Shown here: piece by piece, positions 1-64,000 of the stretch
Layout: each line of letters opens with the position of its first letter
How positions within the stretch are numbered: the first letter of the stretch is position 1
NCBI RefSeq assembly: GCF_900089605.1
Contig: NZ_LT594324.1
Coordinates: 6,262,001 to 6,326,000 of the forward strand
Direction of reading: 5' to 3'
From: Micromonospora narathiwatensis
GTDB taxonomy: Bacteria; Actinomycetota; Actinomycetes; Mycobacteriales; Micromonosporaceae
DNA length: 64,000 nucleotides
The notes under the pieces: model-generated
Told to the model about the DNA's origin: nothing
What the model saw: only the letters and a program-made list of their open reading frames with translations
Database searches by the model: none
Position numbers and translations under genes: made by a program

Positions 1-681
1 ATAGGTGTCCCACTCCTCTTCCAGTGGTGGCCCGACCGGCCCGGTTTCGCCACTTGCCAGGCGGCGTCGGATGTCCGACTCCCACCGCAACGCCCAGCTC
101 CGCAGCCCGTTGATGTCCAGCCAGCTCAGGCCATAGAAGCGGAAGGTGCGATTGTCACGTTCCACCACCGCGCCGAGGCGGTCGGCCAGCTCATCGAGGG
201 AGAACCCCGCCGTGTGTCGTGCGCCGAGCGACTCCAGCTCGATCCAGCTGAGCCGCTCGTTGGCTGCGTGGATGTCGATGAAGTCCCGATGGGCGGCCCG
301 GTCGTGCAGGGCGCGCACCTTGAGCCCGACCGCGTCCTCGAAGGCCAGGACCGGACCGATGCTCATCCGTGCGGGCGGCCCCAGCGCTTCCTTGAGGAGA
401 TCAATCTCGCAGGACGCCGCGTCGTCCGACACAAGCATCCGAGCCATGCGCGGAGTGGCCTCGATCACCTGGGCAGAGAACCCGGCACGGCCGTAGGCGT
501 CGGAGAGCCGTTGGACCACCGTTGCAAGTGGCAGTGCGGTCGCTGTGGCGAAGTCAATGTCCTGCGACGGTCGGCTTACCAGCTCGTGGGCGCACATGGC
601 GTATCCACCGGCGAGCACCAGCCCGAGATCGTCGCCTGCGGCGAACCCGATCTCGAGAAGGCGGCGATGCAGCGGGTCCAT
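1..681 (-). CDS. AbiEii/AbiGii-type nucleotidyltransferase (3' end outside window)
   Basis: Read on the minus strand from ATG at 681; 227 residues are visible and the frame is still open at base 1, so the C-terminus is missing. Residues 24-46 carry the nucleotidyltransferase signature: a GG at 25-26 followed by SRPSQDIDFAT with acidic residues D41 and D43, then a further acid in CEIDLL (D94). A later KVRALHDR (121-128) and HRDFIDIHA (131-139) fit the DUF1814 / AbiEii family, the toxin half of type IV toxin-antitoxin systems. In that family the enzyme transfers a nucleotide to a cellular target. The ATG directly abuts the TGA of the 109-residue upstream gene, so the two are almost certainly co-translated. 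Not every AbiEii homologue is a toxin; the family call is firmer than the toxin call. Confidence 0.8.
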   Translation of the reverse strand, partial: MDPLHRRLLEIGFAAGDDLGLVLAGGYAMCAHELVSRPSQDIDFATATALPLATVVQRLSDAYGRAGFSAQVIEATPRMARMLVSDDAASCEIDLLKEALGPPARMSIGPVLAFEDAVGLKVRALHDRAAHRDFIDIHAANERLSWIELESLGARHTAGFSLDELADRLGAVVERDNRTFRFYGLSWLDINGLRSWALRWESDIRRRLASGETGPVGPPLEEEWDTY

Positions 682-1011
682 TCAGGCGGCGGACAGGTCG
701 GGCAGGCGACGTTCCCAGAGAGCGACGACTCGGCGAGCCGTCAGGCGTCGGATGCGGGGCCAGTCCCGCCGCAGCAGCGTGGCGTTGACGTACCGGACGA
801 CGTCCTCGCGCTGCCCGCAGTCAAGCAGCAGGCAGTAGAGCGTGAGACGTTCACCTGGGTCGCTGACGTTGAAGGCCGTCGGTCCGGACCAGGCGAGGCG
901 CAGTGGCAGACTCACGCTGCCGTGATCGGGGCCGGTCAGCTGCGCGAGCGAGGCCGGAATGCGCTCGGCCACGCCGATCAGGCGGGACGGCAGCGAAACG
1001 GTCGGGGTCAC
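682..1011 (-). CDS. small protein paired with the AbiEii-type gene; possible antitoxin
   Basis: 109 residues from a GTG at 1011; its TGA is immediately followed by the ATG of the nucleotidyltransferase gene. The protein is rich in Arg and Leu, with a predicted helical C-terminal half (RYVNATLLRRDWPRIRRL and onward). I do not recognise a named domain and see no clear helix-turn-helix. The arrangement (small gene first, AbiEii-like gene second, no gap) is typical of antitoxin-toxin operons, so a cognate antitoxin or regulator is a reasonable inference, not something the sequence shows directly. It is transcribed divergently from the cystathionine gamma-synthase gene, with 95 bp between the starts. 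Confidence 0.6.
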   Translation of the reverse strand: MTPTVSLPSRLIGVAERIPASLAQLTGPDHGSVSLPLRLAWSGPTAFNVSDPGERLTLYCLLLDCGQREDVVRYVNATLLRRDWPRIRRLTARRVVALWERRLPDLSAA

Positions 1012-1093
1012 CCGGGAAGTATGGCCCAGCGGTACGACCGATGCCGGGTGCGACCCGGGTCGGGTTCCAACCCGCGGCGACAGCCGGGCCGAC

Positions 1094-1099
1094 TAACGT
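1094..1099 (+). promoter_or_regulatory. -10-like TAACGT for a leaderless metB transcript
   Basis: TAACGT (TANNNT form) lies 7 bases before the ATG, and no Shine-Dalgarno sequence is visible. This spacing puts the transcription start at or next to the start codon, the arrangement of leaderless actinobacterial genes. No clear -35 was found. Confidence 0.45.
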
Positions 1100-1106
1100 C
1101 TCGGGC

Positions 1107-2249
1107 ATGAGTCACGGCTTCGAGACGCTCGCCATCCACGCCGGCCAGGACCCCGAGGCCCGCACCGGCGCGGTGATCCCACCGATCTACCAGACCAGCA
1201 CCTATGCCCAGGACGCGGTCGGCGCGCCCCGGCAGGGCTACGAATACAGCCGCTCCGGCAACCCCACGCGGGACGCGCTCCAGGAGTGCCTGGCCGCCCT
1301 GGAGGGCGGGCCGGTGGCACTCGCCTTCGCCAGCGGCCTGGCCGCCGAGGACACCCTGCTGCGTACGGTCTGCAAGCCGGGCGACCACGTGGTCATCCCC
1401 GACGACGCGTACGGCGGCACCTACCGGCTGTTCGCCAAGGTCGCCGAGCGGTGGGGCCTGGACTACACGCCGGCGAAGGTCTCCGACCCGGCCGCCGTAC
1501 GGGCCGCGATCCGGCCCGGCACCACGAGGATCGTCTGGGTGGAGACGCCGACCAACCCGCTGCTCGGCATCGCCGACATCGCCGCCCTGGCCGCCGTCGC
1601 GCACGAGGCCGACGCGCTGCTGGTGGTCGACAACACCTTCGCCTCGCCGTACCTGCAGCAGCCGATCGCGTTCGGCGCGGACGTGGTGGTCCATTCCACC
1701 ACCAAGTACGTCGGCGGACACTCCGACGTGGTCGGTGGCGCCCTGATCGCCGCCGACCGGGCGCTGGGCGAGGAGCTGCGCTACCACCAGAACGCGATGG
1801 GCGCGGTCAACGGGCCGTTCGACGCCTGGCTCACCCTGCGCGGCATCAAGACCCTCGGCGTACGCATGGACCGGCACTGCGACAACGCCGAGCGGATCGC
1901 GGCCTACCTGGACGGTCACGCCAAGGTCGGCCAGGTGCTCTACCCGGGCCTGCCGTCGCACCCGGGGCACGAGGTGGCCGCCAAGCAGATGCGCCGGTTC
2001 GGCGGGATGATCTCCTTCCGGGCCGCGGGCGGCGAGGAGCACGCCGTGGAGATCTGCAACCGGGCCAAGCTCTTCGTGCTCGCCGAGTCCCTCGGCGGCG
2101 TCGAATCCCTGATCGAGCACCCGGGACGGATGACACACGCAAGCGCTGCCGGCTCGCCGCTTGAAGTTCCCGGCGATCTCGTGCGACTGTCTGTCGGCAT
2201 CGAGACGGTCGACGACCTGCTCGCCGATCTGGAGCAGGCGCTGGGCTGA
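1107..2249 (+). CDS. metB: cystathionine gamma-synthase
   Basis: 380 residues, normal length for the Cys/Met-metabolism PLP enzyme family. It condenses O-acetyl- or O-succinyl-homoserine with cysteine to cystathionine in the cytoplasm. Visible signatures are the N-terminal THAGQ-like AIHAGQDP, the PLP phosphate-binding ASGLAA region near 75-80, VDNTFASP (174-181), and the Schiff-base lysine K200 in HSTTKYVGG. The C-terminal SLGGVESLIEHP and PGDLVRLSVGIE are typical. The ATG at 1107 is chosen because homology begins at SHGFETLAIHAGQ and a TAACGT -10 lies 7 bases upstream; the same frame is open further upstream but has no family sequence there. Cystathionine gamma-lyase and O-acetylhomoserine sulfhydrylase are close relatives; gamma-synthase is the usual call for actinobacterial members of this type. 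Confidence 0.88.
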   Translation: MSHGFETLAIHAGQDPEARTGAVIPPIYQTSTYAQDAVGAPRQGYEYSRSGNPTRDALQECLAALEGGPVALAFASGLAAEDTLLRTVCKPGDHVVIPDDAYGGTYRLFAKVAERWGLDYTPAKVSDPAAVRAAIRPGTTRIVWVETPTNPLLGIADIAALAAVAHEADALLVVDNTFASPYLQQPIAFGADVVVHSTTKYVGGHSDVVGGALIAADRALGEELRYHQNAMGAVNGPFDAWLTLRGIKTLGVRMDRHCDNAERIAAYLDGHAKVGQVLYPGLPSHPGHEVAAKQMRRFGGMISFRAAGGEEHAVEICNRAKLFVLAESLGGVESLIEHPGRMTHASAAGSPLEVPGDLVRLSVGIETVDDLLADLEQALG

Positions 2250-2271
2250 CCGCTGGCTGGGGAGGGTGGCC

Positions 2272-3678
2272 GTGCCGGACATCATGCCGACGACCTGGGT
2301 GGGGGCGACCGCCAAACAGATCGCCCGGGGCGTACGCCGGGGTGACGTCTCGGCCACCCAGGTCGTGGCCGACCACCTGGATCACGTCGCGCACGCGGAC
2401 GCCGACCTCGCCGCGTTCCGGACGGTACGCGGCGGGGCGGCGATCACCGAGGCGGAGAAGGTCGACGAGCAGGAGGACCTGGCCAACCTGCCCCTCGCCG
2501 GGGTGCCGGTCGCGGTCAAGGAGAACACCCCGGTCGCCGGGCTGCCCACCTGGAACGGCTCGGCCGCGGTGCGTACGCCGGTGGCGGAGGCCGACCACGA
2601 GGTGGTCCGGCGGCTGCGCGGCGCGGGCGCGGTGATCCTCGGGGTGACCCGGATGCCGGAGCTCGGCCTCTGGGCGCTCACCGACGACGAGACCGGCGTC
2701 ACCCGCAACCCCTGGGACCTGTCGCGTACCCCCGGCGGCTCCTCGGGCGGCGCGGCCGCCGCGGTGGCCGCCGGGCTGGTGCCGATGGCGCACGGCAACG
2801 ACGGCCTCGGCTCGATCCGTATTCCGGCCGCGTGCTGCGGTCTGGTCGGGCTCAAGCCCGGCCGGGGGGTGATCCCCTACCAGCTCGGCGCGGACGACTG
2901 GTTCGGCCTCGCCGAGCACGGCGTGCTCACCGGCACGGTGGCCGACGCGGTGGTCGGCTTCTCGGTGCTGGCCGGGCGCCGCCCCGACAAGCTGGAGCAG
3001 CCGTCGCGGCTGCGGGTCGGGGTCTCGCTGCGCTCCCCGGTGCGTGGCGTCTCGCCGGACGCGCCCAACCGGGACGCGGTGGCCGCCGCCGGGCGGCTGC
3101 TCGCCGCCGCCGGGCACGACACCGTCCCCGCCGACCCGGTCTATCCGACCCGGCTGGGCCTGCAGGGGGTCGCCACCTGGTTCGCCGCGGCCGCCGCCGA
3201 CGTGCGGGCCGCCGGGGTCCAGCGGCGCGGCCTCCAGCGGCGCAGCCGCCGGCACGTCGCGCTCGGCGACTGGGCGCAGCGCCGGGGGTACGTCCGGGAG
3301 GCCGACCGGAGCGCCTGGCGCGAGCGGTCGGTGGCCTTTTTCACCGACCACTCGATCGACCTGCTGCTCACCCCGGCGCTGGCCGGGCCGCCGCCGGAGG
3401 CCGCCGGCTGGTCCGGCCGGTCCTGGCTGGCGAACATGAGGGCCAACATCGGGTACGCCCCGTACGCCGCGCCGTGGAACATCGCCGGGCTGCCGGCGAT
3501 CGTGGTGCCGGTCGGCCGCCGTCCGGACGGCCTGCCGGTCGGCGTGCAGTTCGTCGGCCCGCCCGGCTCCGAGCTGCTGCTGCTCGGCGTCGCCGGCCAG
3601 TTCGAGTTGCAGGCCCCCTGGCAGCGGCATGCTCCCGGCTATCCCCGGGTCGGCACGGGGTCGCCGGCCACTGCGTGA
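2272..3678 (+). CDS. amidase (amidase-signature family)
   Basis: 468 residues from GTG 2272, preceded at 5 bases by GGGGAGGG; GTG 2266 and ATG 2284 are alternatives. The Ser-Ser-Lys triad of the amidase-signature family is visible: Lys83 in GVPVAVKENTPVAG, cis-Ser158 in GGSSGGAAAA, and the acyl-enzyme Ser181 in DGLGSIRIPA. These enzymes hydrolyse carboxamides (aryl or alkyl amides, 6-aminohexanoate dimer, and the GatA subunit of the tRNA amidotransferase). No gatB or gatC is nearby, so a GatA role is unlikely and the substrate is unknown. It starts 22 bp after metB and may be cotranscribed with it. The C-terminal part (APWNIAGLPAIVVP) is typical of the family. Confidence 0.85.
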   Translation: MPDIMPTTWVGATAKQIARGVRRGDVSATQVVADHLDHVAHADADLAAFRTVRGGAAITEAEKVDEQEDLANLPLAGVPVAVKENTPVAGLPTWNGSAAVRTPVAEADHEVVRRLRGAGAVILGVTRMPELGLWALTDDETGVTRNPWDLSRTPGGSSGGAAAAVAAGLVPMAHGNDGLGSIRIPAACCGLVGLKPGRGVIPYQLGADDWFGLAEHGVLTGTVADAVVGFSVLAGRRPDKLEQPSRLRVGVSLRSPVRGVSPDAPNRDAVAAAGRLLAAAGHDTVPADPVYPTRLGLQGVATWFAAAAADVRAAGVQRRGLQRRSRRHVALGDWAQRRGYVREADRSAWRERSVAFFTDHSIDLLLTPALAGPPPEAAGWSGRSWLANMRANIGYAPYAAPWNIAGLPAIVVPVGRRPDGLPVGVQFVGPPGSELLLLGVAGQFELQAPWQRHAPGYPRVGTGSPATA

Positions 3679-3853
3679 TCGCCCAGCGTGTGCGCGCACC
3701 CGCGCGCCCTGGACGGTCCTCATGCCGGCCCGCCCGCCGGATCTGCCCGCCGTACCCGGCGCAGCCCGTCACCGGGCCGTCGCCGCAGGTGGCGACCGAT
3801 GCGACGGGGACGTCGCCGCAGGTTTCCGCCGAGGCGGGTGGCACGATCGGGGC

Positions 3854-5074
3854 ATGACGGAACTGGTCGGCCTCGCCGACGTACGGGCCGCGCGGGAACT
3901 GCTCGCCGGCGTCACCCGCACCACCCCGCTGGAACCCTCCCGGCCGCTCAGCGCGGCCCTCGGCGGGCCGGCGTGGCTGAAATGCGAGAACGTGCAACGC
4001 GCCGGGTCGTACAAGGTGCGCGGGGCGTACGTGCGGATCTCCCGGCTGTCGGCCGAGGAGCGGGCCCGCGGCGTGGTCGCGGCGAGCGCCGGCAACCACG
4101 CGCAGGGGGTGGCGCTCGCCGCCGGCCTGGTCGGTGCCCACGCCACCGTCTTCATGCCGGTCAACGCCCCGCTGCCGAAGGTGGCCGCGACCAAGGGGTA
4201 CGGCGCGAGCGTCGAGCTGGTCGGCAACACCGTGGACGAGTCGCTGGTCGCGGCGCAGACCTTCGCCGAGCGGAGCGGCGCGGTGTTCATCCACCCGTTC
4301 GACCACCGGGACGTCATCGCCGGTCAGGGCACCGTCGCGCTGGAGATCCTCGAACAGTGCCCGGAAGTGAAGACCATCGTCACCGGGGTGGGCGGCGGTG
4401 GCCTGATCTCCGGCATGGCGGTGGCCGCCAAGGCCCTGCGTCCCGACGTACGGGTGATCGGGGTGCAGGCGGCGAGCGCCGCCGCCTTTCCGCCCTCGCT
4501 CAAGGCCGGCGCCCCGGTACGCCTGTCGTCGTTCTCGACCATCGCCGACGGCATCGCGGTGGGACGTCCCGGCGAGTTGACCTTCACCCACGTCCGCGAG
4601 CTGGTCGACGAGATCGTCACGGTGTCGGAGGAGGACATCTCCCGGGCGCTGCTGATGCTGCTGGAACGCGGCAAGCAGGTGGTGGAGCCGGCCGGCGCGG
4701 TCGGGGTGGCCGCGTTGCTGGCCGGGGCGGTCGAGGTCGAGGCGCCGGTGGTGGCGGTGCTCTCCGGCGGGAACATCGACCCGCTGCTCATGCTCCGGGT
4801 GATCGAGCACGGCCTCGCGGCGGCCGGCCGCTATCTGCGGGTCACCGTGCGCTGCTCGGATCGGCCGGGTCAGCTCGCCTCGCTGCTCAGCGAGATCGCC
4901 GAGCACCGGGCCAACGTGGTCGACGTGGAGCACCAGCGGGCCAACCCGCACCTGCGCCTCGGTGAGGTGGAGGTGGCGCTCTCGGTGGAGACCCGCGGCG
5001 TGGAGCACTCGGACACGCTGATCAGCGCCCTGCGGGCCAGCGGCTACCAGGTGGTGTTCGCCGGCGAGGCGTGA
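3854..5074 (+). CDS. ilvA: threonine ammonia-lyase with C-terminal ACT-like domain
   Basis: 406 residues, the length of the shorter biosynthetic/catabolic threonine dehydratases. It deaminates L-threonine to 2-oxobutanoate with PLP, the first committed step to isoleucine. PLP lysine K54 lies in RAGSYKVRGAY, with SAGNHAQGVALAAG downstream and the glycine-rich phosphate loop GVGGGGLISGMA near 175-186. The last ~75 residues (RYLRVTVRCSDRPGQLASLL onward) form an ACT-type regulatory domain, suggesting amino acid feedback. ATG 3854 is chosen by homology; the 175-bp leader before it contains a short hairpin (GTCGCC-N6-GGCGAC) and a repeated GTCGCCGCAGGT, which could be regulatory. The metB upstream would consume homoserine, linking both genes to the threonine/methionine branch. 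Confidence 0.87.
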   Translation: MTELVGLADVRAARELLAGVTRTTPLEPSRPLSAALGGPAWLKCENVQRAGSYKVRGAYVRISRLSAEERARGVVAASAGNHAQGVALAAGLVGAHATVFMPVNAPLPKVAATKGYGASVELVGNTVDESLVAAQTFAERSGAVFIHPFDHRDVIAGQGTVALEILEQCPEVKTIVTGVGGGGLISGMAVAAKALRPDVRVIGVQAASAAAFPPSLKAGAPVRLSSFSTIADGIAVGRPGELTFTHVRELVDEIVTVSEEDISRALLMLLERGKQVVEPAGAVGVAALLAGAVEVEAPVVAVLSGGNIDPLLMLRVIEHGLAAAGRYLRVTVRCSDRPGQLASLLSEIAEHRANVVDVEHQRANPHLRLGEVEVALSVETRGVEHSDTLISALRASGYQVVFAGEA

Positions 5075-5090
5075 TCCGGGCCGATACGAC

Positions 5091-5124
5091 GCGACCGCCC
5101 CGGCCGGTGGGCCGGGGCGGTCGC
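5091..5124 (+). terminator. strong hairpin between convergent ilvA and greA
   Basis: A perfect 15-bp inverted repeat (GCGACCGCCCCGGCC and its complement) with a 4-base loop lies 17 bases after the ilvA stop. There is no T-tract. Genes converge here, so it may act in both directions. Confidence 0.75.
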
Positions 5125-5209
5125 GGGTGGCTCGGGTCCGACCGGCCTGTCAGCCCCGGTCGGGTGGTCGAACCCGGCCGGTGGTCGGGCGCGGAGCCCG
5201 TTTCTGGGC

Positions 5210-5710
5210 TCAGCCGGAGAACGGCTCGAACTTGACGATGGTCACCTTGATGTCGGCGCCGCTGGGCGCCGTGTAGGTGCAGTGCTGGCCCGCCTTGCCG
5301 CCGAGGATCGCCTTGCCGAGCGCGGACTCGGGGCTGTAGACGGTCAGGTCGGTGGTGGAGGCGATCTCCCGAGAGCCGAGCAGGAAGGTGTCGGTGTCGT
5401 CGGGGTCGTCGTCGAAGTAGATCGTGACGACCATGCCGGGCGACACCGCGTCGGCCGTCGGCGCCTCGCCGACCTTGGCCGTGCGGAGCAGTTCCTTCAG
5501 GTAGAGGATGCGGCCCTCCGCCTTGCCCTGCTCCTCGCGGGCGGCGTGGTAACCGCCGTTCTCCCGCAGGTCGCCCTCCTCGCGCCGGGCGTTGATCTCG
5601 GCGGCGATGACTGGACGGTTGGCGATCAGCTCGTCGAGCTCGGCCTGCAGACGGTCGTGCGCGTCCTGGGACAGCCAGGTGGCGGGCGCCTCGTTGTCAT
5701 TGGTGGACAC
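5210..5710 (-). CDS. greA: transcription elongation factor GreA
   Basis: 166 residues. GreA enters the RNA polymerase secondary channel and stimulates cleavage of backtracked transcripts. The N-terminal coiled coil carries the conserved acidic tip [14 protein letters not shown], followed by a GreA C-terminal domain with [20 protein letters not shown] 5710 is chosen because AAGGAG lies 7 bases upstream and the family homology starts there; the frame continues upstream to an ATG without family sequence. The neighbours DUF4307 and mca give the same gene order I recall for Rv1080c-Rv1082 of M. tuberculosis. Confidence 0.95.
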
Positions 5711-5886
5711 AGGCGTTCTCCTTGGTCGTGCGGTACCGGCTGACAGGTGAACCACCAAGTTACCAGTGCCGGACCTCTCCGGGTGCCGTAGATCACCCGG
5801 GGTACTGGCGGCGGGACCCCGGGTAGGCGTTCCGGCAGGTCGCGGTGGCCGCGCCCGGGCGACTCGCCCGCCGAGTCGCAGTGGTC

Positions 5887-5941
5887 GCGCTCAGTCGGCC
5901 GGCCGGAGAGCCCCCGTGGCGGCGCTCAGTCGGCCGGCCGG
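5887..5941. repeat. 20-bp direct repeat at the 3' end of the DUF4307 gene
   Basis: GCGCTCAGTCGGCCGGCCGG occurs at 5887-5906 and again at 5922-5941, a 35-bp period. The second copy covers the last codons and stop of the DUF4307 gene; the first is a downstream duplicate of that end. It looks like a small tandem duplication. Confidence 0.8.
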
Positions 5942-6360
5942 CAGCGCAGCACCTCGCCGATGAACGGGCGGGCGGTCGTGGGCACCTCGTGCCGGACGGT
6001 CACGTGCCGCTCGCCGGGCCGGGTGGTCACCGCGACCTCGGCGTGGCCCACCTCCGCGCCGTCGTGGGCGCGGGCGCGCAGCAGGCAGGTCGCCGAGCCG
6101 CCCGGCGGCAGGGTGACCCGGAAGTCGACCACCACCCGGGAGTCGGTGATCCCGGTGTAGGTGATCACGTCGGCCTGGTAGTCGGGGTCGCCGTACTGGG
6201 TGTAGAGCCTGGCGGCGACCAGACCCATGGCCGCCAGCAGGACGGCCACCAGGAGCGCCCGCAGGACAGGGCGACGGCGCCCCGGCTCCCGGCGTCGGCC
6301 GTAGCGGCCGGGTGGGAAGACCGGCGTACCCGGTGCGATTGTGGCGTGCGTCTCGCTCAC
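5926..6360 (-). CDS. DUF4307 family membrane-anchored protein
   Basis: 144 residues from GTG 6360, with AGGAG about 10 bases upstream. A basic Arg/Pro-rich N-terminus (residues 15-31) precedes a single transmembrane helix (about 32-52, LRALLVAVLLAAMGLVAARL), then a ~90-residue extracytoplasmic beta-rich domain containing one paired-cysteine candidate (CLLRARAHDG ... VLRCRPAD). The size, topology and position between greA and mca identify it as the DUF4307 protein (Rv1081c-like in M. tuberculosis gene order). Its function is unknown. It is divergent from mca; the 211-bp gap must hold both promoters. Confidence 0.85.
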   Translation of the reverse strand: MSETHATIAPGTPVFPPGRYGRRREPGRRRPVLRALLVAVLLAAMGLVAARLYTQYGDPDYQADVITYTGITDSRVVVDFRVTLPPGGSATCLLRARAHDGAEVGHAEVAVTTRPGERHVTVRHEVPTTARPFIGEVLRCRPAD

Positions 6361-6571
6361 CGGCGGGTATCTCCTGGCGTTGTTGTCGGCGGCATCGGCA
6401 AGAATGGCAAAGTCCATCTTCCCAGCCCGGCGCTGAGTCAAGGATGGCAGGTCGGCCCCGCCGCCGATCGGCCAGCACGGGGGCTTCACGGGCGCGGGGG
6501 AGGATTCCGGCAGGTCAGCCGGTTGGTCCCGGGTGGGCCCGGCCGGCGGGCACACACGAGGAGCGCCGAAG

Positions 6572-7453
6572 GTGGCAGAGCAACTGCGTCTCATGGCCGT
6601 GCACGCCCATCCCGACGACGAGTCGAGCAAGGGCGCCGCGACCACGGCGAAATATGTCGCCGAGGGGGTGGATGTCCTGGTGGTGACTTGCACCGGCGGC
6701 GAGCGCGGCAGCGTGCTCAACCCGAAGATGGACCGCCCGGACGTCTGGGCCAACATGGCCGACATCCGCCGTGCCGAGATGGACGCGGCCCGCGCGATCC
6801 TCGGCATCGAGCAGGCCTGGCTCGGCTTCGTCGACTCCGGGCTGCCCGAGGGCGACCCGCTGCCGCCGCTGCCGGAGGGCTGCTTCGCCCTCCAGGACGT
6901 GGCCGGCGCCGCCGTCCCGCTGGTGCGGCTGATGCGGCAGTTCCGCCCGCACGTCGTCACCACCTACGACGAGGAGGGCGGCTACCCGCACCCGGACCAC
7001 ATCATGACCCACAAGGTGACCGTCGCCGCCTTCGAGGCCGCCGGCGACCCGGCGCGTCACCCGGAGCTGGGCGAGCCGTGGCAGCCGCTGAAGCTCTACT
7101 ACGACGTCGGCTTCTCCAAGGGCAAGATCATGGCCCTGCACGAGGCCATGCTCGCCGCCGACCTCGAGTCGCCGTACCAGGACTGGCTCAAGCGCTGGGA
7201 CGACCGTCCCGACAAAGGCCCGCGGATCACCACCCGGGTCGAGTGCGCGGACTACTTCCCGGTCCGCGACGACGCCCTGCGCGCCCACGCCACCCAGATC
7301 GACCCGGACGGCTTCTGGTTCCACGTGCCGATGGAGTTGCAGAAGCGCGCGTGGCCGACCGAGGATTACCAACTCGCCCGGTCGCTGGTGGACAGCCCGC
7401 TGCCGGAGTCCGACCTCTTCGCCGGGGTCCGCGAGACGTGCCATGCCCGCTGA
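6572..7453 (+). CDS. mca: mycothiol S-conjugate amidase
   Basis: 293 residues from GTG 6572, with GAGGAG 8 bases upstream. Mca cleaves mycothiol S-conjugates to a mercapturic acid and GlcN-Ins, the detoxification step of mycothiol metabolism. The zinc site is visible as HAHPDDE (residues 11-17, H13 and D16 as ligands) and HPDH (140-143, H143 region), the pattern of the PIG-L/LmbE deacetylase fold. Mca and MshB are paralogues; the position beside greA-DUF4307 and the tail PTEDYQLARS match Mca. Its presence points to a mycothiol-producing actinobacterium. Confidence 0.93.
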   Translation: MAEQLRLMAVHAHPDDESSKGAATTAKYVAEGVDVLVVTCTGGERGSVLNPKMDRPDVWANMADIRRAEMDAARAILGIEQAWLGFVDSGLPEGDPLPPLPEGCFALQDVAGAAVPLVRLMRQFRPHVVTTYDEEGGYPHPDHIMTHKVTVAAFEAAGDPARHPELGEPWQPLKLYYDVGFSKGKIMALHEAMLAADLESPYQDWLKRWDDRPDKGPRITTRVECADYFPVRDDALRAHATQIDPDGFWFHVPMELQKRAWPTEDYQLARSLVDSPLPESDLFAGVRETCHAR

Positions 7454-7501
7454 TTACCCGGCGGGCTACGCTGGTCGGCAACCGCACATCGGAGGAACAC
7501 C

Positions 7502-7795
7502 ATGCTGACCACCGCCCAGGTGCTCGCGGAGAACAACTTCGGTGACACCCGCACGGGTGGTCTGGCCGGCCCGATGGGCCTCTTCCTCATCGTGCTGCTG
7601 GCCACCGCCACCATCCTGCTGATCCGTAACATGAACGCCCGGCTGCGTCGGTTGCCGGACCAGTTCCCGCGCCAGACGGGTCAGGCCGACCAGAATCGGG
7701 TCGAGACGACCGTCGTCGATCCGACAGACGGGATCGTGCCGCAGGAATCACGCACGAACGCTCCCAACGGCTCCCAGCAGCGCCGGAACGGGTAG
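7502..7795 (+). CDS. small single-pass membrane protein (Rv1083-like position)
   Basis: 97 residues from ATG 7502 with GGAGG 7 bases upstream. One transmembrane helix (about 25-42, MGLFLIVLLATATILLI) is followed by a charged stretch (RNMNARLRRLPDQF) and a low-complexity, Gln/Asn-rich C-terminal tail. It follows mca by 48 bp and likely shares its transcript. The same small gene occupies this place in the mycobacterial order (Rv1083). No function is known to me. Confidence 0.8.
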   Translation: MLTTAQVLAENNFGDTRTGGLAGPMGLFLIVLLATATILLIRNMNARLRRLPDQFPRQTGQADQNRVETTVVDPTDGIVPQESRTNAPNGSQQRRNG

Positions 7796-7911
7796 TCGGC
7801 ACGTGAATCACGTCGAACCCGGTGGTCGCCCCCTGTTGCGGCCACCGGCTTTGGCTTAGCCTTCCGCCGGGGGACCACTAGTCCTCGAGCCGTGCGCGGG
7901 AGGGGGCGTCG

Positions 7912-7977
7912 ATGTCCGTGGCAGCAGTGGCCACCCGCCGTGCCCGCGGACCGTCGACGGGCAGGGTGGGCCCGTGA
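7912..7977 (+). CDS. possible 21-residue leader ORF translationally coupled to the GGDEF-EAL gene
   Basis: ATG 7912 is preceded by GGGAGGGGG at a usable distance and encodes [21 protein letters not shown] before a TGA that overlaps the GTG start of the diguanylate cyclase gene (GTGA at 7974-7977). The next gene has no good ribosome site of its own, so translation through this short frame could deliver ribosomes to it. A TAGCCT -10-like element lies at about 7855-7860. The peptide itself matches nothing I know; a coupling role is inference. Confidence 0.4.
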   Translation: MSVAAVATRRARGPSTGRVGP

Positions 7978-10505
7978 CGCCCGGCAGGGGCGGCCACCCT
8001 CCCGATCGGCTGGGCCTGCGTGGCACGCCGACCGGGGTACTTCTGCTGACCTTCGCCGTCGCGGTCACCGCGCTGGTGGCCGCCGTGCTCGGCCTCACCG
8101 TCACGGCGTCCCTCCCGCCGGACGACCCGCTGCCGGCGCCCGCCCGCTTCGGCATCGCGGTCGCCACGTTCGCCGTGGCCCAGCTCGCCCGGCTGCGTTT
8201 CCGGACCGCGTCCGGGATGGTCAGCATCACCTGGGGCGAGGCCGCTCTCATCGTCTGCCTCTATCTCGTACCGGCCGGCTGGCTGCCGGGCGCGGCCCTG
8301 CTCGGCGTCGGGGCCGCCTGGGCCGCGATGTCCCTGCTCGCCGACCGGCAGCCCGTGCTGGAACTGGTCCGGATCACCGGTTCGCTGACCGCCGCCACCG
8401 CGCTTGCCGTTGCGGTCGCCAGCGCGCTCGGCCGGCCGATGCTCGCCGCGCCGACCCCCGAACTCGCCCTCGCGCTGATCGCGGGCTCGGTGACCTACCT
8501 GCTCACCACCGCCTGGCTCGGCGGTGCCAGCCTCGCCCTGCGGCACGGGATCCCGATCGGGCCGCCGCTGCTCGCCGCGATCCGCGGCAAGCTGCTCATG
8601 TTCGTCGGCAACGTGGCCGTCGGCCTGGTGGTGGTCACGCTGCTGGAGCTCGACATCCGCTGGCTGCTGCTCCTCCCGCCGCCGCTGTGGCTGCTCCAAC
8701 AGACCTACCGGCACCGGCTCCGGGCCGACCAGGAACGGCGCACCTGGCGGGCGTTCGCCGAGGCCACCGCCGCGCTCAACCAGCTCGACGAGCGGGGTGT
8801 GGCGACCGCCGCGGTGACCGGGGCGCTCACCCTCTTCGGCGCCGAACTGGTCGAGGTGGACGTCGCCCGGGGCGACGGCCGGTGGCGGCGCTACCGGGGC
8901 GACACCGGCGGCCAGGTACGCGACCGCGAGGTGAAGTCGCCGGCGCGTACCGAGTCGGGTGAGCAGGAGCTGGTCCGGCCGTTGACCGTCGGCAGCACGG
9001 AGGTGGGCCAGCTGCGGGTCCACTTTCCCCGGTCCGCCCCGCCGACCGCCCGGGAACGGGACGGCGTCGCCGCCTTCGGCGACGCCCTGGCCGCCGCCCT
9101 GCACGACGCCGCGACCCACCGGGAGTTGCGGCTGGTCACCGCCCGTTCGTCGTACGAGGCGGTGCACGACCAGCTCACCGGGCTGCTCAACCGGGCCGCC
9201 ATGCTCAGCAAGGGTGACCAGGCGCTGCGGCAGCTCGCCCACGACCACCCGGTGGCGCTGCTGCTGCTCGACATCAACCAGTTCAAAGAGGTCAACGACA
9301 CGCTGGGGCACGCGGCCGGCGACCAGCTGCTGCGGCTGACCGGGAACCGGCTGGCCGCCCTGATCCGTCCGGGCGACCTGCTCGGGCGGCTCGGCGGCGA
9401 CGAGTTCGCCCTGCTGCTGACCGCGGTCCCGGTGGTCGAGGACCGGGCCGCCCCCCTGGCGTACGCGCTGCGCCAGGCCCGGGAGATCGCCGAGCGGCTC
9501 GCCGCACCGACGGAGGTGGCGGGCGTACGGATGTCCGTCGAGGTGGCGGTCGGGGTGGTGGTCGCCGACGCGGGCACCGCCGACCTGACCGAGCTGCTGC
9601 GCCGGGCCGACATCGCCATGTACCAGGCCAAGGAGGGCGGCGGCAGCGTCGCCGCGTACGACAGCTCCCGGGACGCGGCGAGCACCGACCACCTGGCGTT
9701 GCTCGCGGAGCTGCGGGAGGCCCTGGCGGCCGACGACCAGCTGGTCCTGGCGTTGCAGCCGGCGGTCGACCTGGCCACCGGCGCCCCGACCGGGGTGGAG
9801 GCGCTGATCCGCTGGCGGCACCCGCGGCGGGGCTGGCTCGGGCCGGCCGACTTCATCCGTCCCGTGGAGAACAGCGAGCAGCTCGGCAGCTTCACCCGGT
9901 ATGTGCTGGACAAGGCGCTCGGCGTGGCGGCCGGGTGGGCCCGCGAGGGGTTGGACCTGCCGATCTCGGTGAACCTGTCGGCGCGCAGCCTGCTCGACCC
10001 GCGGCTGCCGGCGGAGATCGGTGAGGCGTTGCGCCGGCACCAGGTGCCGCCGCACCGGCTGGTCCTGGAGATCACCGAGACGGTGGTGATGAGCGAGCTG
10101 GAGGTCATCGACGAGGTGCTCGCCACCCTGCGGTCGATGGGGGTGCAGCTCGCCGTCGACGACTTCGGGACCGGCTTCTCGTCGTTGACCTTCCTGACCC
10201 GGATCGCCGTCGACGAGCTGAAGGTCGACCGCTCCTTCGTGATCCGGATGGCCGACTCGCCGGAGGCGGCGGCGATCGTCCGGACCACCGTCGGGCTCGC
10301 CCACGAGTTGGGCCTGCGGGTGGTGGCCGAGGGGGTGGAGACCGCCGAGCAGCGGACCGCCCTGGCCGAGCTGGGCTGCACCGCCGCCCAGGGTTACCAC
10401 TTCTTCAAGCCGATGCCGGCGGACAAGATCGGGGCGGTGCTGGGGTCGCTGTTGGACAGCGCCCCCGGCAACGTGTTCCCGCTGCGCGCCGACGGCGCCT
10501 CCTGA
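7974..10505 (+). CDS. membrane-bound GGDEF-EAL cyclic di-GMP enzyme
   Basis: 843 residues. The N-terminal ~245 residues hold about six transmembrane helices (a MASE-like sensor). A linker region (about 255-395) could be GAF-like. Then come a GGDEF domain (active site GGDEF at 474-478) and an EAL domain (EAL at 609-611). Both look intact: the allosteric I-site RPGD lies five residues before GGDEF; in [40 protein letters not shown] and AEGVET supply the metal and catalytic residues. It can therefore in principle make and degrade c-di-GMP. GTG 7974 is the only in-frame start after a TAG at 7879. It sits between genes that adjoin in mycobacteria, so it is an insertion relative to that order. Confidence 0.92.
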
Positions 10506-10585
10506 TCGGAGCCGGGGCCGGCAAACCAGGAGCAGGCAGTGCGCCGGTCGGTCCGCTCCCGCAGCGCCGCCGTGCGCCTGCTGGA

Positions 10586-10591
10586 TATGGT
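10586..10591 (+). promoter_or_regulatory. -10-like TATGGT before the thioredoxin-domain gene
   Basis: TATGGT ends 6 bases before the GTG start and no ribosome site is seen, consistent with a leaderless transcript independent of the GGDEF-EAL gene upstream. Confidence 0.4.
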
Positions 10592-10597
10592 CGTCGG

Positions 10598-12637
<2,040 letters not shown>

Positions 12638-12640
12638 GTC

Positions 12641-12811
12641 ACTCCGGCGGCCGGCCCGCTTCGCCCGCCAGGCTCTCGTCGCCGCCGCCTCGTCCGGGAG
12701 CGCGGCGGCGACCGGCAGGTGGCGGCCGAAGAGCACCGTGAGCAGCAGCGGGAACCGGATGTTCTGCTCCGCCGGTGGCTTCGCCGCCCATTCGGCGAAC
12801 GGCGCCCGGGG
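12641..12811 (-). pseudogene. possible minus-strand coding relic between the thioredoxin-domain gene and purK
   Basis: In the minus frame reading AEWAAKPPAEQNIRFPLLLT and on to the end of the gap, nearly every third codon position is G or C and the residue mix is protein-like (a hydrophobic run followed by charged helix). There is no credible start (the frame runs back into purK antisense) and no stop before the preceding gene, so it would be an internal or C-terminal fragment of a lost gene. Parent gene not recognised. The alternative is chance in GC-rich spacer. Confidence 0.25.
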
Positions 12812-12845
12812 CGGCCCGGCCGGGCGGCTCCGGCGTCCGCCCGGA

Positions 12846-12851
12846 TAGGCT
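12846..12851 (+). promoter_or_regulatory. -10-like TAGGCT before purK
   Basis: TAGGCT lies 9 bases before the purK ATG and no Shine-Dalgarno sequence is visible, suggesting a leaderless or very short leader. Confidence 0.4.
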
Positions 12852-12860
12852 GGCGGCGCT

Positions 12861-14021
12861 ATGGATTCCCGTACCGAACTGCCTGTCGTCGGCATGGTGG
12901 GCGGAGGGCAGCTGGCCCGGATGACCCACCAGGCCGCCATCGCCCTCGGCCAGTCGCTGCGCGTGCTGGCGCTCGCCCCGGACGACGGCGCGGCCCTGGT
13001 CGCCGCCGACGTCCAGTACGGCGACCACACCGACCTCGCCGCCCTGCGCACCTTCGCCAAGGGCTGTGACGTGGTCACCTTCGACCACGAGCACGTGCCC
13101 ACCGCGCACATCCGCACCCTGGCCGGCGAGGGCGTGAAGCTCTTCCCGCCGGCCGAGGCGCTGCTGCACGCGCAGGACAAGCGGGTGATGCGCGAGCGGC
13201 TCGGCGAGCTGGGTGCGCCGAACCCGGCCTGGCGTCCGGTCGAGGCGCCCGCCGACCTGGTCGCCTTCGGCGCGGAGGTCGGCTGGCCCGTGGTGCTGAA
13301 GGCGGCCCGGGGCGGCTACGACGGTCGGGGCGTCTGGCTGGTGGAGGACGCCACCCGGGCCGGCGAACTGGCCACGACCCTGCTCGCCGGGGGCACTCCG
13401 CTGATCGTGGAGGAGCGGGTCGCGCTGCGCCGGGAGCTGGCCGTGCAGGTGGCCCGCTCGCCGTTCGGGCAGGTCGCCGCGTACCCGGTGGTGGAGACGG
13501 TGCAGCGGGACGGCATCTGCGTTGAGGTGCTCGCGCCGGCGCCGGGCCTGCCGGAGGAGCTGGCGGTCGCCGCCCAGCAGCTCGCCATCGACCTGGCCAC
13601 CGCGCTCGGCGTGGTCGGCCTGCTCGCCGTGGAACTCTTCGAGACGGCCGCCGGCCTGGTCGTCAACGAGCTGGCCATGCGACCGCACAACTCCGGGCAC
13701 TGGACCATCGAGGGCGCCCGTACCTCCCAGTTCGAGCAGCACCTGCGGGCGGTGCTCGACTACCCGATGGGCGACACCTCGCTCACCGCGCCGGTCGTCG
13801 TGATGGCCAACGTGTTGGGCGGGGAGCCGGGCGGGATGCCCATCGACGAGCGGCTGCACCACCTGTTCGCCGCCGAGCCGGGGGCCAAGGTCCACCTGTA
13901 CGGCAAGCAGGTGCGCCCCGGCCGCAAGATCGGGCACGTCACGGTGCTCGGACACGACCTGGACGACGTACGGGCCAGGGCGGCGCGCGCCGTCCGCTGG
14001 CTGCGGGAGGGACGCGGGTGA
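12861..14021 (+). CDS. purK: 5-(carboxyamino)imidazole ribonucleotide synthase
   Basis: 386 residues, ATP-grasp family. PurK carboxylates aminoimidazole ribonucleotide using ATP and bicarbonate, giving N5-CAIR for PurE in purine biosynthesis. Visible features are the N-terminal [12 protein letters not shown], the ATP-grasp core ([19 protein letters not shown]), the metal-binding [16 protein letters not shown] and the C-terminal [17 protein letters not shown]. Its stop overlaps the start of a repeat element (GTGA at 14018-14021) that separates it from purE. The two are one operon, as in other actinobacteria. Confidence 0.95.
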
Positions 14022-14080
14022 GCGCGAGGAGTGAGCTTGCGAGCCCCGCAGTCGCGAACGAAGGGCAGGCCAGAGTGAGC
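14018..14080 (+). repeat. stop-start spacer repeat, copy A (purK-purE junction)
   Basis: About 60 bp lie between the purK stop and the purE homology start. It begins GTGAGCGCGAGGAGTGAGC, overlapping the purK TGA, and contains GAGCCCCGCAGTCGCGAACG at 14041-14060, then a GAAGGGC ribosome-site-like stretch. The same block occurs at potB-potC (46573-46635). Translated in the purE frame it gives a 19-residue extension including [10 protein letters not shown], ending at the GTG used by purE. A duplicated mobile spacer is inferred. Confidence 0.8.
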
Positions 14081-14566
14081 ACCGTCGGGCTGATCATGGG
14101 CAGCGACTCGGACTGGCCGACCATGCGGGCAGCCGGCGAGGCGCTCGACGAGTTCGGGGTGGCGTACGAGGTCGGCGTGGTGTCGGCGCACCGCACCCCG
14201 GGCAAGATGATCGAGTACGGACGGTCCGCCGCCGACCGGGGGCTCAAGGTGATCATCGCCGGCGCGGGCGGGGCGGCTCACCTGCCCGGCATGGTCGCCT
14301 CGGTCACCCCACTCCCGGTGATCGGCGTGCCGGTGCCGCTCAAGCACCTGGACGGGATGGACTCGCTGCTCTCCATCGTGCAGATGCCGGCCGGTGTGCC
14401 GGTGGCCACCGTGTCGATCGGCAACGCCCGCAACGCCGGCCTGCTCGCCGTCCGGATCCTGGCCGCCTCGGACGCGGTCCTGCGGCAGCGGATGGCCGAC
14501 TTCCAGCAGAGCCTGGAGACCCTGGTGGCCGAGAAGGAAGCCGCCCTCCGCGCCACCCTCTCCTGA
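14075..14566 (+). CDS. purE: 5-(carboxyamino)imidazole ribonucleotide mutase
   Basis: 163 residues from GTG 14075. PurE moves the carboxyl group of N5-CAIR to C4, giving CAIR. Family motifs are [10 protein letters not shown], the catalytic [21 protein letters not shown], and [17 protein letters not shown]. The frame is open back to GTG 14018, which would add 19 residues encoded by a repeat element; I prefer 14075 because PurE homology starts at [12 protein letters not shown] and the extension is repeat-derived. Translation from both starts is possible. It is coupled to purK. Confidence 0.94.
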
Positions 14567-14572
14567 CCCGTT

Positions 14573-17500
14573 TCATCTCATGCCGCGCAGGGCGGTCTGC
14601 AACCGCTCCTGGGCCCGGCGGCGGCGCTCGTTGCTCGCGCCGAGCGCCAGCAGGATGATGCCGACCGGGATCAGCACCAGCCACGGTCCGAGGCTGATCA
14701 ACGCGTGCACCGCGGCCACCGCCGTGACCGTGGCGCCCACGATCACCGGTGCCTGCTGCCGGCTCATCGAGCCGAAGATCAGCACCGCCACGGCGCCGAG
14801 CAGCAGCAGTACCTGCCGCAGCATGCTGGTGTCGGTGGCCAGCACGATCGCCAGCGTCGGCAGGAACGCGGCGACCAGCGCCGGCCCGTACGCCACCCAG
14901 CTCGACTGGTCCGGCCGGTGCCGCAGTTCCAGCACCCCCACCAGCAGGGCGAGCGCCGCGAACGGCAGGGTGTACGCCTCGGGCAGCGCCACGTCGGCCG
15001 CCCGCATCAGGATCCACCAGGCGGTGATCTCGCAGCCCACCACCGACCAGAACAGGATCCGCCGCTCCACCGGCCGTCGGCCCGGGCGCCCGGCCGCCAC
15101 CCCGAGTACGGCACCCCAGGCGGCCAGCAGCGCGGCGATGTGCCGGGGCGAGTCGTACGCCAGGGCCAGCGCGATGAGGGCGGCGGCGTAGCCGCTCCAC
15201 TCCACGGTGGCCGCCTCCCGGTACGCCTCGGGCCGACGCAGCCGGGGGAGGGTGGCGGCGAAGACCTGGAGCGCCGCCCCGACCGCCAGCACCCCGAACG
15301 CCGACCAGACCGCGGCGAGCCCGGCGACCAGGCCGAGGGTGAGCACGAACAGTTCGGCCATGAGCGAGGCGAACAGCCAGCCGAGGATGCGGGCCCGCTG
15401 GGTGGTGCCGAAGAGCGCGGCGACCACGCCCACGCCGACCGCGCCGCCCAGGGTGAACAGGGTCAGCTCCCGGGTGGCGAGGCTGCCGGCCAACCCGGCG
15501 CCCCCGGCGGCCAGCCCGATCGCGAACACCAGTACCCGCGCGACCCGCAGCGAACGAGCCGGCTCGGCCAGCGACGGGGGCGGGGTCAGCGCCAGCCCCA
15601 GCATGGCGAGGGTGAAGACCGCCAACCCGGCCAGCGCGCTCTCCGGCCATCCGTGGCCGAGCGCCACCGGCGTGATCAGCAGGGTGACCGCCGCGCCGGG
15701 TAGCACCACCGGTACGGCCCGGGAGCGCCGGCCCCCGCTGAACCCGGTGGCGGCGAGCGCCGCCGTCGCGGTGAGCAGCAGCGCGGTCAGCACGTGGGTC
15801 GGATCGACGGCCTCGGCGGGCGGGGTGAGCAGTTCGGGTGGCGCGCCCCGCCAGATCCGCGGCAGCACCCGGAACGGCTCGACCAGGGCAACCAGCAGCG
15901 GCGTTGCCAGGCTGGCCAGGGCCAGCGCGGTCGGCGCCACGGCCGCCGCGAGCGCTCCGGCGGCGGGGGAGACCCGCCAGCGCAGCTCGGTGCCGTCGTC
16001 CGGCAGCCGGCGCATTGCCCCGTCGAGCAGCACCGACCAGCGGCGTACCGGTCGGGCCGAGTCGACCGGCGGGGTGGTGGCGGCCCGGACCAGTTCCGCG
16101 AGCACGCCGAGCAGCGCCGCCGCCGCGGCGTACACCCCGGAGGGCAGGTGGGTGAGCACCGCCACGACCGCGCTGAGGGTCGCGCCGCCCACCACGGCCA
16201 CGCTGGCGTACGGGAGGTACTGCGGCACCTGCCGGCGGACCGCCGCCATCGCGGCGAGGCCGATGCTGGACGCGGCCAGCGCGGCGGTGAGCACCACCTG
16301 CGGTGAGCGGCCGAACTCGGCGGCCAGCGCGGCGACCGCCCCGGGCAGGGCGAGCAGGGCCGCGCCGGCCGCCGCGCCGCCCACCTGCACCAGATGTGGC
16401 GGCATCCCCTCGGTGCGGACGTCCTCGACGAACGTCGGCGCGAGCGCCCGGGCCAGGGCGGCCACCGCCACCCCGATCAGCGCGATGCTGCCCAGCGCCA
16501 GCGCGGTGGTCCACGGGCGGACCAGCCCGGCGCCGGCGGCGTGCAGGGCGATCACCCCGGCCACGACGGCCCGGGACAGCGCGGCCCGGGGGTCCACCGT
16601 GGCGACCGCCGCCATCCCGAAGATCGTGGCGGCCACCGCGCCCACCAGCACCGGTGACCACCAGGGCAGGTCGAAGGCGGCCGGGGTGCCGATGGTGGCG
16701 AGCACGGCGGCGGCACCGGCGACGTCGTACCGCCAGGGCGGCGGCAGCAGGATGCCGGCGGCCAACGCCAGCAGCGCCAGCGCGACGGGCGCCTGCCAGG
16801 CCGATCCGCCGGTCGGCGCGGCCGGCCAGCCGCTCAGGTCGCCGGCCCAGATCGGGCCGGGCGTGGCCAGGACGCCGACCCCGCCGCGCAGCGCGCTCCA
16901 GGCGGCGATCAGGCCGACCAGCGTGCCGCCGAGCGCGAGGCCGAGGACCGGCCCGCGCCGCCACTCCTCGGGCATCGCCCGGGCGGCGACGGCGACCAAC
17001 AGGACCAGCCCGGCCGCCACCACGAGCTGGCCCCCGGGCGCGAGCACGGCGGCGATGCGGACCATGGTGGCGATCAGCGCCGCCGTGGTGGCGGCGAGCG
17101 CGAGGTCCGAACCGTCGAGGGACAGGTCGGAACGGCGGCCCGCGTCGACCCGTGGGGCCAGCGCCAACAGCGCGGCGGCGAGCAGCAGCAGCCCACCCAC
17201 CCAGGCGTCGGCGGCGGTGGCGCCGGGTGCCCCGAAGCCGGCCGCGGCGACCGCCACCGCCCCGAGCACGGTGCCGACCGCGTGCGGCCCGCTGAGGTGC
17301 CGCTGCGCGACCTGGACGACGGCGGCATAGCCGAGGGTGACGCAGACGCCGAGGAAGCTCGCCGCGAGGATCGGGACGGTGACCTCGCGCAGGCTCGCCG
17401 GCGTCGGGGCCGGGTCGGTCGGCACGGTCGCCGCGACGAACGCGGCCACCGCTCCGGGCAGGGCGAACGCCGCGCCGCCGGCCGCCCAGCCGCAGACCGT

Positions 17501-19468
17501 GTCGGCCGCGGCGGCGGCGATCCGGACCCGGGGTGCCAGCGACACCAGCGCGCCGGCCAGGCAGAGGGTGGTCAGCGCGGCGGCGGTGAGCGCCGGCCGG
17601 GCGAGCGAGGCTCCGGCACCGATCAGGCCCAGCCCGGCGGCGGTGACCGCGTGGACCACGGCGGACCGTCCGGTGGCCGCGGTGAGCCCGAGTATGCCGA
17701 TCCCCACCGCGGTCAGCAGCATCGGCCAGCAGGCCGCCGCCCAGCCCAGCCCGAGGGAGGCCGGCACGGCGAGCGCGGTCAGCGCGGCTCCGACCACCGC
17801 GAACTCGCGCCGGATCTCCGGGGGCAGGGCGACCACCGCGGCGATCGTGAGCAGCAGCGCGCTCGCCGCGAGCTGCCAGCCGCTCGGCCCGACCGCCGCG
17901 GCCAGTTCGGTTGGCCACCGGCTCAGGTCGGCCGACCAGGCGGGCAGCGCCGCGCGGACCGGTGCCAGCCCGGCCCGCAGCGCGCCCCCGGCCACCACCA
18001 GGCCGCTGACCGTCAGGGCCACCGCCGAGGCGAGCTGCGGACCGCGCCGGGCCGCCTCGGGTACGCCGCGGACGGCGAACCCGGTCACGGCGATGACCGC
18101 GGCGATGAGCAGCAGCGACCGGCCGGGAAAGGCGACCGAGGCGACCCGGCCCAGCGCGCCGATCACCGCGAGGGTGACGATGCCGGCGCCGACGTCGGGC
18201 AGCGGCGGCCGGCGCAGCGCCAGGCACCCGGCCAGCCCGACCAGCGCGGCGAGCAGCAGTACCGCGCCCCCGCCGGCGGCGGCCGGGACCGTCGCGGCGC
18301 GCAGCAGCGCGGTGACCGCGTACGCCAGGGCGACGACGATCGCCGCACCGTGCAGCGTCCAGGTCAGCTCCGGCAGCCAGGGCACCGGACGGGCGGGCGG
18401 GGTGTTCGGAGCGTCTCCGGGCGCGGCGAGCACCTCGGCGGACTCCTCGGGATCCGTCTCGGGTCGGCCGTCGGCGGCGGATTGCCCGGGCGGGGCGGGT
18501 ACGGGCGGCGGGGTGGGCAGGTCCCGCCGGACCGGCCGTTCGACGACCACCGCCGAGCGGGCCAGGGCCAGGTCGACGACGGCCACCACGGCCAGCACCA
18601 GCGCCCAGCCGGCCGGCCCGGTGATCCGCTCGTACGCCAGCAGCGGCAGCACCGGTTGGGCGGCCAGCACGGTGGCGAAGCGCGGTGCCCGCAGCCCGGT
18701 CCACAACGCGTACCCGAAGGCGACGACGGTGGTGACCAGGAAGATCGACCCGGCGAAGGCCGAGCCGGAGGCGCCGCCACCGATCCGGTCCACGGCCCAG
18801 AGCGCGTACCCGGCCAGCGGCACCAGCAGCAGACCCACCGCGGCGATCGTCTCGGCGGTCGAGGTGAGCCCCCGGCGGGCCAGCACCGGCGGGGCGAGCA
18901 GCATCAGCACCGTCGCCACCAGCAGGACGGCGAGCCGGGCCAGCGCGTCCATCGAGCTGGTGGCGACCGCGGCGAAGACCACCGCGGCGACGCCGAGCAG
19001 CAGCGCGCCGAGCCCGAGCGGGATGTTCTGCACCTCCCGGGAGGACGCCTCCGGCGGGTGCTCCGGGTCGTCCACGTCGAGCCAGTGCGGCCTGGCCCGG
19101 GGCGGGAGGTCGTCGGGGCCGGGCGGCGGGGTGCCCTGCCGGGGGACCCGCGGCGGCGCGCCCGTGGTGGCCGTGGGCGGGCGGCGGCCCGGCTGCCGGC
19201 GGAGCACCCGGCGTGGCCGGCCGGCCTGCTTCTGCCGCTGCTCACCGGCGTGCGCGAGGATGTCCCGCTGGAAGAGCGCGGCCTGCATCTTGGCGGCGAT
19301 CTGCCGCTGTTCGCGGGCGATCTCGGCGTCGCGTGCCTTCATCTCCGCGATGGAGCGTTCGATCTCCGTGAGGTGATCCGCCCACTGTGGCTGGTCGGCC
19401 CCGCAGTGCGGGCAGACGACGGCCGGCTTGATCTCCCGCCCGCACGAGGCGCACCTGAAGTCCTGCAC
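14573..19468 (-). CDS. giant zinc-ribbon polytopic membrane protein, function unknown
   Basis: About 1631 residues, the largest gene here. The N-terminus is a zinc ribbon with CxxC pairs (C6/C9 and C19/C22: CASCG, CPHCG). A charged coiled coil follows (about 30-66), then a Pro/Arg-rich linker (about 80-145) and then some 1450 residues of Ala/Val/Leu-rich transmembrane helices, several dozen in number. Blocks such as GWAAACWP/LPWWSP, GMAAVAT and GxRRSRAVP recur, suggesting internal duplication. I recall similar actinobacterial proteins named after Streptomyces SCO7613; none has a known function to my knowledge. GTG 19468 is preferred to GTG 19471 because GGAGGG is 6 bases upstream. It converges with purE, leaving only 6 bp. 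Confidence 0.75.
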   Translation of the reverse strand: MQDFRCASCGREIKPAVVCPHCGADQPQWADHLTEIERSIAEMKARDAEIAREQRQIAAKMQAALFQRDILAHAGEQRQKQAGRPRRVLRRQPGRRPPTATTGAPPRVPRQGTPPPGPDDLPPRARPHWLDVDDPEHPPEASSREVQNIPLGLGALLLGVAAVVFAAVATSSMDALARLAVLLVATVLMLLAPPVLARRGLTSTAETIAAVGLLLVPLAGYALWAVDRIGGGASGSAFAGSIFLVTTVVAFGYALWTGLRAPRFATVLAAQPVLPLLAYERITGPAGWALVLAVVAVVDLALARSAVVVERPVRRDLPTPPPVPAPPGQSAADGRPETDPEESAEVLAAPGDAPNTPPARPVPWLPELTWTLHGAAIVVALAYAVTALLRAATVPAAAGGGAVLLLAALVGLAGCLALRRPPLPDVGAGIVTLAVIGALGRVASVAFPGRSLLLIAAVIAVTGFAVRGVPEAARRGPQLASAVALTVSGLVVAGGALRAGLAPVRAALPAWSADLSRWPTELAAAVGPSGWQLAASALLLTIAAVVALPPEIRREFAVVGAALTALAVPASLGLGWAAACWPMLLTAVGIGILGLTAATGRSAVVHAVTAAGLGLIGAGASLARPALTAAALTTLCLAGALVSLAPRVRIAAAAADTVCGWAAGGAAFALPGAVAAFVAATVPTDPAPTPASLREVTVPILAASFLGVCVTLGYAAVVQVAQRHLSGPHAVGTVLGAVAVAAAGFGAPGATAADAWVGGLLLLAAALLALAPRVDAGRRSDLSLDGSDLALAATTAALIATMVRIAAVLAPGGQLVVAAGLVLLVAVAARAMPEEWRRGPVLGLALGGTLVGLIAAWSALRGGVGVLATPGPIWAGDLSGWPAAPTGGSAWQAPVALALLALAAGILLPPPWRYDVAGAAAVLATIGTPAAFDLPWWSPVLVGAVAATIFGMAAVATVDPRAALSRAVVAGVIALHAAGAGLVRPWTTALALGSIALIGVAVAALARALAPTFVEDVRTEGMPPHLVQVGGAAAGAALLALPGAVAALAAEFGRSPQVVLTAALAASSIGLAAMAAVRRQVPQYLPYASVAVVGGATLSAVVAVLTHLPSGVYAAAAALLGVLAELVRAATTPPVDSARPVRRWSVLLDGAMRRLPDDGTELRWRVSPAAGALAAAVAPTALALASLATPLLVALVEPFRVLPRIWRGAPPELLTPPAEAVDPTHVLTALLLTATAALAATGFSGGRRSRAVPVVLPGAAVTLLITPVALGHGWPESALAGLAVFTLAMLGLALTPPPSLAEPARSLRVARVLVFAIGLAAGGAGLAGSLATRELTLFTLGGAVGVGVVAALFGTTQRARILGWLFASLMAELFVLTLGLVAGLAAVWSAFGVLAVGAALQVFAATLPRLRRPEAYREAATVEWSGYAAALIALALAYDSPRHIAALLAAWGAVLGVAAGRPGRRPVERRILFWSVVGCEITAWWILMRAADVALPEAYTLPFAALALLVGVLELRHRPDQSSWVAYGPALVAAFLPTLAIVLATDTSMLRQVLLLLGAVAVLIFGSMSRQQAPVIVGATVTAVAAVHALISLGPWLVLIPVGIILLALGASNERRRRAQERLQTALRGMR

Positions 19469-19570
19469 CACACCCCTCCGTCCGGCCGGCCCACACTGTG
19501 GACCTCCACTGTCGCAGCATGCCTTGACCGGGCGCGGATTTCGACAGTTGCCGGCGCGTTCCGGGGCGAC

Positions 19571-19612
19571 AAAAAACCGGCCGGCCGTGGAGCGGATCCA
19601 CGGCCGGCCGGT
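19571..19612 (-). terminator. intrinsic terminator of the UDP-glucose dehydrogenase gene
   Basis: A perfect 16-bp stem (ACCGGCCGGCCGTGGA, loop GCGGA) is followed on the minus strand by TTTTTT (AAAAAA at 19571-19576). It lies about 60 bases after the stop of the minus-strand gene at 19671 and is the best classical terminator in the window. Confidence 0.92.
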
Positions 19613-19670
19613 CGACTGGTCCCGGGGCGTGGCGCGGCGCCAGTCGCGCCGAGCCGGAACGGTCAGTTGA

Positions 19671-21098
19671 TCAGGGGCGGCCCATGCCGCGGTAGGCCCA
19701 GCCCGCCTGCGTCCACAGTGTGGAGTCGAGGCAGTTGCGCCCGTCGACCACCTTGCGCCCGTTGACCAGTTCGCCCAGGGCGACCGGGTCGGCGTTGCGG
19801 AACTCGGCCCACTCGGTGAGGACGCAGACCAGGTCGGCGTCGCGGACGGCGTCGTTCATGGTCGCCTCGTACGTCAGCTCGGGCACCGCCCGGCGCGCGT
19901 TCTCCATGCCCTGCGGGTCGAACACGTGCACGTCGGCGCCGGCCTTGCCGAGCAGCGCGGCGACCGCGAGCGCCGGGGCGTCCCGCACGTCGTCGGTGTT
20001 CGGCTTGAAGGTGGCGCCGAGCACCGCGATCCGGGTGCCGGAGAGGTCCGGACCGGCCGGCCCGGACCGGCGGCCGAGCAGGTCGGCGGCGACCTGCACC
20101 ACCCGGGTACGCCGACGCAGGTTGATCAGGTCGACCTCGTGCAGGAAACGCAGCGCCTCGCCGGCGCCGAGTTCCTGGGCGCGGGCCTGGAACGCCCGGA
20201 TGTCCTTGGGCAGGCAGGCGCCGCCGAAGCCGAGGCCGGCCTGGAGGAAGCGGTTGCCGATCCGGGGGTCGTACCCGATGGAACGGGCGAGCTGGGTGAC
20301 GTCGCCGCCGGCGGCCTCGCAGACCTCGGCCATCGCGTTGATGAAGGAGATCTTGGTGGCCAGGAAGGCGTTCGCGGCGACCTTGACCAGCTCGGCGGTG
20401 GCGAAGTCGGTGACCACCAGCGGCACCTCACGGTCCTCGGTGGCGGCCAGGTCGAAGACGCCCTTGTGGGCGGCGTAGAGCATGCCGTTGGCCCACTCGC
20501 TCTTGACCCCGACCACGATCCGGTTGGGGCGCAGCACGTCGTCGACGGCGAAGCCCTCCTGGAGGAACTCCGGGCTCCACGCCACCTCGACGCCCAGGTC
20601 GGCCGGGGTGTGCTTGCCGACCAGCTGCTCCACCCACTCGGCGGTGCCCACCGGGACGGTGGACTTGCCGACGATCAGCGCCTTGCGGGTCAGGTGCTGG
20701 GCGAGGCTGGTCACCGACGCCTCGACGTACGACAGGTCGGCGCCCATGCCGTCGGCCCGCTGGGGGGTGCCGACGCAGATGAAGTGCACGTCGCCGAAGT
20801 CGGCGGTCTCCTGGATGTCGGTGCTGAACCGCAGCCGGCCGGCGGCCAGGTTGCGCCGGAGCAGCTCGTCCAGGCCGGGTTCGTGGATCGGCACCTCGCC
20901 GGCGTTCAGCTTGGCGATCTTGTCCGCGTCGACGTCGAAGCCGAGCACCTCATAGCCCAGCTCGGCGTAGCAGATGGCGTACGTCGCGCCGAGGTAGCCG
21001 GTGCCGAGGAAGGTCACCCGGGGCCGGGCCGCGCCCGAGGGCGGGGTCACCGCGGCGATGGCCGGCATCGGCTGGGTGTTCGGGTACGGGATGGTCAC
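19671..21098 (-). CDS. ugd: UDP-glucose 6-dehydrogenase
   Basis: 475 residues from GTG 21098, with GGAGAAG upstream. It oxidises UDP-glucose twice with NAD+ to UDP-glucuronate, a precursor for cell-surface glycans. The N-terminal Rossmann motif is FLGTGYLGATYA. VGKSTVPVGTAEWV and SPEFLQEGFAVDD are family hallmarks, the catalytic cysteine is in GFGGACLPKDIRAF, and the C-terminal NAD/UDP domain has GATFKPNTDDVRDAPAL. The first 17 residues (IPYPNTQPMPAIAAVTP) are a non-conserved extension. It is divergent from the acyl-CoA dehydrogenase gene. Confidence 0.93.
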   Translation of the reverse strand: MTIPYPNTQPMPAIAAVTPPSGAARPRVTFLGTGYLGATYAICYAELGYEVLGFDVDADKIAKLNAGEVPIHEPGLDELLRRNLAAGRLRFSTDIQETADFGDVHFICVGTPQRADGMGADLSYVEASVTSLAQHLTRKALIVGKSTVPVGTAEWVEQLVGKHTPADLGVEVAWSPEFLQEGFAVDDVLRPNRIVVGVKSEWANGMLYAAHKGVFDLAATEDREVPLVVTDFATAELVKVAANAFLATKISFINAMAEVCEAAGGDVTQLARSIGYDPRIGNRFLQAGLGFGGACLPKDIRAFQARAQELGAGEALRFLHEVDLINLRRRTRVVQVAADLLGRRSGPAGPDLSGTRIAVLGATFKPNTDDVRDAPALAVAALLGKAGADVHVFDPQGMENARRAVPELTYEATMNDAVRDADLVCVLTEWAEFRNADPVALGELVNGRKVVDGRNCLDSTLWTQAGWAYRGMGRP

Positions 21099-21346
21099 GC
21101 CTGTCTTCTCCGCTCGCACTGGCGGCGCTTCCTTGCGTCGCATTTGGCTGCGGCGCCTGGCCGGGCACCGGTGGGGGACTTTTTGCTGTGGTTCTGTGGT
21201 CGCTGGTCGGCTTCGACGCCCATCACGCACGAGCCTACGCGGCGGTAAGGAGCACCAGTTCCCAGGTCGCTATCCTTCACCTTGCGCGGCCGGCGGTGGT
21301 AAGGCACTCGGACTGCGCATTTTAGCGTTGAAGGGGAGGGGCCGAC

Positions 21347-22510
21347 ATGGCCGCAGAACAGTCGTTCGACGTTTACCGGTTGCCGGAGGAGCACGAGGCG
21401 GTCCGGGAAGCGGTCCGTGAGGTCTGTACGGCGAAGGTGGCCCCGCACGCCGCCGAGGCGGACGAGACCGGCGAGTTCCCCAAGGCGTCGTACGACGCGC
21501 TGCGCGCGGCCGACTTCCACGCCCCGCACATCCCCGTCGAGTACGGCGGCGCCGGCGCGGACGCGCTGGCCACGGCCATCGTGATCGAGGAGGTGGCCCG
21601 TGCCTGCGCGGCCTCCTCGCTGATCCCGGCGGTGAACAAGCTGGGCACCATGCCGCTGATCCTGGCCGGCTCGGCGGAGTTGAAGCGGAAGTACCTGACC
21701 CCGGTCGCCACCGGCGAGGCGATGTTCTCGTACTGCCTCTCGGAGCCGGAGGCGGGCAGCGACGCCGCCTCGATGACCACGAAGGCGGTCCGGGACGGCG
21801 ACCACTGGGTGCTCAACGGCGTGAAGCGGTGGATCACCAACGCGGGCGTCTCCGAGTACTACACCGTCTTCGCTGTGACCGATCCCACAGCCCGCTCCAA
21901 GGGCATCTCGGCCTTCGTGGTGGAGAAGTCCGACCCCGGGGTCAGCTTCGGCGCGCCGGAGAAGAAGCTCGGCATCAAGGGCTCGCCCACCCGCGAGGTG
22001 TACTTCGACAACGTCCGGATCCCGGCGGACCGCATGATCGGCGCCGAGGGCACCGGCTTCGCCACCGCCATGCGCACCCTGGACCACACCCGGGTCACCA
22101 TCGCCGCCCAGGCGCTCGGCATCGCGCAGGGTGCGCTGGACTACGCCAAGGGGTACGTCCAGGAGCGCAAGCAGTTCGGCAAGCCGGTGGCCGAATTCCA
22201 GGGCGTCCAGTTCATGCTCGCCGACATGGGCATGAAGCTGGAGGCGGCCCGGCAGCTCACGTACGCCGCCGCCGGGAAGTCCGAGCGGGGCGACGCGGAC
22301 CTGACCTACTTCGGCGCCGCCGCCAAGTGCTTCGCCTCCGACGCCGCCATGGAGATCACCACCGACGCCGTCCAGTTGCTCGGCGGTTACGGCTACACCC
22401 GCGACTACCCGGTCGAGCGGATGATGCGGGACGCCAAGATCACCCAGATCTACGAGGGCACCAACCAGGTGCAGCGGATCGTGATGGCGCGCCAGCTCCT
22501 CAAGGGCTGA
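21347..22510 (+). CDS. acyl-CoA dehydrogenase (FadE25-like)
   Basis: 387 residues from ATG 21347 with GGGGAGGGG upstream. FAD enzymes of this family introduce an alpha-beta double bond into acyl-CoA and pass electrons to ETF. SYCLSEPEAGSDAASM is the flavin-binding signature, and the catalytic glutamate lies in QIYEGTNQVQR near residue 367. RKQFGKPVAEFQGVQFMLAD and QLLGGYGYTRDYPVERMMRD are typical of short/branched-chain members. In M. tuberculosis fadE25 adjoins purE-purK, and the same genes are close together here with a membrane protein and ugd between them, so an orthologue of that gene is likely. Substrate not determinable. Confidence 0.9.
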   Translation: MAAEQSFDVYRLPEEHEAVREAVREVCTAKVAPHAAEADETGEFPKASYDALRAADFHAPHIPVEYGGAGADALATAIVIEEVARACAASSLIPAVNKLGTMPLILAGSAELKRKYLTPVATGEAMFSYCLSEPEAGSDAASMTTKAVRDGDHWVLNGVKRWITNAGVSEYYTVFAVTDPTARSKGISAFVVEKSDPGVSFGAPEKKLGIKGSPTREVYFDNVRIPADRMIGAEGTGFATAMRTLDHTRVTIAAQALGIAQGALDYAKGYVQERKQFGKPVAEFQGVQFMLADMGMKLEAARQLTYAAAGKSERGDADLTYFGAAAKCFASDAAMEITTDAVQLLGGYGYTRDYPVERMMRDAKITQIYEGTNQVQRIVMARQLLKG

Positions 22511-22532
22511 GCGGCCGGGCTGCGACGATCGG

Positions 22533-22562
22533 GCGGGCGGGCCGGGGTTCCGGCCCGCCCGC
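22533..22562. terminator. GC-rich hairpin between convergent genes
   Basis: A perfect 13-bp inverted repeat (GCGGGCGGGCCGG, loop GGTT) is flanked by further pairing bases (ACGATCG ... CGGTCGT). It lies 22 bases after the acyl-CoA dehydrogenase stop and just before the end of the minus-strand membrane gene; no T-tract. Confidence 0.7.
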
Positions 22563-22567
22563 GGTCG

Positions 22568-23227
22568 TCATCGGGTTTCTGCGGTGCCCTCCGGTCGGGC
22601 CGTCGTACGCGGGGGCGCGGACCACGGCGACTCGCCGCCGACGCGGCGGGGCAGGGGTTCGGTGGGGGTGGTGTCGGAATAGCCCAGCGTGAGCGGGGCG
22701 GTGTCCCTGTCGTTCAGGTCGGACGGGGGCCAGTCGCCGAGCGGGTGGGTCTGCTCGGTCGGCTGGTCGGCCGGGGGCAGCTCCGTCTCGGCCGCCGGCT
22801 TCCCGGGCCACCGCCGCCACCGCTGCCCGCTGAACACGGCCATCAGCAGCAGCATGCCGATCAGGAACAGCGTGCCGTTCTCCAGCGGCTCGCGCAGTGG
22901 CAGCGGGTCCCCGAGCACCTTCCAGCCGTCCGGGATCTGGTCACGTACGGTGAACGGCGCGACGAACAGGCCGAGGTAGGGCACGACCAGCAGCAGCCCG
23001 GCCACGAGCGGCCCGAGCGGTGAGAAGCGCAGCGTGCCGAGCAGGCCGAGCAGGACGCCGGCGACGCCGAGGTAAACGGCCGGCTCGATCAGGTTGGGTG
23101 TGCTGTATGTACCGATCTCCACCCAGCGGTGCACGGTGCGTCCAGACCCGTCCTGACCGAGGGTGACGAGCACCCAGGTGACGGGCGCCACCACCAACCC
23201 GGCGAGGAAGCTCCACAGATGTCGCAT
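22568..23227 (-). CDS. four-helix membrane protein with acidic/Pro-rich tail, unknown
   Basis: 219 residues. Four transmembrane helices are visible (about 3-24, 46-66, 72-93 and 118-135), with one extracytoplasmic loop (TVRDQIPDGWKVLGDPLP). A ~75-residue hydrophilic C-terminal tail follows (TELPPADQPTEQTHPLGDWP and on). I do not recognise the family. Its ATG is only 23 bp from the ATG of the divergent thioesterase gene, and the two -10 elements overlap, so the genes are probably expressed together. Confidence 0.7.
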   Translation of the reverse strand: MRHLWSFLAGLVVAPVTWVLVTLGQDGSGRTVHRWVEIGTYSTPNLIEPAVYLGVAGVLLGLLGTLRFSPLGPLVAGLLLVVPYLGLFVAPFTVRDQIPDGWKVLGDPLPLREPLENGTLFLIGMLLLMAVFSGQRWRRWPGKPAAETELPPADQPTEQTHPLGDWPPSDLNDRDTAPLTLGYSDTTPTEPLPRRVGGESPWSAPPRTTARPEGTAETR

Positions 23228-23233
23228 CCGCGC

Positions 23234-23243
23234 ACCGTACCGT
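23234..23243. promoter_or_regulatory. symmetric bidirectional -10 region
   Basis: ACCGTACCGT contains TACCGT on the plus strand (23238-23243, 7 bases before ATG 23251) and TACGGT on the minus strand (23239-23234, 6 bases before ATG 23227), sharing the central TA. Both genes would be leaderless. This is sequence inference; -35 elements for each side would lie inside the opposite gene. Confidence 0.5.
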
Positions 23244-23250
23244 TTCCGGC

Positions 23251-23769
23251 ATGACAGATCATCCCTCCACCGGGCCGGCCGGCAAGCCGACCTCGTACTC
23301 GCGGGTCACGTTGAGCCGGATCATGACCGCTGTCGATGTCAATCTGTACGGGACCGTGCACGGTGGGGTACTGATGAAGTTCGTCGACGACGTCGCCGGG
23401 GCGGCGGCGGCCCGGCACAGCGGCGGCACCGCGGTCACCGCCTCGATCGACGAGATCGTCTTCTCCGAGCCGGTCCGGGTGGGCGACCTGGTGCACGCGC
23501 ACGCCCAGGTCAACTGGACCGGGCACACCTCGATGGAGGTGGGCGTGAGGGTGATCGCCGAACGCTGGGACTCGGCCGAGGACGAGCCGGTCCGGGTCGC
23601 CACGGCGTACCTCGTCTTCGTGGGCGTGGACGTCGGCGGCGCGCCTCGCCCGGTCCGGCCGGTGCTGCCGGAGACCCTGGAGGACGAGCGGCGCTACCGG
23701 GAGGCGGAGATCCGTCGGGCCCACCGGCTGGCCCGCCGCCGGGCCATCCAGGCCCACCGCGCGGGCTGA
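23251..23769 (+). CDS. acyl-CoA thioesterase (hotdog fold, YciA-type)
   Basis: 172 residues. The hotdog signature VNLYGTVHGGVLMKFVDDVAG (in two parts, about 29-49) with a following aromatic-free beta sheet (TASIDEIVFSEPVRVGDLV, AQVNWTGHTSMEVGVRV) is typical of cytosolic acyl-CoA hydrolases of the YciA / BACH type. The enzyme releases free CoA from acyl-CoA in the cytoplasm. The last ~35 residues are basic and rich in Arg (EERRYREAEIRRAHRLARR-like). It neighbours an acyl-CoA dehydrogenase and acetoacetyl-CoA synthetase, consistent with acyl-CoA turnover, though these are separate units. The start is fixed by the divergent arrangement and TACCGT -10. Confidence 0.88.
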   Translation: MTDHPSTGPAGKPTSYSRVTLSRIMTAVDVNLYGTVHGGVLMKFVDDVAGAAAARHSGGTAVTASIDEIVFSEPVRVGDLVHAHAQVNWTGHTSMEVGVRVIAERWDSAEDEPVRVATAYLVFVGVDVGGAPRPVRPVLPETLEDERRYREAEIRRAHRLARRRAIQAHRAG

Positions 23770-23850
23770 CCGTCCCCCGGCTCCCCGTGCTGACCGGCGG
23801 GTCGTACCGGCCGGGGATGGTCCGGCCGCGCCGCACGGCGGGTACCTTGG

Positions 23851-23890
23851 GCCGGTCCACATGCCGCGCGACGAGGACATGTGGGCCGGC
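23851..23890. promoter_or_regulatory. 13-bp inverted repeat upstream of acetoacetyl-CoA synthetase
   Basis: GCCGGTCCACATG (23851-23863) and CATGTGGGCCGGC (23878-23890) pair at 12 of 13 positions across a 14-base loop. It could be an operator for the synthetase, whose start is 109 bp downstream, or a terminator for the thioesterase 81 bp upstream. No T-tract. Confidence 0.4.
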
Positions 23891-23998
23891 CACGCGCCGT
23901 CTCCGGTGAACGGTGCGGACAATGGCCTCGCGAGGTAGGGCAAGATGGCGCCACGGCCCATGCACAGTGTCGTGACCGGGCCTGAGGAGGGTGGAGCA

Positions 23999-25987
23999 GT
24001 GGGTGACGTGCTGTGGACGCCGCCGGCCGACGTACGCGAGCGGTCCCGGATCGGCGACTACCTGCGCTGGCTGGCCGAGCACCGGGGGCTGGAGTTCGCC
24101 GACTACGACGCGCTGTGGCGCTGGTCGGTGACCGACCTCGACGCCTTCTGGCGCTCGATCTGGGACTACTTCGAGGTGGTCGCGCACACCCCGCCGACCG
24201 CGACGCTGGGTGAGCGGAACATGCCCGGCGCCCGCTGGTTCCCCGGGGTGACGCTCAACTACGCCGAGAACGTGCTGCGGATGCCCGGCCGGGCCGACGA
24301 CGACCCGGTGGTGATCGCGTACGGGCAGACCCGCGCGCCCGAGACGCTGGCCGCCGCGCAACTGCGCGAGCAGGTCCGCCGGGTGGCGGCCGGGCTGCGC
24401 CGGCTCGGCGTCGGCCCGGGCGACCGGGTGGCGGCGTACGCGCCGAACATCCCGGAGACGTTCGTGCTGCTGCTGGCCACCGCCAGCCTCGGCGCGATCT
24501 TCTCGTCCTGCGCGCCCGAGTTCGGCACCCGCAGCGTCACCGACCGGTGGCAGCAGATCGAGCCGAAGGTCCTGGTGGCCGTCGACGGTTACCGGTACGG
24601 CGACAAGCCCGTGGACCGGCGGGGCGAGGTGGCCGCGATCCGGGCCGCCCTGCCGTCGGTGGCGTACACGGTCGGCATCGCGTACCTCGATCCGGCCGGC
24701 GAGCTGCCGGGCGCGATCTCCTGGGCCGAGCTGGCGGCGGAGACCGACGAGCCGCTGACCTTCACCCCGGTGCCGTTCGACCACCCGCTCTACGTGCTCT
24801 ACTCCTCGGGCACCACCGGCCTGCCCAAGCCGATCGTGCACGGCCACGGCGGCATCCTGCTGGAGCACCTGAAGATGCTGGCCCTGCACCACGACCTGGG
24901 CCCGGCGGACCGCTTCTTCTGGTTCACCACCACCGGCTGGATGATGTGGAACTTCCTGGTCTCCGGGCCGGCGGTGGGCGCGACGATCGTGCTCTTCGAC
25001 GGCAACCCGGGCCATCCGGACCTGGGCGCGCTGTGGCGGCTGGCGGAGCGGACCGGCACCACGTACTTCGGCACCTCCGCGCCGTTCCTGCTGGCCTGCC
25101 GCAAGGCCGGCCTGGTCCCGCGGGAGATCGCCGGCCTGTCCGCGCTGCGCGGCCTCGGCTCGACCGGCGCGCCGCTGCCCGCCGAGGGCTTCACCTGGGT
25201 GTACGAGAACGTCGGCGCCGACCTCCAGCTCCAGTCGCTCTCCGGCGGCACGGACGTCTGCACCGGCTTCGTCGGCGGGGTGGCGCTGCTGCCGGTGCAC
25301 GCCGGGGAGATCACCTGTCGGGCGCTCGGCGCGAAGGTGGAGGCCCGCTCCGCCGACGGCACCCCGGTGATCGGGCAGCTCGGCGAGCTGGTCATCACCG
25401 AGCCGATGCCGAGCATGCCGGTCGGCTTCTGGAACGACCCGGACGGTGCGCGCTACCGCGAGGCGTACTTCGAGGTCTATCCCGGGGTGTGGCGGCACGG
25501 GGACTGGATCACGATCAACGAGCGGGGCGGCTGCGTGATCACCGGCCGTTCGGACGCCACCCTGAACCGGGGCGGCGTACGGCTCGGCACCGCCGAGTTC
25601 TACTCGGTGGTCGAGGGGCTGGACGAGGTCGTCGACTCGGTTGTGGTGCACCTGGAGGACGACCAGGGCGGCGCGGGTGAGCTGCTGCTCTTCGTGGTCC
25701 TCGCCGAGGGGCTGGAGCTGGACGACGAGCTGCGGAAAAAGATCTGCCGCGAGCTGCGCAACGCCCTGTCCCCCCGGCACGTGCCCGACGAGATCCACCA
25801 GGTGCGGGCGGTGCCCCGTACCCTCTCGGCGAAGAAGCTGGAGGTCCCGGTCAAGAAGATCCTCACCGGCACCCCAGTCGACAACGCCGCCGCCAAGGGC
25901 GCCCTGGCAAACCCCGAATCCCTCACCGCCTTCGCCACCTTCGCCCAACAACGCCGCACCCCCACCACCCACCCCACCCCAGCCTGA
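23999..25987 (+). CDS. acetoacetyl-CoA synthetase
   Basis: 662 residues from GTG 23999 with GGAGG 8 bases upstream; an in-frame ATG at 23945 is less likely. The enzyme activates acetoacetate (ATP, CoA) to acetoacetyl-CoA. It has an N-terminal ACAS-N region (WTPPADVRERSRIGDYLRWL), the AMP-binding P-loop YSSGTTGLPKPIVHG, TTTGWMMWNFLVSGPAVG, LSGGTDVCTGF, HGDWITINERGG and the C-terminal acylation lysine region SAKKLEVPVKK. The TGWMMWN sequence and length favour acetoacetyl-CoA over acetyl-CoA synthetase. The last ~15 residues (RRTPTTHPTP) are encoded by the C-rich flank of repeat copy 1, so the native end may have been altered. Confidence 0.9.
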   Translation: MGDVLWTPPADVRERSRIGDYLRWLAEHRGLEFADYDALWRWSVTDLDAFWRSIWDYFEVVAHTPPTATLGERNMPGARWFPGVTLNYAENVLRMPGRADDDPVVIAYGQTRAPETLAAAQLREQVRRVAAGLRRLGVGPGDRVAAYAPNIPETFVLLLATASLGAIFSSCAPEFGTRSVTDRWQQIEPKVLVAVDGYRYGDKPVDRRGEVAAIRAALPSVAYTVGIAYLDPAGELPGAISWAELAAETDEPLTFTPVPFDHPLYVLYSSGTTGLPKPIVHGHGGILLEHLKMLALHHDLGPADRFFWFTTTGWMMWNFLVSGPAVGATIVLFDGNPGHPDLGALWRLAERTGTTYFGTSAPFLLACRKAGLVPREIAGLSALRGLGSTGAPLPAEGFTWVYENVGADLQLQSLSGGTDVCTGFVGGVALLPVHAGEITCRALGAKVEARSADGTPVIGQLGELVITEPMPSMPVGFWNDPDGARYREAYFEVYPGVWRHGDWITINERGGCVITGRSDATLNRGGVRLGTAEFYSVVEGLDEVVDSVVVHLEDDQGGAGELLLFVVLAEGLELDDELRKKICRELRNALSPRHVPDEIHQVRAVPRTLSAKKLEVPVKKILTGTPVDNAAAKGALANPESLTAFATFAQQRRTPTTHPTPA

Positions 25988-26008
25988 CCCCCCCGTCCCC
26001 ACCCCCCG

Positions 26009-26090
26009 CCCCGGCGATCTTGCAGTTGTGGTCCCCGTGAAAGGGGCACCAGGCCCCAAATCGGCGACCCGAACTGCAAGATCGCCGGGG
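26009..26090. repeat. long inverted repeat element, copy 1
   Basis: Perfect 19-bp arms (CCCCGGCGATCTTGCAGTT at 26009-26027 and its complement at 26072-26090) enclose 44 bp. The left flank is C-rich (from about 25988) and the right flank G-rich (to about 26125), and these flanks also pair imperfectly. Copies with the same core are at 51171-51248 and 52250-52328. It lies between convergent genes, so transcription termination is one possible effect. Confidence 0.9.
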
Positions 26091-26116
26091 TGGGGGCGGG
26101 GGTGGGGTGGGGTGGG

Positions 26117-26806
26117 TTAGGGGAGGGTGTGGGTGATTTTTTCGGAGGCTGTGCGGGAGTTGAGGCGGGACTCGTCGAGGTTGGCGCAGGGGACCAGGGT
26201 GGCGCCGGCCGTGAGCGGGGCGAGGAGCCAGTCGACCGGGTCCGGATGGCGTGTCACGTCGACCAGCAGGCGGTCGCCGAGGGTGAGGCAGAGCTCCGCG
26301 GCGCGGGCCTCCGCGCGGGCCAGCAGCTCCGCGTCCCCCTCGCCACCCTGGGGGTACGGGGTGAAGTGATCGCCGTGCCCGCGCACCGTCGAGACGAAGT
26401 CGGTGAACCCGGCCGGCACCTCGCGCATCGGCAGGGCGAACGGGTCGAGGGCGAGGGCGTAACGCTCGCCGGCCGACCAGGCCGCCGCCGCGTCGATCCC
26501 GCCGGCGGCGGCAAAGAGCACGTCCACGTCCCCTGGAACGTCGACCACGGTCAGCTTCGCCGACCAGCAGCCGAGCAGCACGGCGGCGGTCTGCCAGTGC
26601 GGGGGCAGCAGCGTGGCGGCCGTGTCGCCGGGGCCGAGGGCGGCCTCGTCGACCAGCATGTTGGCCGTCTTGGCCACCCAGTTCGCGAGCGTCGCGCCGG
26701 ACAGTTCGGTGCGCTCGCCGGTGGCGTCGTCGTACCAGGTCAGCAGGGGTCGGGTGGGGTCGGTCGCGATCGCGTCGGCGAAGACCCGGGCAATGTTGTC
26801 GGCCAT
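26117..26806 (-). CDS. TIGR03089 family protein (AMP-binding-like fragment fold)
   Basis: 229 residues. It resembles the N-terminal part of acyl-CoA synthetases (ARVFADAIATDPTRPLLTWYDD; GATLANWVAKTANMLVDEA; LGPGDTAATLLPPHWQTAAVLLG) but lacks the AMP-binding P-loop and the C-terminal domain, which is how the actinobacterial TIGR03089 proteins look. Function unknown. In M. tuberculosis (Rv3268) it lies in the same cell-envelope/F420 neighbourhood. Its stop codon (TAA) lies inside the G-rich flank of repeat copy 1. A leaderless promoter TATCGT lies 8 bases before the ATG. Confidence 0.82.
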   Translation of the reverse strand: MADNIARVFADAIATDPTRPLLTWYDDATGERTELSGATLANWVAKTANMLVDEAALGPGDTAATLLPPHWQTAAVLLGCWSAKLTVVDVPGDVDVLFAAAGGIDAAAAWSAGERYALALDPFALPMREVPAGFTDFVSTVRGHGDHFTPYPQGGEGDAELLARAEARAAELCLTLGDRLLVDVTRHPDPVDWLLAPLTAGATLVPCANLDESRLNSRTASEKITHTLP

Positions 26807-26814
26807 CGGCGCGA

Positions 26815-26820
26815 ACGATA
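26815..26820 (-). promoter_or_regulatory. -10-like TATCGT for the TIGR03089 gene
   Basis: Minus-strand TATCGT ends 8 bases before the ATG at 26806; no ribosome site is visible. Confidence 0.35.
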
Positions 26821-26956
26821 CGCGTCCCGGTGCCGTACTCGATGACAACGACAAGTCGGCGTACCGTCGGGTCGCAGTCAACGCCGGGACCCGGGCCCGG
26901 CGTAGGCTTGCCGACAGTGTTGTTCCCCACAGATCGACAGCCTGAGGAGTCGCCCC

Positions 26957-28102
26957 GTGACCGCCGGTCGCCCGCCCCGCGTGCTCATCGACGCCACGAG
27001 TGTCCCCGCCGACCGTGGCGGCGTCGGTAGATACGTCGATGGCCTGCTCGGCGCCCTCGGCCGGGTCTGCGGCTCCGGCGTGGACCTGGTCGTGGTGAGC
27101 CTCCGCACCGACCTGGAGCGCTACACCCGGATGCTGCCCGGGGCCGAGGTGATCCCCGCCCCGGCGGCGGTCGCGCACCGTCCGGCCCGGCTCGCCTGGG
27201 AGCAGACCGGCCTGCCGCTGCTCGCCCAGCAGGTGGGCGCGGAGGTGCTGCACTCACCCTTCTACACCTGCCCGCTGCGGGCCGGCTGCCCGGTGACGGT
27301 CACCGTGCACGACGCGACCTTCTTCACCGAGCCGGAGCACTACGACAAGTCGCGCCGGACGTTCTTCCGCAGCGCGATCAAGACGTCGCTGCGCCGCGCC
27401 GACCGGGTGATCGTGCCGAGCAAGGCCACCCGGGACGAGCTGATCCGCCTCCTGGACGCCGACCCGACCCGGATCGACGTGGCTTACCACGGGGTCGACC
27501 AGGCCGCCTTCCACGCCCCCGGCGAGGAGGAGAAGGCCCGGGTACGCGCCCGCCTCGGGCTGGGCAGCAGCAGCTACATCGCCTTCCTCGGGGCCAAGGA
27601 GCCGCGCAAGAACGTACCCAATCTGATCCGCGGCTGGGCCCGGGCGGTAGCCGACCGGGAGGACCCGCCGGCGCTGGTCATTGCCGGCGGCCAGGGGCAC
27701 GACGACGACATCGACCGCGCGGTGGCCGAGGTCCCGTCGCACCTGCGGCTGCTCCGCCCGGGTTACCTTCGCTACGCCGACCTGCCCGGCTTCCTCGGTG
27801 GCGCGCTGGTCGCCGCCTACCCGTCGTACGGCGAGGGTTTCGGCCTGCCGATCCTGGAGGCGATGGCGTGCGCGGCGCCGGTGTTGACCACGCCACGGCT
27901 CTCGTTGCCCGAGGTCGGCGGCGACGCGGTGGCGTACACCAGCGAGGCCCCGGACCAGATCGCCACCGACCTGGCCGCCCTGCTCGACGACGAGCAGCGC
28001 CGGCTCTCGCTGGCCAAGGCCGGTTTCGACCGGGCCAAGGAGTTCACCTGGGAGTCCAGCGCGGAGGTGCACATCGCCGCGTGGGGCCGGGCCCGGTCCT
28101 GA
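26957..28102 (+). CDS. GT4-type glycosyltransferase
   Basis: 381 residues from GTG 26957, with GAGGAG upstream and a TAGGCT -10 candidate at about 26904. It has the two Rossmann halves of GT-B enzymes: an N-terminal acceptor domain (LIDATSVPADRGGVGRYVDGL) and a C-terminal donor domain with FLGAKEPRKNVPNLIRGW and the GT4 E-x7-E motif in YGEGFGLPILEAMACAAPV. Enzymes of this kind transfer hexoses from nucleotide sugars to lipid or polysaccharide acceptors at the membrane face. The following gene makes GDP-mannose, so a mannosyltransferase for envelope glycans is plausible but unproven. It occupies the place of wbbL in mycobacterial order, though WbbL is a different (GT2) type. Confidence 0.85.
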   Translation: MTAGRPPRVLIDATSVPADRGGVGRYVDGLLGALGRVCGSGVDLVVVSLRTDLERYTRMLPGAEVIPAPAAVAHRPARLAWEQTGLPLLAQQVGAEVLHSPFYTCPLRAGCPVTVTVHDATFFTEPEHYDKSRRTFFRSAIKTSLRRADRVIVPSKATRDELIRLLDADPTRIDVAYHGVDQAAFHAPGEEEKARVRARLGLGSSSYIAFLGAKEPRKNVPNLIRGWARAVADREDPPALVIAGGQGHDDDIDRAVAEVPSHLRLLRPGYLRYADLPGFLGGALVAAYPSYGEGFGLPILEAMACAAPVLTTPRLSLPEVGGDAVAYTSEAPDQIATDLAALLDDEQRRLSLAKAGFDRAKEFTWESSAEVHIAAWGRARS

Positions 28103-28166
28103 GCGGGGCGTCCCGGGTACCGCCGACCCCCCGTCCCAAGGGGGACGGTTCGGGCATGATGTGCTG

Positions 28167-29258
28167 ATGTTCTACGCCGTCATTCCGGCAGGTGGCAGTG
28201 GCACACGGTTGTGGCCGCTGTCCCGGGCCGGCCATCCCAAGTTCCTCCACCCGTTGACCGGCACGCCGGCATCGCTGCTCCAGGCGACGGTGGACCGACT
28301 GTCACCGCTGACCACCCCCGAGCGGACGCTGGTGGTCACCGGTGCCGCGCACGTCGCGGCGGTGGCCCGGCAACTGACCGGCCTGCCGGAGGAGAACATC
28401 CTGGTCGAGCCGTCGCCGCGCGACTCGTGCGCGGCGATCGCGCTGGCCGCGGCGGTGATCGCGGAACGTGCCCCGGCAGCGGTGATGGGCTCGTTCGCGG
28501 CCGACCACCTGATCGGCGATCCGGCGCGCTGGGCCGAGACCGTACGCCAGGCGATCCGCGGCGCGGAACAAGGCTCGCTGATGACGGTGGGCATCACCCC
28601 GACCCGGCCGGAGACCGGCTACGGCTACCTGGAGACCGGCGAACCGACCGGCGACGGCCCGCTGCGCCCGGTGATCGAGTTCAAGGAGAAGCCGGCCGCC
28701 GAGGTGGCCGAGGGCTACGTCCGCTCCGGACGGCACCTCTGGAACGCCAGCATGTTCGTCTGGCGGGTGGACGTGTTCCTGGCCGAGCTGGCCCGGCAGC
28801 AGCCGGCCCTGCACGCGGGGATCACCGCGATCGCGGCGGCGTGGGGCACCCCCGAGCAGGATGACGTCCTCGGCACGGTCTGGCCGACCCTGCCGAAGAT
28901 CTCGGTGGACTACGCGGTGATGGAGGGGGCGGCGACCGCCGGCCGGGTGGCGACCGTTCCGGGCGACTTCGGCTGGAACGATGTCGGCGACTTCCACACC
29001 CTCGGCGAGGTGCTCCCCGCCGACGGGGCCGGCAACGTGGTGCTGGGCGCGGACGCCAAGCCGGGTGTGCTGCTGCGGGACAGCGCCGGCCTGGTGGTGG
29101 TGCCGCACTCGGGCCGGCTGGTGGCGGCCCTCGGCGTACGCGACCTGATCGTGGTGGACACCCCGGACGCGTTGCTGGTCTGCCCCCGCGAGCGGGCCCA
29201 GGACGTCAAGAAGCTGGTCGACGAACTCAAGGAGCGCGGCGAGGAGGGCCTGGTCTGA
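28167..29258 (+). CDS. manC: mannose-1-phosphate guanylyltransferase
   Basis: 363 residues. It makes GDP-mannose from mannose-1-phosphate and GTP. Nucleotidyltransferase motifs are VIPAGGSGTRLWPLSR near the N-terminus, LVEPSPRDSCAAIALAA, VMGSFAADHLI, the FKEKP signature, NASMFVWRVDVFL and GDFGWNDVGDFHTL. The usual PKQF is PKFLHP here. It lacks the C-terminal isomerase domain of bifunctional enzymes. ATG 28167 is chosen over GTG 28161. It matches the gene called manB/manC between wbbL and fbiB in mycobacteria (Rv3264c). A short hairpin (CCGTCCC ... GGGACGG) precedes it after the glycosyltransferase stop. Confidence 0.92.
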   Translation: MFYAVIPAGGSGTRLWPLSRAGHPKFLHPLTGTPASLLQATVDRLSPLTTPERTLVVTGAAHVAAVARQLTGLPEENILVEPSPRDSCAAIALAAAVIAERAPAAVMGSFAADHLIGDPARWAETVRQAIRGAEQGSLMTVGITPTRPETGYGYLETGEPTGDGPLRPVIEFKEKPAAEVAEGYVRSGRHLWNASMFVWRVDVFLAELARQQPALHAGITAIAAAWGTPEQDDVLGTVWPTLPKISVDYAVMEGAATAGRVATVPGDFGWNDVGDFHTLGEVLPADGAGNVVLGADAKPGVLLRDSAGLVVVPHSGRLVAALGVRDLIVVDTPDALLVCPRERAQDVKKLVDELKERGEEGLV

Positions 29259-29292
29259 CCGGGCCGCGTCGGCCGGTCCGTCGTGCCCCGGC

Positions 29293-29877
29293 TCAGCCGG
29301 CGGCGCGGCGGGCCAGGGCGGCGAGGGCCGGCGCGACGAGCTGTTCGGTGGCGTGAGCCAGCGGCTCGGGCAGCCGGTCAGGCGGGAACCAGCCCAGCGC
29401 CTCGGACTCGGCGCTGACCCGCTCGCTGGCCCCGGCCGGGGCGAGTACGGCGAACCGTACGTCGTAGTGCAGCGAGTCGCCCTGGCAGGCGACCGGGTGG
29501 ATGTCCACGTCGATCGGTTCCGGGTCGACGACCAGCCCGGCGATCCCGGACTCCTCGGTGGCCTCGCGCAGCGCGGCGGCGGCCAGGGCCCGGTCGCCGG
29601 GCTCGCAGTGCCCGCCGAGCTGCACCCACTTGCGGAACTTGCCGTGCAGGCAGAGCAGCACCCGCCGGCCGGTCGCGTCGAGCACCAGCGCGCTCGCGGT
29701 GACGTGCCCGGCGCGGTGGCCGCGACCCATCGCGACCGGCCCGGCGGTCAGTAGCTCCAGGGTTCGGTCCCGGGCCACGGCGGCGGCCGGGCTGGTCGGC
29801 GTCCAGCGGTTCAACAGCGCGGTGGCGTCGGCGTGCAGCTCGGCGTACGCCGGCAGGCCGGTGTGGGTGTCGGGCAC
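29293..29877 (-). CDS. Nudix hydrolase
   Basis: 194 residues from GTG 29877, with a minus-strand TAGAGT -10 ending 6 bases upstream (leaderless type). The Nudix box is present as GGHCEPGD ... LREATEESGI; compared with the canonical spacing it has one extra residue before REU and Asp in place of the first Glu, a variant I have seen in actinobacterial members. The catalytic REATEE core is intact. The fold hydrolyses nucleoside diphosphates linked to another group; the substrate is unknown. It converges with manC. Confidence 0.85.
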   Translation of the reverse strand: MPDTHTGLPAYAELHADATALLNRWTPTSPAAAVARDRTLELLTAGPVAMGRGHRAGHVTASALVLDATGRRVLLCLHGKFRKWVQLGGHCEPGDRALAAAALREATEESGIAGLVVDPEPIDVDIHPVACQGDSLHYDVRFAVLAPAGASERVSAESEALGWFPPDRLPEPLAHATEQLVAPALAALARRAAG

Positions 29878-30156
29878 TCCGACACTCTACGAGCGGGGTG
29901 GGACGACCGGATGGCACCTCTACGGCGAGTGCCGCAGACCCTCGTTGGTGTCGCCCGGCCGTCCGCGTCCCCCCGAACCCCCGTTCGCCCCGGCCCGGCC
30001 GTACGGCACACCGGACCCGACAGGCAACGGAAGTCTCGCCGACCGACCCGCTCGCCGTCGAGACCTTTCAGTCCACGCTTAAAGATGGAGATTAGTGCCG
30101 CCAGGTACAGTGCCAACGGTGGTGGGCGTTCCTGCCGTCCGCCCCAGGAGCGCACC

Positions 30157-31158
30157 ATGCTGAAGGTCATTTTCACGAGCGAGGACATCCTGCGGACCAG
30201 GGTGGCCCCAACCGCGGATCCGGTCTGGGAGCTGGTCCTCAGCCTGCACCTGCTTCAGGGCCGCCGGAATGAGCCGCTGCTGACCGAGTGGCGCCGCAGC
30301 ACGGCCCGCACCCTGCGGAAGGACAGCGCCGCCGAGCGGTTCCGCCTTCTCCTCGCCCTCAACCCGCCGCGCGGCTACTTCCCCGACTTCCTCACCCCGT
30401 ACGCCAGCCGGGAGGGTTTCCAGGCGGGGCTGGCGGCCGTCCGGGGCACCCCCGTCGACATGCTGCACCGGGACCTGACCCGGCTCGCCGAGGAGAACCG
30501 GCTGCCCACCCCGGCCGCCGCGCTGGCCCGGGGCGAGCCCGAGGCGCTGCGCCACCTCACCGACTCGATGGCCCGCTACCACTCGCTCGCCGTCACGCCG
30601 TACTGGCCTCGGATCCAGGCGGCGGTGGAGGCCGACCGGGCGCGGCGGGCACGGGCGATGCTCGACGGCGGGCCCGAGGGCCTGCTGGCGAGCCTCCGGC
30701 CCGGCATGCGGTACGCGGGCGGGGTGCTGGAGGTCCTGGACTACCCGGACAGCCGGGAACTGCACCTGGACGGCCGGGGCCTGCTGCTGGTCCCGTCGTT
30801 CTTCTGCGCGCCGACCCCGGTCGCTCTGCTCGACCCGACGCTGCCGCCGGTGCTGGTCTATCCCGTGGACCGGCTCGGTGGCCTCGTCCCGAGGACGGGG
30901 CCGGGCGCCGGGCGGAACCCGGACGGCACCCGCGAGGCCCTCGGTGCCCTGCTCGGCCGTACCCGCGCCGCCGTGCTGGAAGCCGCCGACGACGGTTGCA
31001 CCACCGGGGAGATGGCCCGCCGGCTGCGAATCTCCGCCGCCGCGGCCAGCCAGCACACCACCGTGCTGCGCAATGCCGGCCTGTTGGTCAGCCACCGGGA
31101 CCGCAACACCGTGCTGCACACCCTCACCCCCCTCGGCCGCGCGGTCCTCGACGCCTGA
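30157..31158 (+). CDS. ArsR-like winged-helix regulator with DUF5937-type N-terminal region
   Basis: 333 residues from ATG 30157 with CAGGAG 6 bases upstream. The last ~75 residues are a winged helix-turn-helix (GRTRAAVLEAADDGCTTGEMA; RLRISAAAASQHTTVLRNAG; LLVSHRDRNTVLHTLTPLG). The N-terminal ~230 residues (ILRTRVAPTADPVWELVLSL and on) match the ligand/dimerisation region often annotated DUF5937 in actinobacteria. It probably binds DNA as a dimer and may control itself or a distant target; no adjacent operon is obviously linked. The 279-bp upstream gap contains an AT-richer patch (CTTAAAGATGGAGATTAG) and a TACAGT -10 candidate. Confidence 0.8.
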   Translation: MLKVIFTSEDILRTRVAPTADPVWELVLSLHLLQGRRNEPLLTEWRRSTARTLRKDSAAERFRLLLALNPPRGYFPDFLTPYASREGFQAGLAAVRGTPVDMLHRDLTRLAEENRLPTPAAALARGEPEALRHLTDSMARYHSLAVTPYWPRIQAAVEADRARRARAMLDGGPEGLLASLRPGMRYAGGVLEVLDYPDSRELHLDGRGLLLVPSFFCAPTPVALLDPTLPPVLVYPVDRLGGLVPRTGPGAGRNPDGTREALGALLGRTRAAVLEAADDGCTTGEMARRLRISAAAASQHTTVLRNAGLLVSHRDRNTVLHTLTPLGRAVLDA

Positions 31159-31183
31159 CCACCGCCGGCGTGCCGAGAAAGGG

Positions 31184-32272
31184 TCAGACGGCCAGGGCGG
31201 CGCTCGCCGTGCTGCCGGCCGGTGGCGACAGCAGTGCCGAGGAGATGCCCTCGGCGGCCAGGGCGGTCCGCAGGCGTTGCAGGTCGGCGCCGAAACGCAC
31301 CAGATCCGCGGGGTCGACCGGGACCGGCGGGGTCCCGAGGACGAGCCCCCCGGCCGGCGCGGGCCAGCCGGGCACGGTGGCGATCAGGCCGGCGCGTACC
31401 GCCTCGTCGGTGACGTGGGTGAAGACCGTGCCGGGCGCCACCACCTCGGCGACCGCGGCGATCGCCCGGTCGACGGCGGCCGGGTCGGCCGGCGTCGGTC
31501 CCGGGCCGTCGGGCAGGACGGCGGCCTCCCGCAGCCCGACCGCCCTCGCCTCGGCGGTGCCGAGCGAGAACAGGTCCAGTTCGGCGTCGCGGATCAGCGC
31601 CCGTGCCCCCTGACCGTCGACGGCCCGCTCGACGCCCAGGTAGCCGCGGACGACGGCCACCGGCACCTGGTCGCACTTGCCCTTGATCAGCTCGGCGGCG
31701 CCGGCCAGCTCGTCCACCACCGCCATCTGGGTGAGCTGGAGCTCGTTGCCGTACGGGTCGATCTCGCCCCGGTGGTCGCGGATCGCCGGCATCCCGGCCA
31801 CCCCGAGCGCGACGTCGGTGAGCCCGTTGCGCCACGGCCGGCCCATGGTGTCGCTGACGATGACCGCGACGTCCAGGTGGTAGTGCTCGCGCAGCGCCGC
31901 CCGGAGCGCCTCGGCGGACCCGTCCGGGTCCGTCGGCAGCAGCACCAGTCGGGTCTTGTCCACGTTCGACGCGTCGATGCCGGCGGAGGCCATTACGAAG
32001 CCGTGGTGGGTCTGCACGATCCGGGTCGCCCCGCGGGTGGCCACCACCCGGGCGGTCTCCGCGGCGAGCATCTCGTCCCGGGCGGCCAGCCGCTCGGGCC
32101 CGTCGGCGGGCACGTCGACCAGCCGGCCCTCCGCCTTCGACACGATCTTGCTGGTCACCACCAGCACGTCGCCGTCGCGCAGCCACGGCGCCGCGGTGGC
32201 GATCAGCGCCGCCAGGTCGTCGCCCTCGGTCACGTCGCCGATGCCCAGCACCGGCAGGATCTCCAGCTTCAC
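31184..32272 (-). CDS. fbiB: coenzyme F420-0:L-glutamate ligase with shortened C-terminal domain
   Basis: 362 residues from GTG 32272, overlapping the fbiA stop by 4 bases (GTGA). The N-terminal ~245 residues are a full CofE-type ligase, which adds glutamates to F420-0 using GTP: LVVTSKIVSKAEGRLV, VVATRGATRIVQTHHGFVMA, GIDASNVDK, SDTMGRPWRNGLTDVALGVAG, IRDHRGEIDPYGNELQLTQMA, ADELIKGKCDQVPVAVVRG. Mycobacterial FbiB continues for ~200 residues as an FMN nitroreductase-like dehydro-F420 reductase. Here only ~115 residues follow, without the usual RRSVRRF start, although GADLQRLRTALAAEGISSAL resembles part of that fold. The reductase function may be lost or altered. Confidence 0.88.
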   Translation of the reverse strand: MKLEILPVLGIGDVTEGDDLAALIATAAPWLRDGDVLVVTSKIVSKAEGRLVDVPADGPERLAARDEMLAAETARVVATRGATRIVQTHHGFVMASAGIDASNVDKTRLVLLPTDPDGSAEALRAALREHYHLDVAVIVSDTMGRPWRNGLTDVALGVAGMPAIRDHRGEIDPYGNELQLTQMAVVDELAGAAELIKGKCDQVPVAVVRGYLGVERAVDGQGARALIRDAELDLFSLGTAEARAVGLREAAVLPDGPGPTPADPAAVDRAIAAVAEVVAPGTVFTHVTDEAVRAGLIATVPGWPAPAGGLVLGTPPVPVDPADLVRFGADLQRLRTALAAEGISSALLSPPAGSTASAALAV

Positions 32273-33216
32273 ATCAGCTCCAACGCGGCCCGGACCATCG
32301 CGGCCGTCGCCGCCTCGTCGGTCATCCGCAACGGTGCGGACCGTACGGTCACCTCCGGCACCAGCGTTCCCTCGTCCTCCGGCGCGACCAGCCAGCCGTC
32401 GAGCAGGCCACCGGCCGAGCGGCCACCGTAGAGGCCACCGACCCCGGCCGCGCTGCACTCCACGCCGAGCACGGCGAGGCAGCGGTCGGCCATGCCGCGT
32501 ACCGGGGCGCCGCCGATGATCGGGGACACGCCCACCACGGGGGCCGGCCCGTCGGTGACCGCGTCACGCAGCCCCGGCACGGCCAGGATCGGCGCGACGC
32601 TCACCACCGGGTTGCTCGGCGCGACCAGCACCACGTCGGCCGAGCCGATCGCCGCCAGCACGCCCGGCGCCGGTTTCGCCGTCTCCGCGCCGACGAAGAC
32701 GAACCGGTGCGTCGGGAGATCCGCCCGGTACCGCACCCACCACTCCTGGAAGTGGATCGCCCGCTGGCCGCCGTCCAGATCGACCACCACGTGCGTCTCC
32801 AGGCGGTCGTCGGTGGCCGGCAGCAGGCGTACGCCGGGCTGCCAGCGGGTGGCGAGCGCCTCGGTCACCTGGGACAGCGGATACCCGGCGTTGAGCATCG
32901 TCGTCCGGACCAGGTGGGTGGCGAGGTCCTTGTCGCCCAGACCGAACCAGCTCGGCTCGGCCCCGTACGCGGCCAGCTCCGACTTGACCGTCCAGCTCTC
33001 ACCGACCCGGCCCCAGCCCCGCTCCGGGTCGGCGCCGCCGCCCAGGGTGTACAGCACGCTGTCCAGGTCCGGGCACACCTTGAGCCCGTGCAGCAGCAGA
33101 TCGTCGCCGACGTTGACCACGGCGGTCACCTCGGCCCCCACCTCCCGGGCGTAGGCCCGGACGCCGAGCAGGAACCGGGCGCCCCCGATTCCGCCGGTCA
33201 GAACCACGATGCGCAT
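32269..33216 (-). CDS. fbiA: 2-phospho-L-lactate / phosphoenolpyruvate transferase
   Basis: 315 residues. FbiA joins the phospholactyl or enolpyruvyl moiety from its guanosine-diphosphate carrier to the deazaflavin FO, giving (dehydro-)F420-0. Motifs are VVLTGGIGGARFLLG, AVVNVGDDLLLHGLKVCPDLDS-like, FGLGDKDLATHL, and LVAPSNPVVSVAPIL near the C-terminal half, followed by VVGVSPIIGGAPVRGMAD. ATG 33216 is chosen because GGAAGG lies 9 bases upstream; ATG 33225 has no room for it. It is coupled to fbiB. Divergent from the membrane gene at 33317. Confidence 0.94.
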   Translation of the reverse strand: MRIVVLTGGIGGARFLLGVRAYAREVGAEVTAVVNVGDDLLLHGLKVCPDLDSVLYTLGGGADPERGWGRVGESWTVKSELAAYGAEPSWFGLGDKDLATHLVRTTMLNAGYPLSQVTEALATRWQPGVRLLPATDDRLETHVVVDLDGGQRAIHFQEWWVRYRADLPTHRFVFVGAETAKPAPGVLAAIGSADVVLVAPSNPVVSVAPILAVPGLRDAVTDGPAPVVGVSPIIGGAPVRGMADRCLAVLGVECSAAGVGGLYGGRSAGGLLDGWLVAPEDEGTLVPEVTVRSAPLRMTDEAATAAMVRAALELM

Positions 33217-33316
33217 GGTGTCCATCCTTCCGCACGCGCAGCCGTCGGTCGGCCGGTGGCCGGGGAGACTAGGCTCACGTCGGCAACTGTCCGCTTTCGT
33301 CCCCAAGGGGGAGTCC

Positions 33317-34243
33317 GTGACCAGCCCCGCCGAGCCCGCGTCCGGCGACGCCACGCAGGCCAGCCAGGTGACCAAGCCACTGCGCGAACTGGCCGCGCTC
33401 GTCCTGCTCGGCGCGAACGCCGTGCTGCTCTTCGTCGGCCTGCTGCGCCTGCTGGTGCCGATGGACGCCTACAGCACCATCGGCGGCCGGGCGGGCAGCA
33501 CGTTCTTCGTGTTCGTCGGCGTCGAGTCGGCGGTGCTGCCGGTGCTGGCCGTCCTGCTCGCCACCCACGTACGGCCGGCGCTGCCCAAGGCCAAGCTGAT
33601 CACCCAGGCGGCCCTCGGCGAGTACGCCTTCGCCGCGCTGTTCGGCGCGCTGACCTTCCTGATCTGGCTGGTCGGCCGGCTCGCCGAGGCCGAGGTGCTG
33701 GACGCCTTCCTCGGCCTGCTGACCCGCCTGGCCTGGGTGGCGATCTTCGGGGTGGCCGCGTTCGTCGTGTACCGGATCTGGCGCGCCCTCTTCTACGTGC
33801 CCAAGCCGAAGCCGCAGCCGGGCGTCTACGGCCAGGCCCAGCCGGGCTGGCCGCAGCAGCCGGGCGGCTACCCCGCGCCCGGCCAGCCCGGCGGATACCC
33901 GGCCCCGGGCCAGTACGGCCAGCCCGCGCCCCCGTTCAACACCGCCCCGCCGCACGCCCCGCAGGCCGCGCCCCCGTTCGGTGCCCCGCAGGCGGCTCCC
34001 CCGTTCGGTGCCCCGCAGGCGGCTCCCCCGTTCGGTGCTCCGCAGCCGGCGCCGCCGTTCAGCGCCCCGCAGTCCGCGCCCCAGTTCGGCGCCCCGCACC
34101 CGGCGCCGCCCTTCGGCCAGCCCCCGTCGGCCGACCCGACGCAGGCCATTCCGCGGCAGCCGGTCGAGCCCGGCCAGCCGGCCGCGGAGGACAGCGACCG
34201 CACCCAGCGCCTCGACCGGGACGACCCGAACCACCCGCGCTGA
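33317..34243 (+). CDS. four-helix membrane protein with Pro/Gln-rich repeat tail
   Basis: 308 residues from GTG 33317, with GGGGGAG close upstream. The membrane part has four helices (about 21-41, 54-76, 91-112 and 119-140). The C-terminal half is a low-complexity cytoplasmic or exposed tail of Gly, Pro, Gln and Ala: two PGGYPAPGQ units, then six 9-residue units of the type QAAPPFGAP encoded by a 27-bp tandem repeat, and an acidic end (EDSDRTQRLDRDDPNHPR). I do not recognise a function; many actinobacterial membrane proteins carry similar tails. It separates fbiAB from fbiC and ends at a clear hairpin. Confidence 0.75.
   Translation: MTSPAEPASGDATQASQVTKPLRELAALVLLGANAVLLFVGLLRLLVPMDAYSTIGGRAGSTFFVFVGVESAVLPVLAVLLATHVRPALPKAKLITQAALGEYAFAALFGALTFLIWLVGRLAEAEVLDAFLGLLTRLAWVAIFGVAAFVVYRIWRALFYVPKPKPQPGVYGQAQPGWPQQPGGYPAPGQPGGYPAPGQYGQPAPPFNTAPPHAPQAAPPFGAPQAAPPFGAPQAAPPFGAPQPAPPFSAPQSAPQFGAPHPAPPFGQPPSADPTQAIPRQPVEPGQPAAEDSDRTQRLDRDDPNHPR
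33961..34122 (+). repeat. six tandem 27-bp units inside the membrane-protein gene
   Basis: Units begin at 33961, 33988, 34015, 34042, 34069 and 34096. The first three are nearly identical (GCAGGCGGCTCCCCCGTTCG and on); the last three diverge. In-frame copy-number change would alter only tail length. Confidence 0.9.
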
Positions 34244-34296
34244 TCGCCCGGCCGGGCTGATTCGGACCGGCCCGTGTGCCGGACGCGCGACAGTTG

Positions 34297-34338
34297 CCGG
34301 AAAGAGTGGCTTCCCCCTCCGGGGAGCCACTCTTTCGG
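34297..34338 (+). terminator. hairpin after the membrane-protein gene
   Basis: CCGGAAAGAGTGGCTTCCCC pairs with GGGGAGCCACTCTTTCGG with two single-base bulges and a 4-base loop, 53 bases after the stop codon. It isolates fbiC, which has its own promoter downstream. Confidence 0.8.
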
Positions 34339-34449
34339 CGCGTCTGCCGGCCCGACCGGCACGGTGTCCACGCCCGGGGCTCGGTCGTCGGCCGGTCGGC
34401 GGCACGCCCCCACCGTGCGGGGCCGGGCGGCGGCGGGCCACGCAGCGCA

Positions 34450-34455
34450 TAGGCT
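34450..34455 (+). promoter_or_regulatory. -10-like TAGGCT for a leaderless fbiC transcript
   Basis: TAGGCT ends 6 bases before the fbiC ATG; no Shine-Dalgarno sequence is seen. Confidence 0.45.
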
Positions 34456-34461
34456 GAGTGG

Positions 34462-36969
34462 ATGGTTGATCGCAGGGAGTCCGTGCCGACCGAGGCGACC
34501 GTGCGGCGGGCCCTGAGCCGGGCCGCGACCGGCCGGGCGCTGGACGTCGACGAGGCGAGCGCCCTGTTGACCGCACGCGGGGCCGCGCTCGACGAGCTGC
34601 TGCGGATCGCCGGCGAGGTGCGCGACGCCGGGCTGCGGGAGGCCGGCCGCCCGGGGGTGGTCACCTTCTCCAAGAAGGTCTTCATCCCGCTGACCCGGCT
34701 CTGCCGGGACCGCTGCCACTACTGCACGTTCGCCACCGTGCCGCACCGGCTCCCGGCCGCGTACCTGGAGCGGGACGAGGTCCTCGCGATCGCCCGGGAG
34801 GGCGCGGCGCAGGGCTGCAAGGAGGCGCTGTTCACCCTCGGCGACCGGCCGGAGGAGCGCTGGCCGGCGGCTCGCCGGTGGCTGGACGAGCGCGGCTACG
34901 ACTCCACCCTGGACTACCTGCGGGCCTGTGCGGTGGCGGTGCTGGAGGAGACGGGCCTGCTGCCGCATCTCAACCCGGGCGTGCTGTCCTGGTCGGAGCT
35001 GCAACGGCTCAAGCCGGTCGCGCCGAGCATGGGCATGATGCTGGAGACCACGGCGACCCGGCTCTGGTCGGAGCCGGGCGGCCCGCACTACGGCTCGCCG
35101 GACAAGGAGCCGGCCGTCCGGCTCCGGGTGCTCGACGACGCCGGCCGGGTCGGGGTGCCGTTCACCACCGGCCTCCTGATCGGCATCGGGGAGACCCTGG
35201 CCGAGCGGGTCGACGCGCTCTTCGCGATCCGCCGCACCCAGCGGGAGTACGGCCACCTCCAGGAGGTGATCGTGCAGAACTTCCGCGCCAAGCCGGACAC
35301 CGCGATGCGCGGCATGCCGGACGCGGAGCTGCACGACCTGGCCGCCACGGTGGCGGTGGCCCGGGTGCTGCTCGGTCCGAAGGCCCGTGTCCAGGCCCCG
35401 CCGAACCTCATCGAGGGCGAGTACGACCTGCTGCTGCGCGCCGGCATCGACGACTGGGGCGGGGTGTCGCCGGTCACCCCGGACCACGTCAACCCGGAGC
35501 GCCCCTGGCCGCAGCTCGACGAGCTGGCCCGGCACACCGCGCGGGCCGGCTTCACCCTGCGCGAGCGGCTGACCATCTACCCCGAGTACGTCCGGGCGGG
35601 CGACCCGTGGCTGGATCCGCGCCTGCTGCCGCACGTCGCCGCCCTCGCCGACCCGGAGACGGGCCTGGCGGTCGAGGCGGCCCGACCGGTCGGCCGGCCC
35701 TGGCAGGAGCCGGACGAGGTCTTCGGCGGGCGTACCGACCTGCACGCCACCATCGACACCACCGGGCGGACCGGGGACCGGCGGGGCGACTTCGACAGCG
35801 TCTACGGCGACTGGGCCGAGGTCGCCGGCAAGGTGACCGCCGGGGGCGTACCGGTCGGGGTGGGTGACCTGGCGACCGGCCTGCGGCTGGCCGCGAACGA
35901 CCCGGCGGCGCTGCTGGAGCCCCGGCACACCGACGCGGCGCTGGCGCTGTTCGCCGCCGACGGGCCGGCGCTGGACGAGTTGTGCCGGATCGCCGACGAC
36001 GTGCGCCGGGACGCGGTCGGTGACGACGTCACGTACGTGGTCAACCGCAACATCAACTTCAGCAACGTCTGCTACGTCGGTTGCCGGTTCTGCGCCTTCG
36101 CCCAGCGGGAGAGCGACGCCGACGCGTACCGGCTCTCGGTGGAGCAGGTCGCCGACCGGGCCGAGGAGGCGTGGGCGGCCGGGGCGAGTGAGGTCTGCCT
36201 CCAGGGCGGCATCGACCCGAAGATGCCGGTCACCGGTTACGCCGACATCGTGCGGGCGATCAAGGCCCGGGTGCCGGGCATGCACGTGCACGCATTCTCG
36301 CCGATGGAGATCGTCACCGCGGCGGCGAAGGCCGGGGTGCCGGTGAAGGAGTGGCTGCGCCAGCTCCGCGACGCCGGCCTGGACACCATCCCGGGCACCG
36401 CCGCGGAGATCCTCGACGACGAGGTCCGCTGGGTGCTCACCAAGGGCAAGCTCCCGGCCGCCGCCTGGGTCGAGGTGGTGAGCACGGCCCACGAGCTGGG
36501 CATCCGGTCCAGCTCCACGATGATGTACGGCCACGTCGACCATCCCGGCCAGTGGCTCGCCCATTTCCGGGTGCTGGCCGGCGTGCAGGACCGCACGGGC
36601 GGCTTCACCGAGTTCGTGGCCCTGCCGTTCGTGCACACCAACGCGCCGATCTACCTGGCCGGCATCGCCCGCCCCGGGCCGACCTGGCGGGAGAACCGGG
36701 CGGTGCACGCGATGGCCCGGCTGCTGCTGCACGGGCGGATCGCCAACATCCAGTGCTCCTGGGTGAAGCTCGGCGACGAGGGCACGGTGGCGATGCTCCA
36801 GGGCGGCTGCAACGATCTGGGCGGCACGCTGATGGAGGAGACGATCTCCCGGATGGCCGGCTCGGGCAACGGTTCGGCCCGGACCGAGGAGCAGCTCAGG
36901 GCGATCGCGGCGGCGGCGGGCCGGCCGGCCCGCAAGCGGACGACGGCGTACGGTCACGCCGGCGCGTAG
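34462..36969 (+). CDS. fbiC: FO synthase (fused CofG-CofH)
   Basis: 835 residues, the fused actinobacterial form. FbiC builds the deazaflavin chromophore FO from tyrosine and a flavin-pathway intermediate (5-amino-6-ribitylaminouracil) with two radical-SAM centres. Both CxxxCxxC clusters are visible: CRDRCHYC (C81, C85, C88) in the CofG half and CYVGCRFC (C537, C541, C544) in the CofH half. CofH also shows [11 protein letters not shown] and HAFSPMEI, and the end [22 protein letters not shown] is canonical. It lies 1.2 kb from divergent fbiA-fbiB, so most of the F420 pathway is together here; in M. tuberculosis fbiC is elsewhere. Confidence 0.96.
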
Positions 36970-37483
36970 CGCCGAACCTTTCCCGATTCGCGTCGACAAC
37001 GGCGGCGACGGTCATCGGCTTGTCACCAATCGTTTCGAATTCACCACCGGGATCACGAATCCGAGCAGTTTCCGCTGCGCGGTCCACTTCGGCCGGAGAA
37101 CGGTCGCCATACCGTCTGGTGGGACGAGTGGACGGTTGCGACTCGATCGCGCGAGCACGCTCCCGGTCGCGTCGCGTCCATCATGTGGACGGATGTGCTC
37201 GGCGTCCGCCGGCTCGACGGGCGGTGCCGCGCCGGGCGGGTTAACCTTTTCCCCACCACAATGCTGATCTTGGACGGTGTCGCGACGGCCGCCCAGGTGC
37301 GGCCCGCCGGAGCCTCCGCCGGGGGTGTCCGCGCCGGTGCGCCACGGCAGAAAACTCGGGCAACTCGCCGGAGAGGGCGTTACCCGTCCGGGGTCTGAAT
37401 CGATATGGCAGGTTGCGAGGCTCGGGCGGTGGAGATGACCGTCCGGAACGTGTCGGGAGGGCGACTCCATTATCAAGTTTGGC
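36970..37483. other. long non-coding stretch upstream of whiB2
   Basis: About 510 bases after fbiC carry no supported gene. GC is clearly lower in patches (TTTCGAATTCACCACC, TTAACCTTTTCCCC). Small inverted repeats such as CGTCCAT-CA-TGTGGACG (about 37165-37182) are present. The length suggests multiple regulatory inputs to whiB2 or an unannotated RNA, neither provable here. Confidence 0.5.
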
Positions 37484-37513
37484 TTGACGGCGCACGCATT
37501 ACACGCGTGTAAT
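37484..37513 (+). promoter_or_regulatory. whiB2 promoter overlapped by a 16-bp perfect palindrome
   Basis: TTGACG (37484-37489) and TGTAAT (37508-37513) form a -35/-10 pair with 18-bp spacing. The palindrome ATTACACGCGTGTAAT occupies 37498-37513, covering the spacer and -10, a classic operator position for a dimeric repressor. Start would be near 37520, giving a leader of ~105 bases. The regulator is unknown. Confidence 0.6.
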
Positions 37514-37627
37514 TTGAATGGGGTTGTTCGCTCGGAACGCAACAAATTGTGACCGGACGGACAAGCACGCCTTTCGCGTGGGGGGTTGCAGCGGCGATGA
37601 CGCCGGTGCGCGACAAGGAGGCATTTG

Positions 37628-37888
37628 ATGGACGGCCAGCTCGAGGTGGCCGACCTGCTCGGAAACGCGCCGGAGTGGCAGGAGCGGGCGCTCTGCTCGC
37701 AGACCGACCCGGAGGCGTTCTTTCCCGAGAAGGGCGGCTCGACCCGCGAGGCGAAGCGGATCTGCTCGCGGTGTGAGGTCAAGACGGAGTGCCTGGAGTA
37801 CGCCCTCGGGCACGACGAGCGGTTCGGAATCTGGGGCGGGCTCTCCGAGCGGGAGCGGCGGAAGCTGAAGCGGCGGGTCGCCGCCTGA
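37628..37888 (+). CDS. whiB2: WhiB-family iron-sulfur regulator (WhiB2/WhmD-like)
   Basis: 86 residues from ATG 37628 with AAGGAGG upstream. Four cysteines for the [4Fe-4S] cluster are present (C23, C46, C49, C55: ALCSQ, ICSRC, TECLEY), then the GIWGG turn (67-71) and a basic C-terminal end (RERRKLKRR) for DNA or sigma-factor interaction. The WQERALCSQTDPEAFFPEKG sequence and position beside the zincin-like and DUF3499 genes match WhiB2/WhmD (Rv3260c), which in mycobacteria and streptomycetes (WhiB) affects septation and cell division. A long leader and a palindromic operator suggest tight control. Confidence 0.92.
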   Translation: MDGQLEVADLLGNAPEWQERALCSQTDPEAFFPEKGGSTREAKRICSRCEVKTECLEYALGHDERFGIWGGLSERERRKLKRRVAA

Positions 37889-37897
37889 TGCGGGACC

Positions 37898-37943
37898 GGG
37901 CCGGGGCGGTGGGGGCCGCCCGGCTCGGCCCGACCGCCCGGCC
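37898..37943. terminator. imperfect GC hairpin between convergent whiB2 and zincin-like gene
   Basis: GGGCCGGGGCGGTGGGGGC pairs imperfectly with GGCCCGACCGCCCGGCC across ~10 bases in the 92-bp gap. No T-tract. Confidence 0.4.
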
Positions 37944-37980
37944 GGCGACGTGCGGCCGGAGGCGGCGGCGGGCGACCGGC

Positions 37981-38430
37981 TCAGGCCAGCTCGTCGGGAT
38001 CGACCCCGAGCAGGTTCGCCACCTGCTCGATGATCACGTCGTGTACGAGATCCGCGAGGTCCTCGCGGTCCATGGCACGGAACTCCAGCGGTCGCCGGTA
38101 GAGCACGATCCGCGGTGGCACCTCCTGCCGGCCCGGGCGCCCCGGCAGCAGCCGGGCGAGCGGCACCTCGCCGTCCTCCAGCACGTCCGAGTCGTAGACG
38201 TTCAGATCCGGCGGTACGTCCTCGACGGCGAACTCGACGCCCGCCAGCTCCTTGGCGAAGCGGCGCTCCAGCGTCTCGACCGTGTCCAGCACCAGGTCGT
38301 CGAAGACCTCGGCCTTGGTCCGGGCCAGCGGTACGGTGGCCGGCACCAGCCGCCCCCGCAGCCCCCGCCCGTGCCGGTCGCGGTGGGTGCGCCGGCCGGA
38401 GCCGGGGCGGCGGTGTTCCGGGCTCGTCAT
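37981..38430 (-). CDS. zincin-like metallopeptidase family protein lacking HExxH
   Basis: 149 residues from ATG 38430. Position between whiB2 and DUF3499 (as Rv3259) and the sequence FDDLVLDTVETLERRFAKEL, VEFAVEDVPPD, IVLYRRPLEFRA and LLGVDPDEL fit the small single-domain zincin family (PF06262 type). Where that family has HExxHxxG, this protein reads EQVANLLG within HDVIIEQVANLLGVD, so the two zinc histidines and the catalytic Glu pattern are absent. The N-terminal 27 residues are a basic Arg/His-rich extension. It is probably not an active protease of the canonical type; a scaffold or altered metal site is possible. Divergent from DUF3499. Confidence 0.75.
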   Translation of the reverse strand: MTSPEHRRPGSGRRTHRDRHGRGLRGRLVPATVPLARTKAEVFDDLVLDTVETLERRFAKELAGVEFAVEDVPPDLNVYDSDVLEDGEVPLARLLPGRPGRQEVPPRIVLYRRPLEFRAMDREDLADLVHDVIIEQVANLLGVDPDELA

Positions 38431-38572
38431 GAGGCACAGGGTAGCCCCCACAACCGGGTCGCCCGCCGTTGCGCCACTGGTACGGCGTGCCGGTGATCCG
38501 ATCGGACGAATTGTGATCACCATGACGGGCGTGTCGCAACGCGAAGCGGTGCGCCGGAGCCGGTAATGGAGA

Positions 38573-38578
38573 TACCCT
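38573..38578 (+). promoter_or_regulatory. -10-like TACCCT before the DUF3499 gene
   Basis: TACCCT ends 6 bases before the GTG start; leaderless arrangement. Confidence 0.4.
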
Positions 38579-38584
38579 GCCGCC

Positions 38585-38956
38585 GTGAGGTCACCACGGC
38601 GCTGCTCCCGTAACGGCTGCCCCCGGCAAGCGGTCGCCACATTGACTTATGTCTACAACGAGTCGACCGCCGTGGTGGGCCCGTTGGCGGCCTTCGCCGA
38701 GCCGCACACGTACGACCTCTGCGAGCCGCACGCCCGCAGCCTGACCGCGCCGCGGGGCTGGGACGTGGTCCGGCACGAGGGCGAGTTCGAGCCCCCGCCG
38801 CCCACCACCGACGATCTGGTCGCCCTGGCCGAGGCGGTCCGCGAGGCCGCCCGCCCGGCGCCTCCGCGCCCCCCGGAGGACGACCACGCCGCCCCTCAGC
38901 ACCCCCAGCAGACCGGCCGCCGGGGCCACCTCCGCGTCATCCCCCCCAACCACTGA
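38585..38956 (+). CDS. DUF3499 family protein
   Basis: 123 residues from GTG 38585. The conserved part is the first ~65 residues: two cysteines in RRCSRNGCPRQAVATLTYVY and two metal-ligand-like residues in YDLCEPHARSLTAPRGW, suggesting a small zinc-binding fold. The rest is acidic then Pro-rich and probably disordered. Function is unknown. It is the Rv3258c counterpart and ends the mycobacterial-like block; in mycobacteria a phosphomannomutase follows, here the amine-catabolism region begins. Confidence 0.88.
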   Translation: MRSPRRCSRNGCPRQAVATLTYVYNESTAVVGPLAAFAEPHTYDLCEPHARSLTAPRGWDVVRHEGEFEPPPPTTDDLVALAEAVREAARPAPPRPPEDDHAAPQHPQQTGRRGHLRVIPPNH

Positions 38957-38997
38957 CCCGCGCCACCCACCACCCTGCCCCGGGGCAGGGGTCAGTG
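38951..38997. terminator. shared hairpin spanning both convergent stop codons
   Basis: CACTGACCC (38951-38959) and GGGTCAGTG (38989-38997) are perfect inverted repeats that contain the two opposing TGA stops, with an inner palindrome CCCTGCCCCGGGGCAGGG (38973-38990). Confidence 0.65.
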
Positions 38998-40368
38998 GCC
39001 GAGGAAGCGGGAGAAGGCGGCGGCGCGGCGGGAGGGACGCCCGGTGCGGAGTTCGGCCTCGTCGGCGGAGAACATCACCCGCAGGCCGGCGTTGACCGCC
39101 AGCCAACGCAGCGGCTCGGGCTCCCACCTCGGGGAGCGGTGGTTGACCCAGGGCAGCGCGGTCAGGTCGCTCGCCGCGCCCCGGATCAGGTCGGCCAGCG
39201 TACGCCCGGCCAGGTTGCTGCTGCCGACGCCGTCGCCGACGTAGCCGCCGGCCCAGGCCAGCCCCGTCGTCCGGTCCAGCCCGACCGAGGCGGACCAGTC
39301 CCGGGCCACGCCGAGCGGCCCGCCCCAGGTGTGGCTCACCGGCACCTCCGGCCCGATCATCGGGAAGAGCTCACCGAGCACCCGACGCAGCGCGGCGAAC
39401 ACCCGGGGCTCCCGGTCGTAGTCGGGGCGGACCCGGGAGCCGAAGTGGTAGGGCGCGCCCCGGCCGCCGAAGGCGAGCCGGCCGTCGGCGGTGCGCTGGC
39501 CGTAGATGATGACGTGCCGGTAGTCGGAGAAGGTCTCCCGCTCGGCCAGCCCGATCTCCGCCCAGGTCGCCTCGGAAAGCGGCTCGGTGGCGACCATCAG
39601 CGAGTAGACCGGTGCGACGGTGCGTCGCTGCCCCGGCAGGGCGGGCGTGAAGCCCTCGGTCGCCCGGACCACCACCGGGGCGCGGACCACCCCGGCGGGG
39701 GTCTCCGCGGCACCGGAACGCACCGCCGTGACCGGGGTCCGCTCGAAGATCCGTACGCCCCGGCGTTCCACCGCCCGGGCCAGGCCGCGGACCAGCCTCG
39801 CGGGGTGCACCGCGGCGCAGTGCGGGGTGTACGTGCCCCCGCGTACCCCGTCGGCGTGGCAGCGGGCGGCGGCCTCGGCGGCGTCCAGCAGCACCAGGTC
39901 CTCGTCGGCCAGTCCGTACTCCCGGGCCTCGGCCACGGCGGCCCGGGCCCGGCCGAGCTGGACCTCGCTGCGGGCCAGCACCACCGTCCCGCCGGCCCGC
40001 CAGTCGCAGTCGATCCCCTCGTCGGCGACCACGCGTCCCACCTCGCGGACGGTCTCCTGCATGGCCCGCTGCATGTCCAACGCCCGGTCCCGGCCGTGCC
40101 GGCGGGACAGCGCGGGCAGTGAGGTGGGCAGCAGCGCCGAGCACCAGCCGCCGTTGCGGCCGGACGCGCCGTACCCGGCGATCTCCTTCTCCAGTACGAC
40201 GATCCGCAGCGACGGATCCGCGACCGCCAGGTAGTACGCCGTCCACAGGCCGGTGTAGCCGGCACCGACGATCACCACGTCCGCGTCGGCGTCGCCGGGC
40301 AGCCCGGGGCGCGGGGCAAGCGGCTCGTCCACGCTGGACAGCCAGTAAGACAGCTCCTGGTAGCGCAT
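38992..40368 (-). CDS. FAD-dependent amine oxidoreductase (DAO family, PuuB-like)
   Basis: 458 residues; ATG 40368 is best placed for the GGAG upstream, with ATG 40371 and GTG 40374 as alternatives. The FAD dinucleotide motif VVIVGAGYTGLWTAYYLA opens the DAO domain, with GASGRNGGWCSALLP typical of PuuB / glycine-oxidase-like enzymes. The C-terminal half has HTWGGPLGVARDWSAS and AGGYVGDGVGSSNLAGRTLADL. Members oxidise glycine, sarcosine or gamma-glutamylputrescine to an imine or aldehyde. The next gene is an aminotransferase and a polyamine importer lies 3 kb away, so an amine substrate is likely. Only ~25% alike by eye to the second DAO gene at 47471. Confidence 0.85.
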   Translation of the reverse strand: MRYQELSYWLSSVDEPLAPRPGLPGDADADVVIVGAGYTGLWTAYYLAVADPSLRIVVLEKEIAGYGASGRNGGWCSALLPTSLPALSRRHGRDRALDMQRAMQETVREVGRVVADEGIDCDWRAGGTVVLARSEVQLGRARAAVAEAREYGLADEDLVLLDAAEAAARCHADGVRGGTYTPHCAAVHPARLVRGLARAVERRGVRIFERTPVTAVRSGAAETPAGVVRAPVVVRATEGFTPALPGQRRTVAPVYSLMVATEPLSEATWAEIGLAERETFSDYRHVIIYGQRTADGRLAFGGRGAPYHFGSRVRPDYDREPRVFAALRRVLGELFPMIGPEVPVSHTWGGPLGVARDWSASVGLDRTTGLAWAGGYVGDGVGSSNLAGRTLADLIRGAASDLTALPWVNHRSPRWEPEPLRWLAVNAGLRVMFSADEAELRTGRPSRRAAAFSRFLGH

Positions 40369-40495
40369 CATCACTCCGGCGGGGGCAGGTCGTGACGCAG
40401 CCGCGGATCGGGCTGCGGGGTCGGGTCGGTGCCAATGGTGCGGGGCCGGTCCCCGCCGTCGCGAGTCCCGGCCCCGTCCGAAGGTGAGCCGCTGC

Positions 40496-41842
40496 TCAGA
40501 GCCGCGCCCACGCCTCGGTGAGCACGGCACGCAGGATCTGCTCGATCTCGTCGAACTGCTGCTGCTCGGCGATCAGCGGCGGGGCGAGCTGCACCACCGG
40601 GTCGCCCCGGTCGTCGGCGCGGCAGTAGAGCCCGGCCTGGAAGAGCGCGCTGGAGAGGAAGCCGCGCAGCAGCCGCTCCGACTCGGCCTCGTCGAAGGTC
40701 TCCCGGGTGGTCTTGTCCTTGACCAGCTCGATGCCGTAGAAGTAGCCGTCGCCCCGGACGTCGCCGACGATCGGCAGGTCGTTGAGCTTCTCCAGGGTGG
40801 ACCGGAACGCGCCCTCGTTGGCCCGGACGTGACCGACCAGGTCCTCGCGGGCGAAGACCTCCAGGTTGGCCAGGGCCACCGCGCAGGAGACCGGGTGGCC
40901 GCCGAAGGTCACCCCGTGGGCGAACATGCCGGTCTCGGTGAGGAACGGCTCCATCAGCCGGTCGCTGGCGATCATCGCGCCGAGCGGGGCGTACCCGGAG
41001 GTGATGCCCTTGGCGGTGGTGATGATGTCAGGCTGGTAGCCGTACCGGACGGCGCCGAAGTATTCGCCGAGCCGGCCCCACGAGCAGATCACCTCGTCGG
41101 AGACGAGCAGCACGTCGTACGCGTCGCAGATCTCCCGGACCCGCTCGAAGTAGCCGGGCGGCGGCGGGAAGCAGCCGCCCGAGTTCTGCACCGGCTCCAG
41201 GAAGACCGCGGCCACGGTGTCCGGCCCTTCCCGCTCGATGGCGCGGCCGATCTCCTCGGCGGCCCAGCGGCCGAACGCCTCCGGGGAGTCGCCGTGCTCG
41301 GGGGCGCGGTAGAAGTTGGTGTTCGGCACCTTGATGCCACCGGGCACCAGCGGCTCGAAGTCGCTCTTGATGCCGGGCAGGCCGGTGATCGACAGCGCGC
41401 CCATCGAGGTGCCGTGGTAGGCGATGTAGCGGCTGACCACCTTGTGCTTGTTCGGCTGGCCGGTGCGCTTGAAGTAGGCCCGGGCCAGCTTCCACGCCGC
41501 CTCGACGGCCTCCGAGCCGCCGGTGGTGAAGAAGACCCGGTTCAGGTCACCGGGGGTCAGCGAGGCGACCTTCTCGGCCAGTTCGACGGCCTTCGGGTGG
41601 GCGTACGACCACAGTGGGAAGTAGGCCAGCTCGCCGGCCTGCTTGGCGGCAGCCTCGGCGAGTTCGGTCCGGCCGTGGCCGGCGTTGACGACGAAGAGCC
41701 CGGCGAGTCCGTCCAGGTAGCGGCGTCCCTGCGAGTCCCAGACGTACGCGCCTTCGCCGCGCACGATCGTCGGTACCTCGCCGGCGGAGTAGCTGGCCAT
41801 CCGGGTGAAGTGCATCCAGAGGTGGTCGGTGGCGTTGGCCAT
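40496..41842 (-). CDS. class III aminotransferase (putrescine/omega-amino acid:pyruvate type)
   Basis: 448 residues from ATG 41842 (upstream in-frame ATG 41881 judged too early). PLP fold type I with TTGGSEAVEAAWKLAR, SRYIAYHGTSMGALSIT, DEVICSWGRLGEYFG and the Schiff-base lysine in TTAKGITSGYAPLGA. The sequence type (HLWMHFTRMASY at the start) is that of SpuC-like putrescine:pyruvate and beta-alanine:pyruvate aminotransferases. It would convert putrescine to 4-aminobutanal with pyruvate as acceptor. Two copies of GCAACGGATTC lie in its promoter region. It is followed 127 bp downstream by the FAD oxidoreductase on the same strand. Confidence 0.85.
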   Translation of the reverse strand: MANATDHLWMHFTRMASYSAGEVPTIVRGEGAYVWDSQGRRYLDGLAGLFVVNAGHGRTELAEAAAKQAGELAYFPLWSYAHPKAVELAEKVASLTPGDLNRVFFTTGGSEAVEAAWKLARAYFKRTGQPNKHKVVSRYIAYHGTSMGALSITGLPGIKSDFEPLVPGGIKVPNTNFYRAPEHGDSPEAFGRWAAEEIGRAIEREGPDTVAAVFLEPVQNSGGCFPPPPGYFERVREICDAYDVLLVSDEVICSWGRLGEYFGAVRYGYQPDIITTAKGITSGYAPLGAMIASDRLMEPFLTETGMFAHGVTFGGHPVSCAVALANLEVFAREDLVGHVRANEGAFRSTLEKLNDLPIVGDVRGDGYFYGIELVKDKTTRETFDEAESERLLRGFLSSALFQAGLYCRADDRGDPVVQLAPPLIAEQQQFDEIEQILRAVLTEAWARL

Positions 41843-41944
41843 GTCAGCCCCATCGGGTCTCGGGCCGGTCAGGGGTGACACCGGCCGCTCTGCCCACGGT
41901 TATCCCACAGTCAGTGTCGATAACGCAAGCATCAGCCGTCCGGC

Positions 41945-41986
41945 GCAACGGATTCAGCGAGTGATGTTTGCAACCGCAACGGATTC
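41945..41986. promoter_or_regulatory. paired GCAACGGATTC motifs upstream of the aminotransferase
   Basis: GCAACGGATTC occurs at 41945-41955 and 41976-41986, 31 bp apart (about three helical turns), 100-145 bp before the aminotransferase start. A near match lies before potD (43204-43214). Candidate sites for the Lrp/AsnC regulator encoded at 42607-43119; inference. Confidence 0.5.
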
Positions 41987-42153
41987 CGCAGAGTCATCGT
42001 CTGGGTGGCTCTAGGTGGTCCAGGCCCTTTGGAGCTGACTCGTTCGCGATATCGCTCGCACCATGGGTGCCCCGAGGCGGGCTGACGGGACAGGTCCAGG
42101 GCCTTCGGCCGATGCTCCGTGGCACACCGGACTGGCCGGGCCGTTCATGCTCG

Positions 42154-42209
42154 CCCGGCTGCCCGGCTGCCCGGCTGCCCGGCTGCCCGGCTGCCCGGCT
42201 GCCCGGCTG
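42154..42209 (+). repeat. seven tandem copies of the octamer CCCGGCTG
   Basis: Exact 8-bp units start at 42154, 42162, 42170, 42178, 42186, 42194 and 42202. They run straight into the regulator fragment. Because 8 is not a multiple of 3, a change of one unit shifts any reading frame across it. Confidence 0.95.
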
Positions 42210-42210
42210 C

Positions 42211-42366
42211 ACGGAGGTGGCGTACCTGGACAACCAGCTCCGCGGTGAGATCGTGAGCGACCCTCTGGACATTGCTAGCCTGAGGCGCAGGTGGGAGGGC
42301 GTCGCCGGTGAGGCGTTCCCCCGCCGCCGGTCGATCGAGCTGATCAGGGAAGTGGCGACCACATGG
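42211..42366 (+). pseudogene. C-terminal remnant of an XRE/DUF5753 regulator
   Basis: The frame reads TEVAYLDNQLRGEIVSDPLD then IASLRRRWEGVAGEAF and SIELIREVATTW, the characteristic end of DUF5753 in helix-turn-helix regulators (VAYLE..., D-x3-V..., S...LI-E-A). No helix-turn-helix or DUF5753 body is found upstream; instead the octamer repeat begins directly before it. In intact loci such a regulator overlaps the start of a DUF397 gene, which is exactly what follows here. The usual stop is missing and the frame runs on through DUF397. A truncated regulator is the simplest reading. Confidence 0.65.
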
Positions 42367-42551
42367 AGACCGACGCCCGCTGGCGTACCGCCACCCGCAG
42401 CAGCAACAACGGCGGCGACTGCGTCGAGGTGGCCGACAACCTGCCCGGCCGGGTGCTGGTGCGGGACAGCAAGGACCGCGACGGTGGCACCCTCGATTTC
42501 GCCCCGGCCGCCTGGCGCGCCTTCGTCGACCTGACCAAGCGCTCCGCCTGA
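42363..42551 (+). CDS. DUF397 domain protein
   Basis: 62 residues, full length for the family. SSNNGGDCVEVADNLPGRVL, VRDSKDRDGGTLDFAPAAW and FVDL are the DUF397 hallmarks. These small proteins are encoded next to XRE/DUF5753 regulators in Streptomyces and Micromonospora (WhiJ-like systems) and are thought to act with them, possibly as antitoxin-like or developmental partners. Here the regulator partner is only a fragment, so the gene may be orphaned and expressed from elsewhere, or not at all. Confidence 0.85.
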   Translation: METDARWRTATRSSNNGGDCVEVADNLPGRVLVRDSKDRDGGTLDFAPAAWRAFVDLTKRSA

Positions 42552-42567
42552 TCCGGTCGCCGCCGCC

Positions 42568-42592
42568 TGACCCGGCCGCGTCGGCCCGGTCA
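42568..42592. terminator. hairpin between DUF397 and the Lrp gene
   Basis: TGACCCGGCC-GCGTC-GGCCCGGTCA, a 10-bp stem with one mismatch, in the 55-bp gap between convergent genes. Confidence 0.5.
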
Positions 42593-42606
42593 GACCGCCG
42601 GTCCGG

Positions 42607-43119
42607 TCAGGCTGTGCCCCAGCTGTAGGTCTGCTTGCGCAGCTTGAGGTAGACGAACGCCTCGGTGGACACCACGCCGGGGACCGTACGCAGCCTCTGG
42701 AGGATCTCCAGCAGGTGCGCGTCGTTGCGGCAGACCACCTCGGCCAGCAGGTCGAACGAGCCGGCCGTGATCACCACGTAGTCGATCTCCTCGAATTCGG
42801 CGAGCCGGTCCGCCACGGACTCCAGGTCCCCGTCGGTACGCAGGCCGATCATGGCCTGGCGGGGGAAGCCGAGCTGGAGCGGATCGGTCACCGCGACGAT
42901 CTGCATGACCCCCGCGTCGAGCAGTCGCTGCACCCGCTGCCGGACCGCCGCCTCGGAGAGGCCGACCGCCTTGCCGATGGTCGCGTACGGGCGTCGGCCG
43001 TCCTCCTGGAGCTGCTCGATGATCTGCTTGGCAACATCATCGAGCAGTGCGTGACTGGCACCTTCACGCACGGTGACCCGGCGTGCCCCGTTGCCGCTCT
43101 CCAGTTGCCGGTTGACCAT
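42607..43119 (-). CDS. Lrp/AsnC family transcriptional regulator
   Basis: 170 residues from ATG 43119 (ATG 43122 also possible; GGGGAG lies just upstream). An N-terminal winged helix-turn-helix (DVAKQIIEQLQEDGRRPYAT; IGKAVGLSEAAVRQRVQRLL) is followed by an RAM/AsnC ligand-binding domain (GDLESVADRLAEFEEIDYVV; GSFDLLAEVVCRNDAHLLEI). Such proteins form octamers and sense amino acids or related amines. It is divergent from the polyamine importer (201 bp between starts), making it the likely local regulator. A shared DNA motif in three promoters of the region would be its natural target. Confidence 0.9.
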   Translation of the reverse strand: MVNRQLESGNGARRVTVREGASHALLDDVAKQIIEQLQEDGRRPYATIGKAVGLSEAAVRQRVQRLLDAGVMQIVAVTDPLQLGFPRQAMIGLRTDGDLESVADRLAEFEEIDYVVITAGSFDLLAEVVCRNDAHLLEILQRLRTVPGVVSTEAFVYLKLRKQTYSWGTA

Positions 43120-43197
43120 CATGCGCTCCCCATGTCCGAATTCCTCGCGCTGAGCGTAGTGCCCGCCGCAGTCTGGCGTATTTCGTGGTCCATTGCT

Positions 43198-43214
43198 ATT
43201 CCCGCAACGGAATC
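43198..43214. promoter_or_regulatory. GCAACGGAATC motif within an inverted repeat before potD
   Basis: ATTCC-CGCAAC-GGAAT (43198-43213) is an inverted repeat containing GCAACGGAATC (43204-43214), a one-base variant of the sites upstream of the aminotransferase. It lies 110 bp before potD and 79 bp before the divergent Lrp gene, suited to controlling both. Confidence 0.5.
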
Positions 43215-43323
43215 CCTTGTAAGGGAGGTCACCTCATGTCAGGATCAGTCGTCCATCGCCATTGACCCTCCCGTTGGCAGGCCCCCGTTCCCCCGCCGAC
43301 GTCGCCCCCTTAGGAGTCGTCAC

Positions 43324-44508
43324 ATGCGTAGTCCCCTCCGGCCCCTCACCCGGCGTGGTCTGCTCACCGGCACCCTTGGCTCGGCCGCGCTGCTCGCGAC
43401 GGCGGGCACCCTGGCCGGCTGCGGCACCAAGGGCGCTCAGCAGACCGAGGCTGGCTGTAAGAGCGAGGACCTCTCCGCGACGGAGAAGAAGCTGGCGTTC
43501 TCGAACTGGCCGCAATACATCGACGTCGACGAGAAGAACGCGGCCAAACGGCCCACCGTGGACGCGTTCGTCGCCAAGACCGGCATTCAGGTCACCTACA
43601 CCGAGGACGTCAACGACAACAACGAGTTCTTCGGCAAGGTGCAGAACCAGCTCGCCGGCTGCCAGCCGACCGGGCGCGACCTCATGGTCCTCACCGACTG
43701 GATGGCCAGCCGGATGATCCGGCTCGGCTGGATCCAGAAGCTGGACAAGTCGAAGCTGCCGAACGTCGAGGCCAACCTGCTGCCGTCGCTGCGCAACGTG
43801 TCCTTCGACCCGGACCGTCAGCTCTCCGTCCCGTGGCAGTCCGGCCTCTCCGCACTCGCGTACAACGCCAAGGTGACCAAGGAGATCCGCACGGTCGACG
43901 AGCTGCTCACCCGCCCGGACCTCAAGGGCAAGGTGACCGCGTTGTCCGAGATGCGGGACACCATGGGCCTGCTGCTCCAGTCCAACGGCCACGACCCGTC
44001 GAACTTCACCACCGCGCAGTTCGACGACGCGCTGGCCAAGCTGAAACGGGCCGTCGACTCCGGGCAGATCCGCAAGTTCACCGGCAACGACTACTCCCAG
44101 GACCTCAACAAGGGCGACATCGCCGCCTGCATCTGCTGGTCCGGCGACGTGATCCAGCTCGGCTTCGAGAACGAGAACATCAAGTTCGTGGCCCCGGACT
44201 CCGGCGTGATGCTCTGGTCGGACAACATGCTGGTCCCGAACAAGGCCACCCACAAGGCGAACGCCGAAGAGCTGATCAACTACTACTACGACCCGGTGGT
44301 GGCCGCGAAGCTCGCGGCGTACGTCAACTACATCTGCCCGGTCAAGGGCGCGCAGGCCGAGATGGAGAAGATCGACCCGGACCTGGCCAAGAATCCGCTG
44401 ATCTTCCCCGACGAGGCGATGCTGTCGAAGGCCAAGCCGTTCATGGCCCTGGACGAGAAGCAGGAGCGGGACTTCGAGGCCAAGTTCCAGAAGGTTATCG
44501 GGGCGTGA
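43324..44508 (+). CDS. potD: polyamine ABC transporter substrate-binding lipoprotein
   Basis: 394 residues from ATG 43324 with AGGAG upstream. The N-terminus combines a twin-arginine-like motif (LTRRGLLTG, R10-R11) with a lipobox (LAGC, Cys33), so it is probably exported folded by Tat and lipid-anchored. The mature part is a PotD/PotF fold: FSNWPQYIDVDE, VTYTEDVNDNNEFFGKV, ICWSGDVIQLG and DNMLVPNKATHKANAEELIN. Specificity is putrescine or spermidine by family; the exact ligand is unknown. First gene of potD-potA-potB-potC-oxidase-dehydrogenase-agmatinase, all within a few bases of each other. Confidence 0.92.
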   Translation: MRSPLRPLTRRGLLTGTLGSAALLATAGTLAGCGTKGAQQTEAGCKSEDLSATEKKLAFSNWPQYIDVDEKNAAKRPTVDAFVAKTGIQVTYTEDVNDNNEFFGKVQNQLAGCQPTGRDLMVLTDWMASRMIRLGWIQKLDKSKLPNVEANLLPSLRNVSFDPDRQLSVPWQSGLSALAYNAKVTKEIRTVDELLTRPDLKGKVTALSEMRDTMGLLLQSNGHDPSNFTTAQFDDALAKLKRAVDSGQIRKFTGNDYSQDLNKGDIAACICWSGDVIQLGFENENIKFVAPDSGVMLWSDNMLVPNKATHKANAEELINYYYDPVVAAKLAAYVNYICPVKGAQAEMEKIDPDLAKNPLIFPDEAMLSKAKPFMALDEKQERDFEAKFQKVIGA

Positions 44509-44513
44509 GAACG

Positions 44514-45668
44514 ATGGGACACGAGACACCGGCCGGCGACCTGCGCCTGGCCAACCTGACCAAGCGGTTCGGCGTCTTCACCGCGGTGGACGACCTCAGT
44601 CTGACCATCCCGCAGGGCTCGTTCTTCGCCCTGCTCGGGGCGTCCGGCTGCGGCAAGACCACCACCCTACGGATGATCGCCGGGCTGGAGGAGCCGACCA
44701 GCGGGCAGGTGCTGCTCGGTGACCGGGACATCGCCGGGCTGCGACCGTACAAGCGGCCGGTGAACACCGTGTTCCAGAGCTACGCGCTCTTCCCGCACCT
44801 CGACATCCACGAGAACGTGGCCTTCGGGCTGCGTCGGCGCGGCATCCGCAAGGTGACCGAACAGGTCGAGCAGATGCTCGCGCTGGTGCAACTCGAAGGC
44901 TACGGCCGCCGCAAGCCGGCCCAGCTCTCCGGCGGCCAGCAGCAGCGGGTCGCGCTGGCCCGCGCGTTGATCAACCACCCGCAGGTGCTGCTGCTGGACG
45001 AGCCGCTCGGCGCGCTCGACCTGAAGCTGCGCCGGCAGATGCAGATCGAGCTGAAGCGGATCCAGACGGAGGTCGGGATCACCTTCGTGCACGTCACCCA
45101 CGACCAGGAGGAGGCCATGACCATGGCCGACACCGTCGCGGTGATGAACGCGGGCCGGATCGAGCAGCTCGGCGCCCCCGCCGAGATCTACGAGTACCCG
45201 GCCAGCGCGTTCGTGGCGAACTTCCTGGGCCAGTCCAACCTGCTCGCGGGCGAGGCCGCCGGGCGTAGCGGGGACGAAGTGCTGGTCACCGCGCACGGCG
45301 CGCGCTTCTCGGTGCCCGCCGGCCGGGCCCGCGTCGAGCAGGGACCGGTCTTCCTCGGGGTACGCCCCGAGAAACTGCACCTGGTCGAGCACTCCGGCGC
45401 GGTCCCGGTCAACCACCAGCACATCGGCGGCGTCATCACCGACGCCTCCTACGTCGGCGTGAGCACGCAGTACCTGGTGCGGACGGCGTGGGGCAGCGAG
45501 TTGTCCGCGTTCGCCGCGAACAGTGGGGTCGACAGGTGGCTCCCGGTCGGCACGCCCGTGGTCGCGCACTGGGATCCCAGGCACGCCTTCCTGCTGCACC
45601 GCGAGGCCGGCGAGGACGACCAGACCACTCCGCTGCTCGACGAGCCGCCGGTGGGCGTGGCGTCATGA
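44514..45668 (+). CDS. potA: polyamine ABC transporter ATP-binding protein
   Basis: 384 residues. Walker A GASGCGKTT (43-51), signature LSGGQQQR, Walker B LLLDEPLGALD and the switch H in VHVTHDQEEAM are intact. The C-terminal TOBE domain (FLGVRPEKLHLV; ITDASYVGVSTQYLVRT) is typical of PotA. It energises the importer from the cytoplasm. ATG 44514 follows the potD stop by 5 bases; the stop overlaps the potB start as ATGA. Confidence 0.95.
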   Translation: MGHETPAGDLRLANLTKRFGVFTAVDDLSLTIPQGSFFALLGASGCGKTTTLRMIAGLEEPTSGQVLLGDRDIAGLRPYKRPVNTVFQSYALFPHLDIHENVAFGLRRRGIRKVTEQVEQMLALVQLEGYGRRKPAQLSGGQQQRVALARALINHPQVLLLDEPLGALDLKLRRQMQIELKRIQTEVGITFVHVTHDQEEAMTMADTVAVMNAGRIEQLGAPAEIYEYPASAFVANFLGQSNLLAGEAAGRSGDEVLVTAHGARFSVPAGRARVEQGPVFLGVRPEKLHLVEHSGAVPVNHQHIGGVITDASYVGVSTQYLVRTAWGSELSAFAANSGVDRWLPVGTPVVAHWDPRHAFLLHREAGEDDQTTPLLDEPPVGVAS

Positions 45669-46576
45669 CCGCCCTCGCTCACGTGCCGACCGGCTCGGGG
45701 CAGTCGGCCGCGCCGCCGGCGGCCCGCCGAGGGCGCTCCCGGCTGCTGCCGTACCTGCTGCTGCTCCCGGGCGCCGCCTGGCTGTTCGTCTTCTTCGCCC
45801 TGCCGCTGCTGCAACTCGCTGCGGCCAGCCTCTACGACCCGAGCGGATCACTGTCGACCGGGTACGCGATGACCTGGGCCTTCGGCAACTATCCGGAGGC
45901 GTTGCAGGCGTACTGGCCGCAGTTCGTCCGGTCGTTCGTCTACTCGGCGATCGCGCTGGTGCTGGCCCTGCTGATGGGCTACCCGCTGGCGTACGCGATC
46001 GCCCAGAAGGCCGGCCGCTGGAAGAACCTGCTGCTGGTCGCGGTGGTCGCGCCGATGTTCACCAGCTTCCTGGTCCGTACGCTGGCCTGGAAGACCATCC
46101 TGTCGGACAACGGCTGGGTGGTCGGTGTGCTACGCGACGTACACCTGCTCGGGCCGGACGGCCGGCTGCTGGCCACCCCGGTCGCGGTGGTGCTCGGCCT
46201 GACGTACAACTTCCTGCCCTTCCTGGTGCTGCCGCTGTACGCGAACCTGGAGCGGCTGGACCCCCGGCTGCTGGAGGCGGCGAGCGACCTGTACGCGAGC
46301 CCGCTGCGGGCGTTCCAGAAGGTCACCCTGCCGCTGTCGATGCCCGGGCTGATCGCCGGCACTCTGCTGTTCTTCATCCCGGCCACCGGTGACTACATCA
46401 ACGCCGAACTGCTCGGCACGCCGAACGAATACATGATCGGCAACGTCATCGACTCGGCGTTCCTGGTCCGGCTGGACTACCCGCAGGGCGCGGCCCTGTC
46501 GTTCCTGCTGATGGCGGCGATCCTCGCGATCGTCTTCGTCTATCTGCGCAAGGCCGGTACGGAGGAGGTCCTGTGA
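45665..46576 (+). CDS. potB: polyamine ABC transporter permease
   Basis: 303 residues, six transmembrane helices. The EAA loop that contacts PotA reads EAASDLYASPLRAFQKVTLP. Starts at the ATGA overlap with potA. Its TGA is overlapped by GTGA of the spacer repeat that separates it from potC. Confidence 0.94.
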   Translation: MTALAHVPTGSGQSAAPPAARRGRSRLLPYLLLLPGAAWLFVFFALPLLQLAAASLYDPSGSLSTGYAMTWAFGNYPEALQAYWPQFVRSFVYSAIALVLALLMGYPLAYAIAQKAGRWKNLLLVAVVAPMFTSFLVRTLAWKTILSDNGWVVGVLRDVHLLGPDGRLLATPVAVVLGLTYNFLPFLVLPLYANLERLDPRLLEAASDLYASPLRAFQKVTLPLSMPGLIAGTLLFFIPATGDYINAELLGTPNEYMIGNVIDSAFLVRLDYPQGAALSFLLMAAILAIVFVYLRKAGTEEVL

Positions 46577-46635
46577 GCGGGAGGAGTGCAGCGAAGCGGA
46601 GCCCCGCAGTCGCGAACGGAGGGCGGGCACTGTGA
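46573..46635 (+). repeat. stop-start spacer repeat, copy B (potB-potC junction)
   Basis: GTGAGCGGGAGGAGTGCAGC opens the element, overlapping the potB stop. GAGCCCCGCAGTCGCGAACG at 46599-46618 is identical to copy A at 14041-14060, followed by GGAGGGC. It contains a 20-codon frame (VSGRSAAKRSPAVANGGRAL) whose TGA overlaps the potC GTG, so stop-start overlaps exist at both ends. Confidence 0.85.
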
Positions 46636-47474
46636 GACTGTCCCGTTGGCTGGCCGACCGCTGGGTGATGGGCGCCGCCCTGCTGGTCCTCGGCTACCTG
46701 TCGCTGCCGATCCTGGTGGTCGCCGGGCTCTCCTTCAACCGGCCGGCGAGCAAGCTGTCCTACGACTTCAACGAGTTCACCCTGGACAACTGGAAGCAGC
46801 CCTGCGCCACCGCCGACATGTGCGACGCGGTGGGCCGGAGCATGCTGATCGGCCTGATCGCCACGTTGGTCGCCACCGTCCTCGGCACGCTGATGGCGTT
46901 CGCCCTGGTCCGGCACGGTTTCAAGGGCCGGGCCGGGATCAACGGGCTGATCTTCCTGCCGATGGCGACCCCGGAGCTGGTGATGGGCACCTCGCTGCTC
47001 GCCCTCTTCGTCGCGGCCGGGGTGCCGCAGGGCTTCTGGACCATCGTCATCGCGCACGTGATGTTCTGCGTGTCGTTCGTGGTGGTCACCGTGAAGGCCC
47101 GGCTCGCCGGCATGGACCGGCGGCTGGAGGAGGCCGCCATGGACCTGTACGCCAGCGAGTGGCAGACCTTCCGGCGGATCACCCTGCCCCTGGTGCTGCC
47201 CGGCATCCTGGCCGCCGCGCTGCTCTCCTTCTCGCTCAGCTTCGACGACTTCATCATCACGAACTTCAACGCCGGCACCACCGTCACCTTTCCGATGTAC
47301 GTCTGGGGCGCCGCCCAGCGGGGCATCCCGCCGCAGGTCAACGTCATCGGCACGGCGATGTTCGCGATCGCGCTGCTGCTCGTGGGGGCCAGCTCGTTGC
47401 AGGGCCGGCGGGCCCGACGCGCCGCCCTCGCGGCCACCGTCGCCGCCCGGCCGACGGCGAAGAGCGGATCATGA
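46632..47474 (+). CDS. potC: polyamine ABC transporter permease
   Basis: 280 residues from GTG 46632, six transmembrane helices, EAA loop EAAMDLYASEWQTFRRITLP followed by LVLPG. Its GTG overlaps the stop of the short frame in the spacer repeat, and its TGA overlaps the next start as ATGA. A Ser/Arg/Ala-rich tail of ~25 residues follows the last helix. Confidence 0.94.
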   Translation: MRLSRWLADRWVMGAALLVLGYLSLPILVVAGLSFNRPASKLSYDFNEFTLDNWKQPCATADMCDAVGRSMLIGLIATLVATVLGTLMAFALVRHGFKGRAGINGLIFLPMATPELVMGTSLLALFVAAGVPQGFWTIVIAHVMFCVSFVVVTVKARLAGMDRRLEEAAMDLYASEWQTFRRITLPLVLPGILAAALLSFSLSFDDFIITNFNAGTTVTFPMYVWGAAQRGIPPQVNVIGTAMFAIALLLVGASSLQGRRARRAALAATVAARPTAKSGS

Positions 47475-48892
47475 AACTCCCGCATACCGGCCGGGCGCTG
47501 GCCGACGCCGCGCCCGTCCCGTACTGGCTGGACCGACCGGAACGCCCCGACCCGCTGCCGCCGCTGACCGGTACGCACGAAGCCGACCTGCTGGTGGTCG
47601 GTGGCGGGTACTCGGGGCTCTGGACCGCGCTGCTGGCCAAGGCGGCCGAGCCCGACCGGGATGTGCTCCTGGTCGAGGCGGGCACCTGCGGCTGGGCGGC
47701 GTCCGGGCGTAACGGCGGGTTCTGCGCCGCCTCGCTCACCCACGGCCTGGCCAACGGCGTCGACCGGTTCCCCGGCGAGATCGACGAGTTGGAACGGCTC
47801 GGCCGGGAGAACCTGGACGCCATCGCCGCCACGATCGACCGGCACGGCATCGACTGCGACTTCGAGCGCACCGGCGAGCTGGCGGTGGCCGTCGAGCCGT
47901 ACCAGCTCGCCGGGCTCGCCGAGGACGCCGAGCTGGCCGGCCGGTACGGCCACGACGTGCGCCTGCTCGACCGGGACGAGGTACGCGCCGAGGTGGACTC
48001 ACCGACGTACCTCGGCGGGATGTGGGACCGGGACCGGGTGGCCCTGCTCGACCCGGCGAGGCTCGCCTGGGGGCTGCGCCGCGCCGCCCTCGACCTGGGC
48101 GTACGCCTGCACGAGCACACCCGGGTCACCGGCCTGCACCGCGACGGCACGGCGCTGCGGGCGGCCACCACCGGCGGCGCGGCGGCCACGCCCGGCAGCG
48201 TGCGAGCCCGGCGGGTGGTGCTCGGCACCAACGCGTTCCCGCCGCTGCTGCGCCGGCTGCGCGCCTGGCTGGTGCCGGTCTACGACTACGCGCTGATGAC
48301 CGAGCCGCTGTCGGAGGAGCAGCGCAAGGCCGTCGGCTGGGCGAACCGGCAGGGGCTGGCCGACCTCGGCAACCAGTTCCACTACTACCGGATCACCGCC
48401 GACGGCCGGATCCTCTTCGGCGGCTACGACGCGATCTACCACTACGGCAACCGGATGGCCCCCGAACTGGAGCAGCGGGAGGCCACCTTCACCGCCCTGG
48501 CTCGGCACTTCTTCACCACGTTCCCCCAGCTTGAGGGCCTTCGGTTCAGCCACCGGTGGGGTGGCGTCATCGACACCTGCACCCGGTTCTGCCCGTTCTT
48601 CGGCACCGCGTACGACGGAAGGCTGGCGTACGCGGCCGGGTTCACCGGGCTCGGCGTCGGGGCGACCCGGTTCGGCGCCCGGGTGATGCTCGACCTGCTC
48701 GGCGGTGAGCAGACCCCGCTGACCCGGCTCGACCTGGTACGCGGCAAACCGCTGCCGTTCCCGCCGGAGCCGTTCCGGGCCACCGGCATCAATCTCACCC
48801 GCTGGTCGCTGGCCCGCGCCGACGCGCGCGAGGGTCGGCGCAACCTGTGGCTGCGTACGCTCGATCGTTTTGGTTTGGGGTTCGATTCCTGA
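47471..48892 (+). CDS. FAD-dependent amine oxidoreductase (DAO family, PuuB-like)
   Basis: 473 residues. FAD motif LLVVGGGYSGLWTALLAKA, GWAASGRNGGFCAASLTHG, and C-terminal HRWGGVIDTCTRFCPFFG, YAAGFTGLGVGATRFGARV. In the gamma-glutamylputrescine route PuuB performs this oxidation, but no PuuA (glutamate-putrescine ligase) is visible in the window, so direct oxidation of putrescine, agmatine products or another amine is equally possible. Translationally coupled to potC, which argues that its substrate is what the transporter brings in. Confidence 0.88.
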   Translation: MKLPHTGRALADAAPVPYWLDRPERPDPLPPLTGTHEADLLVVGGGYSGLWTALLAKAAEPDRDVLLVEAGTCGWAASGRNGGFCAASLTHGLANGVDRFPGEIDELERLGRENLDAIAATIDRHGIDCDFERTGELAVAVEPYQLAGLAEDAELAGRYGHDVRLLDRDEVRAEVDSPTYLGGMWDRDRVALLDPARLAWGLRRAALDLGVRLHEHTRVTGLHRDGTALRAATTGGAAATPGSVRARRVVLGTNAFPPLLRRLRAWLVPVYDYALMTEPLSEEQRKAVGWANRQGLADLGNQFHYYRITADGRILFGGYDAIYHYGNRMAPELEQREATFTALARHFFTTFPQLEGLRFSHRWGGVIDTCTRFCPFFGTAYDGRLAYAAGFTGLGVGATRFGARVMLDLLGGEQTPLTRLDLVRGKPLPFPPEPFRATGINLTRWSLARADAREGRRNLWLRTLDRFGLGFDS

Positions 48893-50094
48893 TGCGTATC
48901 CTGCTCGTCGGCGCCGGCGGGGTCGGCTCCGCCGCCGTCGCCATCGCCGCCCGCCGTTCCTTCTTCGAGACCATGGTGGTCGCCGACCACGACCTCGGCC
49001 GCGCCGAGCGGGCCGTGGCCGGGCACGGTGACCGGTTCGTCGCCGCCGCGCTCGACGCCTCCACGGCGGACGCGGTCACCGCGCTCTGCCGCGAGCACCG
49101 GATCACCCACGTGCTCAACGCGGTCGACCCACGCTTCGTCATGCCGATCTTCGACGGCGCGTTCGCCGCCGGGGCCGACTACCTGGACATGGCGATGTCG
49201 CTGTCCCACCCGCACCCGACCGTGCCCTACGCGGAGACCGGCGTGAAGCTCGGCGACGACCAGTTCGCCGTTTCTGAACAGTGGTCCGCCGCCGGCCGCC
49301 TCGCGCTCTGCGGTGTCGGCGTCGAGCCCGGCCTCTCCGACGTCTTCGCCCGCTACGCCGCCGACGAACTCTTCGCCGAGATCGACGAAGTCGGGGTACG
49401 CGACGGCGCCAACCTCACCGTCGACGGCTACGACTTCGCCCCGTCGTTCTCCATCTGGACCACCATCGAGGAGTGCCTGAACCCGCCGGTGATCTGGGAG
49501 GCCGACCGGGGCTGGTACACCACCCCGCCGTTCTCCGAGCCGGAGGTCTTCGAGTTCCCGGCGGGGATCGGCCCGGTCGAGTGCGTCAACGTGGAGCACG
49601 AGGAGGTGCTGCTCATCCCGCGCTGGGTGAAGGCACGGCGGGTCACCTTCAAGTACGGCCTCGGCGACGAGTTCATCGAGGTGCTCAAGACCCTGCACAA
49701 GCTGGGCCTCGACTCGACCCGGCCGGTGCGCGTACGCGGCGTCGAGGTCTCCCCGCGCGACGTGGTGGCCGCCTGCCTGCCCGACCCGGCCACGCTCGGC
49801 GACCGGATGCGGGGCAAGACCTGCGCCGGCACGTACGTGACCGGCACCGGCGTCGACGGCCGGCCGCGGCGGGTCTACCTCTACCACGTGGTCGACAACG
49901 AGTGGTCGATGCGGGAGTACGGCCACCAGGCGGTGGTCTGGCAGACCGCCGTCAACCCGATCGTCGCGCTGGAGCTGCTGGCCACCGGCGCCTGGTCCGG
50001 CACCGGCGTGCTCGGCCCGGAGGCGCTGCCGCCGAGGCCCTTCCTCGACCTGCTGACCGGCTACGGCTCGCCGTGGGGGATGGAGGAGCGGTGA
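48892..50094 (+). CDS. saccharopine dehydrogenase-like NAD(P)-binding protein
   Basis: 400 residues. N-terminal Rossmann motif ILLVGAGGVGSAAVAIA, then VLNAVDPRFVMPIFDGAF, LDMAMSLSHPHP and GVGVEPGLSDVFARYAADEL, as in the saccharopine dehydrogenase / carboxynorspermidine dehydrogenase superfamily. These reductively join or oxidatively split an aldehyde-amine conjugate. In a polyamine operon, a carboxyspermidine- or aminoaldehyde-related reaction is attractive but unproven. Its ATG overlaps the preceding TGA (TGATG) and its stop overlaps the agmatinase GTG. Confidence 0.82.
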   Translation: MRILLVGAGGVGSAAVAIAARRSFFETMVVADHDLGRAERAVAGHGDRFVAAALDASTADAVTALCREHRITHVLNAVDPRFVMPIFDGAFAAGADYLDMAMSLSHPHPTVPYAETGVKLGDDQFAVSEQWSAAGRLALCGVGVEPGLSDVFARYAADELFAEIDEVGVRDGANLTVDGYDFAPSFSIWTTIEECLNPPVIWEADRGWYTTPPFSEPEVFEFPAGIGPVECVNVEHEEVLLIPRWVKARRVTFKYGLGDEFIEVLKTLHKLGLDSTRPVRVRGVEVSPRDVVAACLPDPATLGDRMRGKTCAGTYVTGTGVDGRPRRVYLYHVVDNEWSMREYGHQAVVWQTAVNPIVALELLATGAWSGTGVLGPEALPPRPFLDLLTGYGSPWGMEER

Positions 50095-51104
50095 CCCGCT
50101 ACGGTCCGATGTTCGGCCCCGACGTGACGTTCCTCGGGGTGCCGCCGTGCACCCTCGACGAGCCGGACACCTACGCGGACGCGGACGTGGTGATCGTCGG
50201 CGCGCCCTTCGACGGCGGCACCTCGCACCGGCCGGGCACCCGGTTCGGCCCGTCCGCCATCCGGCAGGCCTGCTACCTGCCGCACGACGGCTCCCGCCCG
50301 TCCCTGGCGCTGCGCGTGGACGGCCTGCGGGACCTGCGCGTCTACGACGCCGGCGACGTGGAGATGTTCTCCGGCGACATCGAACGGTCGCTGACCTCAC
50401 TGGAGACCGCCGTGCACGCGGTCGCGTCCGCCGGTGCGATCCCGATCGTCCTCGGCGGGGACCACTCCATCGCCCTGCCCGACGCCACCGGCGTGGCCCG
50501 CCACCATGGGCTCGGCCGGGTGTCGTTGGTGCACTTCGACGCGCACGCCGACACCGGTGACATCGAGTTCGGCTCGCTGCACGGGCACGGCCAGCCGATG
50601 CGCCGACTCATCGAGTCCGGCGCGGTACGCGGCGACCGCTTCCTCCAGATCGGTCTGCGCGGTTACTGGCCCGGCCCGGAGACCCTGACGTGGATGGCCG
50701 GGCAGCGGATGCGCTCGTACGAGATGACCGAGGTGGTGGCGCGCGGGCTCGACGAGTGCCTGACCGAGGCGTTCGGGATCGCGGTGGACGAGTGCGAGGG
50801 CGTGTTCCTCTCCGTCGACGTGGACGTGGTCGACCCGGGCATGGCCCCCGGCACCGGCACCCCGGAACCCGGCGGGCTGACCTCCCGGCAGCTCCTCGAC
50901 GCGGTCCGCCGCTGCTGCTACGAGCTGCCGATCGTCGGGGTGGACGTGGTCGAGGTGGCCCCGCCGTACGACCACGCCGACATCACCGCCTACCTCGGCA
51001 ACCGAGTGGTCCTGGAAGCCCTGTCCGCGATCGCCCGCCGCCGCCACGACGCCGCCGGCGCCCCACCCTGGAACCCCCACCAACCCCTCCTAGACGCCCG
51101 CTAA
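50091..51104 (+). CDS. speB: agmatinase / guanidino-acid ureohydrolase
   Basis: 337 residues from GTG 50091 (GTGA overlap with the previous gene). Binuclear manganese motifs of the ureohydrolase family are intact: GGDHSIAL, VHFDAHADTGD, and SVDVDVVDPGMAPGTGTPEPGG (in two parts). It hydrolyses agmatine to putrescine and urea, or a related guanidino compound such as 4-guanidinobutyrate. Last gene of the importer operon. The final residues (APPWNPHQPLLDAR) are encoded in the C-rich flank of repeat copy 2. Confidence 0.9.
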   Translation: MTRYGPMFGPDVTFLGVPPCTLDEPDTYADADVVIVGAPFDGGTSHRPGTRFGPSAIRQACYLPHDGSRPSLALRVDGLRDLRVYDAGDVEMFSGDIERSLTSLETAVHAVASAGAIPIVLGGDHSIALPDATGVARHHGLGRVSLVHFDAHADTGDIEFGSLHGHGQPMRRLIESGAVRGDRFLQIGLRGYWPGPETLTWMAGQRMRSYEMTEVVARGLDECLTEAFGIAVDECEGVFLSVDVDVVDPGMAPGTGTPEPGGLTSRQLLDAVRRCCYELPIVGVDVVEVAPPYDHADITAYLGNRVVLEALSAIARRRHDAAGAPPWNPHQPLLDAR

Positions 51105-51170
51105 CCCCTCCCCGCCCTCCCCGCCCACCCTCCCTCCCCTCCCTCCCTCCCCACCCTCCCCACCCCTATC

Positions 51171-51248
51171 CGCGCGATCTTGCAGTTAGTGTCCTGGCAT
51201 ACCGTCACTAATCGGGCATGTAGCCGGCGCCAACTGCAAGATCGCGCG
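51171..51248. repeat. long inverted repeat element, copy 2
   Basis: Perfect 17-bp arms (CGCGCGATCTTGCAGTT at 51171-51187, complement at 51232-51248) with a 44-bp interior. C-rich left flank (about 51106-51168: CCCTCCCTCCCCACCC type) and G-rich right flank (about 51249-51370). The interior sequence differs from copies 1 and 3. It follows the agmatinase operon and precedes the DUF559 gene. Confidence 0.9.
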
Positions 51249-51370
51249 CGGAGGGTGGGGGCTAGCACGGGGGAGGGGGTGGGGTGGGGTTGTCCACAGG
51301 GGAGGTTGTTGTCCACAGGGGGTGGGGGTGGTGGGGCGGGGGCAGGTGTTGCGGGGCGCAGGGTGGGGGG

Positions 51371-52219
51371 ATGTCTACCCAGTTGTGGCGGACCCGGGAA
51401 CTGATGCGCGTCCTGACCGTACGGCGGATCCGAACCCAGGTGGACCGCGAAGAACTCGTACGGGTGCGGCGGGGCGTCTACGCGCCGTACGTGTGCGACG
51501 ACGAGGACGAGCTGCGTGCCCTGCTGATGTGTCTGCCGGAGGGCGCCATGCTCGCGATGCAGAGCGCCGCCCGCCGTCACGGATTCGGCGTACTGCGCGA
51601 GGCGCTCGTACACGTCCAGCTCCCGCCGCAGATAGCCAAGCCCAGGCTCCCCGGTCTGGTCGTCCACCACTCGGTACTGCCGGCGCGTCCGGTGCTGATC
51701 GGTGGGCTGCCCTGCGTACCCGCCGCGCAGTGTGCCGTCGACCTGGCCCGTAGCGTTCGGCGGACGGACGCGCTGCCGGTGCTCGACGCCGCGCTCCGCT
51801 CGGGTGCCGTCACTCAGGACGACCTCCTGGTCGAGTTGGCCCTGCACCGGGCGCTGCGCGGTGTACGCCAAGCACGCGATCTGGTGCCGCGCGCGGATGG
51901 GCGCTCGGAGTGCCGCCAGGAGAGCCAGCTCAGGCTGCTCCTGCTCGACGCAGGGCTGCCGGTGCCCGAACCGCAGATGTGGGTGTACGACGAGTACGGC
52001 GTTCCACGCTTCCGCATCGATCTCGGGTACCGCGAACGGAGGGTCGGCATCGAGTACGACGGCCTGTCCCACCTTGACCGGGACCGGCTCCGCCATGATC
52101 GCGATCGGATCAACTGGTTGGACGCCAACGGCTGGCGGATGCGCTATTTCACCGACCGCGACCTCTACCGCCGCCCCTCCCACATCCTCACCACCATCCG
52201 AACCGCCCTAACCCCCTAA
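51371..52219 (+). CDS. AbiEi-like wHTH plus DUF559 (Vsr/PD-(D/E)xK-like) protein
   Basis: 282 residues from ATG 51371. The N-terminal ~60 residues (LTVRRIRTQVDREELVRVRR; GVYAPYV) resemble the winged-helix AbiEi-type antitoxin domain found at the start of many actinobacterial DUF559 proteins. The C-terminal ~95 residues form the DUF559 domain: ESQLRLLLLDAGLPVPEPQM, FRIDLGYRERRVGIEYDG, HDRDRINWLDANGWRMRYF. The RID ... EYDG pattern resembles a PD-(D/E)xK nuclease core. Function unknown. It stands alone, bracketed by repeat copies 2 and 3, and its stop overlaps the extended end of the convergent DUF779 gene by 4 bases. Confidence 0.82.
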   Translation: MSTQLWRTRELMRVLTVRRIRTQVDREELVRVRRGVYAPYVCDDEDELRALLMCLPEGAMLAMQSAARRHGFGVLREALVHVQLPPQIAKPRLPGLVVHHSVLPARPVLIGGLPCVPAAQCAVDLARSVRRTDALPVLDAALRSGAVTQDDLLVELALHRALRGVRQARDLVPRADGRSECRQESQLRLLLLDAGLPVPEPQMWVYDEYGVPRFRIDLGYRERRVGIEYDGLSHLDRDRLRHDRDRINWLDANGWRMRYFTDRDLYRRPSHILTTIRTALTP

Positions 52220-52737
52220 CCCCCCACCCCCACCCCCGCCCCCCACCCCCTCGGCGATCTTGCACTTCCTTGCGGTGCAGAAGGCGTAAATGCGACATCA
52301 AGGCGACCCAAAGTGCAAGATCGCCGAGGAGAGGGCGGGGAGGGTGGGGAGGGTGGGGAGGGTGGGTGGGGAGGGAGGGTGGGTGGGGAGGGTTGGGGGA
52401 GGTGGGAGCGGGTGAGGAAGCGGAGGCCCTCGGGGGCTTCCAGGGAGAAGCCGCTGCCACGCCCCGGCACCACGTCGACCGTCAGCCTCGTGTGCTTCCA
52501 CAGCTCCCACTGGGCGGCAGAGATCCAGAACTCCACGGGCTCGTCGACGCCGTCCACGGAGAGCGAGGCCAGCAGGACGTCGGAGGAGCCGGTGCGGAAC
52601 TCGCCGGCCGGGTAGCACATCGGGGCGCTGCCGTCGCAGCAGCCGCCGGACTGGTGGAACATGAGTGGGCCGTGCTGCCCCCGCAGCGACCGGATCAGCT
52701 CGGCCGCCGCGGGGGTGAGGGTCACCAGGTCGCCCAT
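52216..52737 (-). CDS. DUF779 protein with repeat-derived C-terminal extension
   Basis: 173 residues; the ATG overlaps the aldehyde dehydrogenase stop (TGATG). Residues 1-112 are a typical DUF779 protein (MFHQSGGCCDGSAPMCYPAG; WELWKHTRLTVDVVPGRG; GFSLEAPEGLRFLTR), a small cysteine-rich family nearly always paired with ExaC/AldB-type acetaldehyde dehydrogenases. Its role is unclear. Family members normally end near FLTR. Here the frame continues 60 residues through a G-rich tract (PPSPPSPPSP type) and the whole of inverted repeat copy 3, ending at a TAG overlapping the DUF559 stop. The extension looks like insertion-derived sequence. Confidence 0.85.
   Translation of the reverse strand: MGDLVTLTPAAAELIRSLRGQHGPLMFHQSGGCCDGSAPMCYPAGEFRTGSSDVLLASLSVDGVDEPVEFWISAAQWELWKHTRLTVDVVPGRGSGFSLEAPEGLRFLTRSHLPQPSPPTLPPHPPSPPSPPSPPSPRRSCTLGRLDVAFTPSAPQGSARSPRGWGAGVGVGG
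52250..52328. repeat. long inverted repeat element, copy 3
   Basis: Perfect 18-bp arms (CTCGGCGATCTTGCACTT at 52250-52267, complement at 52311-52328) with a 43-bp interior. The arm has C in place of G in the TTGCA[G/C]TT core, and the opposite arm carries the matching change, so pairing is preserved. GGCGACCC before the right arm is shared with copy 1. G-rich right flank of GGGTGGGGA units to about 52405. Confidence 0.9.
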
Positions 52738-54242
52738 CAGAAGAAGCCCAGCTTCTTCGGCGAGTAACTGACCAGCAGGTTCTTTGTCTGCTGGTAGTGC
52801 TCCAGCATCATCTTGTGGTTCTCCCGGCCGATGCCGGACTGCTTGTAGCCGCCGAACGCGGCGTGCGCCGGGTACGCGTGGTAGCAGTTGGTCCAGACCC
52901 GGCCGGCCTGGATCGCCCGTCCGGCCCGGTACGCGGTGTTGATGTCCCGGGTCCAGACGCCGGCACCGAGGCCGTACAGGGTGTCGTTGGCGATCTTGAC
53001 GGCGTCGTCCAGGTCGGCGAAGGAGGTCACCGAGACCACCGGGCCGAAGATCTCCTCCTGGAAGATCCGCATCGAGTTGTCGCCCTCGAAGATGGTCGGT
53101 TCAACGTAGTATCCGCCCGACAGGTCGCCACCCAGGTCGGCCCGGGATCCTCCGGTCAGTACCCGGGCGCCCTCCTGCCGGCCGATGTCCAGGTAGGACA
53201 GGATCTTCTCCAGTTGGTCGTTCGACGCCTGCGCCCCGATCATCGTCTCGGTGTCCAGCGGGTGGCCCTGGCGTACCTGACGGGTCCGGTCGACCGCGGC
53301 GGCGAGGAAGTCCGCGTAGTGGCCCTGCTGGATCAGCGCCCGGGACGGGCAGGTGCAGACCTCGCCCTGGTTCAGGGCGAACATGGTGAAGCCTTCGAGG
53401 GCCTTGTCCAGGAAGTCGTCGGAAACCGCGCTGACGTCGTCGAAGAAGATGTTCGGGCTCTTGCCGCCCAGTTCCAGGGTGACCGGCCTGATGTTCTCGC
53501 TGGCGTACTGCATGATCAGCCGCCCGGTGGTGGTCTCGCCGGTGAACGCCACCTTGGCCACCCGTGGTGAGGACGCCAGTGGCTTGCCCGCCTCGACGCC
53601 GAAGCCGTTGACCACGTTGACCACGCCCGGCGGGAGCAGGTCAGCGACGAGCGAGAGCAGGTAGTGGATCGACGCCGGGGTCTGCTCGGCGGGCTTGAGC
53701 ACCACCGCGTTGCCGGCGGCGAGCGCCGGGGCGAGCTTCCAGGTCGCCATGAGCAGCGGGAAGTTCCACGGGATGATCTGCCCGACCACGCCGAGCGGCT
53801 CGTGGAAGTGGTACGCCACGGTGTCGTCGTCGAGTTCGCCGAGCGAGCCTTCCTGGGCCCGGATCGCCCCGGCGAAGTACCGGAAGTGGTCGATGGCCAG
53901 GGGGATGTCGGCGGCCAGGGTCTCCCGTACCGGCTTGCCGTTCTCCCAGGTCTCGGCGACGGCCAGGGACTCCAGGTTCTCCTGCATCCGGTCGGCGATC
54001 CGGTTCAGGATCAGCGCCCGTTCGGCGACCGGGGTGCGGCCCCACGCGTCGGCCGCGCCGTGCGCGGCGTCGAGGGCCTTCTCGACGTCCTCGGAGGTGC
54101 CCCGGGCCACCTCGCAGAAGGTCTGCCCGGTCACCGGGGTCGGGTTCTCGAAGTACCGGCCGCCGTGCGGCTTCACGTACTCGCCGCCGATGAAGTGGTC
54201 GTAGCGGGACTGCCAGTGGGTGGGCGCGTCGTAGCGCGTCAT
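52737..54242 (-). CDS. NAD-dependent (acet)aldehyde dehydrogenase, ExaC/AldB-like
   Basis: 501 residues. N-terminal [20 protein letters not shown], the cofactor region [29 protein letters not shown], the general base Glu in [13 protein letters not shown] and the nucleophile Cys in [11 protein letters not shown]. Oxidises short aldehydes, classically acetaldehyde, to the acid. It forms an operon with DUF779, and a GAF-type regulator lies 39 bp upstream on the same strand, the usual actinobacterial arrangement of this gene. Confidence 0.9.
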
Positions 54243-54281
54243 GGGTACCTCCGCCGTCCGTTGGTGGTGGATGGCGGGACG

Positions 54282-55565
54282 TTAGTTTCCGCGACGTTGC
54301 AGGGACGTTGCGCGTGGCAGGTCGTACTCCTGGGCGAGCTGGCGGGCGCGGGCGACGGCGAGCGGCCGGCGGGGCGTGCCCGGCGGCAACGCCCGCGCCA
54401 GGGCCTGCCAGGCGGTGAGGTCGTCGGCGCCGGCGGGCGTCGCGGTCCACGCCGTGAGCAGCGCCGGGTCCGCGGCGGCCAGCACGGCCGCGCGGAGCTG
54501 ACCGTCGAGCAGCTGGCGCAGTCGCGCCACTCCCGGCGCGTCGGAGGCGGGCAGCAACGACCCGGGGTACGCCTGGAGCGCCCCCGCCGGGTCGCCACGT
54601 TCCAGCAGCTCGGCGACGGTACGGAAGTCGGCGCGCACGGTGCCGCGCAGCCGGTACGGGCGGGAGTCGAGCAGTTCCTCGCCGAGCGCCCGGCGCAGCC
54701 GGGACAGTTCGGCGCGCAGGGTGACCGGGTGCAGCCGGTCGTCGCCGTAGAGGTCGAGGCCGAGCTGCTCGCCGGTGCGCCCCTCGGGATGGTGGAGCAG
54801 CAGCACCAGCAGTTCGCTGTGTCGTCGGCCGAGCCGGACACGCCGGCCACCGACCCGTAGCTCCGCCTCGTCGCGGCCGAGCGCGGCGACGTGCACCACG
54901 TCGGGCTCGGCGGGCGCGGCGTTGGCCAGGAACGCCTCGGCGGCCCGGGCGGTGGCCCGGACCAGGGCGAGGCTCTGCGGGTTGGCCAGGTGGTCGCCGC
55001 CGGTGATGTCGACCGCGCCGAGCAGCCGGCCCGTGGTCGGGTCGTGGATCGGGGCGGCGGCGCAGGTCCAGCGCTGCACCGGCCGGACGAAGTGTTCGGT
55101 GGCGAAGATCTGCACGCTGTGGTCGACGGCGAGCGCGGTGCCGGGGGCGTTGGTGCCGGCGTGCGTCTCGTCCCAGCGGGCGCCGGGGACGAAGTTCATC
55201 CGCGCGGCGTGCCGGAGCACCCCCGGGTGGCCCTCCACCCAGAGCAGCCGCCCGTACGCGTCGCAGACCGCCATCAGGTGCGCGCCGTCCTGGGCGATTC
55301 CGCCGAGCAGGTCGCGGAAGAGCGGCAGCACCCGGGCGAGGGGGTGCACGGCCCGGTAGCTCTCCAGCGCGTCGTCGGTGAGGTCGACCGGGGCGGTGGC
55401 CTCCGGGTCGAGCAGCGCGGACCGTTCCCACGACCGCCGTACCACCTCGCGGACGCGGTCCGGTGTCGCGCCGCCGGTGAGGAACGCCTCGTGGGCGGCA
55501 CCGACCTGTGCGATCCGTTCCGCCGGATCGGCACCGAATTCCAGGGCGAGCCACGGGTCAGCCAC
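54282..55565 (-). CDS. GAF-domain transcriptional regulator of the aldehyde dehydrogenase
   Basis: 427 residues from GTG 55565, 6 bases after GGGAGGAGG. The N-terminal half resembles AcoR-type activators (EAFLTGGATPDRVREVVRRS; VLPLFRDLLGGIAQDGAHLM; DETHAGTNAPGTALA; CAAAPIHDPTTGRLLGAVDI), i.e. a GAF sensor. There is no AAA+ sigma-54 domain; instead the C-terminal ~190 residues carry a winged-helix DNA-binding segment (LGRRHSELLVLLLHHPEGRT; LYGDDRLHPVTLRAELSRLR). It likely senses an aldehyde or alcohol and drives the adjacent dehydrogenase gene. Confidence 0.85.
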   Translation of the reverse strand: MADPWLALEFGADPAERIAQVGAAHEAFLTGGATPDRVREVVRRSWERSALLDPEATAPVDLTDDALESYRAVHPLARVLPLFRDLLGGIAQDGAHLMAVCDAYGRLLWVEGHPGVLRHAARMNFVPGARWDETHAGTNAPGTALAVDHSVQIFATEHFVRPVQRWTCAAAPIHDPTTGRLLGAVDITGGDHLANPQSLALVRATARAAEAFLANAAPAEPDVVHVAALGRDEAELRVGGRRVRLGRRHSELLVLLLHHPEGRTGEQLGLDLYGDDRLHPVTLRAELSRLRRALGEELLDSRPYRLRGTVRADFRTVAELLERGDPAGALQAYPGSLLPASDAPGVARLRQLLDGQLRAAVLAAADPALLTAWTATPAGADDLTAWQALARALPPGTPRRPLAVARARQLAQEYDLPRATSLQRRGN

Positions 55566-55869
55566 CACCGACCTCCTCCCGCCCATGGTGACCCACCTCA
55601 CCCGGATGAAGGAAGGCTCGGCTTGGCGGTTCCGGCTGACGGCCCGGCTGCGGGTCGACCGGCCCGGGCGGGGCGCACCTCCACCACCCGGGACGGTCGT
55701 CGGGGCGTTCGGCCCGGCCCGTCGACCGGTGGTTCCGCTCGCCGCGCTCCGCCGTCGGCCGAGGATCCGTGGCGGGCCGCCGGAGTCCATCAGACAGGGT
55801 AAACGGGCGATAAGCGGATAAAACTCGGATTTCTCCCCCCGGTTGGGCAACCCCCGCCTGAGGGATGGG
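55566..55869. other. non-coding upstream region of the GAF regulator
   Basis: No gene is supported in these ~300 bases. An AT-richer patch at 55795-55830 contains, on the minus strand, TTATCCGCTTATCGCCCG and a TACCCT -10 candidate, which would give the regulator a ~220-base leader. Confidence 0.4.
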
Positions 55870-55917
55870 TGGAACACCGCGGGTGCGATCGGGGGGATCG
55901 ACGCCCGCGGTGTTCCA
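55870..55917 (-). terminator. long hairpin after gabT
   Basis: A perfect 14-bp stem (TGGAACACCGCGGG / complement) with an inner CGATC...GATCG pairing, 20 bases downstream of the gabT stop. No T-tract. Confidence 0.75.
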
Positions 55918-55937
55918 CGATCAGGGGCCGACCACGG

Positions 55938-57209
55938 TCAGCCGAAGGCCGCGTCCAGGATGTCCAGGCCGCGCTTGAGGTCGTCGTCGGAGATGACCAG
56001 CGGGGGCAGGAAGCGCAGCACGTTGCCGTAGGTGCCACAGGTCAGGGTGAGCAGGCCGGCGGCGTGGCAGGCCGCCGAGACAGCCGCCGTGGCGGCCGGG
56101 TCCGGGGTCAGCGTGCCCGGCTGCACGATCTCCACGGCGAGCATCGCGCCACGGCCGCGTACCTCGGCGATCCGCGCGTCGCGGGCGGCGATCGCCCGCA
56201 GCCGGTCGCCCATGGTCGCGCCGATCCGTCGGGCGGCGGCGGCCAGGTCCAGCTCGTGCATGGTCTCGATGGCGGCCAGCGCGGCGGCGCAGGCGATCGG
56301 GTTGCCGCCGTACGTGCCGCCGAGGCCGCCCACGTGCACCGCGTCCATCAGCTCCGCCCGCCCGGTCACCGCCGCGAGGGGCAGCCCACCGGCGATGCCC
56401 TTGGCCAGGGTGATCAGGTCCGGTTCGACGCCCTCGTGCTGGCAGGCGAACCAGTCCCCGGTCCGGCAGAAGCCGGTCTGGATCTCGTCGGCGACGAAGA
56501 CCACCCCGGCCGCCGTCGCCCACTCGCGCAGCGCCGGCAGGAACCCCTCCGCCGGTACGACGAAACCGCCCTCGCCCTGGATCGGCTCGATCAGCAGCGC
56601 GGCCACGTTCTCCGCGCCGACCTGCTTCTCCACCAGCTCGATCGCCCGGGCGGCGGCGGTCGCCCCGTCGAGCCCGCCGTCCCGCAGCGGGTACGACATC
56701 GGCACCCGGTAGACCTCCCCGGCGAACGGCCCGAACCGGTGCTTGTACGGCATGTTCTTCGCGGTCAGCGCCATGGTCAGGTTGGTCCGGCCGTGGTACG
56801 CGTGGTCGAAGACCACCACCGCCGGCCGCCCGGTGGCGTGGCGGGCGATCTTGACGGCGTTCTCCACCGCCTCGGCGCCCGAGTTGAACAGCGCCGAGCG
56901 CTTCTCGAAGCTGCCCGGGGTCAGCGCGTTGAGCTGCTCGCAGACGGCCACGTACGACTCGTACGGCGCGACCATGAAGCAGGTGTGGGTGAAGCGTTCG
57001 ACCTGCGCCTGCACCGCCGCCACGACGCGAGGGGCGGAGTTGCCCACGTTGGTGACCGCGATGCCGGCGGCGAAGTCGATCCACTCCCGGCCGTCGACGT
57101 CGGTGATGGTGCCGCCGCCCGCGCGGTCCACGTACGCCGGGATGACGCTGCCCACGCCGCGGGCGACCGCCGCGCCCCGTCGCTTGTGCAGCTCGTCGGA
57201 AGAAGTCAT
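55938..57209 (-). CDS. gabT: 4-aminobutyrate aminotransferase
   Basis: 423 residues. Class III PLP aminotransferase with FAAGIAVTNVGNSAPRVVAA, FNSGAEAVENAVKIARHATG, FDHAYHGRTNLTMALT, EPIQGEGGFVVPAEGFL, DEIQTGFCRTGDWFA and the PLP lysine in LAKGIAGGLPLAAVTG. Transfers the amino group of GABA to 2-oxoglutarate, giving succinate semialdehyde. It begins 6 bp after the 4-aminobutanal dehydrogenase gene, so the two consecutive steps are co-expressed. The ribosome site (GAGGG) sits over that gene's stop. Confidence 0.92.
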   Translation of the reverse strand: MTSSDELHKRRGAAVARGVGSVIPAYVDRAGGGTITDVDGREWIDFAAGIAVTNVGNSAPRVVAAVQAQVERFTHTCFMVAPYESYVAVCEQLNALTPGSFEKRSALFNSGAEAVENAVKIARHATGRPAVVVFDHAYHGRTNLTMALTAKNMPYKHRFGPFAGEVYRVPMSYPLRDGGLDGATAAARAIELVEKQVGAENVAALLIEPIQGEGGFVVPAEGFLPALREWATAAGVVFVADEIQTGFCRTGDWFACQHEGVEPDLITLAKGIAGGLPLAAVTGRAELMDAVHVGGLGGTYGGNPIACAAALAAIETMHELDLAAAARRIGATMGDRLRAIAARDARIAEVRGRGAMLAVEIVQPGTLTPDPAATAAVSAACHAAGLLTLTCGTYGNVLRFLPPLVISDDDLKRGLDILDAAFG

Positions 57210-57215
57210 CGGTAA

Positions 57216-58652
57216 TCAGCCCTCGATGTTGTGCATGACGTGTTTGATCCTGGTGTAGTCCTCCAGGCTGTAGACCGAGAGGTCCTTGCCGTGCCCGGAG
57301 TGCTTGAAGCCGCCGTGCGGCATTTCCGAGATGAACGGGATGTGGGTGTTCACCCAGACGCAGCCGAAGTCGAGCCGGCGGGTCATCCGCATCGCCCGGC
57401 CGTGGTCCCTGGTCCAGACCGAGGCGGACAGGCCGTAGTCCACACCGTTGGCCCAACGCACCGCCTCGTCCTCGTCCGAGAAGCGCTGCACGGTGATGAC
57501 CGGCCCGAACACCTCCTGCTGGATCACCTCGTCGGCCTGCCGCACGCCGGAGACCACGGTCGGGGCGTAGAAGTAGCCGCGCTCGCCGACCTGCGATCCG
57601 CCGGCCTCGACGTTCGCGTGGTCCGGCAGCCGGTCCACGAAACCGCGTACCCGGGCGAGCTGGTTGGCGTTGTTCAACGGGCCGTAGAGCACGTCCTCGT
57701 CGTCCGGCGCGCCGGTCTTCGTGTTGCGGGCCTGCTCGGTGAGGGCGGCGACGAAGTCGTCGTAGACGCCGGGGCCGGCGAGCACCCGGGTGGCCGCGGT
57801 GCAGTCCTGGCCGGCGTTGAAGTAGCCGCCCACCGCGATCGCCTCGGCCGCCGCCGCGATGTCGGCGTCGTCGAAGATCACCACCGGGGCCTTGCCGCCC
57901 AGCTCCAGGTGGGTCCGCTTCAGGTCCGGGGCCGCCGCCGCGGCGACCTCCATGCCGGCCCGCGTCGAGCCGGTGATCGACACCAACTGCGGGGTGGGGT
58001 GGGCGACGAGGGCACGTCCGGTGTCCCGGTCGCCGCAGACGACGTTGAACACGCCCGGCGGGAAGCACTCGGACGCGATCTCGGCCAGCAGCAACGTCGA
58101 CACCGGCGTGGTGTCCGACGGCTTGAGCACCACCGTGTTGCCGGCCGCGAGGGCCGGGGCGATCTTCCAGACCGCCATCATCAGCGGGTAGTTCCACGGG
58201 GTGACCTGGGCGCAGACGCCGATCGGCTCGCGCCGCACGTACGAGGTGTGGCCCGCCATGTACTCGCCGGCCGACCGGCCCTCCAACAGCCGGGCGGCAC
58301 CGGCGAAGAAGCGGAACTCGTCGACGGCCGGCGGCAGCTCCTCGTCGGCGGTGAGCTGGCGGGGCTTACCGGTGTTGCGCACCTCGGCGTCGACCAGATC
58401 GGCCGCGCGGGCCTCCACCGCGTCGGCGAGCTTGAGCAGGGCTTTCTGCCGCTCGGCCGGGGTGGTGTCGCGCCACGTCTCGAACGCCGTGGCGGCGGCC
58501 CGCATCGCCGCGTCCACATCCGCCGCGCTGGAGACCGGCGCCTGGGCGAAGACCTCGCCCGTGCACGGGTCGATGAGGTCGGCGTAGCCGCCGTCCACCG
58601 GGTCGACGTACTCGCCGTTGACGAAGTTGCGCAGCTGCTGCTGATCGCTCAT
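57216..58652 (-). CDS. patD: gamma-aminobutyraldehyde dehydrogenase
   Basis: 478 residues from ATG 58652 with GGAGA upstream. Aldehyde dehydrogenase with [35 protein letters not shown] and catalytic Cys in [11 protein letters not shown]; the NAGQDCTA form and [19 protein letters not shown] end are characteristic of PatD/YdcW-type 4-aminobutanal (1-pyrroline) dehydrogenases. It converts 4-aminobutanal from putrescine to GABA, feeding gabT immediately downstream. Divergent from the aldehyde dehydrogenase at 58795. Confidence 0.9.
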
Positions 58653-58725
58653 CAGAAGTCTCCGAGGGATGGCCGGGGGGAAGGTCTGCGGAGGTTATCG
58701 CAATCTGACTGCCATCTTGGCTACT

Positions 58726-58736
58726 GAATCCGTAAC
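58726..58736. promoter_or_regulatory. GCAACGGATTC-like motif between patD and the divergent dehydrogenase
   Basis: GAATCCGTAAC is, in reverse complement, GTTACGGATTC, one base change and one insertion-free match away from the motif at 41945 and 41976. Weaker than the other sites; candidate only. Confidence 0.3.
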
Positions 58737-58781
58737 AGACAAGGGCCAAGGCAACTGTTTCCGCGCGAGCCTGGCGTCGTC

Positions 58782-58787
58782 TACGCT
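58782..58787 (+). promoter_or_regulatory. -10-like TACGCT before the aldehyde dehydrogenase
   Basis: TACGCT ends 7 bases before GTG 58795; no ribosome site, leaderless arrangement. Confidence 0.45.
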
Positions 58788-58794
58788 GCCGATC

Positions 58795-60234
58795 GTGGAG
58801 CCGAGAGCCTTCTTTGTCGCCGGCCGCCCCGTCCACGGCGAGGGCGAGCTGACCGTCACCCACCCGTACGACGGCCGCGTGGTGGGGCGTACCACCGTCG
58901 CCACGCCCGACCAGGTCGAAGCCGCCGTCGCGGCAGCCGCCGGCGTGGCCGCGGCAGCCGCGGCCCTGCCCGCGCACGCCCGGGCGGCGGCCCTCGACCA
59001 CGTCTCCCGGCGGCTCGCCGAACGCGCCGACGAGGTCGCGGCCCTGATCACCGCCGAGAACGGCAAGCCGGTCAAGTGGGCGAAGGCCGAGGTGGGCCGG
59101 GCCGTCTCCACGTTCCGGTGGGCGGCCGAGGAAGCCCGACGCTTCTCCGGCGAACTGCAACGCCTGGACACCGACCCGGCGGCCACCGGGCGGATCGCGT
59201 TGGTCCGGCGGGTGCCTCGCGGCCCCGTCCTCGGCATCGCGCCGTTCAACTTCCCGCTCAACCTGGTCGCGCACAAGGTCGCCCCGGCCATCGCCGTCGG
59301 TACGCCGATCGTCGTCAAGCCGGCCCCCGCCACCCCACTGTCGGCGCTGCTGCTCGGCGAGATCCTCGCCGAGACGGAACTGCCCGAGGGAATGTTCTCG
59401 GTGCTGCCGCTGCCCAACGAGCGCGCCGCCGAACTGGTCGCCGACCCCCGGCTGCCGGTGGTGTCGTTCACCGGCTCCGGGCCGGTCGGCGCCGCCATCC
59501 GGCGGGCCGCCCCCGAGAAGCACGTCACCCTGGAACTGGGCGGCAACGCGGCCGCCGTGATCTGCGAAGACTGGTCGTCGGACGAGGACCTCACCTTCGC
59601 GGCGCACCGGATCGCCACCTTCGCCAACTACCAGGCCGGGCAGTCGTGCATCGCCGTGCAGCGGGTGTACGTGCACGAATGGCTCTACGACGGCTTCCTG
59701 CCCCGGCTCGTCGCCGCCGTACAGGAACTACGAACCGGGGACCCGACCTCGGAGCTGACCGACGTCGGGCCGCTGGTCTCCGTCGAGGCGGCCGAGCGCG
59801 TCGAGGCGTGGGTGGACGAGGCGGTCGCCGCCGGCGCGACCATCGAATTCGGCGGCCGACGGGAGGGCGCCACCTACCCGCCGACGGTGCTGTCCGGCGT
59901 GCCGTCGTCCGCCAAGGTCTGCCGGGAGGAGATCTTCGGGCCGGTGCTGGTGGTCACCCCGATCGAGAACGACCAGGCCGCGTTCGCCGCGGTCAACGAC
60001 TCCGCGTACGGGTTGCAGGCGGGGATCTTCACCCACAACCTGCAGACCGCCTTTCTGGCGTCCCGCACACTGGAGGTCGGTGGCGTGATCGTCGGGGACG
60101 TGCCGTCGTACCGCGCCGACCAGATGCCGTACGGCGGGGTGAAGGGTTCCGGCGTCGGGCGGGAGGGCCTGCGCAGCGCGATGGAGGACTACACCGAACC
60201 GCGCGTCATGGTGCTGACCGGGCTGGCGCTGTAG
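58795..60234 (+). CDS. aldehyde dehydrogenase family protein, possibly succinate-semialdehyde dehydrogenase
   Basis: 479 residues from GTG 58795. Family features: VLGIAPFNFPLNLVAHKVAP, FTGSGPVGAAIRRA, TLELGGNAAAVICED and catalytic Cys in YQAGQSCIAVQRVYV, with PYGGVKGSGVGREGLRSAM at the end. The N-in-place-of-K in LGGNAA and the QAGQSCIA form match NADP/NAD enzymes of the lactaldehyde / phosphorylating-independent glyceraldehyde type. The missing step of the local pathway is succinate semialdehyde to succinate, so this gene is a candidate by context, not by motif. Confidence 0.78.
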   Translation: MEPRAFFVAGRPVHGEGELTVTHPYDGRVVGRTTVATPDQVEAAVAAAAGVAAAAAALPAHARAAALDHVSRRLAERADEVAALITAENGKPVKWAKAEVGRAVSTFRWAAEEARRFSGELQRLDTDPAATGRIALVRRVPRGPVLGIAPFNFPLNLVAHKVAPAIAVGTPIVVKPAPATPLSALLLGEILAETELPEGMFSVLPLPNERAAELVADPRLPVVSFTGSGPVGAAIRRAAPEKHVTLELGGNAAAVICEDWSSDEDLTFAAHRIATFANYQAGQSCIAVQRVYVHEWLYDGFLPRLVAAVQELRTGDPTSELTDVGPLVSVEAAERVEAWVDEAVAAGATIEFGGRREGATYPPTVLSGVPSSAKVCREEIFGPVLVVTPIENDQAAFAAVNDSAYGLQAGIFTHNLQTAFLASRTLEVGGVIVGDVPSYRADQMPYGGVKGSGVGREGLRSAMEDYTEPRVMVLTGLAL

Positions 60235-60274
60235 CACCCCGGCGCGCCCGGCCCGCGTCAGCGGCGTGGGGCTT

Positions 60275-60303
60275 CCCGGGGCAGGCCCCGTGCCCGCCCC
60301 GGG
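60275..60303. terminator. GC hairpin between convergent genes
   Basis: CCCGGGGC (60275-60282) pairs with GCCCCGGG (60296-60303) over a 13-base loop in the 73-bp gap. Weak evidence, no T-tract. Confidence 0.35.
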
Positions 60304-60307
60304 GCGG

Positions 60308-61540
60308 TCACCAGGTGCCGTCGTCGCGTACCCGGGCGGGGGCGCGGCCGAGCAGGAGGGTGGTCAGGGCGGCGTCGATGTCCGGGCCGAGGAACCACTC
60401 GCCGGCCTGGTCGAGCGCGAAGATCCGCCCGTGCTCGTCCACCGCGATGATGCTCTCCTGACGCTCCGTCCCGAGCGGAAAGAGTCGTACGCCGAGCACC
60501 GCACCGAAGTCGGCGAGCGTGTCGGCGCTATGCGCGCCGCGAAGCGGATTCGTGGTGAACCGGCTGATCCACACCTCCTGACCTGGCCCGCGTCGCCGGC
60601 TCAGAACTGCGGGAAACGCGGTCAGGGCCTGCACGGCTGCCGCGAAGACCTGATGTTCGTGGCGTCGGCCTGCGATCTCGCGTGTTTCCGCTATGGCGCC
60701 CAGCGCGAGCGCTTCGTTGAACATGCTGTCCTTCCAGCCGGCATCGACGAGCGCCTCAGCCACGCCGTCGGGGAAGCGCCCGGGTCGGATGAGGGACTGG
60801 GGTGGCGGGAGCCAATCCTCGCAGTGGGCGAGGTCGGACCACGGGAGCACGTTGAAGTGCACCAGAAAGTTGATGCAGGAATCGCAGGGCAGCTCCGCCG
60901 GTCCGCCTGCGGGGTCTCCGGATTCCCGTACGCGGAAGAACTCGGTCCGAGCGCTGCCCAGGATGGTTCTCGTCTCCTCGAGGGTCAGCAGGGGGAGGCC
61001 GTCGTTCGCTCGCCGGTGGTCGTGTTCGTGCAGTACGTCGGAGACGACGATCATCTCGGCGTGTCGCTCGCCGCCCCGAACCAGATGGCCGGGCGGCAGT
61101 TCGTCCAGATAGGACTCAACCAGCGGATGGTGGTGTAGTTCGACGTCTCCCTTCGCCCCGTGGGCAACATGGACGCGGCCGTCGAGGGTGAGATGCGCCA
61201 CGCCCCCGGGCGTGGGCAGCCGGGTGATCTCGCGAAGCAGTTGGCTGGCTGGGTCCACCGTGCGCGGCGCGTGCGGCTCGGGCGACCGGCGCTGCCGGAA
61301 CATCTGCGCGACGGCGGGGAAGGGCAGCCGTGGCCAGGTCGACACCTCGCCGGTCTCCCGGTCGATGATGGTGGTCGGCAGGTCGCCCGGTAGGGCGCGA
61401 GCGTCGGTGGAGACCGTGGACGTGATCAGGTAGCCCAGGTCGAACTCCTCGATCAGCGGCGTGCACGGGAATCCCAATCGCTCGGAATCCCGCTGCGCCC
61501 AGACGGCGGCGAGCTGCTCGGCCTGTTGTCGCTCGATCAC
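60308..61540 (-). CDS. three-part immunity/deaminase protein: YrhB-like region, YwqJ-type deaminase, SUKH-3
   Basis: 410 residues from GTG 61540. Residues 1-85 (LITSTVSTDARALPGD; TTIIDRETGEVSTWPRLPF) resemble small immunity domains of the YrhB type. Residues ~115-240 have the zinc motifs of a nucleotide-deaminase fold, HAE at 160-162 and PCDSC at 218-222 (YwqJ-like). The last ~150 residues resemble SUKH-3 immunity proteins (FGAVLGVRLFPLGTERQES; IIAVDEHGRIFALDQAGEWF; DIDAALTTLLLG). Such combinations occur in actinobacterial polymorphic toxin loci. It is divergent from a type VII-associated toxin locus, so it may be an immunity factor there, or act independently. Confidence 0.7.
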   Translation of the reverse strand: MIERQQAEQLAAVWAQRDSERLGFPCTPLIEEFDLGYLITSTVSTDARALPGDLPTTIIDRETGEVSTWPRLPFPAVAQMFRQRRSPEPHAPRTVDPASQLLREITRLPTPGGVAHLTLDGRVHVAHGAKGDVELHHHPLVESYLDELPPGHLVRGGERHAEMIVVSDVLHEHDHRRANDGLPLLTLEETRTILGSARTEFFRVRESGDPAGGPAELPCDSCINFLVHFNVLPWSDLAHCEDWLPPPQSLIRPGRFPDGVAEALVDAGWKDSMFNEALALGAIAETREIAGRRHEHQVFAAAVQALTAFPAVLSRRRGPGQEVWISRFTTNPLRGAHSADTLADFGAVLGVRLFPLGTERQESIIAVDEHGRIFALDQAGEWFLGPDIDAALTTLLLGRAPARVRDDGTW

Positions 61541-61546
61541 AGCCTG

Positions 61547-61552
61547 AAACTA
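61547..61552 (-). promoter_or_regulatory. -10-like TAGTTT before the SUKH-3 gene
   Basis: Minus-strand TAGTTT ends 6 bases before GTG 61540; leaderless arrangement. Confidence 0.35.
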
Positions 61553-61624
61553 CCGGACCCCACGGATCCGTGGCGCCCGGTATGGTCGGCCCTACTGACC
61601 GTGACGGTGACGGGGAGGGTGACG

Positions 61625-62038
61625 GTGGCCGAGAGCGCGGATCGGGACGCCAACCATGCGCTGCGTGCGCGCTTCGACGAGGTGTACGGCCAGTACCAGC
61701 GACTTCGGTCCGGATTGGACGAACTCCGGGGCAAGCTCGCCGAGCTGCGGGTGACCGAGCGCTCCGACGACGGCCAGGTCACCGCCGTGGCCGGGGCCCG
61801 GGGCGAGCTGATCGCCGTGGAGGTCGCGCCCTCGGTCTTTCACGACCGGGATGCCAAGGCGTTGAGCAGGAAGATCACCGCAACCGTGCTGCGGGCGTCC
61901 GCCACCGCGGTCGCCGCGACCCAGGAACTGGTCGCCGGATATCTGCCGCCCGGCGCACCGTCGGTGGAGTTCCTGCGTACGAATGACTTCGGCGCGCTGC
62001 TCGGCCGGGCGGACGCCGTCCTCTCGCGCGGCGAGTGA
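61625..62038 (+). CDS. YbaB/EbfC family DNA-binding protein
   Basis: 137 residues from GTG 61625, 6 bases after GGGAGG. The helix-sheet-helix of the YbaB/EbfC nucleoid-associated family is visible: a long N-terminal helix ([20 protein letters not shown]), beta strands around [20 protein letters not shown] and a C-terminal helix ([20 protein letters not shown]). Small YbaB proteins are common first genes of actinobacterial type VII / toxin cassettes, where their role is unclear. The stop overlaps the next start as GTGA. Confidence 0.8.
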
Positions 62039-62400
62039 CCACAATGGCCGATGGGCAGATCTGGCTCGACCCGGACCGCGCCCGCCGTGGCGGCGCCGAT
62101 CTGACCCTGGCAGGGGAGGCGGTCAGCGCCTCCCGGCGCGGGGTCGGCGGTGAGATCGCGGCGGCGAGCGGGCAGCGGCCGTGGGGCCGGGACGACATCG
62201 GTGCCGCCTTCGACAAGCACTATCGCGGTTACGAGGAGACGCTGCTGGATGTCTGGGCGGCCCTGGGCCGCTCCCTCGAAGGGCTGGGCTCCGACGTGGT
62301 CCGGTCCGTGGCCGCGACCGTCGAGACCGACGAGACCAACGCTCGCCAGCTCGGCGAGATCCCGCATCGGCAACACACCCCGCATCGGCACCGGCGCTGA
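62035..62400 (+). CDS. EspC/WXG100-like type VII secretion target
   Basis: 121 residues from GTG 62035 (GTGA overlap with the YbaB gene; ATG 62044 is the alternative). Two helical segments flank a turn containing [20 protein letters not shown], the W-x-x-D-E/D-I-G-x-x-F pattern of EspC-like ESX substrates, followed by helix [20 protein letters not shown]. No classical WxG is present. It probably forms a helical hairpin partner for the large protein that follows. Confidence 0.7.
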
Positions 62401-62418
62401 CCTCCGGAGGATCCGCGC

Positions 62419-64000
62419 GTGAGCATGCTGCCCAGCCCGATCCCGCACCCGCTCGAATACTGCCCCTGGGACGTGCCCGGCTGGATCTACGAGGCGCTGG
62501 ACTGGGTCGTCGGCGTGGAGTGGCCGGACGGGAACGAGCGTGCCGTCTGGAACCTCGCCGACCAGTGGTACGGCGTCGCCGACGTCCTCGCCGGCCCGCG
62601 TACCGACGCGACCGCCGCCGCCGGTGAGGTGCGCAGTGGCTACGGTGGTGTCGGCCTGGTGGCCGAGGCGTTCGATACCGCGTGGCACAAGGTGGCCGAG
62701 GGGCCGGATTCCCCGCTGTCCGTCCTGCTCGCCGTCACCGGCGAGCTGGGCAAGCTGGTCGACTCCTGTGGCTGTGACATCGAGGGCGCCAAGCTGGAGG
62801 CCTGGATCGAGCTGGGCATCCTGGTCATCGAACTGCTCTCGTTGGCGGTGGCGGCCGTGCTCACCGCCGGTGCCGCCTCACCGGCGGCAGGGGCGGCTAT
62901 CGCCGCCAGCCGGGTCGCCGTGCAGCAGATCTTCAAGCGGCTCGTGGCGCAGCTGGCCCGCAAGGCTCTCAGGGAGGGGCTGAAGGAGGCCGGCGAGCGG
63001 GCCGCGAAGGAGATCGGCAAAAGCGGCGTACGAAAGCTCGCCCGACGTTCCGCGATCGGCGGTCTCGTCGAGGCCGGGCAGGAGGCGGGCACCAGCCTGG
63101 CGACCCAGGCGTACCAGAACTCCACCGGGCGCCGGGACGGTCTGGACCTGGCCGACGTGGGCATGTCGGGGCTCGGTGGCTTCGCCGGCGGCGCTGTAGC
63201 GCCGCTCGCCGGGATCGGGCGGCACGCCGACGGGCGTCTCGCGCAGGTCGGGGAGCACCTCGGGCGGGAGATGGTTGGCGAGACCCTGGCCGAGAGCGCC
63301 GCGAGGGTGGCCACCGGGCAGAACATCTCACTGGAGGACCTGGCCCGGGCGGCGGCCTCCGGTGTCAGCGGCTCCACCACCGGGCAGGCCGACGCGGCTC
63401 TGCACCACCGACTCGACGGGAAGCTGACCGGCCTGTCGTCCGCACCGATGGACCTGGCCCTTCCACCGCCCCCGGACACGAGCAGCGTCGTGCCAGCCCA
63501 GCGCGCGCCCGAACCGGTCGGGTCGATGCCCGCCCCGCCCATCGAGACCCTTGCGTCCGTGACCGGCGCGAACACTGTTCTTCACCCCGATGCCACGGAC
63601 CCTGGTGTCGCGGGCACGGTTGGATCCCGGCGGCTGGACGATGGAGTTTCGGCGGCGCACCTCACCTCACCTGTGCACCCCCAGCAGTCGGCGGATGTCG
63701 CCGGGCGACCGGTGCACTCCGTTGACGAGGCCGATGCGAACCGGCCGTACCCCGAGGTGGCGGCCCGCCCCACGCTCTCCTCTGTGGTCGTCGACGCGCC
63801 GGTCGCGGGCGCTCACCCGGTCGCCACCGAGCCGAGGCCCGGGCCGGTCGCGGGAGCCGACGTCGCCACGCCGAGTCAGGCGGCGCCGGCGCAGGCGAGC
63901 GTGGCACCGACGGTGGCGAGCGGATCTCCGTCAGTCGGGGCGCACGCCCTGTCACCGCTCCCCGCCGACCGTCACTCGACCGGCACCCTGGCCCCGCACC
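62419..64000 (+). CDS. polymorphic toxin precursor with WXG100-like (CpnT-type) N-terminal domain, C-terminus outside window
   Basis: The frame from GTG 62419 (ATG 62425 alternative) is open to the end of the window: 527 residues and continuing. Residues ~1-130 resemble the CpnT-like WXG100 N-terminal domain (WDVPGWIYEALDWVVGVEWP; VWNLADQWYGVADVLAGPRT; YGGVGLVAEAFDTAWHKVAE). Then come hydrophobic helices (WIELGILVIELLSLAVAAVL) and a charged Ala/Arg-rich region with a glycine-rich block (about 225-320), and from ~340 a long Pro/Ala/Val/Ser-rich linker. That layout (secretion head, spacer, then a variable C-terminal toxin) is that of type VII-exported polymorphic toxins; the toxin domain itself is not visible. 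Confidence 0.72.
   Translation, partial: MSMLPSPIPHPLEYCPWDVPGWIYEALDWVVGVEWPDGNERAVWNLADQWYGVADVLAGPRTDATAAAGEVRSGYGGVGLVAEAFDTAWHKVAEGPDSPLSVLLAVTGELGKLVDSCGCDIEGAKLEAWIELGILVIELLSLAVAAVLTAGAASPAAGAAIAASRVAVQQIFKRLVAQLARKALREGLKEAGERAAKEIGKSGVRKLARRSAIGGLVEAGQEAGTSLATQAYQNSTGRRDGLDLADVGMSGLGGFAGGAVAPLAGIGRHADGRLAQVGEHLGREMVGETLAESAARVATGQNISLEDLARAAASGVSGSTTGQADAALHHRLDGKLTGLSSAPMDLALPPPPDTSSVVPAQRAPEPVGSMPAPPIETLASVTGANTVLHPDATDPGVAGTVGSRRLDDGVSAAHLTSPVHPQQSADVAGRPVHSVDEADANRPYPEVAARPTLSSVVVDAPVAGAHPVATEPRPGPVAGADVATPSQAAPAQASVAPTVASGSPSVGAHALSPLPADRHSTGTLAPH

What the first reader, a model, noticed from the sequence alone, without database searches (positions are those of the whole stretch)
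26009..52328. Family of three long inverted-repeat elements with polar C-rich and G-rich flanks
Copies at 26009-26090, 51171-51248 and 52250-52328 share arms with the core CGATCTTGCA[G/C]TT, 17-19 bp perfect pairing and interiors of 44, 44 and 43 bp that differ between copies. The core change in copy 3 is compensated in the opposite arm. Every copy has a C-rich left flank and a G-rich right flank that can extend the stem. Conserved arms with variable interiors and compensatory change suggest selection on structure (RNA or cruciform) or a transposing palindrome (REP- or MITE-like). I do not know this family by name.
Basis: seen in the sequence. Interest (0 to 1): 0.8.

Follow-up and report, generated by a model that had tools for sequence, protein, structure and literature searches.

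The report
Palindromic repeats paired with own nuclease
Short DNA palindromes scattered between genes of Micromonospora belong to a set of repeat families, and members of each family bracket the gene for a matching DNA-cutting-enzyme-like protein, which points to a repeat-plus-enzyme partnership like the known bacterial REP repeats but with an unrelated enzyme.

Summary
The three inverted repeats are real and belong to a dispersed family: 17 exact copies in the window's own genome, 93 of 151 Micromonospora-genus genomes positive, and further copies in Dactylosporangium and Virgisporangium. The unexpected part lies between window copies 2 and 3. The gene there (51371-52219) encodes a DUF559 protein: an AbiEi-like DNA-binding part fused to a Vsr/homing-endonuclease-like nuclease part with its catalytic residues kept. 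In 30 orthologues the same element lies 8-157 bp after the stop in 30 and 118-177 bp before the start in 28. More distant DUF559 paralogues are bracketed by other palindrome families with their own arms: 25 of 63 loci not picked for their elements show matching arms on both sides, against 0 of 829 genes in control stretches. Protein similarity predicts arm similarity, and genomes with the orthologue hold more elements (median 36 against 0). Most likely this is a REPIN/RAYT-like system built on an unrelated nuclease. Mobilisation itself was not seen: the losses that could be aligned look like deletions. My paper searches found no description of this pairing.

The parts
26009..26090 (.). Copy 1: GATCTTGCAGTT arms (core 26016-26083, 68 bp) plus outer stem, between convergent genes
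   Evidence: in 27 of 30 fetched orthologous sites an element with GATC-WTG arms was found
51171..51248 (.). Copy 2: core 51176-51243 (68 bp), about 127 bp before the start of the DUF559 gene (5' bracket)
51371..52219 (+). Gene for a 282-aa DUF559/MTES_1575 protein: AbiEi-like N-terminal part (residues 1-176) and Vsr/EDxHD-type nuclease domain (about 180-282)
52250..52328 (.). Copy 3: core 52256-52322 (67 bp), 36 bp after the stop of the DUF559 gene (3' bracket)

Best explanation
The palindromes are REPIN-like repeats that depend on a cognate trans-acting protein. The protein is the DUF559 protein of the window: an AbiEi-like winged-helix part would bind the two inverted arms, and a Vsr/EDxHD-type nuclease domain would nick or cut the element, probably in hairpin or cruciform form, so that repair copies it to new intergenic places. 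The copy 118-177 bp before the gene probably also serves as its operator, as AbiEi proteins bind inverted repeats in their own promoters. Each DUF559 paralogue has its own palindrome family. Once placed behind genes, mostly convergent ones, copies are kept for long times as paired stems and may act as 3'-end or termination hairpins. Shown here: the family, the bracketing, the match between protein clade and arm sequence, the genome-level association, the intact nuclease motif and the pairing. Inferred: binding, cutting and mobilisation.
Against: No insertion with a clean empty site or target duplication was seen; of 12 absence alignments two show half an element left, one site is a clean loss of the intergenic stretch, and several could not be aligned. 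Conservation is mostly vertical. 38 of 63 paralogue loci do not show matching arms on both sides, and 16 of 63 show no inverted repeat at the threshold used. Twelve genomes hold 20 or more copies without the orthologue. In Virgisporangium aliadipatigenens and Sphaerimonospora no bracketed DUF559 was found among the loci fetched. Interiors of own-genome copies are no more than 65% alike. The 30 orthologues inherit one ancestral arrangement and are not independent. Binding, cutting and movement are untested.
Confidence: 0.7

Rival explanations
1. The palindromes are operator or binding sites of the AbiEi-DUF559 protein, which acts as a dispersed regulator, nucleoid or termination factor; the sites arose by selection and vertical descent and were never mobile. 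The nuclease part serves another role, such as defence or repair.
For: AbiEi proteins bind 23-bp inverted repeats in their own promoters and bend DNA (PMC7319586, abstract and passages). Conserved 5' spacing, helical-repeat-like motif spacing in the interior, mostly vertical conservation.
Against: Near-identical interiors with unrelated flanks in Dactylosporangium, copy numbers from 0 to 84 within one genus, a second bracket behind the stop codon, and nuclease residues kept in 65 proteins.
Confidence: 0.2
2. They are ordinary bidirectional transcription terminators at convergent gene ends whose arms happen to be shared.
For: 65 of 112 classifiable copies lie between convergent genes, about 40 bp from each stop; stable hairpins; paired outer stem.
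Against: Arms fixed in sequence over genera; conserved asymmetric interior; no T-run, the right flank is G-rich; 40 tandem and 7 divergent copies; family-specific bracketing of DUF559 genes. Termination as a side role is not excluded.
Confidence: 0.07
3. DUF559 genes are only favoured neighbours: the palindromes are spread by an unrelated transposase and happen to settle beside these genes.
For: No movement by the DUF559 protein has been shown; some element-rich genomes lack the orthologue.
Against: The neighbouring family changes with the protein clade; the same family sits on both sides; genomes without any DUF559 hit hold at most 4 copies. A search for other transposases was not made.
Confidence: 0.03

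Closest known systems
REP/REPIN repeats with RAYT (TnpA-REP) tyrosine transposases
   Same: Extragenic palindromes in inverted pairs with a less conserved spacer of near-fixed length; compensatory changes; the gene is bracketed by the repeats, often close to the stop codon; gene and repeat co-vary; more repeats in genomes with the gene (passages of PMC2817692; PMC3116915; PMC8049555).
   Different: The enzyme is a Vsr/EDxHD-type nuclease with an AbiEi-like part, not a tyrosine (Y1) transposase; no GTAG tag; the arms pair with each other over about 25 bp; several families per genome; actinobacteria.
CGTC-tagged REPs
   Same: Palindromic, behind genes, many families; said to lack a dedicated transposase (PMC3733652, abstract and passages).
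   Different: 20-40 bp with an unpaired CGTC tag at one end and a short tail. Here the outer CSKY-type bases are paired and the element is 48-70 bp. Whether CGTC repeats sit beside DUF559 genes was not tested.
AbiEi antitoxins of type IV toxin-antitoxin systems
   Different: Fused to a nuclease domain; a second palindrome behind the gene and dispersed copies in the genome. A neighbouring AbiEii toxin was not looked for.
Vsr mismatch endonuclease and EDxHD homing endonucleases (I-Bth0305I)
   Different: Carries an AbiEi-like part and is bracketed by its own palindrome family; not seen inside an intron in the loci studied.

Membership tests
REP/REPIN-RAYT | Dispersed extragenic inverted pairs able to form a hairpin | tested here: met
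REP/REPIN-RAYT | Dedicated gene bracketed by the repeats | tested here: met
   for a different kind of gene
REP/REPIN-RAYT | That gene encodes a tyrosine (Y1, IS200/IS605-like) transposase | tested here: not met
   DUF559/Vsr-type nuclease and AbiEi-like part. No genome search for Y1 transposases was made
REP/REPIN-RAYT | GTAG-type tag at the foot of the palindrome | tested here: not met
   bases -1 to -4 are mostly C, G/T/C, C/G, C and are paired
REP/REPIN-RAYT | Mobilisation in trans | not testable with these tools
   only indirect:
MITE | Target-site duplication and a parental autonomous transposon | tested here: inconclusive
   no clean empty site or duplication among 12 alignments; no search for a parent transposon
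Intrinsic terminator | GC-rich hairpin followed by a T-run | tested here: not met
   hairpin present, right flanks G-rich without a T-run
AbiEi antitoxin | AbiEi fold or profile | tested here: met
   for the N-terminal part only
AbiEi antitoxin | Cognate AbiEii toxin gene next door | not tested
   neighbours in the window are arginase-family and DUF779 genes; not examined elsewhere
Vsr/EDxHD nuclease | Nuclease fold and catalytic residues | tested here: met
CGTC REPs | Unpaired CGTC tag at one end | tested here: not met
   the outer bases are paired above shuffles

The most novel reading that the evidence does not exclude
A new class of mobile repeat: palindromes spread by AbiEi-Vsr (DUF559) nucleases rather than by any transposase or recombinase, with many protein-palindrome pairs evolving their own recognition sequences side by side in one genome, across actinobacteria, and perhaps behind REPs elsewhere that have no known transposase, such as the CGTC type.
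Probability: 0.4. Interest if true: 0.95.

Novelty: new variant of a known kind. Interest (0 to 1): 0.85.

Why it matters
REP-like repeats are common in bacteria and how they spread is poorly understood; the one known partner is a tyrosine transposase. If a nuclease of an unrelated fold partners palindromes in the same way, repeat-plus-domesticated-enzyme systems arose more than once, a large family of proteins listed as 'unknown function' gets a testable role, and the arms beside each gene give a predicted recognition sequence for each nuclease, many of them in a single genome.

Tried and rejected
RNA family: no Rfam match in the window at gathering scores. One-stranded RNA element: the interior's orientation shows no sense bias beside tandem genes (17 sense, 18 antisense, 5 unclear). 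Interior as a conserved hairpin: covariation was found only for outer dyad positions such as 17-51 and 19-49, and pairing deeper in is at or below shuffles at most positions. Pairing within one orthologous site (27 of 30 loci usable): above shuffles at -1 and -5 only (3 and 6 of 1000 shuffles), weak elsewhere. Recent movement among G021, G019 and G076: not shown. A DUF559 gene between the two Dactylosporangium roseum copies of L067: not there, the gene between is LacI-like by its sequence (name recalled, not searched). (PF18741 over 118 genomes of the class): many top hits are in much larger proteins; of 30 loci only six held a DUF559-type protein by my profile, three of them with a 5' inverted repeat and none with matching ones on both sides. 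PDB sequence search: no hit. NCBIfam: no hit. An RNA covariance model was not built. One search used a wrong reading frame and was replaced.

Absence from print rests on searches (arm letters), 27, 28, 48, 51, 79, 80, 97 and 98, over open-licence PubMed Central papers only. Of papers I saw: passages of PMC2817692, PMC3733652, PMC12907096, PMC12306157, PMC8049555; abstract, outline and passages of PMC7319586 and PMC3116915; the rest only as search listings.

Full report
Observation. Their 9-nt core occurs six times in the window, all in these copies, against 0.13 expected, and they fold far better than shuffles. The own genome (6.61 Mb, one contig) holds 17 exact copies of the pattern GATCTTGCASTT-N30..60-AASTGCAAGATC and none of the reversed control. 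In the genus sample 93 of 151 genomes hold at least one, up to 84; 0 of 16 genomes of other families in the same order do.

Anatomy. In 140 copies from the loci, lengths are 65-71 bp except two of 83-84. After orientation the interior shows a GRCAWA-like motif about every 9-10 bp. The 'G or C' position pairs in 117 of 175 copies, 90 expected. Outside the GATC, positions -1, -2, -3 and -5 pair far above shuffles (153, 105, 129 and 101 of 177; z about 7) although their letters differ between copies. Related copies enter this count more than once, so z is not a probability. Within one orthologous site the excess is clear at -1 and -5 only. The stem is therefore kept paired over about 25 bp, and the deeper interior is not a conserved hairpin.

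Position. With a simple gene caller of my own, 65 of 112 copies with two called neighbours lie between convergent genes, 40 beside tandem genes and 7 between divergent ones; 7 more lie inside a called frame and 21 had a neighbour missing. Adjacent gene pairs in the same loci are convergent in 161 of 661. Median distances to the stops are about 40 bp. The interior's orientation is unrelated to tandem gene direction (17 to 18).

Descent. At the orthologous site of copy 1, 27 of 30 fetched species have an element with GATC-WTG arms, in some species GATCATG-type instead of GATCTTG-type. Over 400 kb of three relatives, elements of six arm types keep the same type at the same place in 91 of 129 comparisons; 28 are absent and 10 show another type; pairs are counted in both directions. 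For the window's family it is 39 same and 7 absent. The absences that could be read look like deletions or half elements, and none is a clean empty site. In Dactylosporangium, copies with unrelated flanks reach 93% interior identity, which is what copying would leave; in the own genome the most alike pair is 65%.

The association. In 30 orthologues from the genus, the element stands 8-157 bp behind the stop in 30 and 118-177 bp before the start in 28; L424 has too little upstream sequence and L291 truly lacks the 5' copy. These are orthologues, so this is one old arrangement kept, not 30 events. The stronger test is in paralogues: of 67 DUF559 loci with a usable hit (74 fetched), 28 have inverted repeats with the same arm on both sides; leaving out four regions that I had picked for their elements, 25 of 63, and 47 of 63 have at least one inverted repeat. 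In three 400-kb stretches, 0 of 829 genes have matching palindromes, 3 have inverted repeats on both sides and 76 on at least one. About eleven arm sequences are involved (my reading). Proteins 70-85% alike share arms in 95% of 61 pairs, proteins 30-40% alike in 5% of 517.

Genome level. Across 151 genomes, the 39 with the close orthologue hold 2-84 copies (median 36), the 112 without hold 0-54 (median 0); 14 genomes with no DUF559 hit hold at most 4. This is not corrected for phylogeny; several of the 14 are small genomes that look like one clade (Salinispora-like by size, my guess). Twelve genomes without the orthologue still hold 20 or more copies, which fits loss of the gene after spread but is not proof.

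Predictions. If the pairing is real, other genera with such elements should bracket their closest DUF559 gene with them. In D. sucinum, V. aurantiacum and V. ochraceum they do, with GATCTTGCAGTTGTGG arms; in D. roseum the bracket has GATCATGCA arms. In V. aliadipatigenens and Sphaerimonospora, whose best hits are only 39% and 35%, no bracketing was found among the fetched loci. In another family of the order, the palindrome beside a DUF559 gene is itself dispersed: 5 copies in that genome, 0 in five others.

Reading. The layout is that of REPINs and RAYTs (passages), but the enzyme is of another fold, so this is not a member of that family; it probably works like one. AbiEi proteins bind inverted repeats before their own genes, which suggests how the arms are recognised and that the 5' copy also serves control. 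Binding, cutting and copying are inference. The rival closest in strength is a dispersed binding-site system without movement. My searches found no paper that links DUF559 proteins with palindromic repeats; they cover open-licence papers only.

Noticed in passing
window 52216-52737 (-), DUF779 gene: The reading frame runs on through copy 3; in several relatives (L167-L169) a stop appears near 52400 where the window has TTG, so the window's stop seems lost.
   Followed up: partly
L192, L195: A different palindrome family (GAGCGTGATACCTCTGAG arms) before the DUF779 gene of two other species.
   Followed up: no
G000:C1:4970085-4971197 (L320): A second DUF559 gene of the own genome, with only an unrelated 3' inverted repeat at the threshold used.
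   Followed up: partly
G107, G047, G134, G063: DUF559 genes that look broken: split in two hits, or one TGA inside.
   Followed up: no
G000 whole genome: None of the 17 exact copies lies between 1.28 and 4.04 Mb of the contig; not tested against chance.
   Followed up: no
L395 and D. roseum loci: The bracket of the DUF559 gene has GATCATGCA arms while dispersed copies in the same record have GATCTTGCA arms.
   Followed up: no
G019:C1:1727790: An element of the GATCAAGG type whose relatives in G021 and G076 show only one arm in the corresponding stretch, apparently decayed.
   Followed up: no
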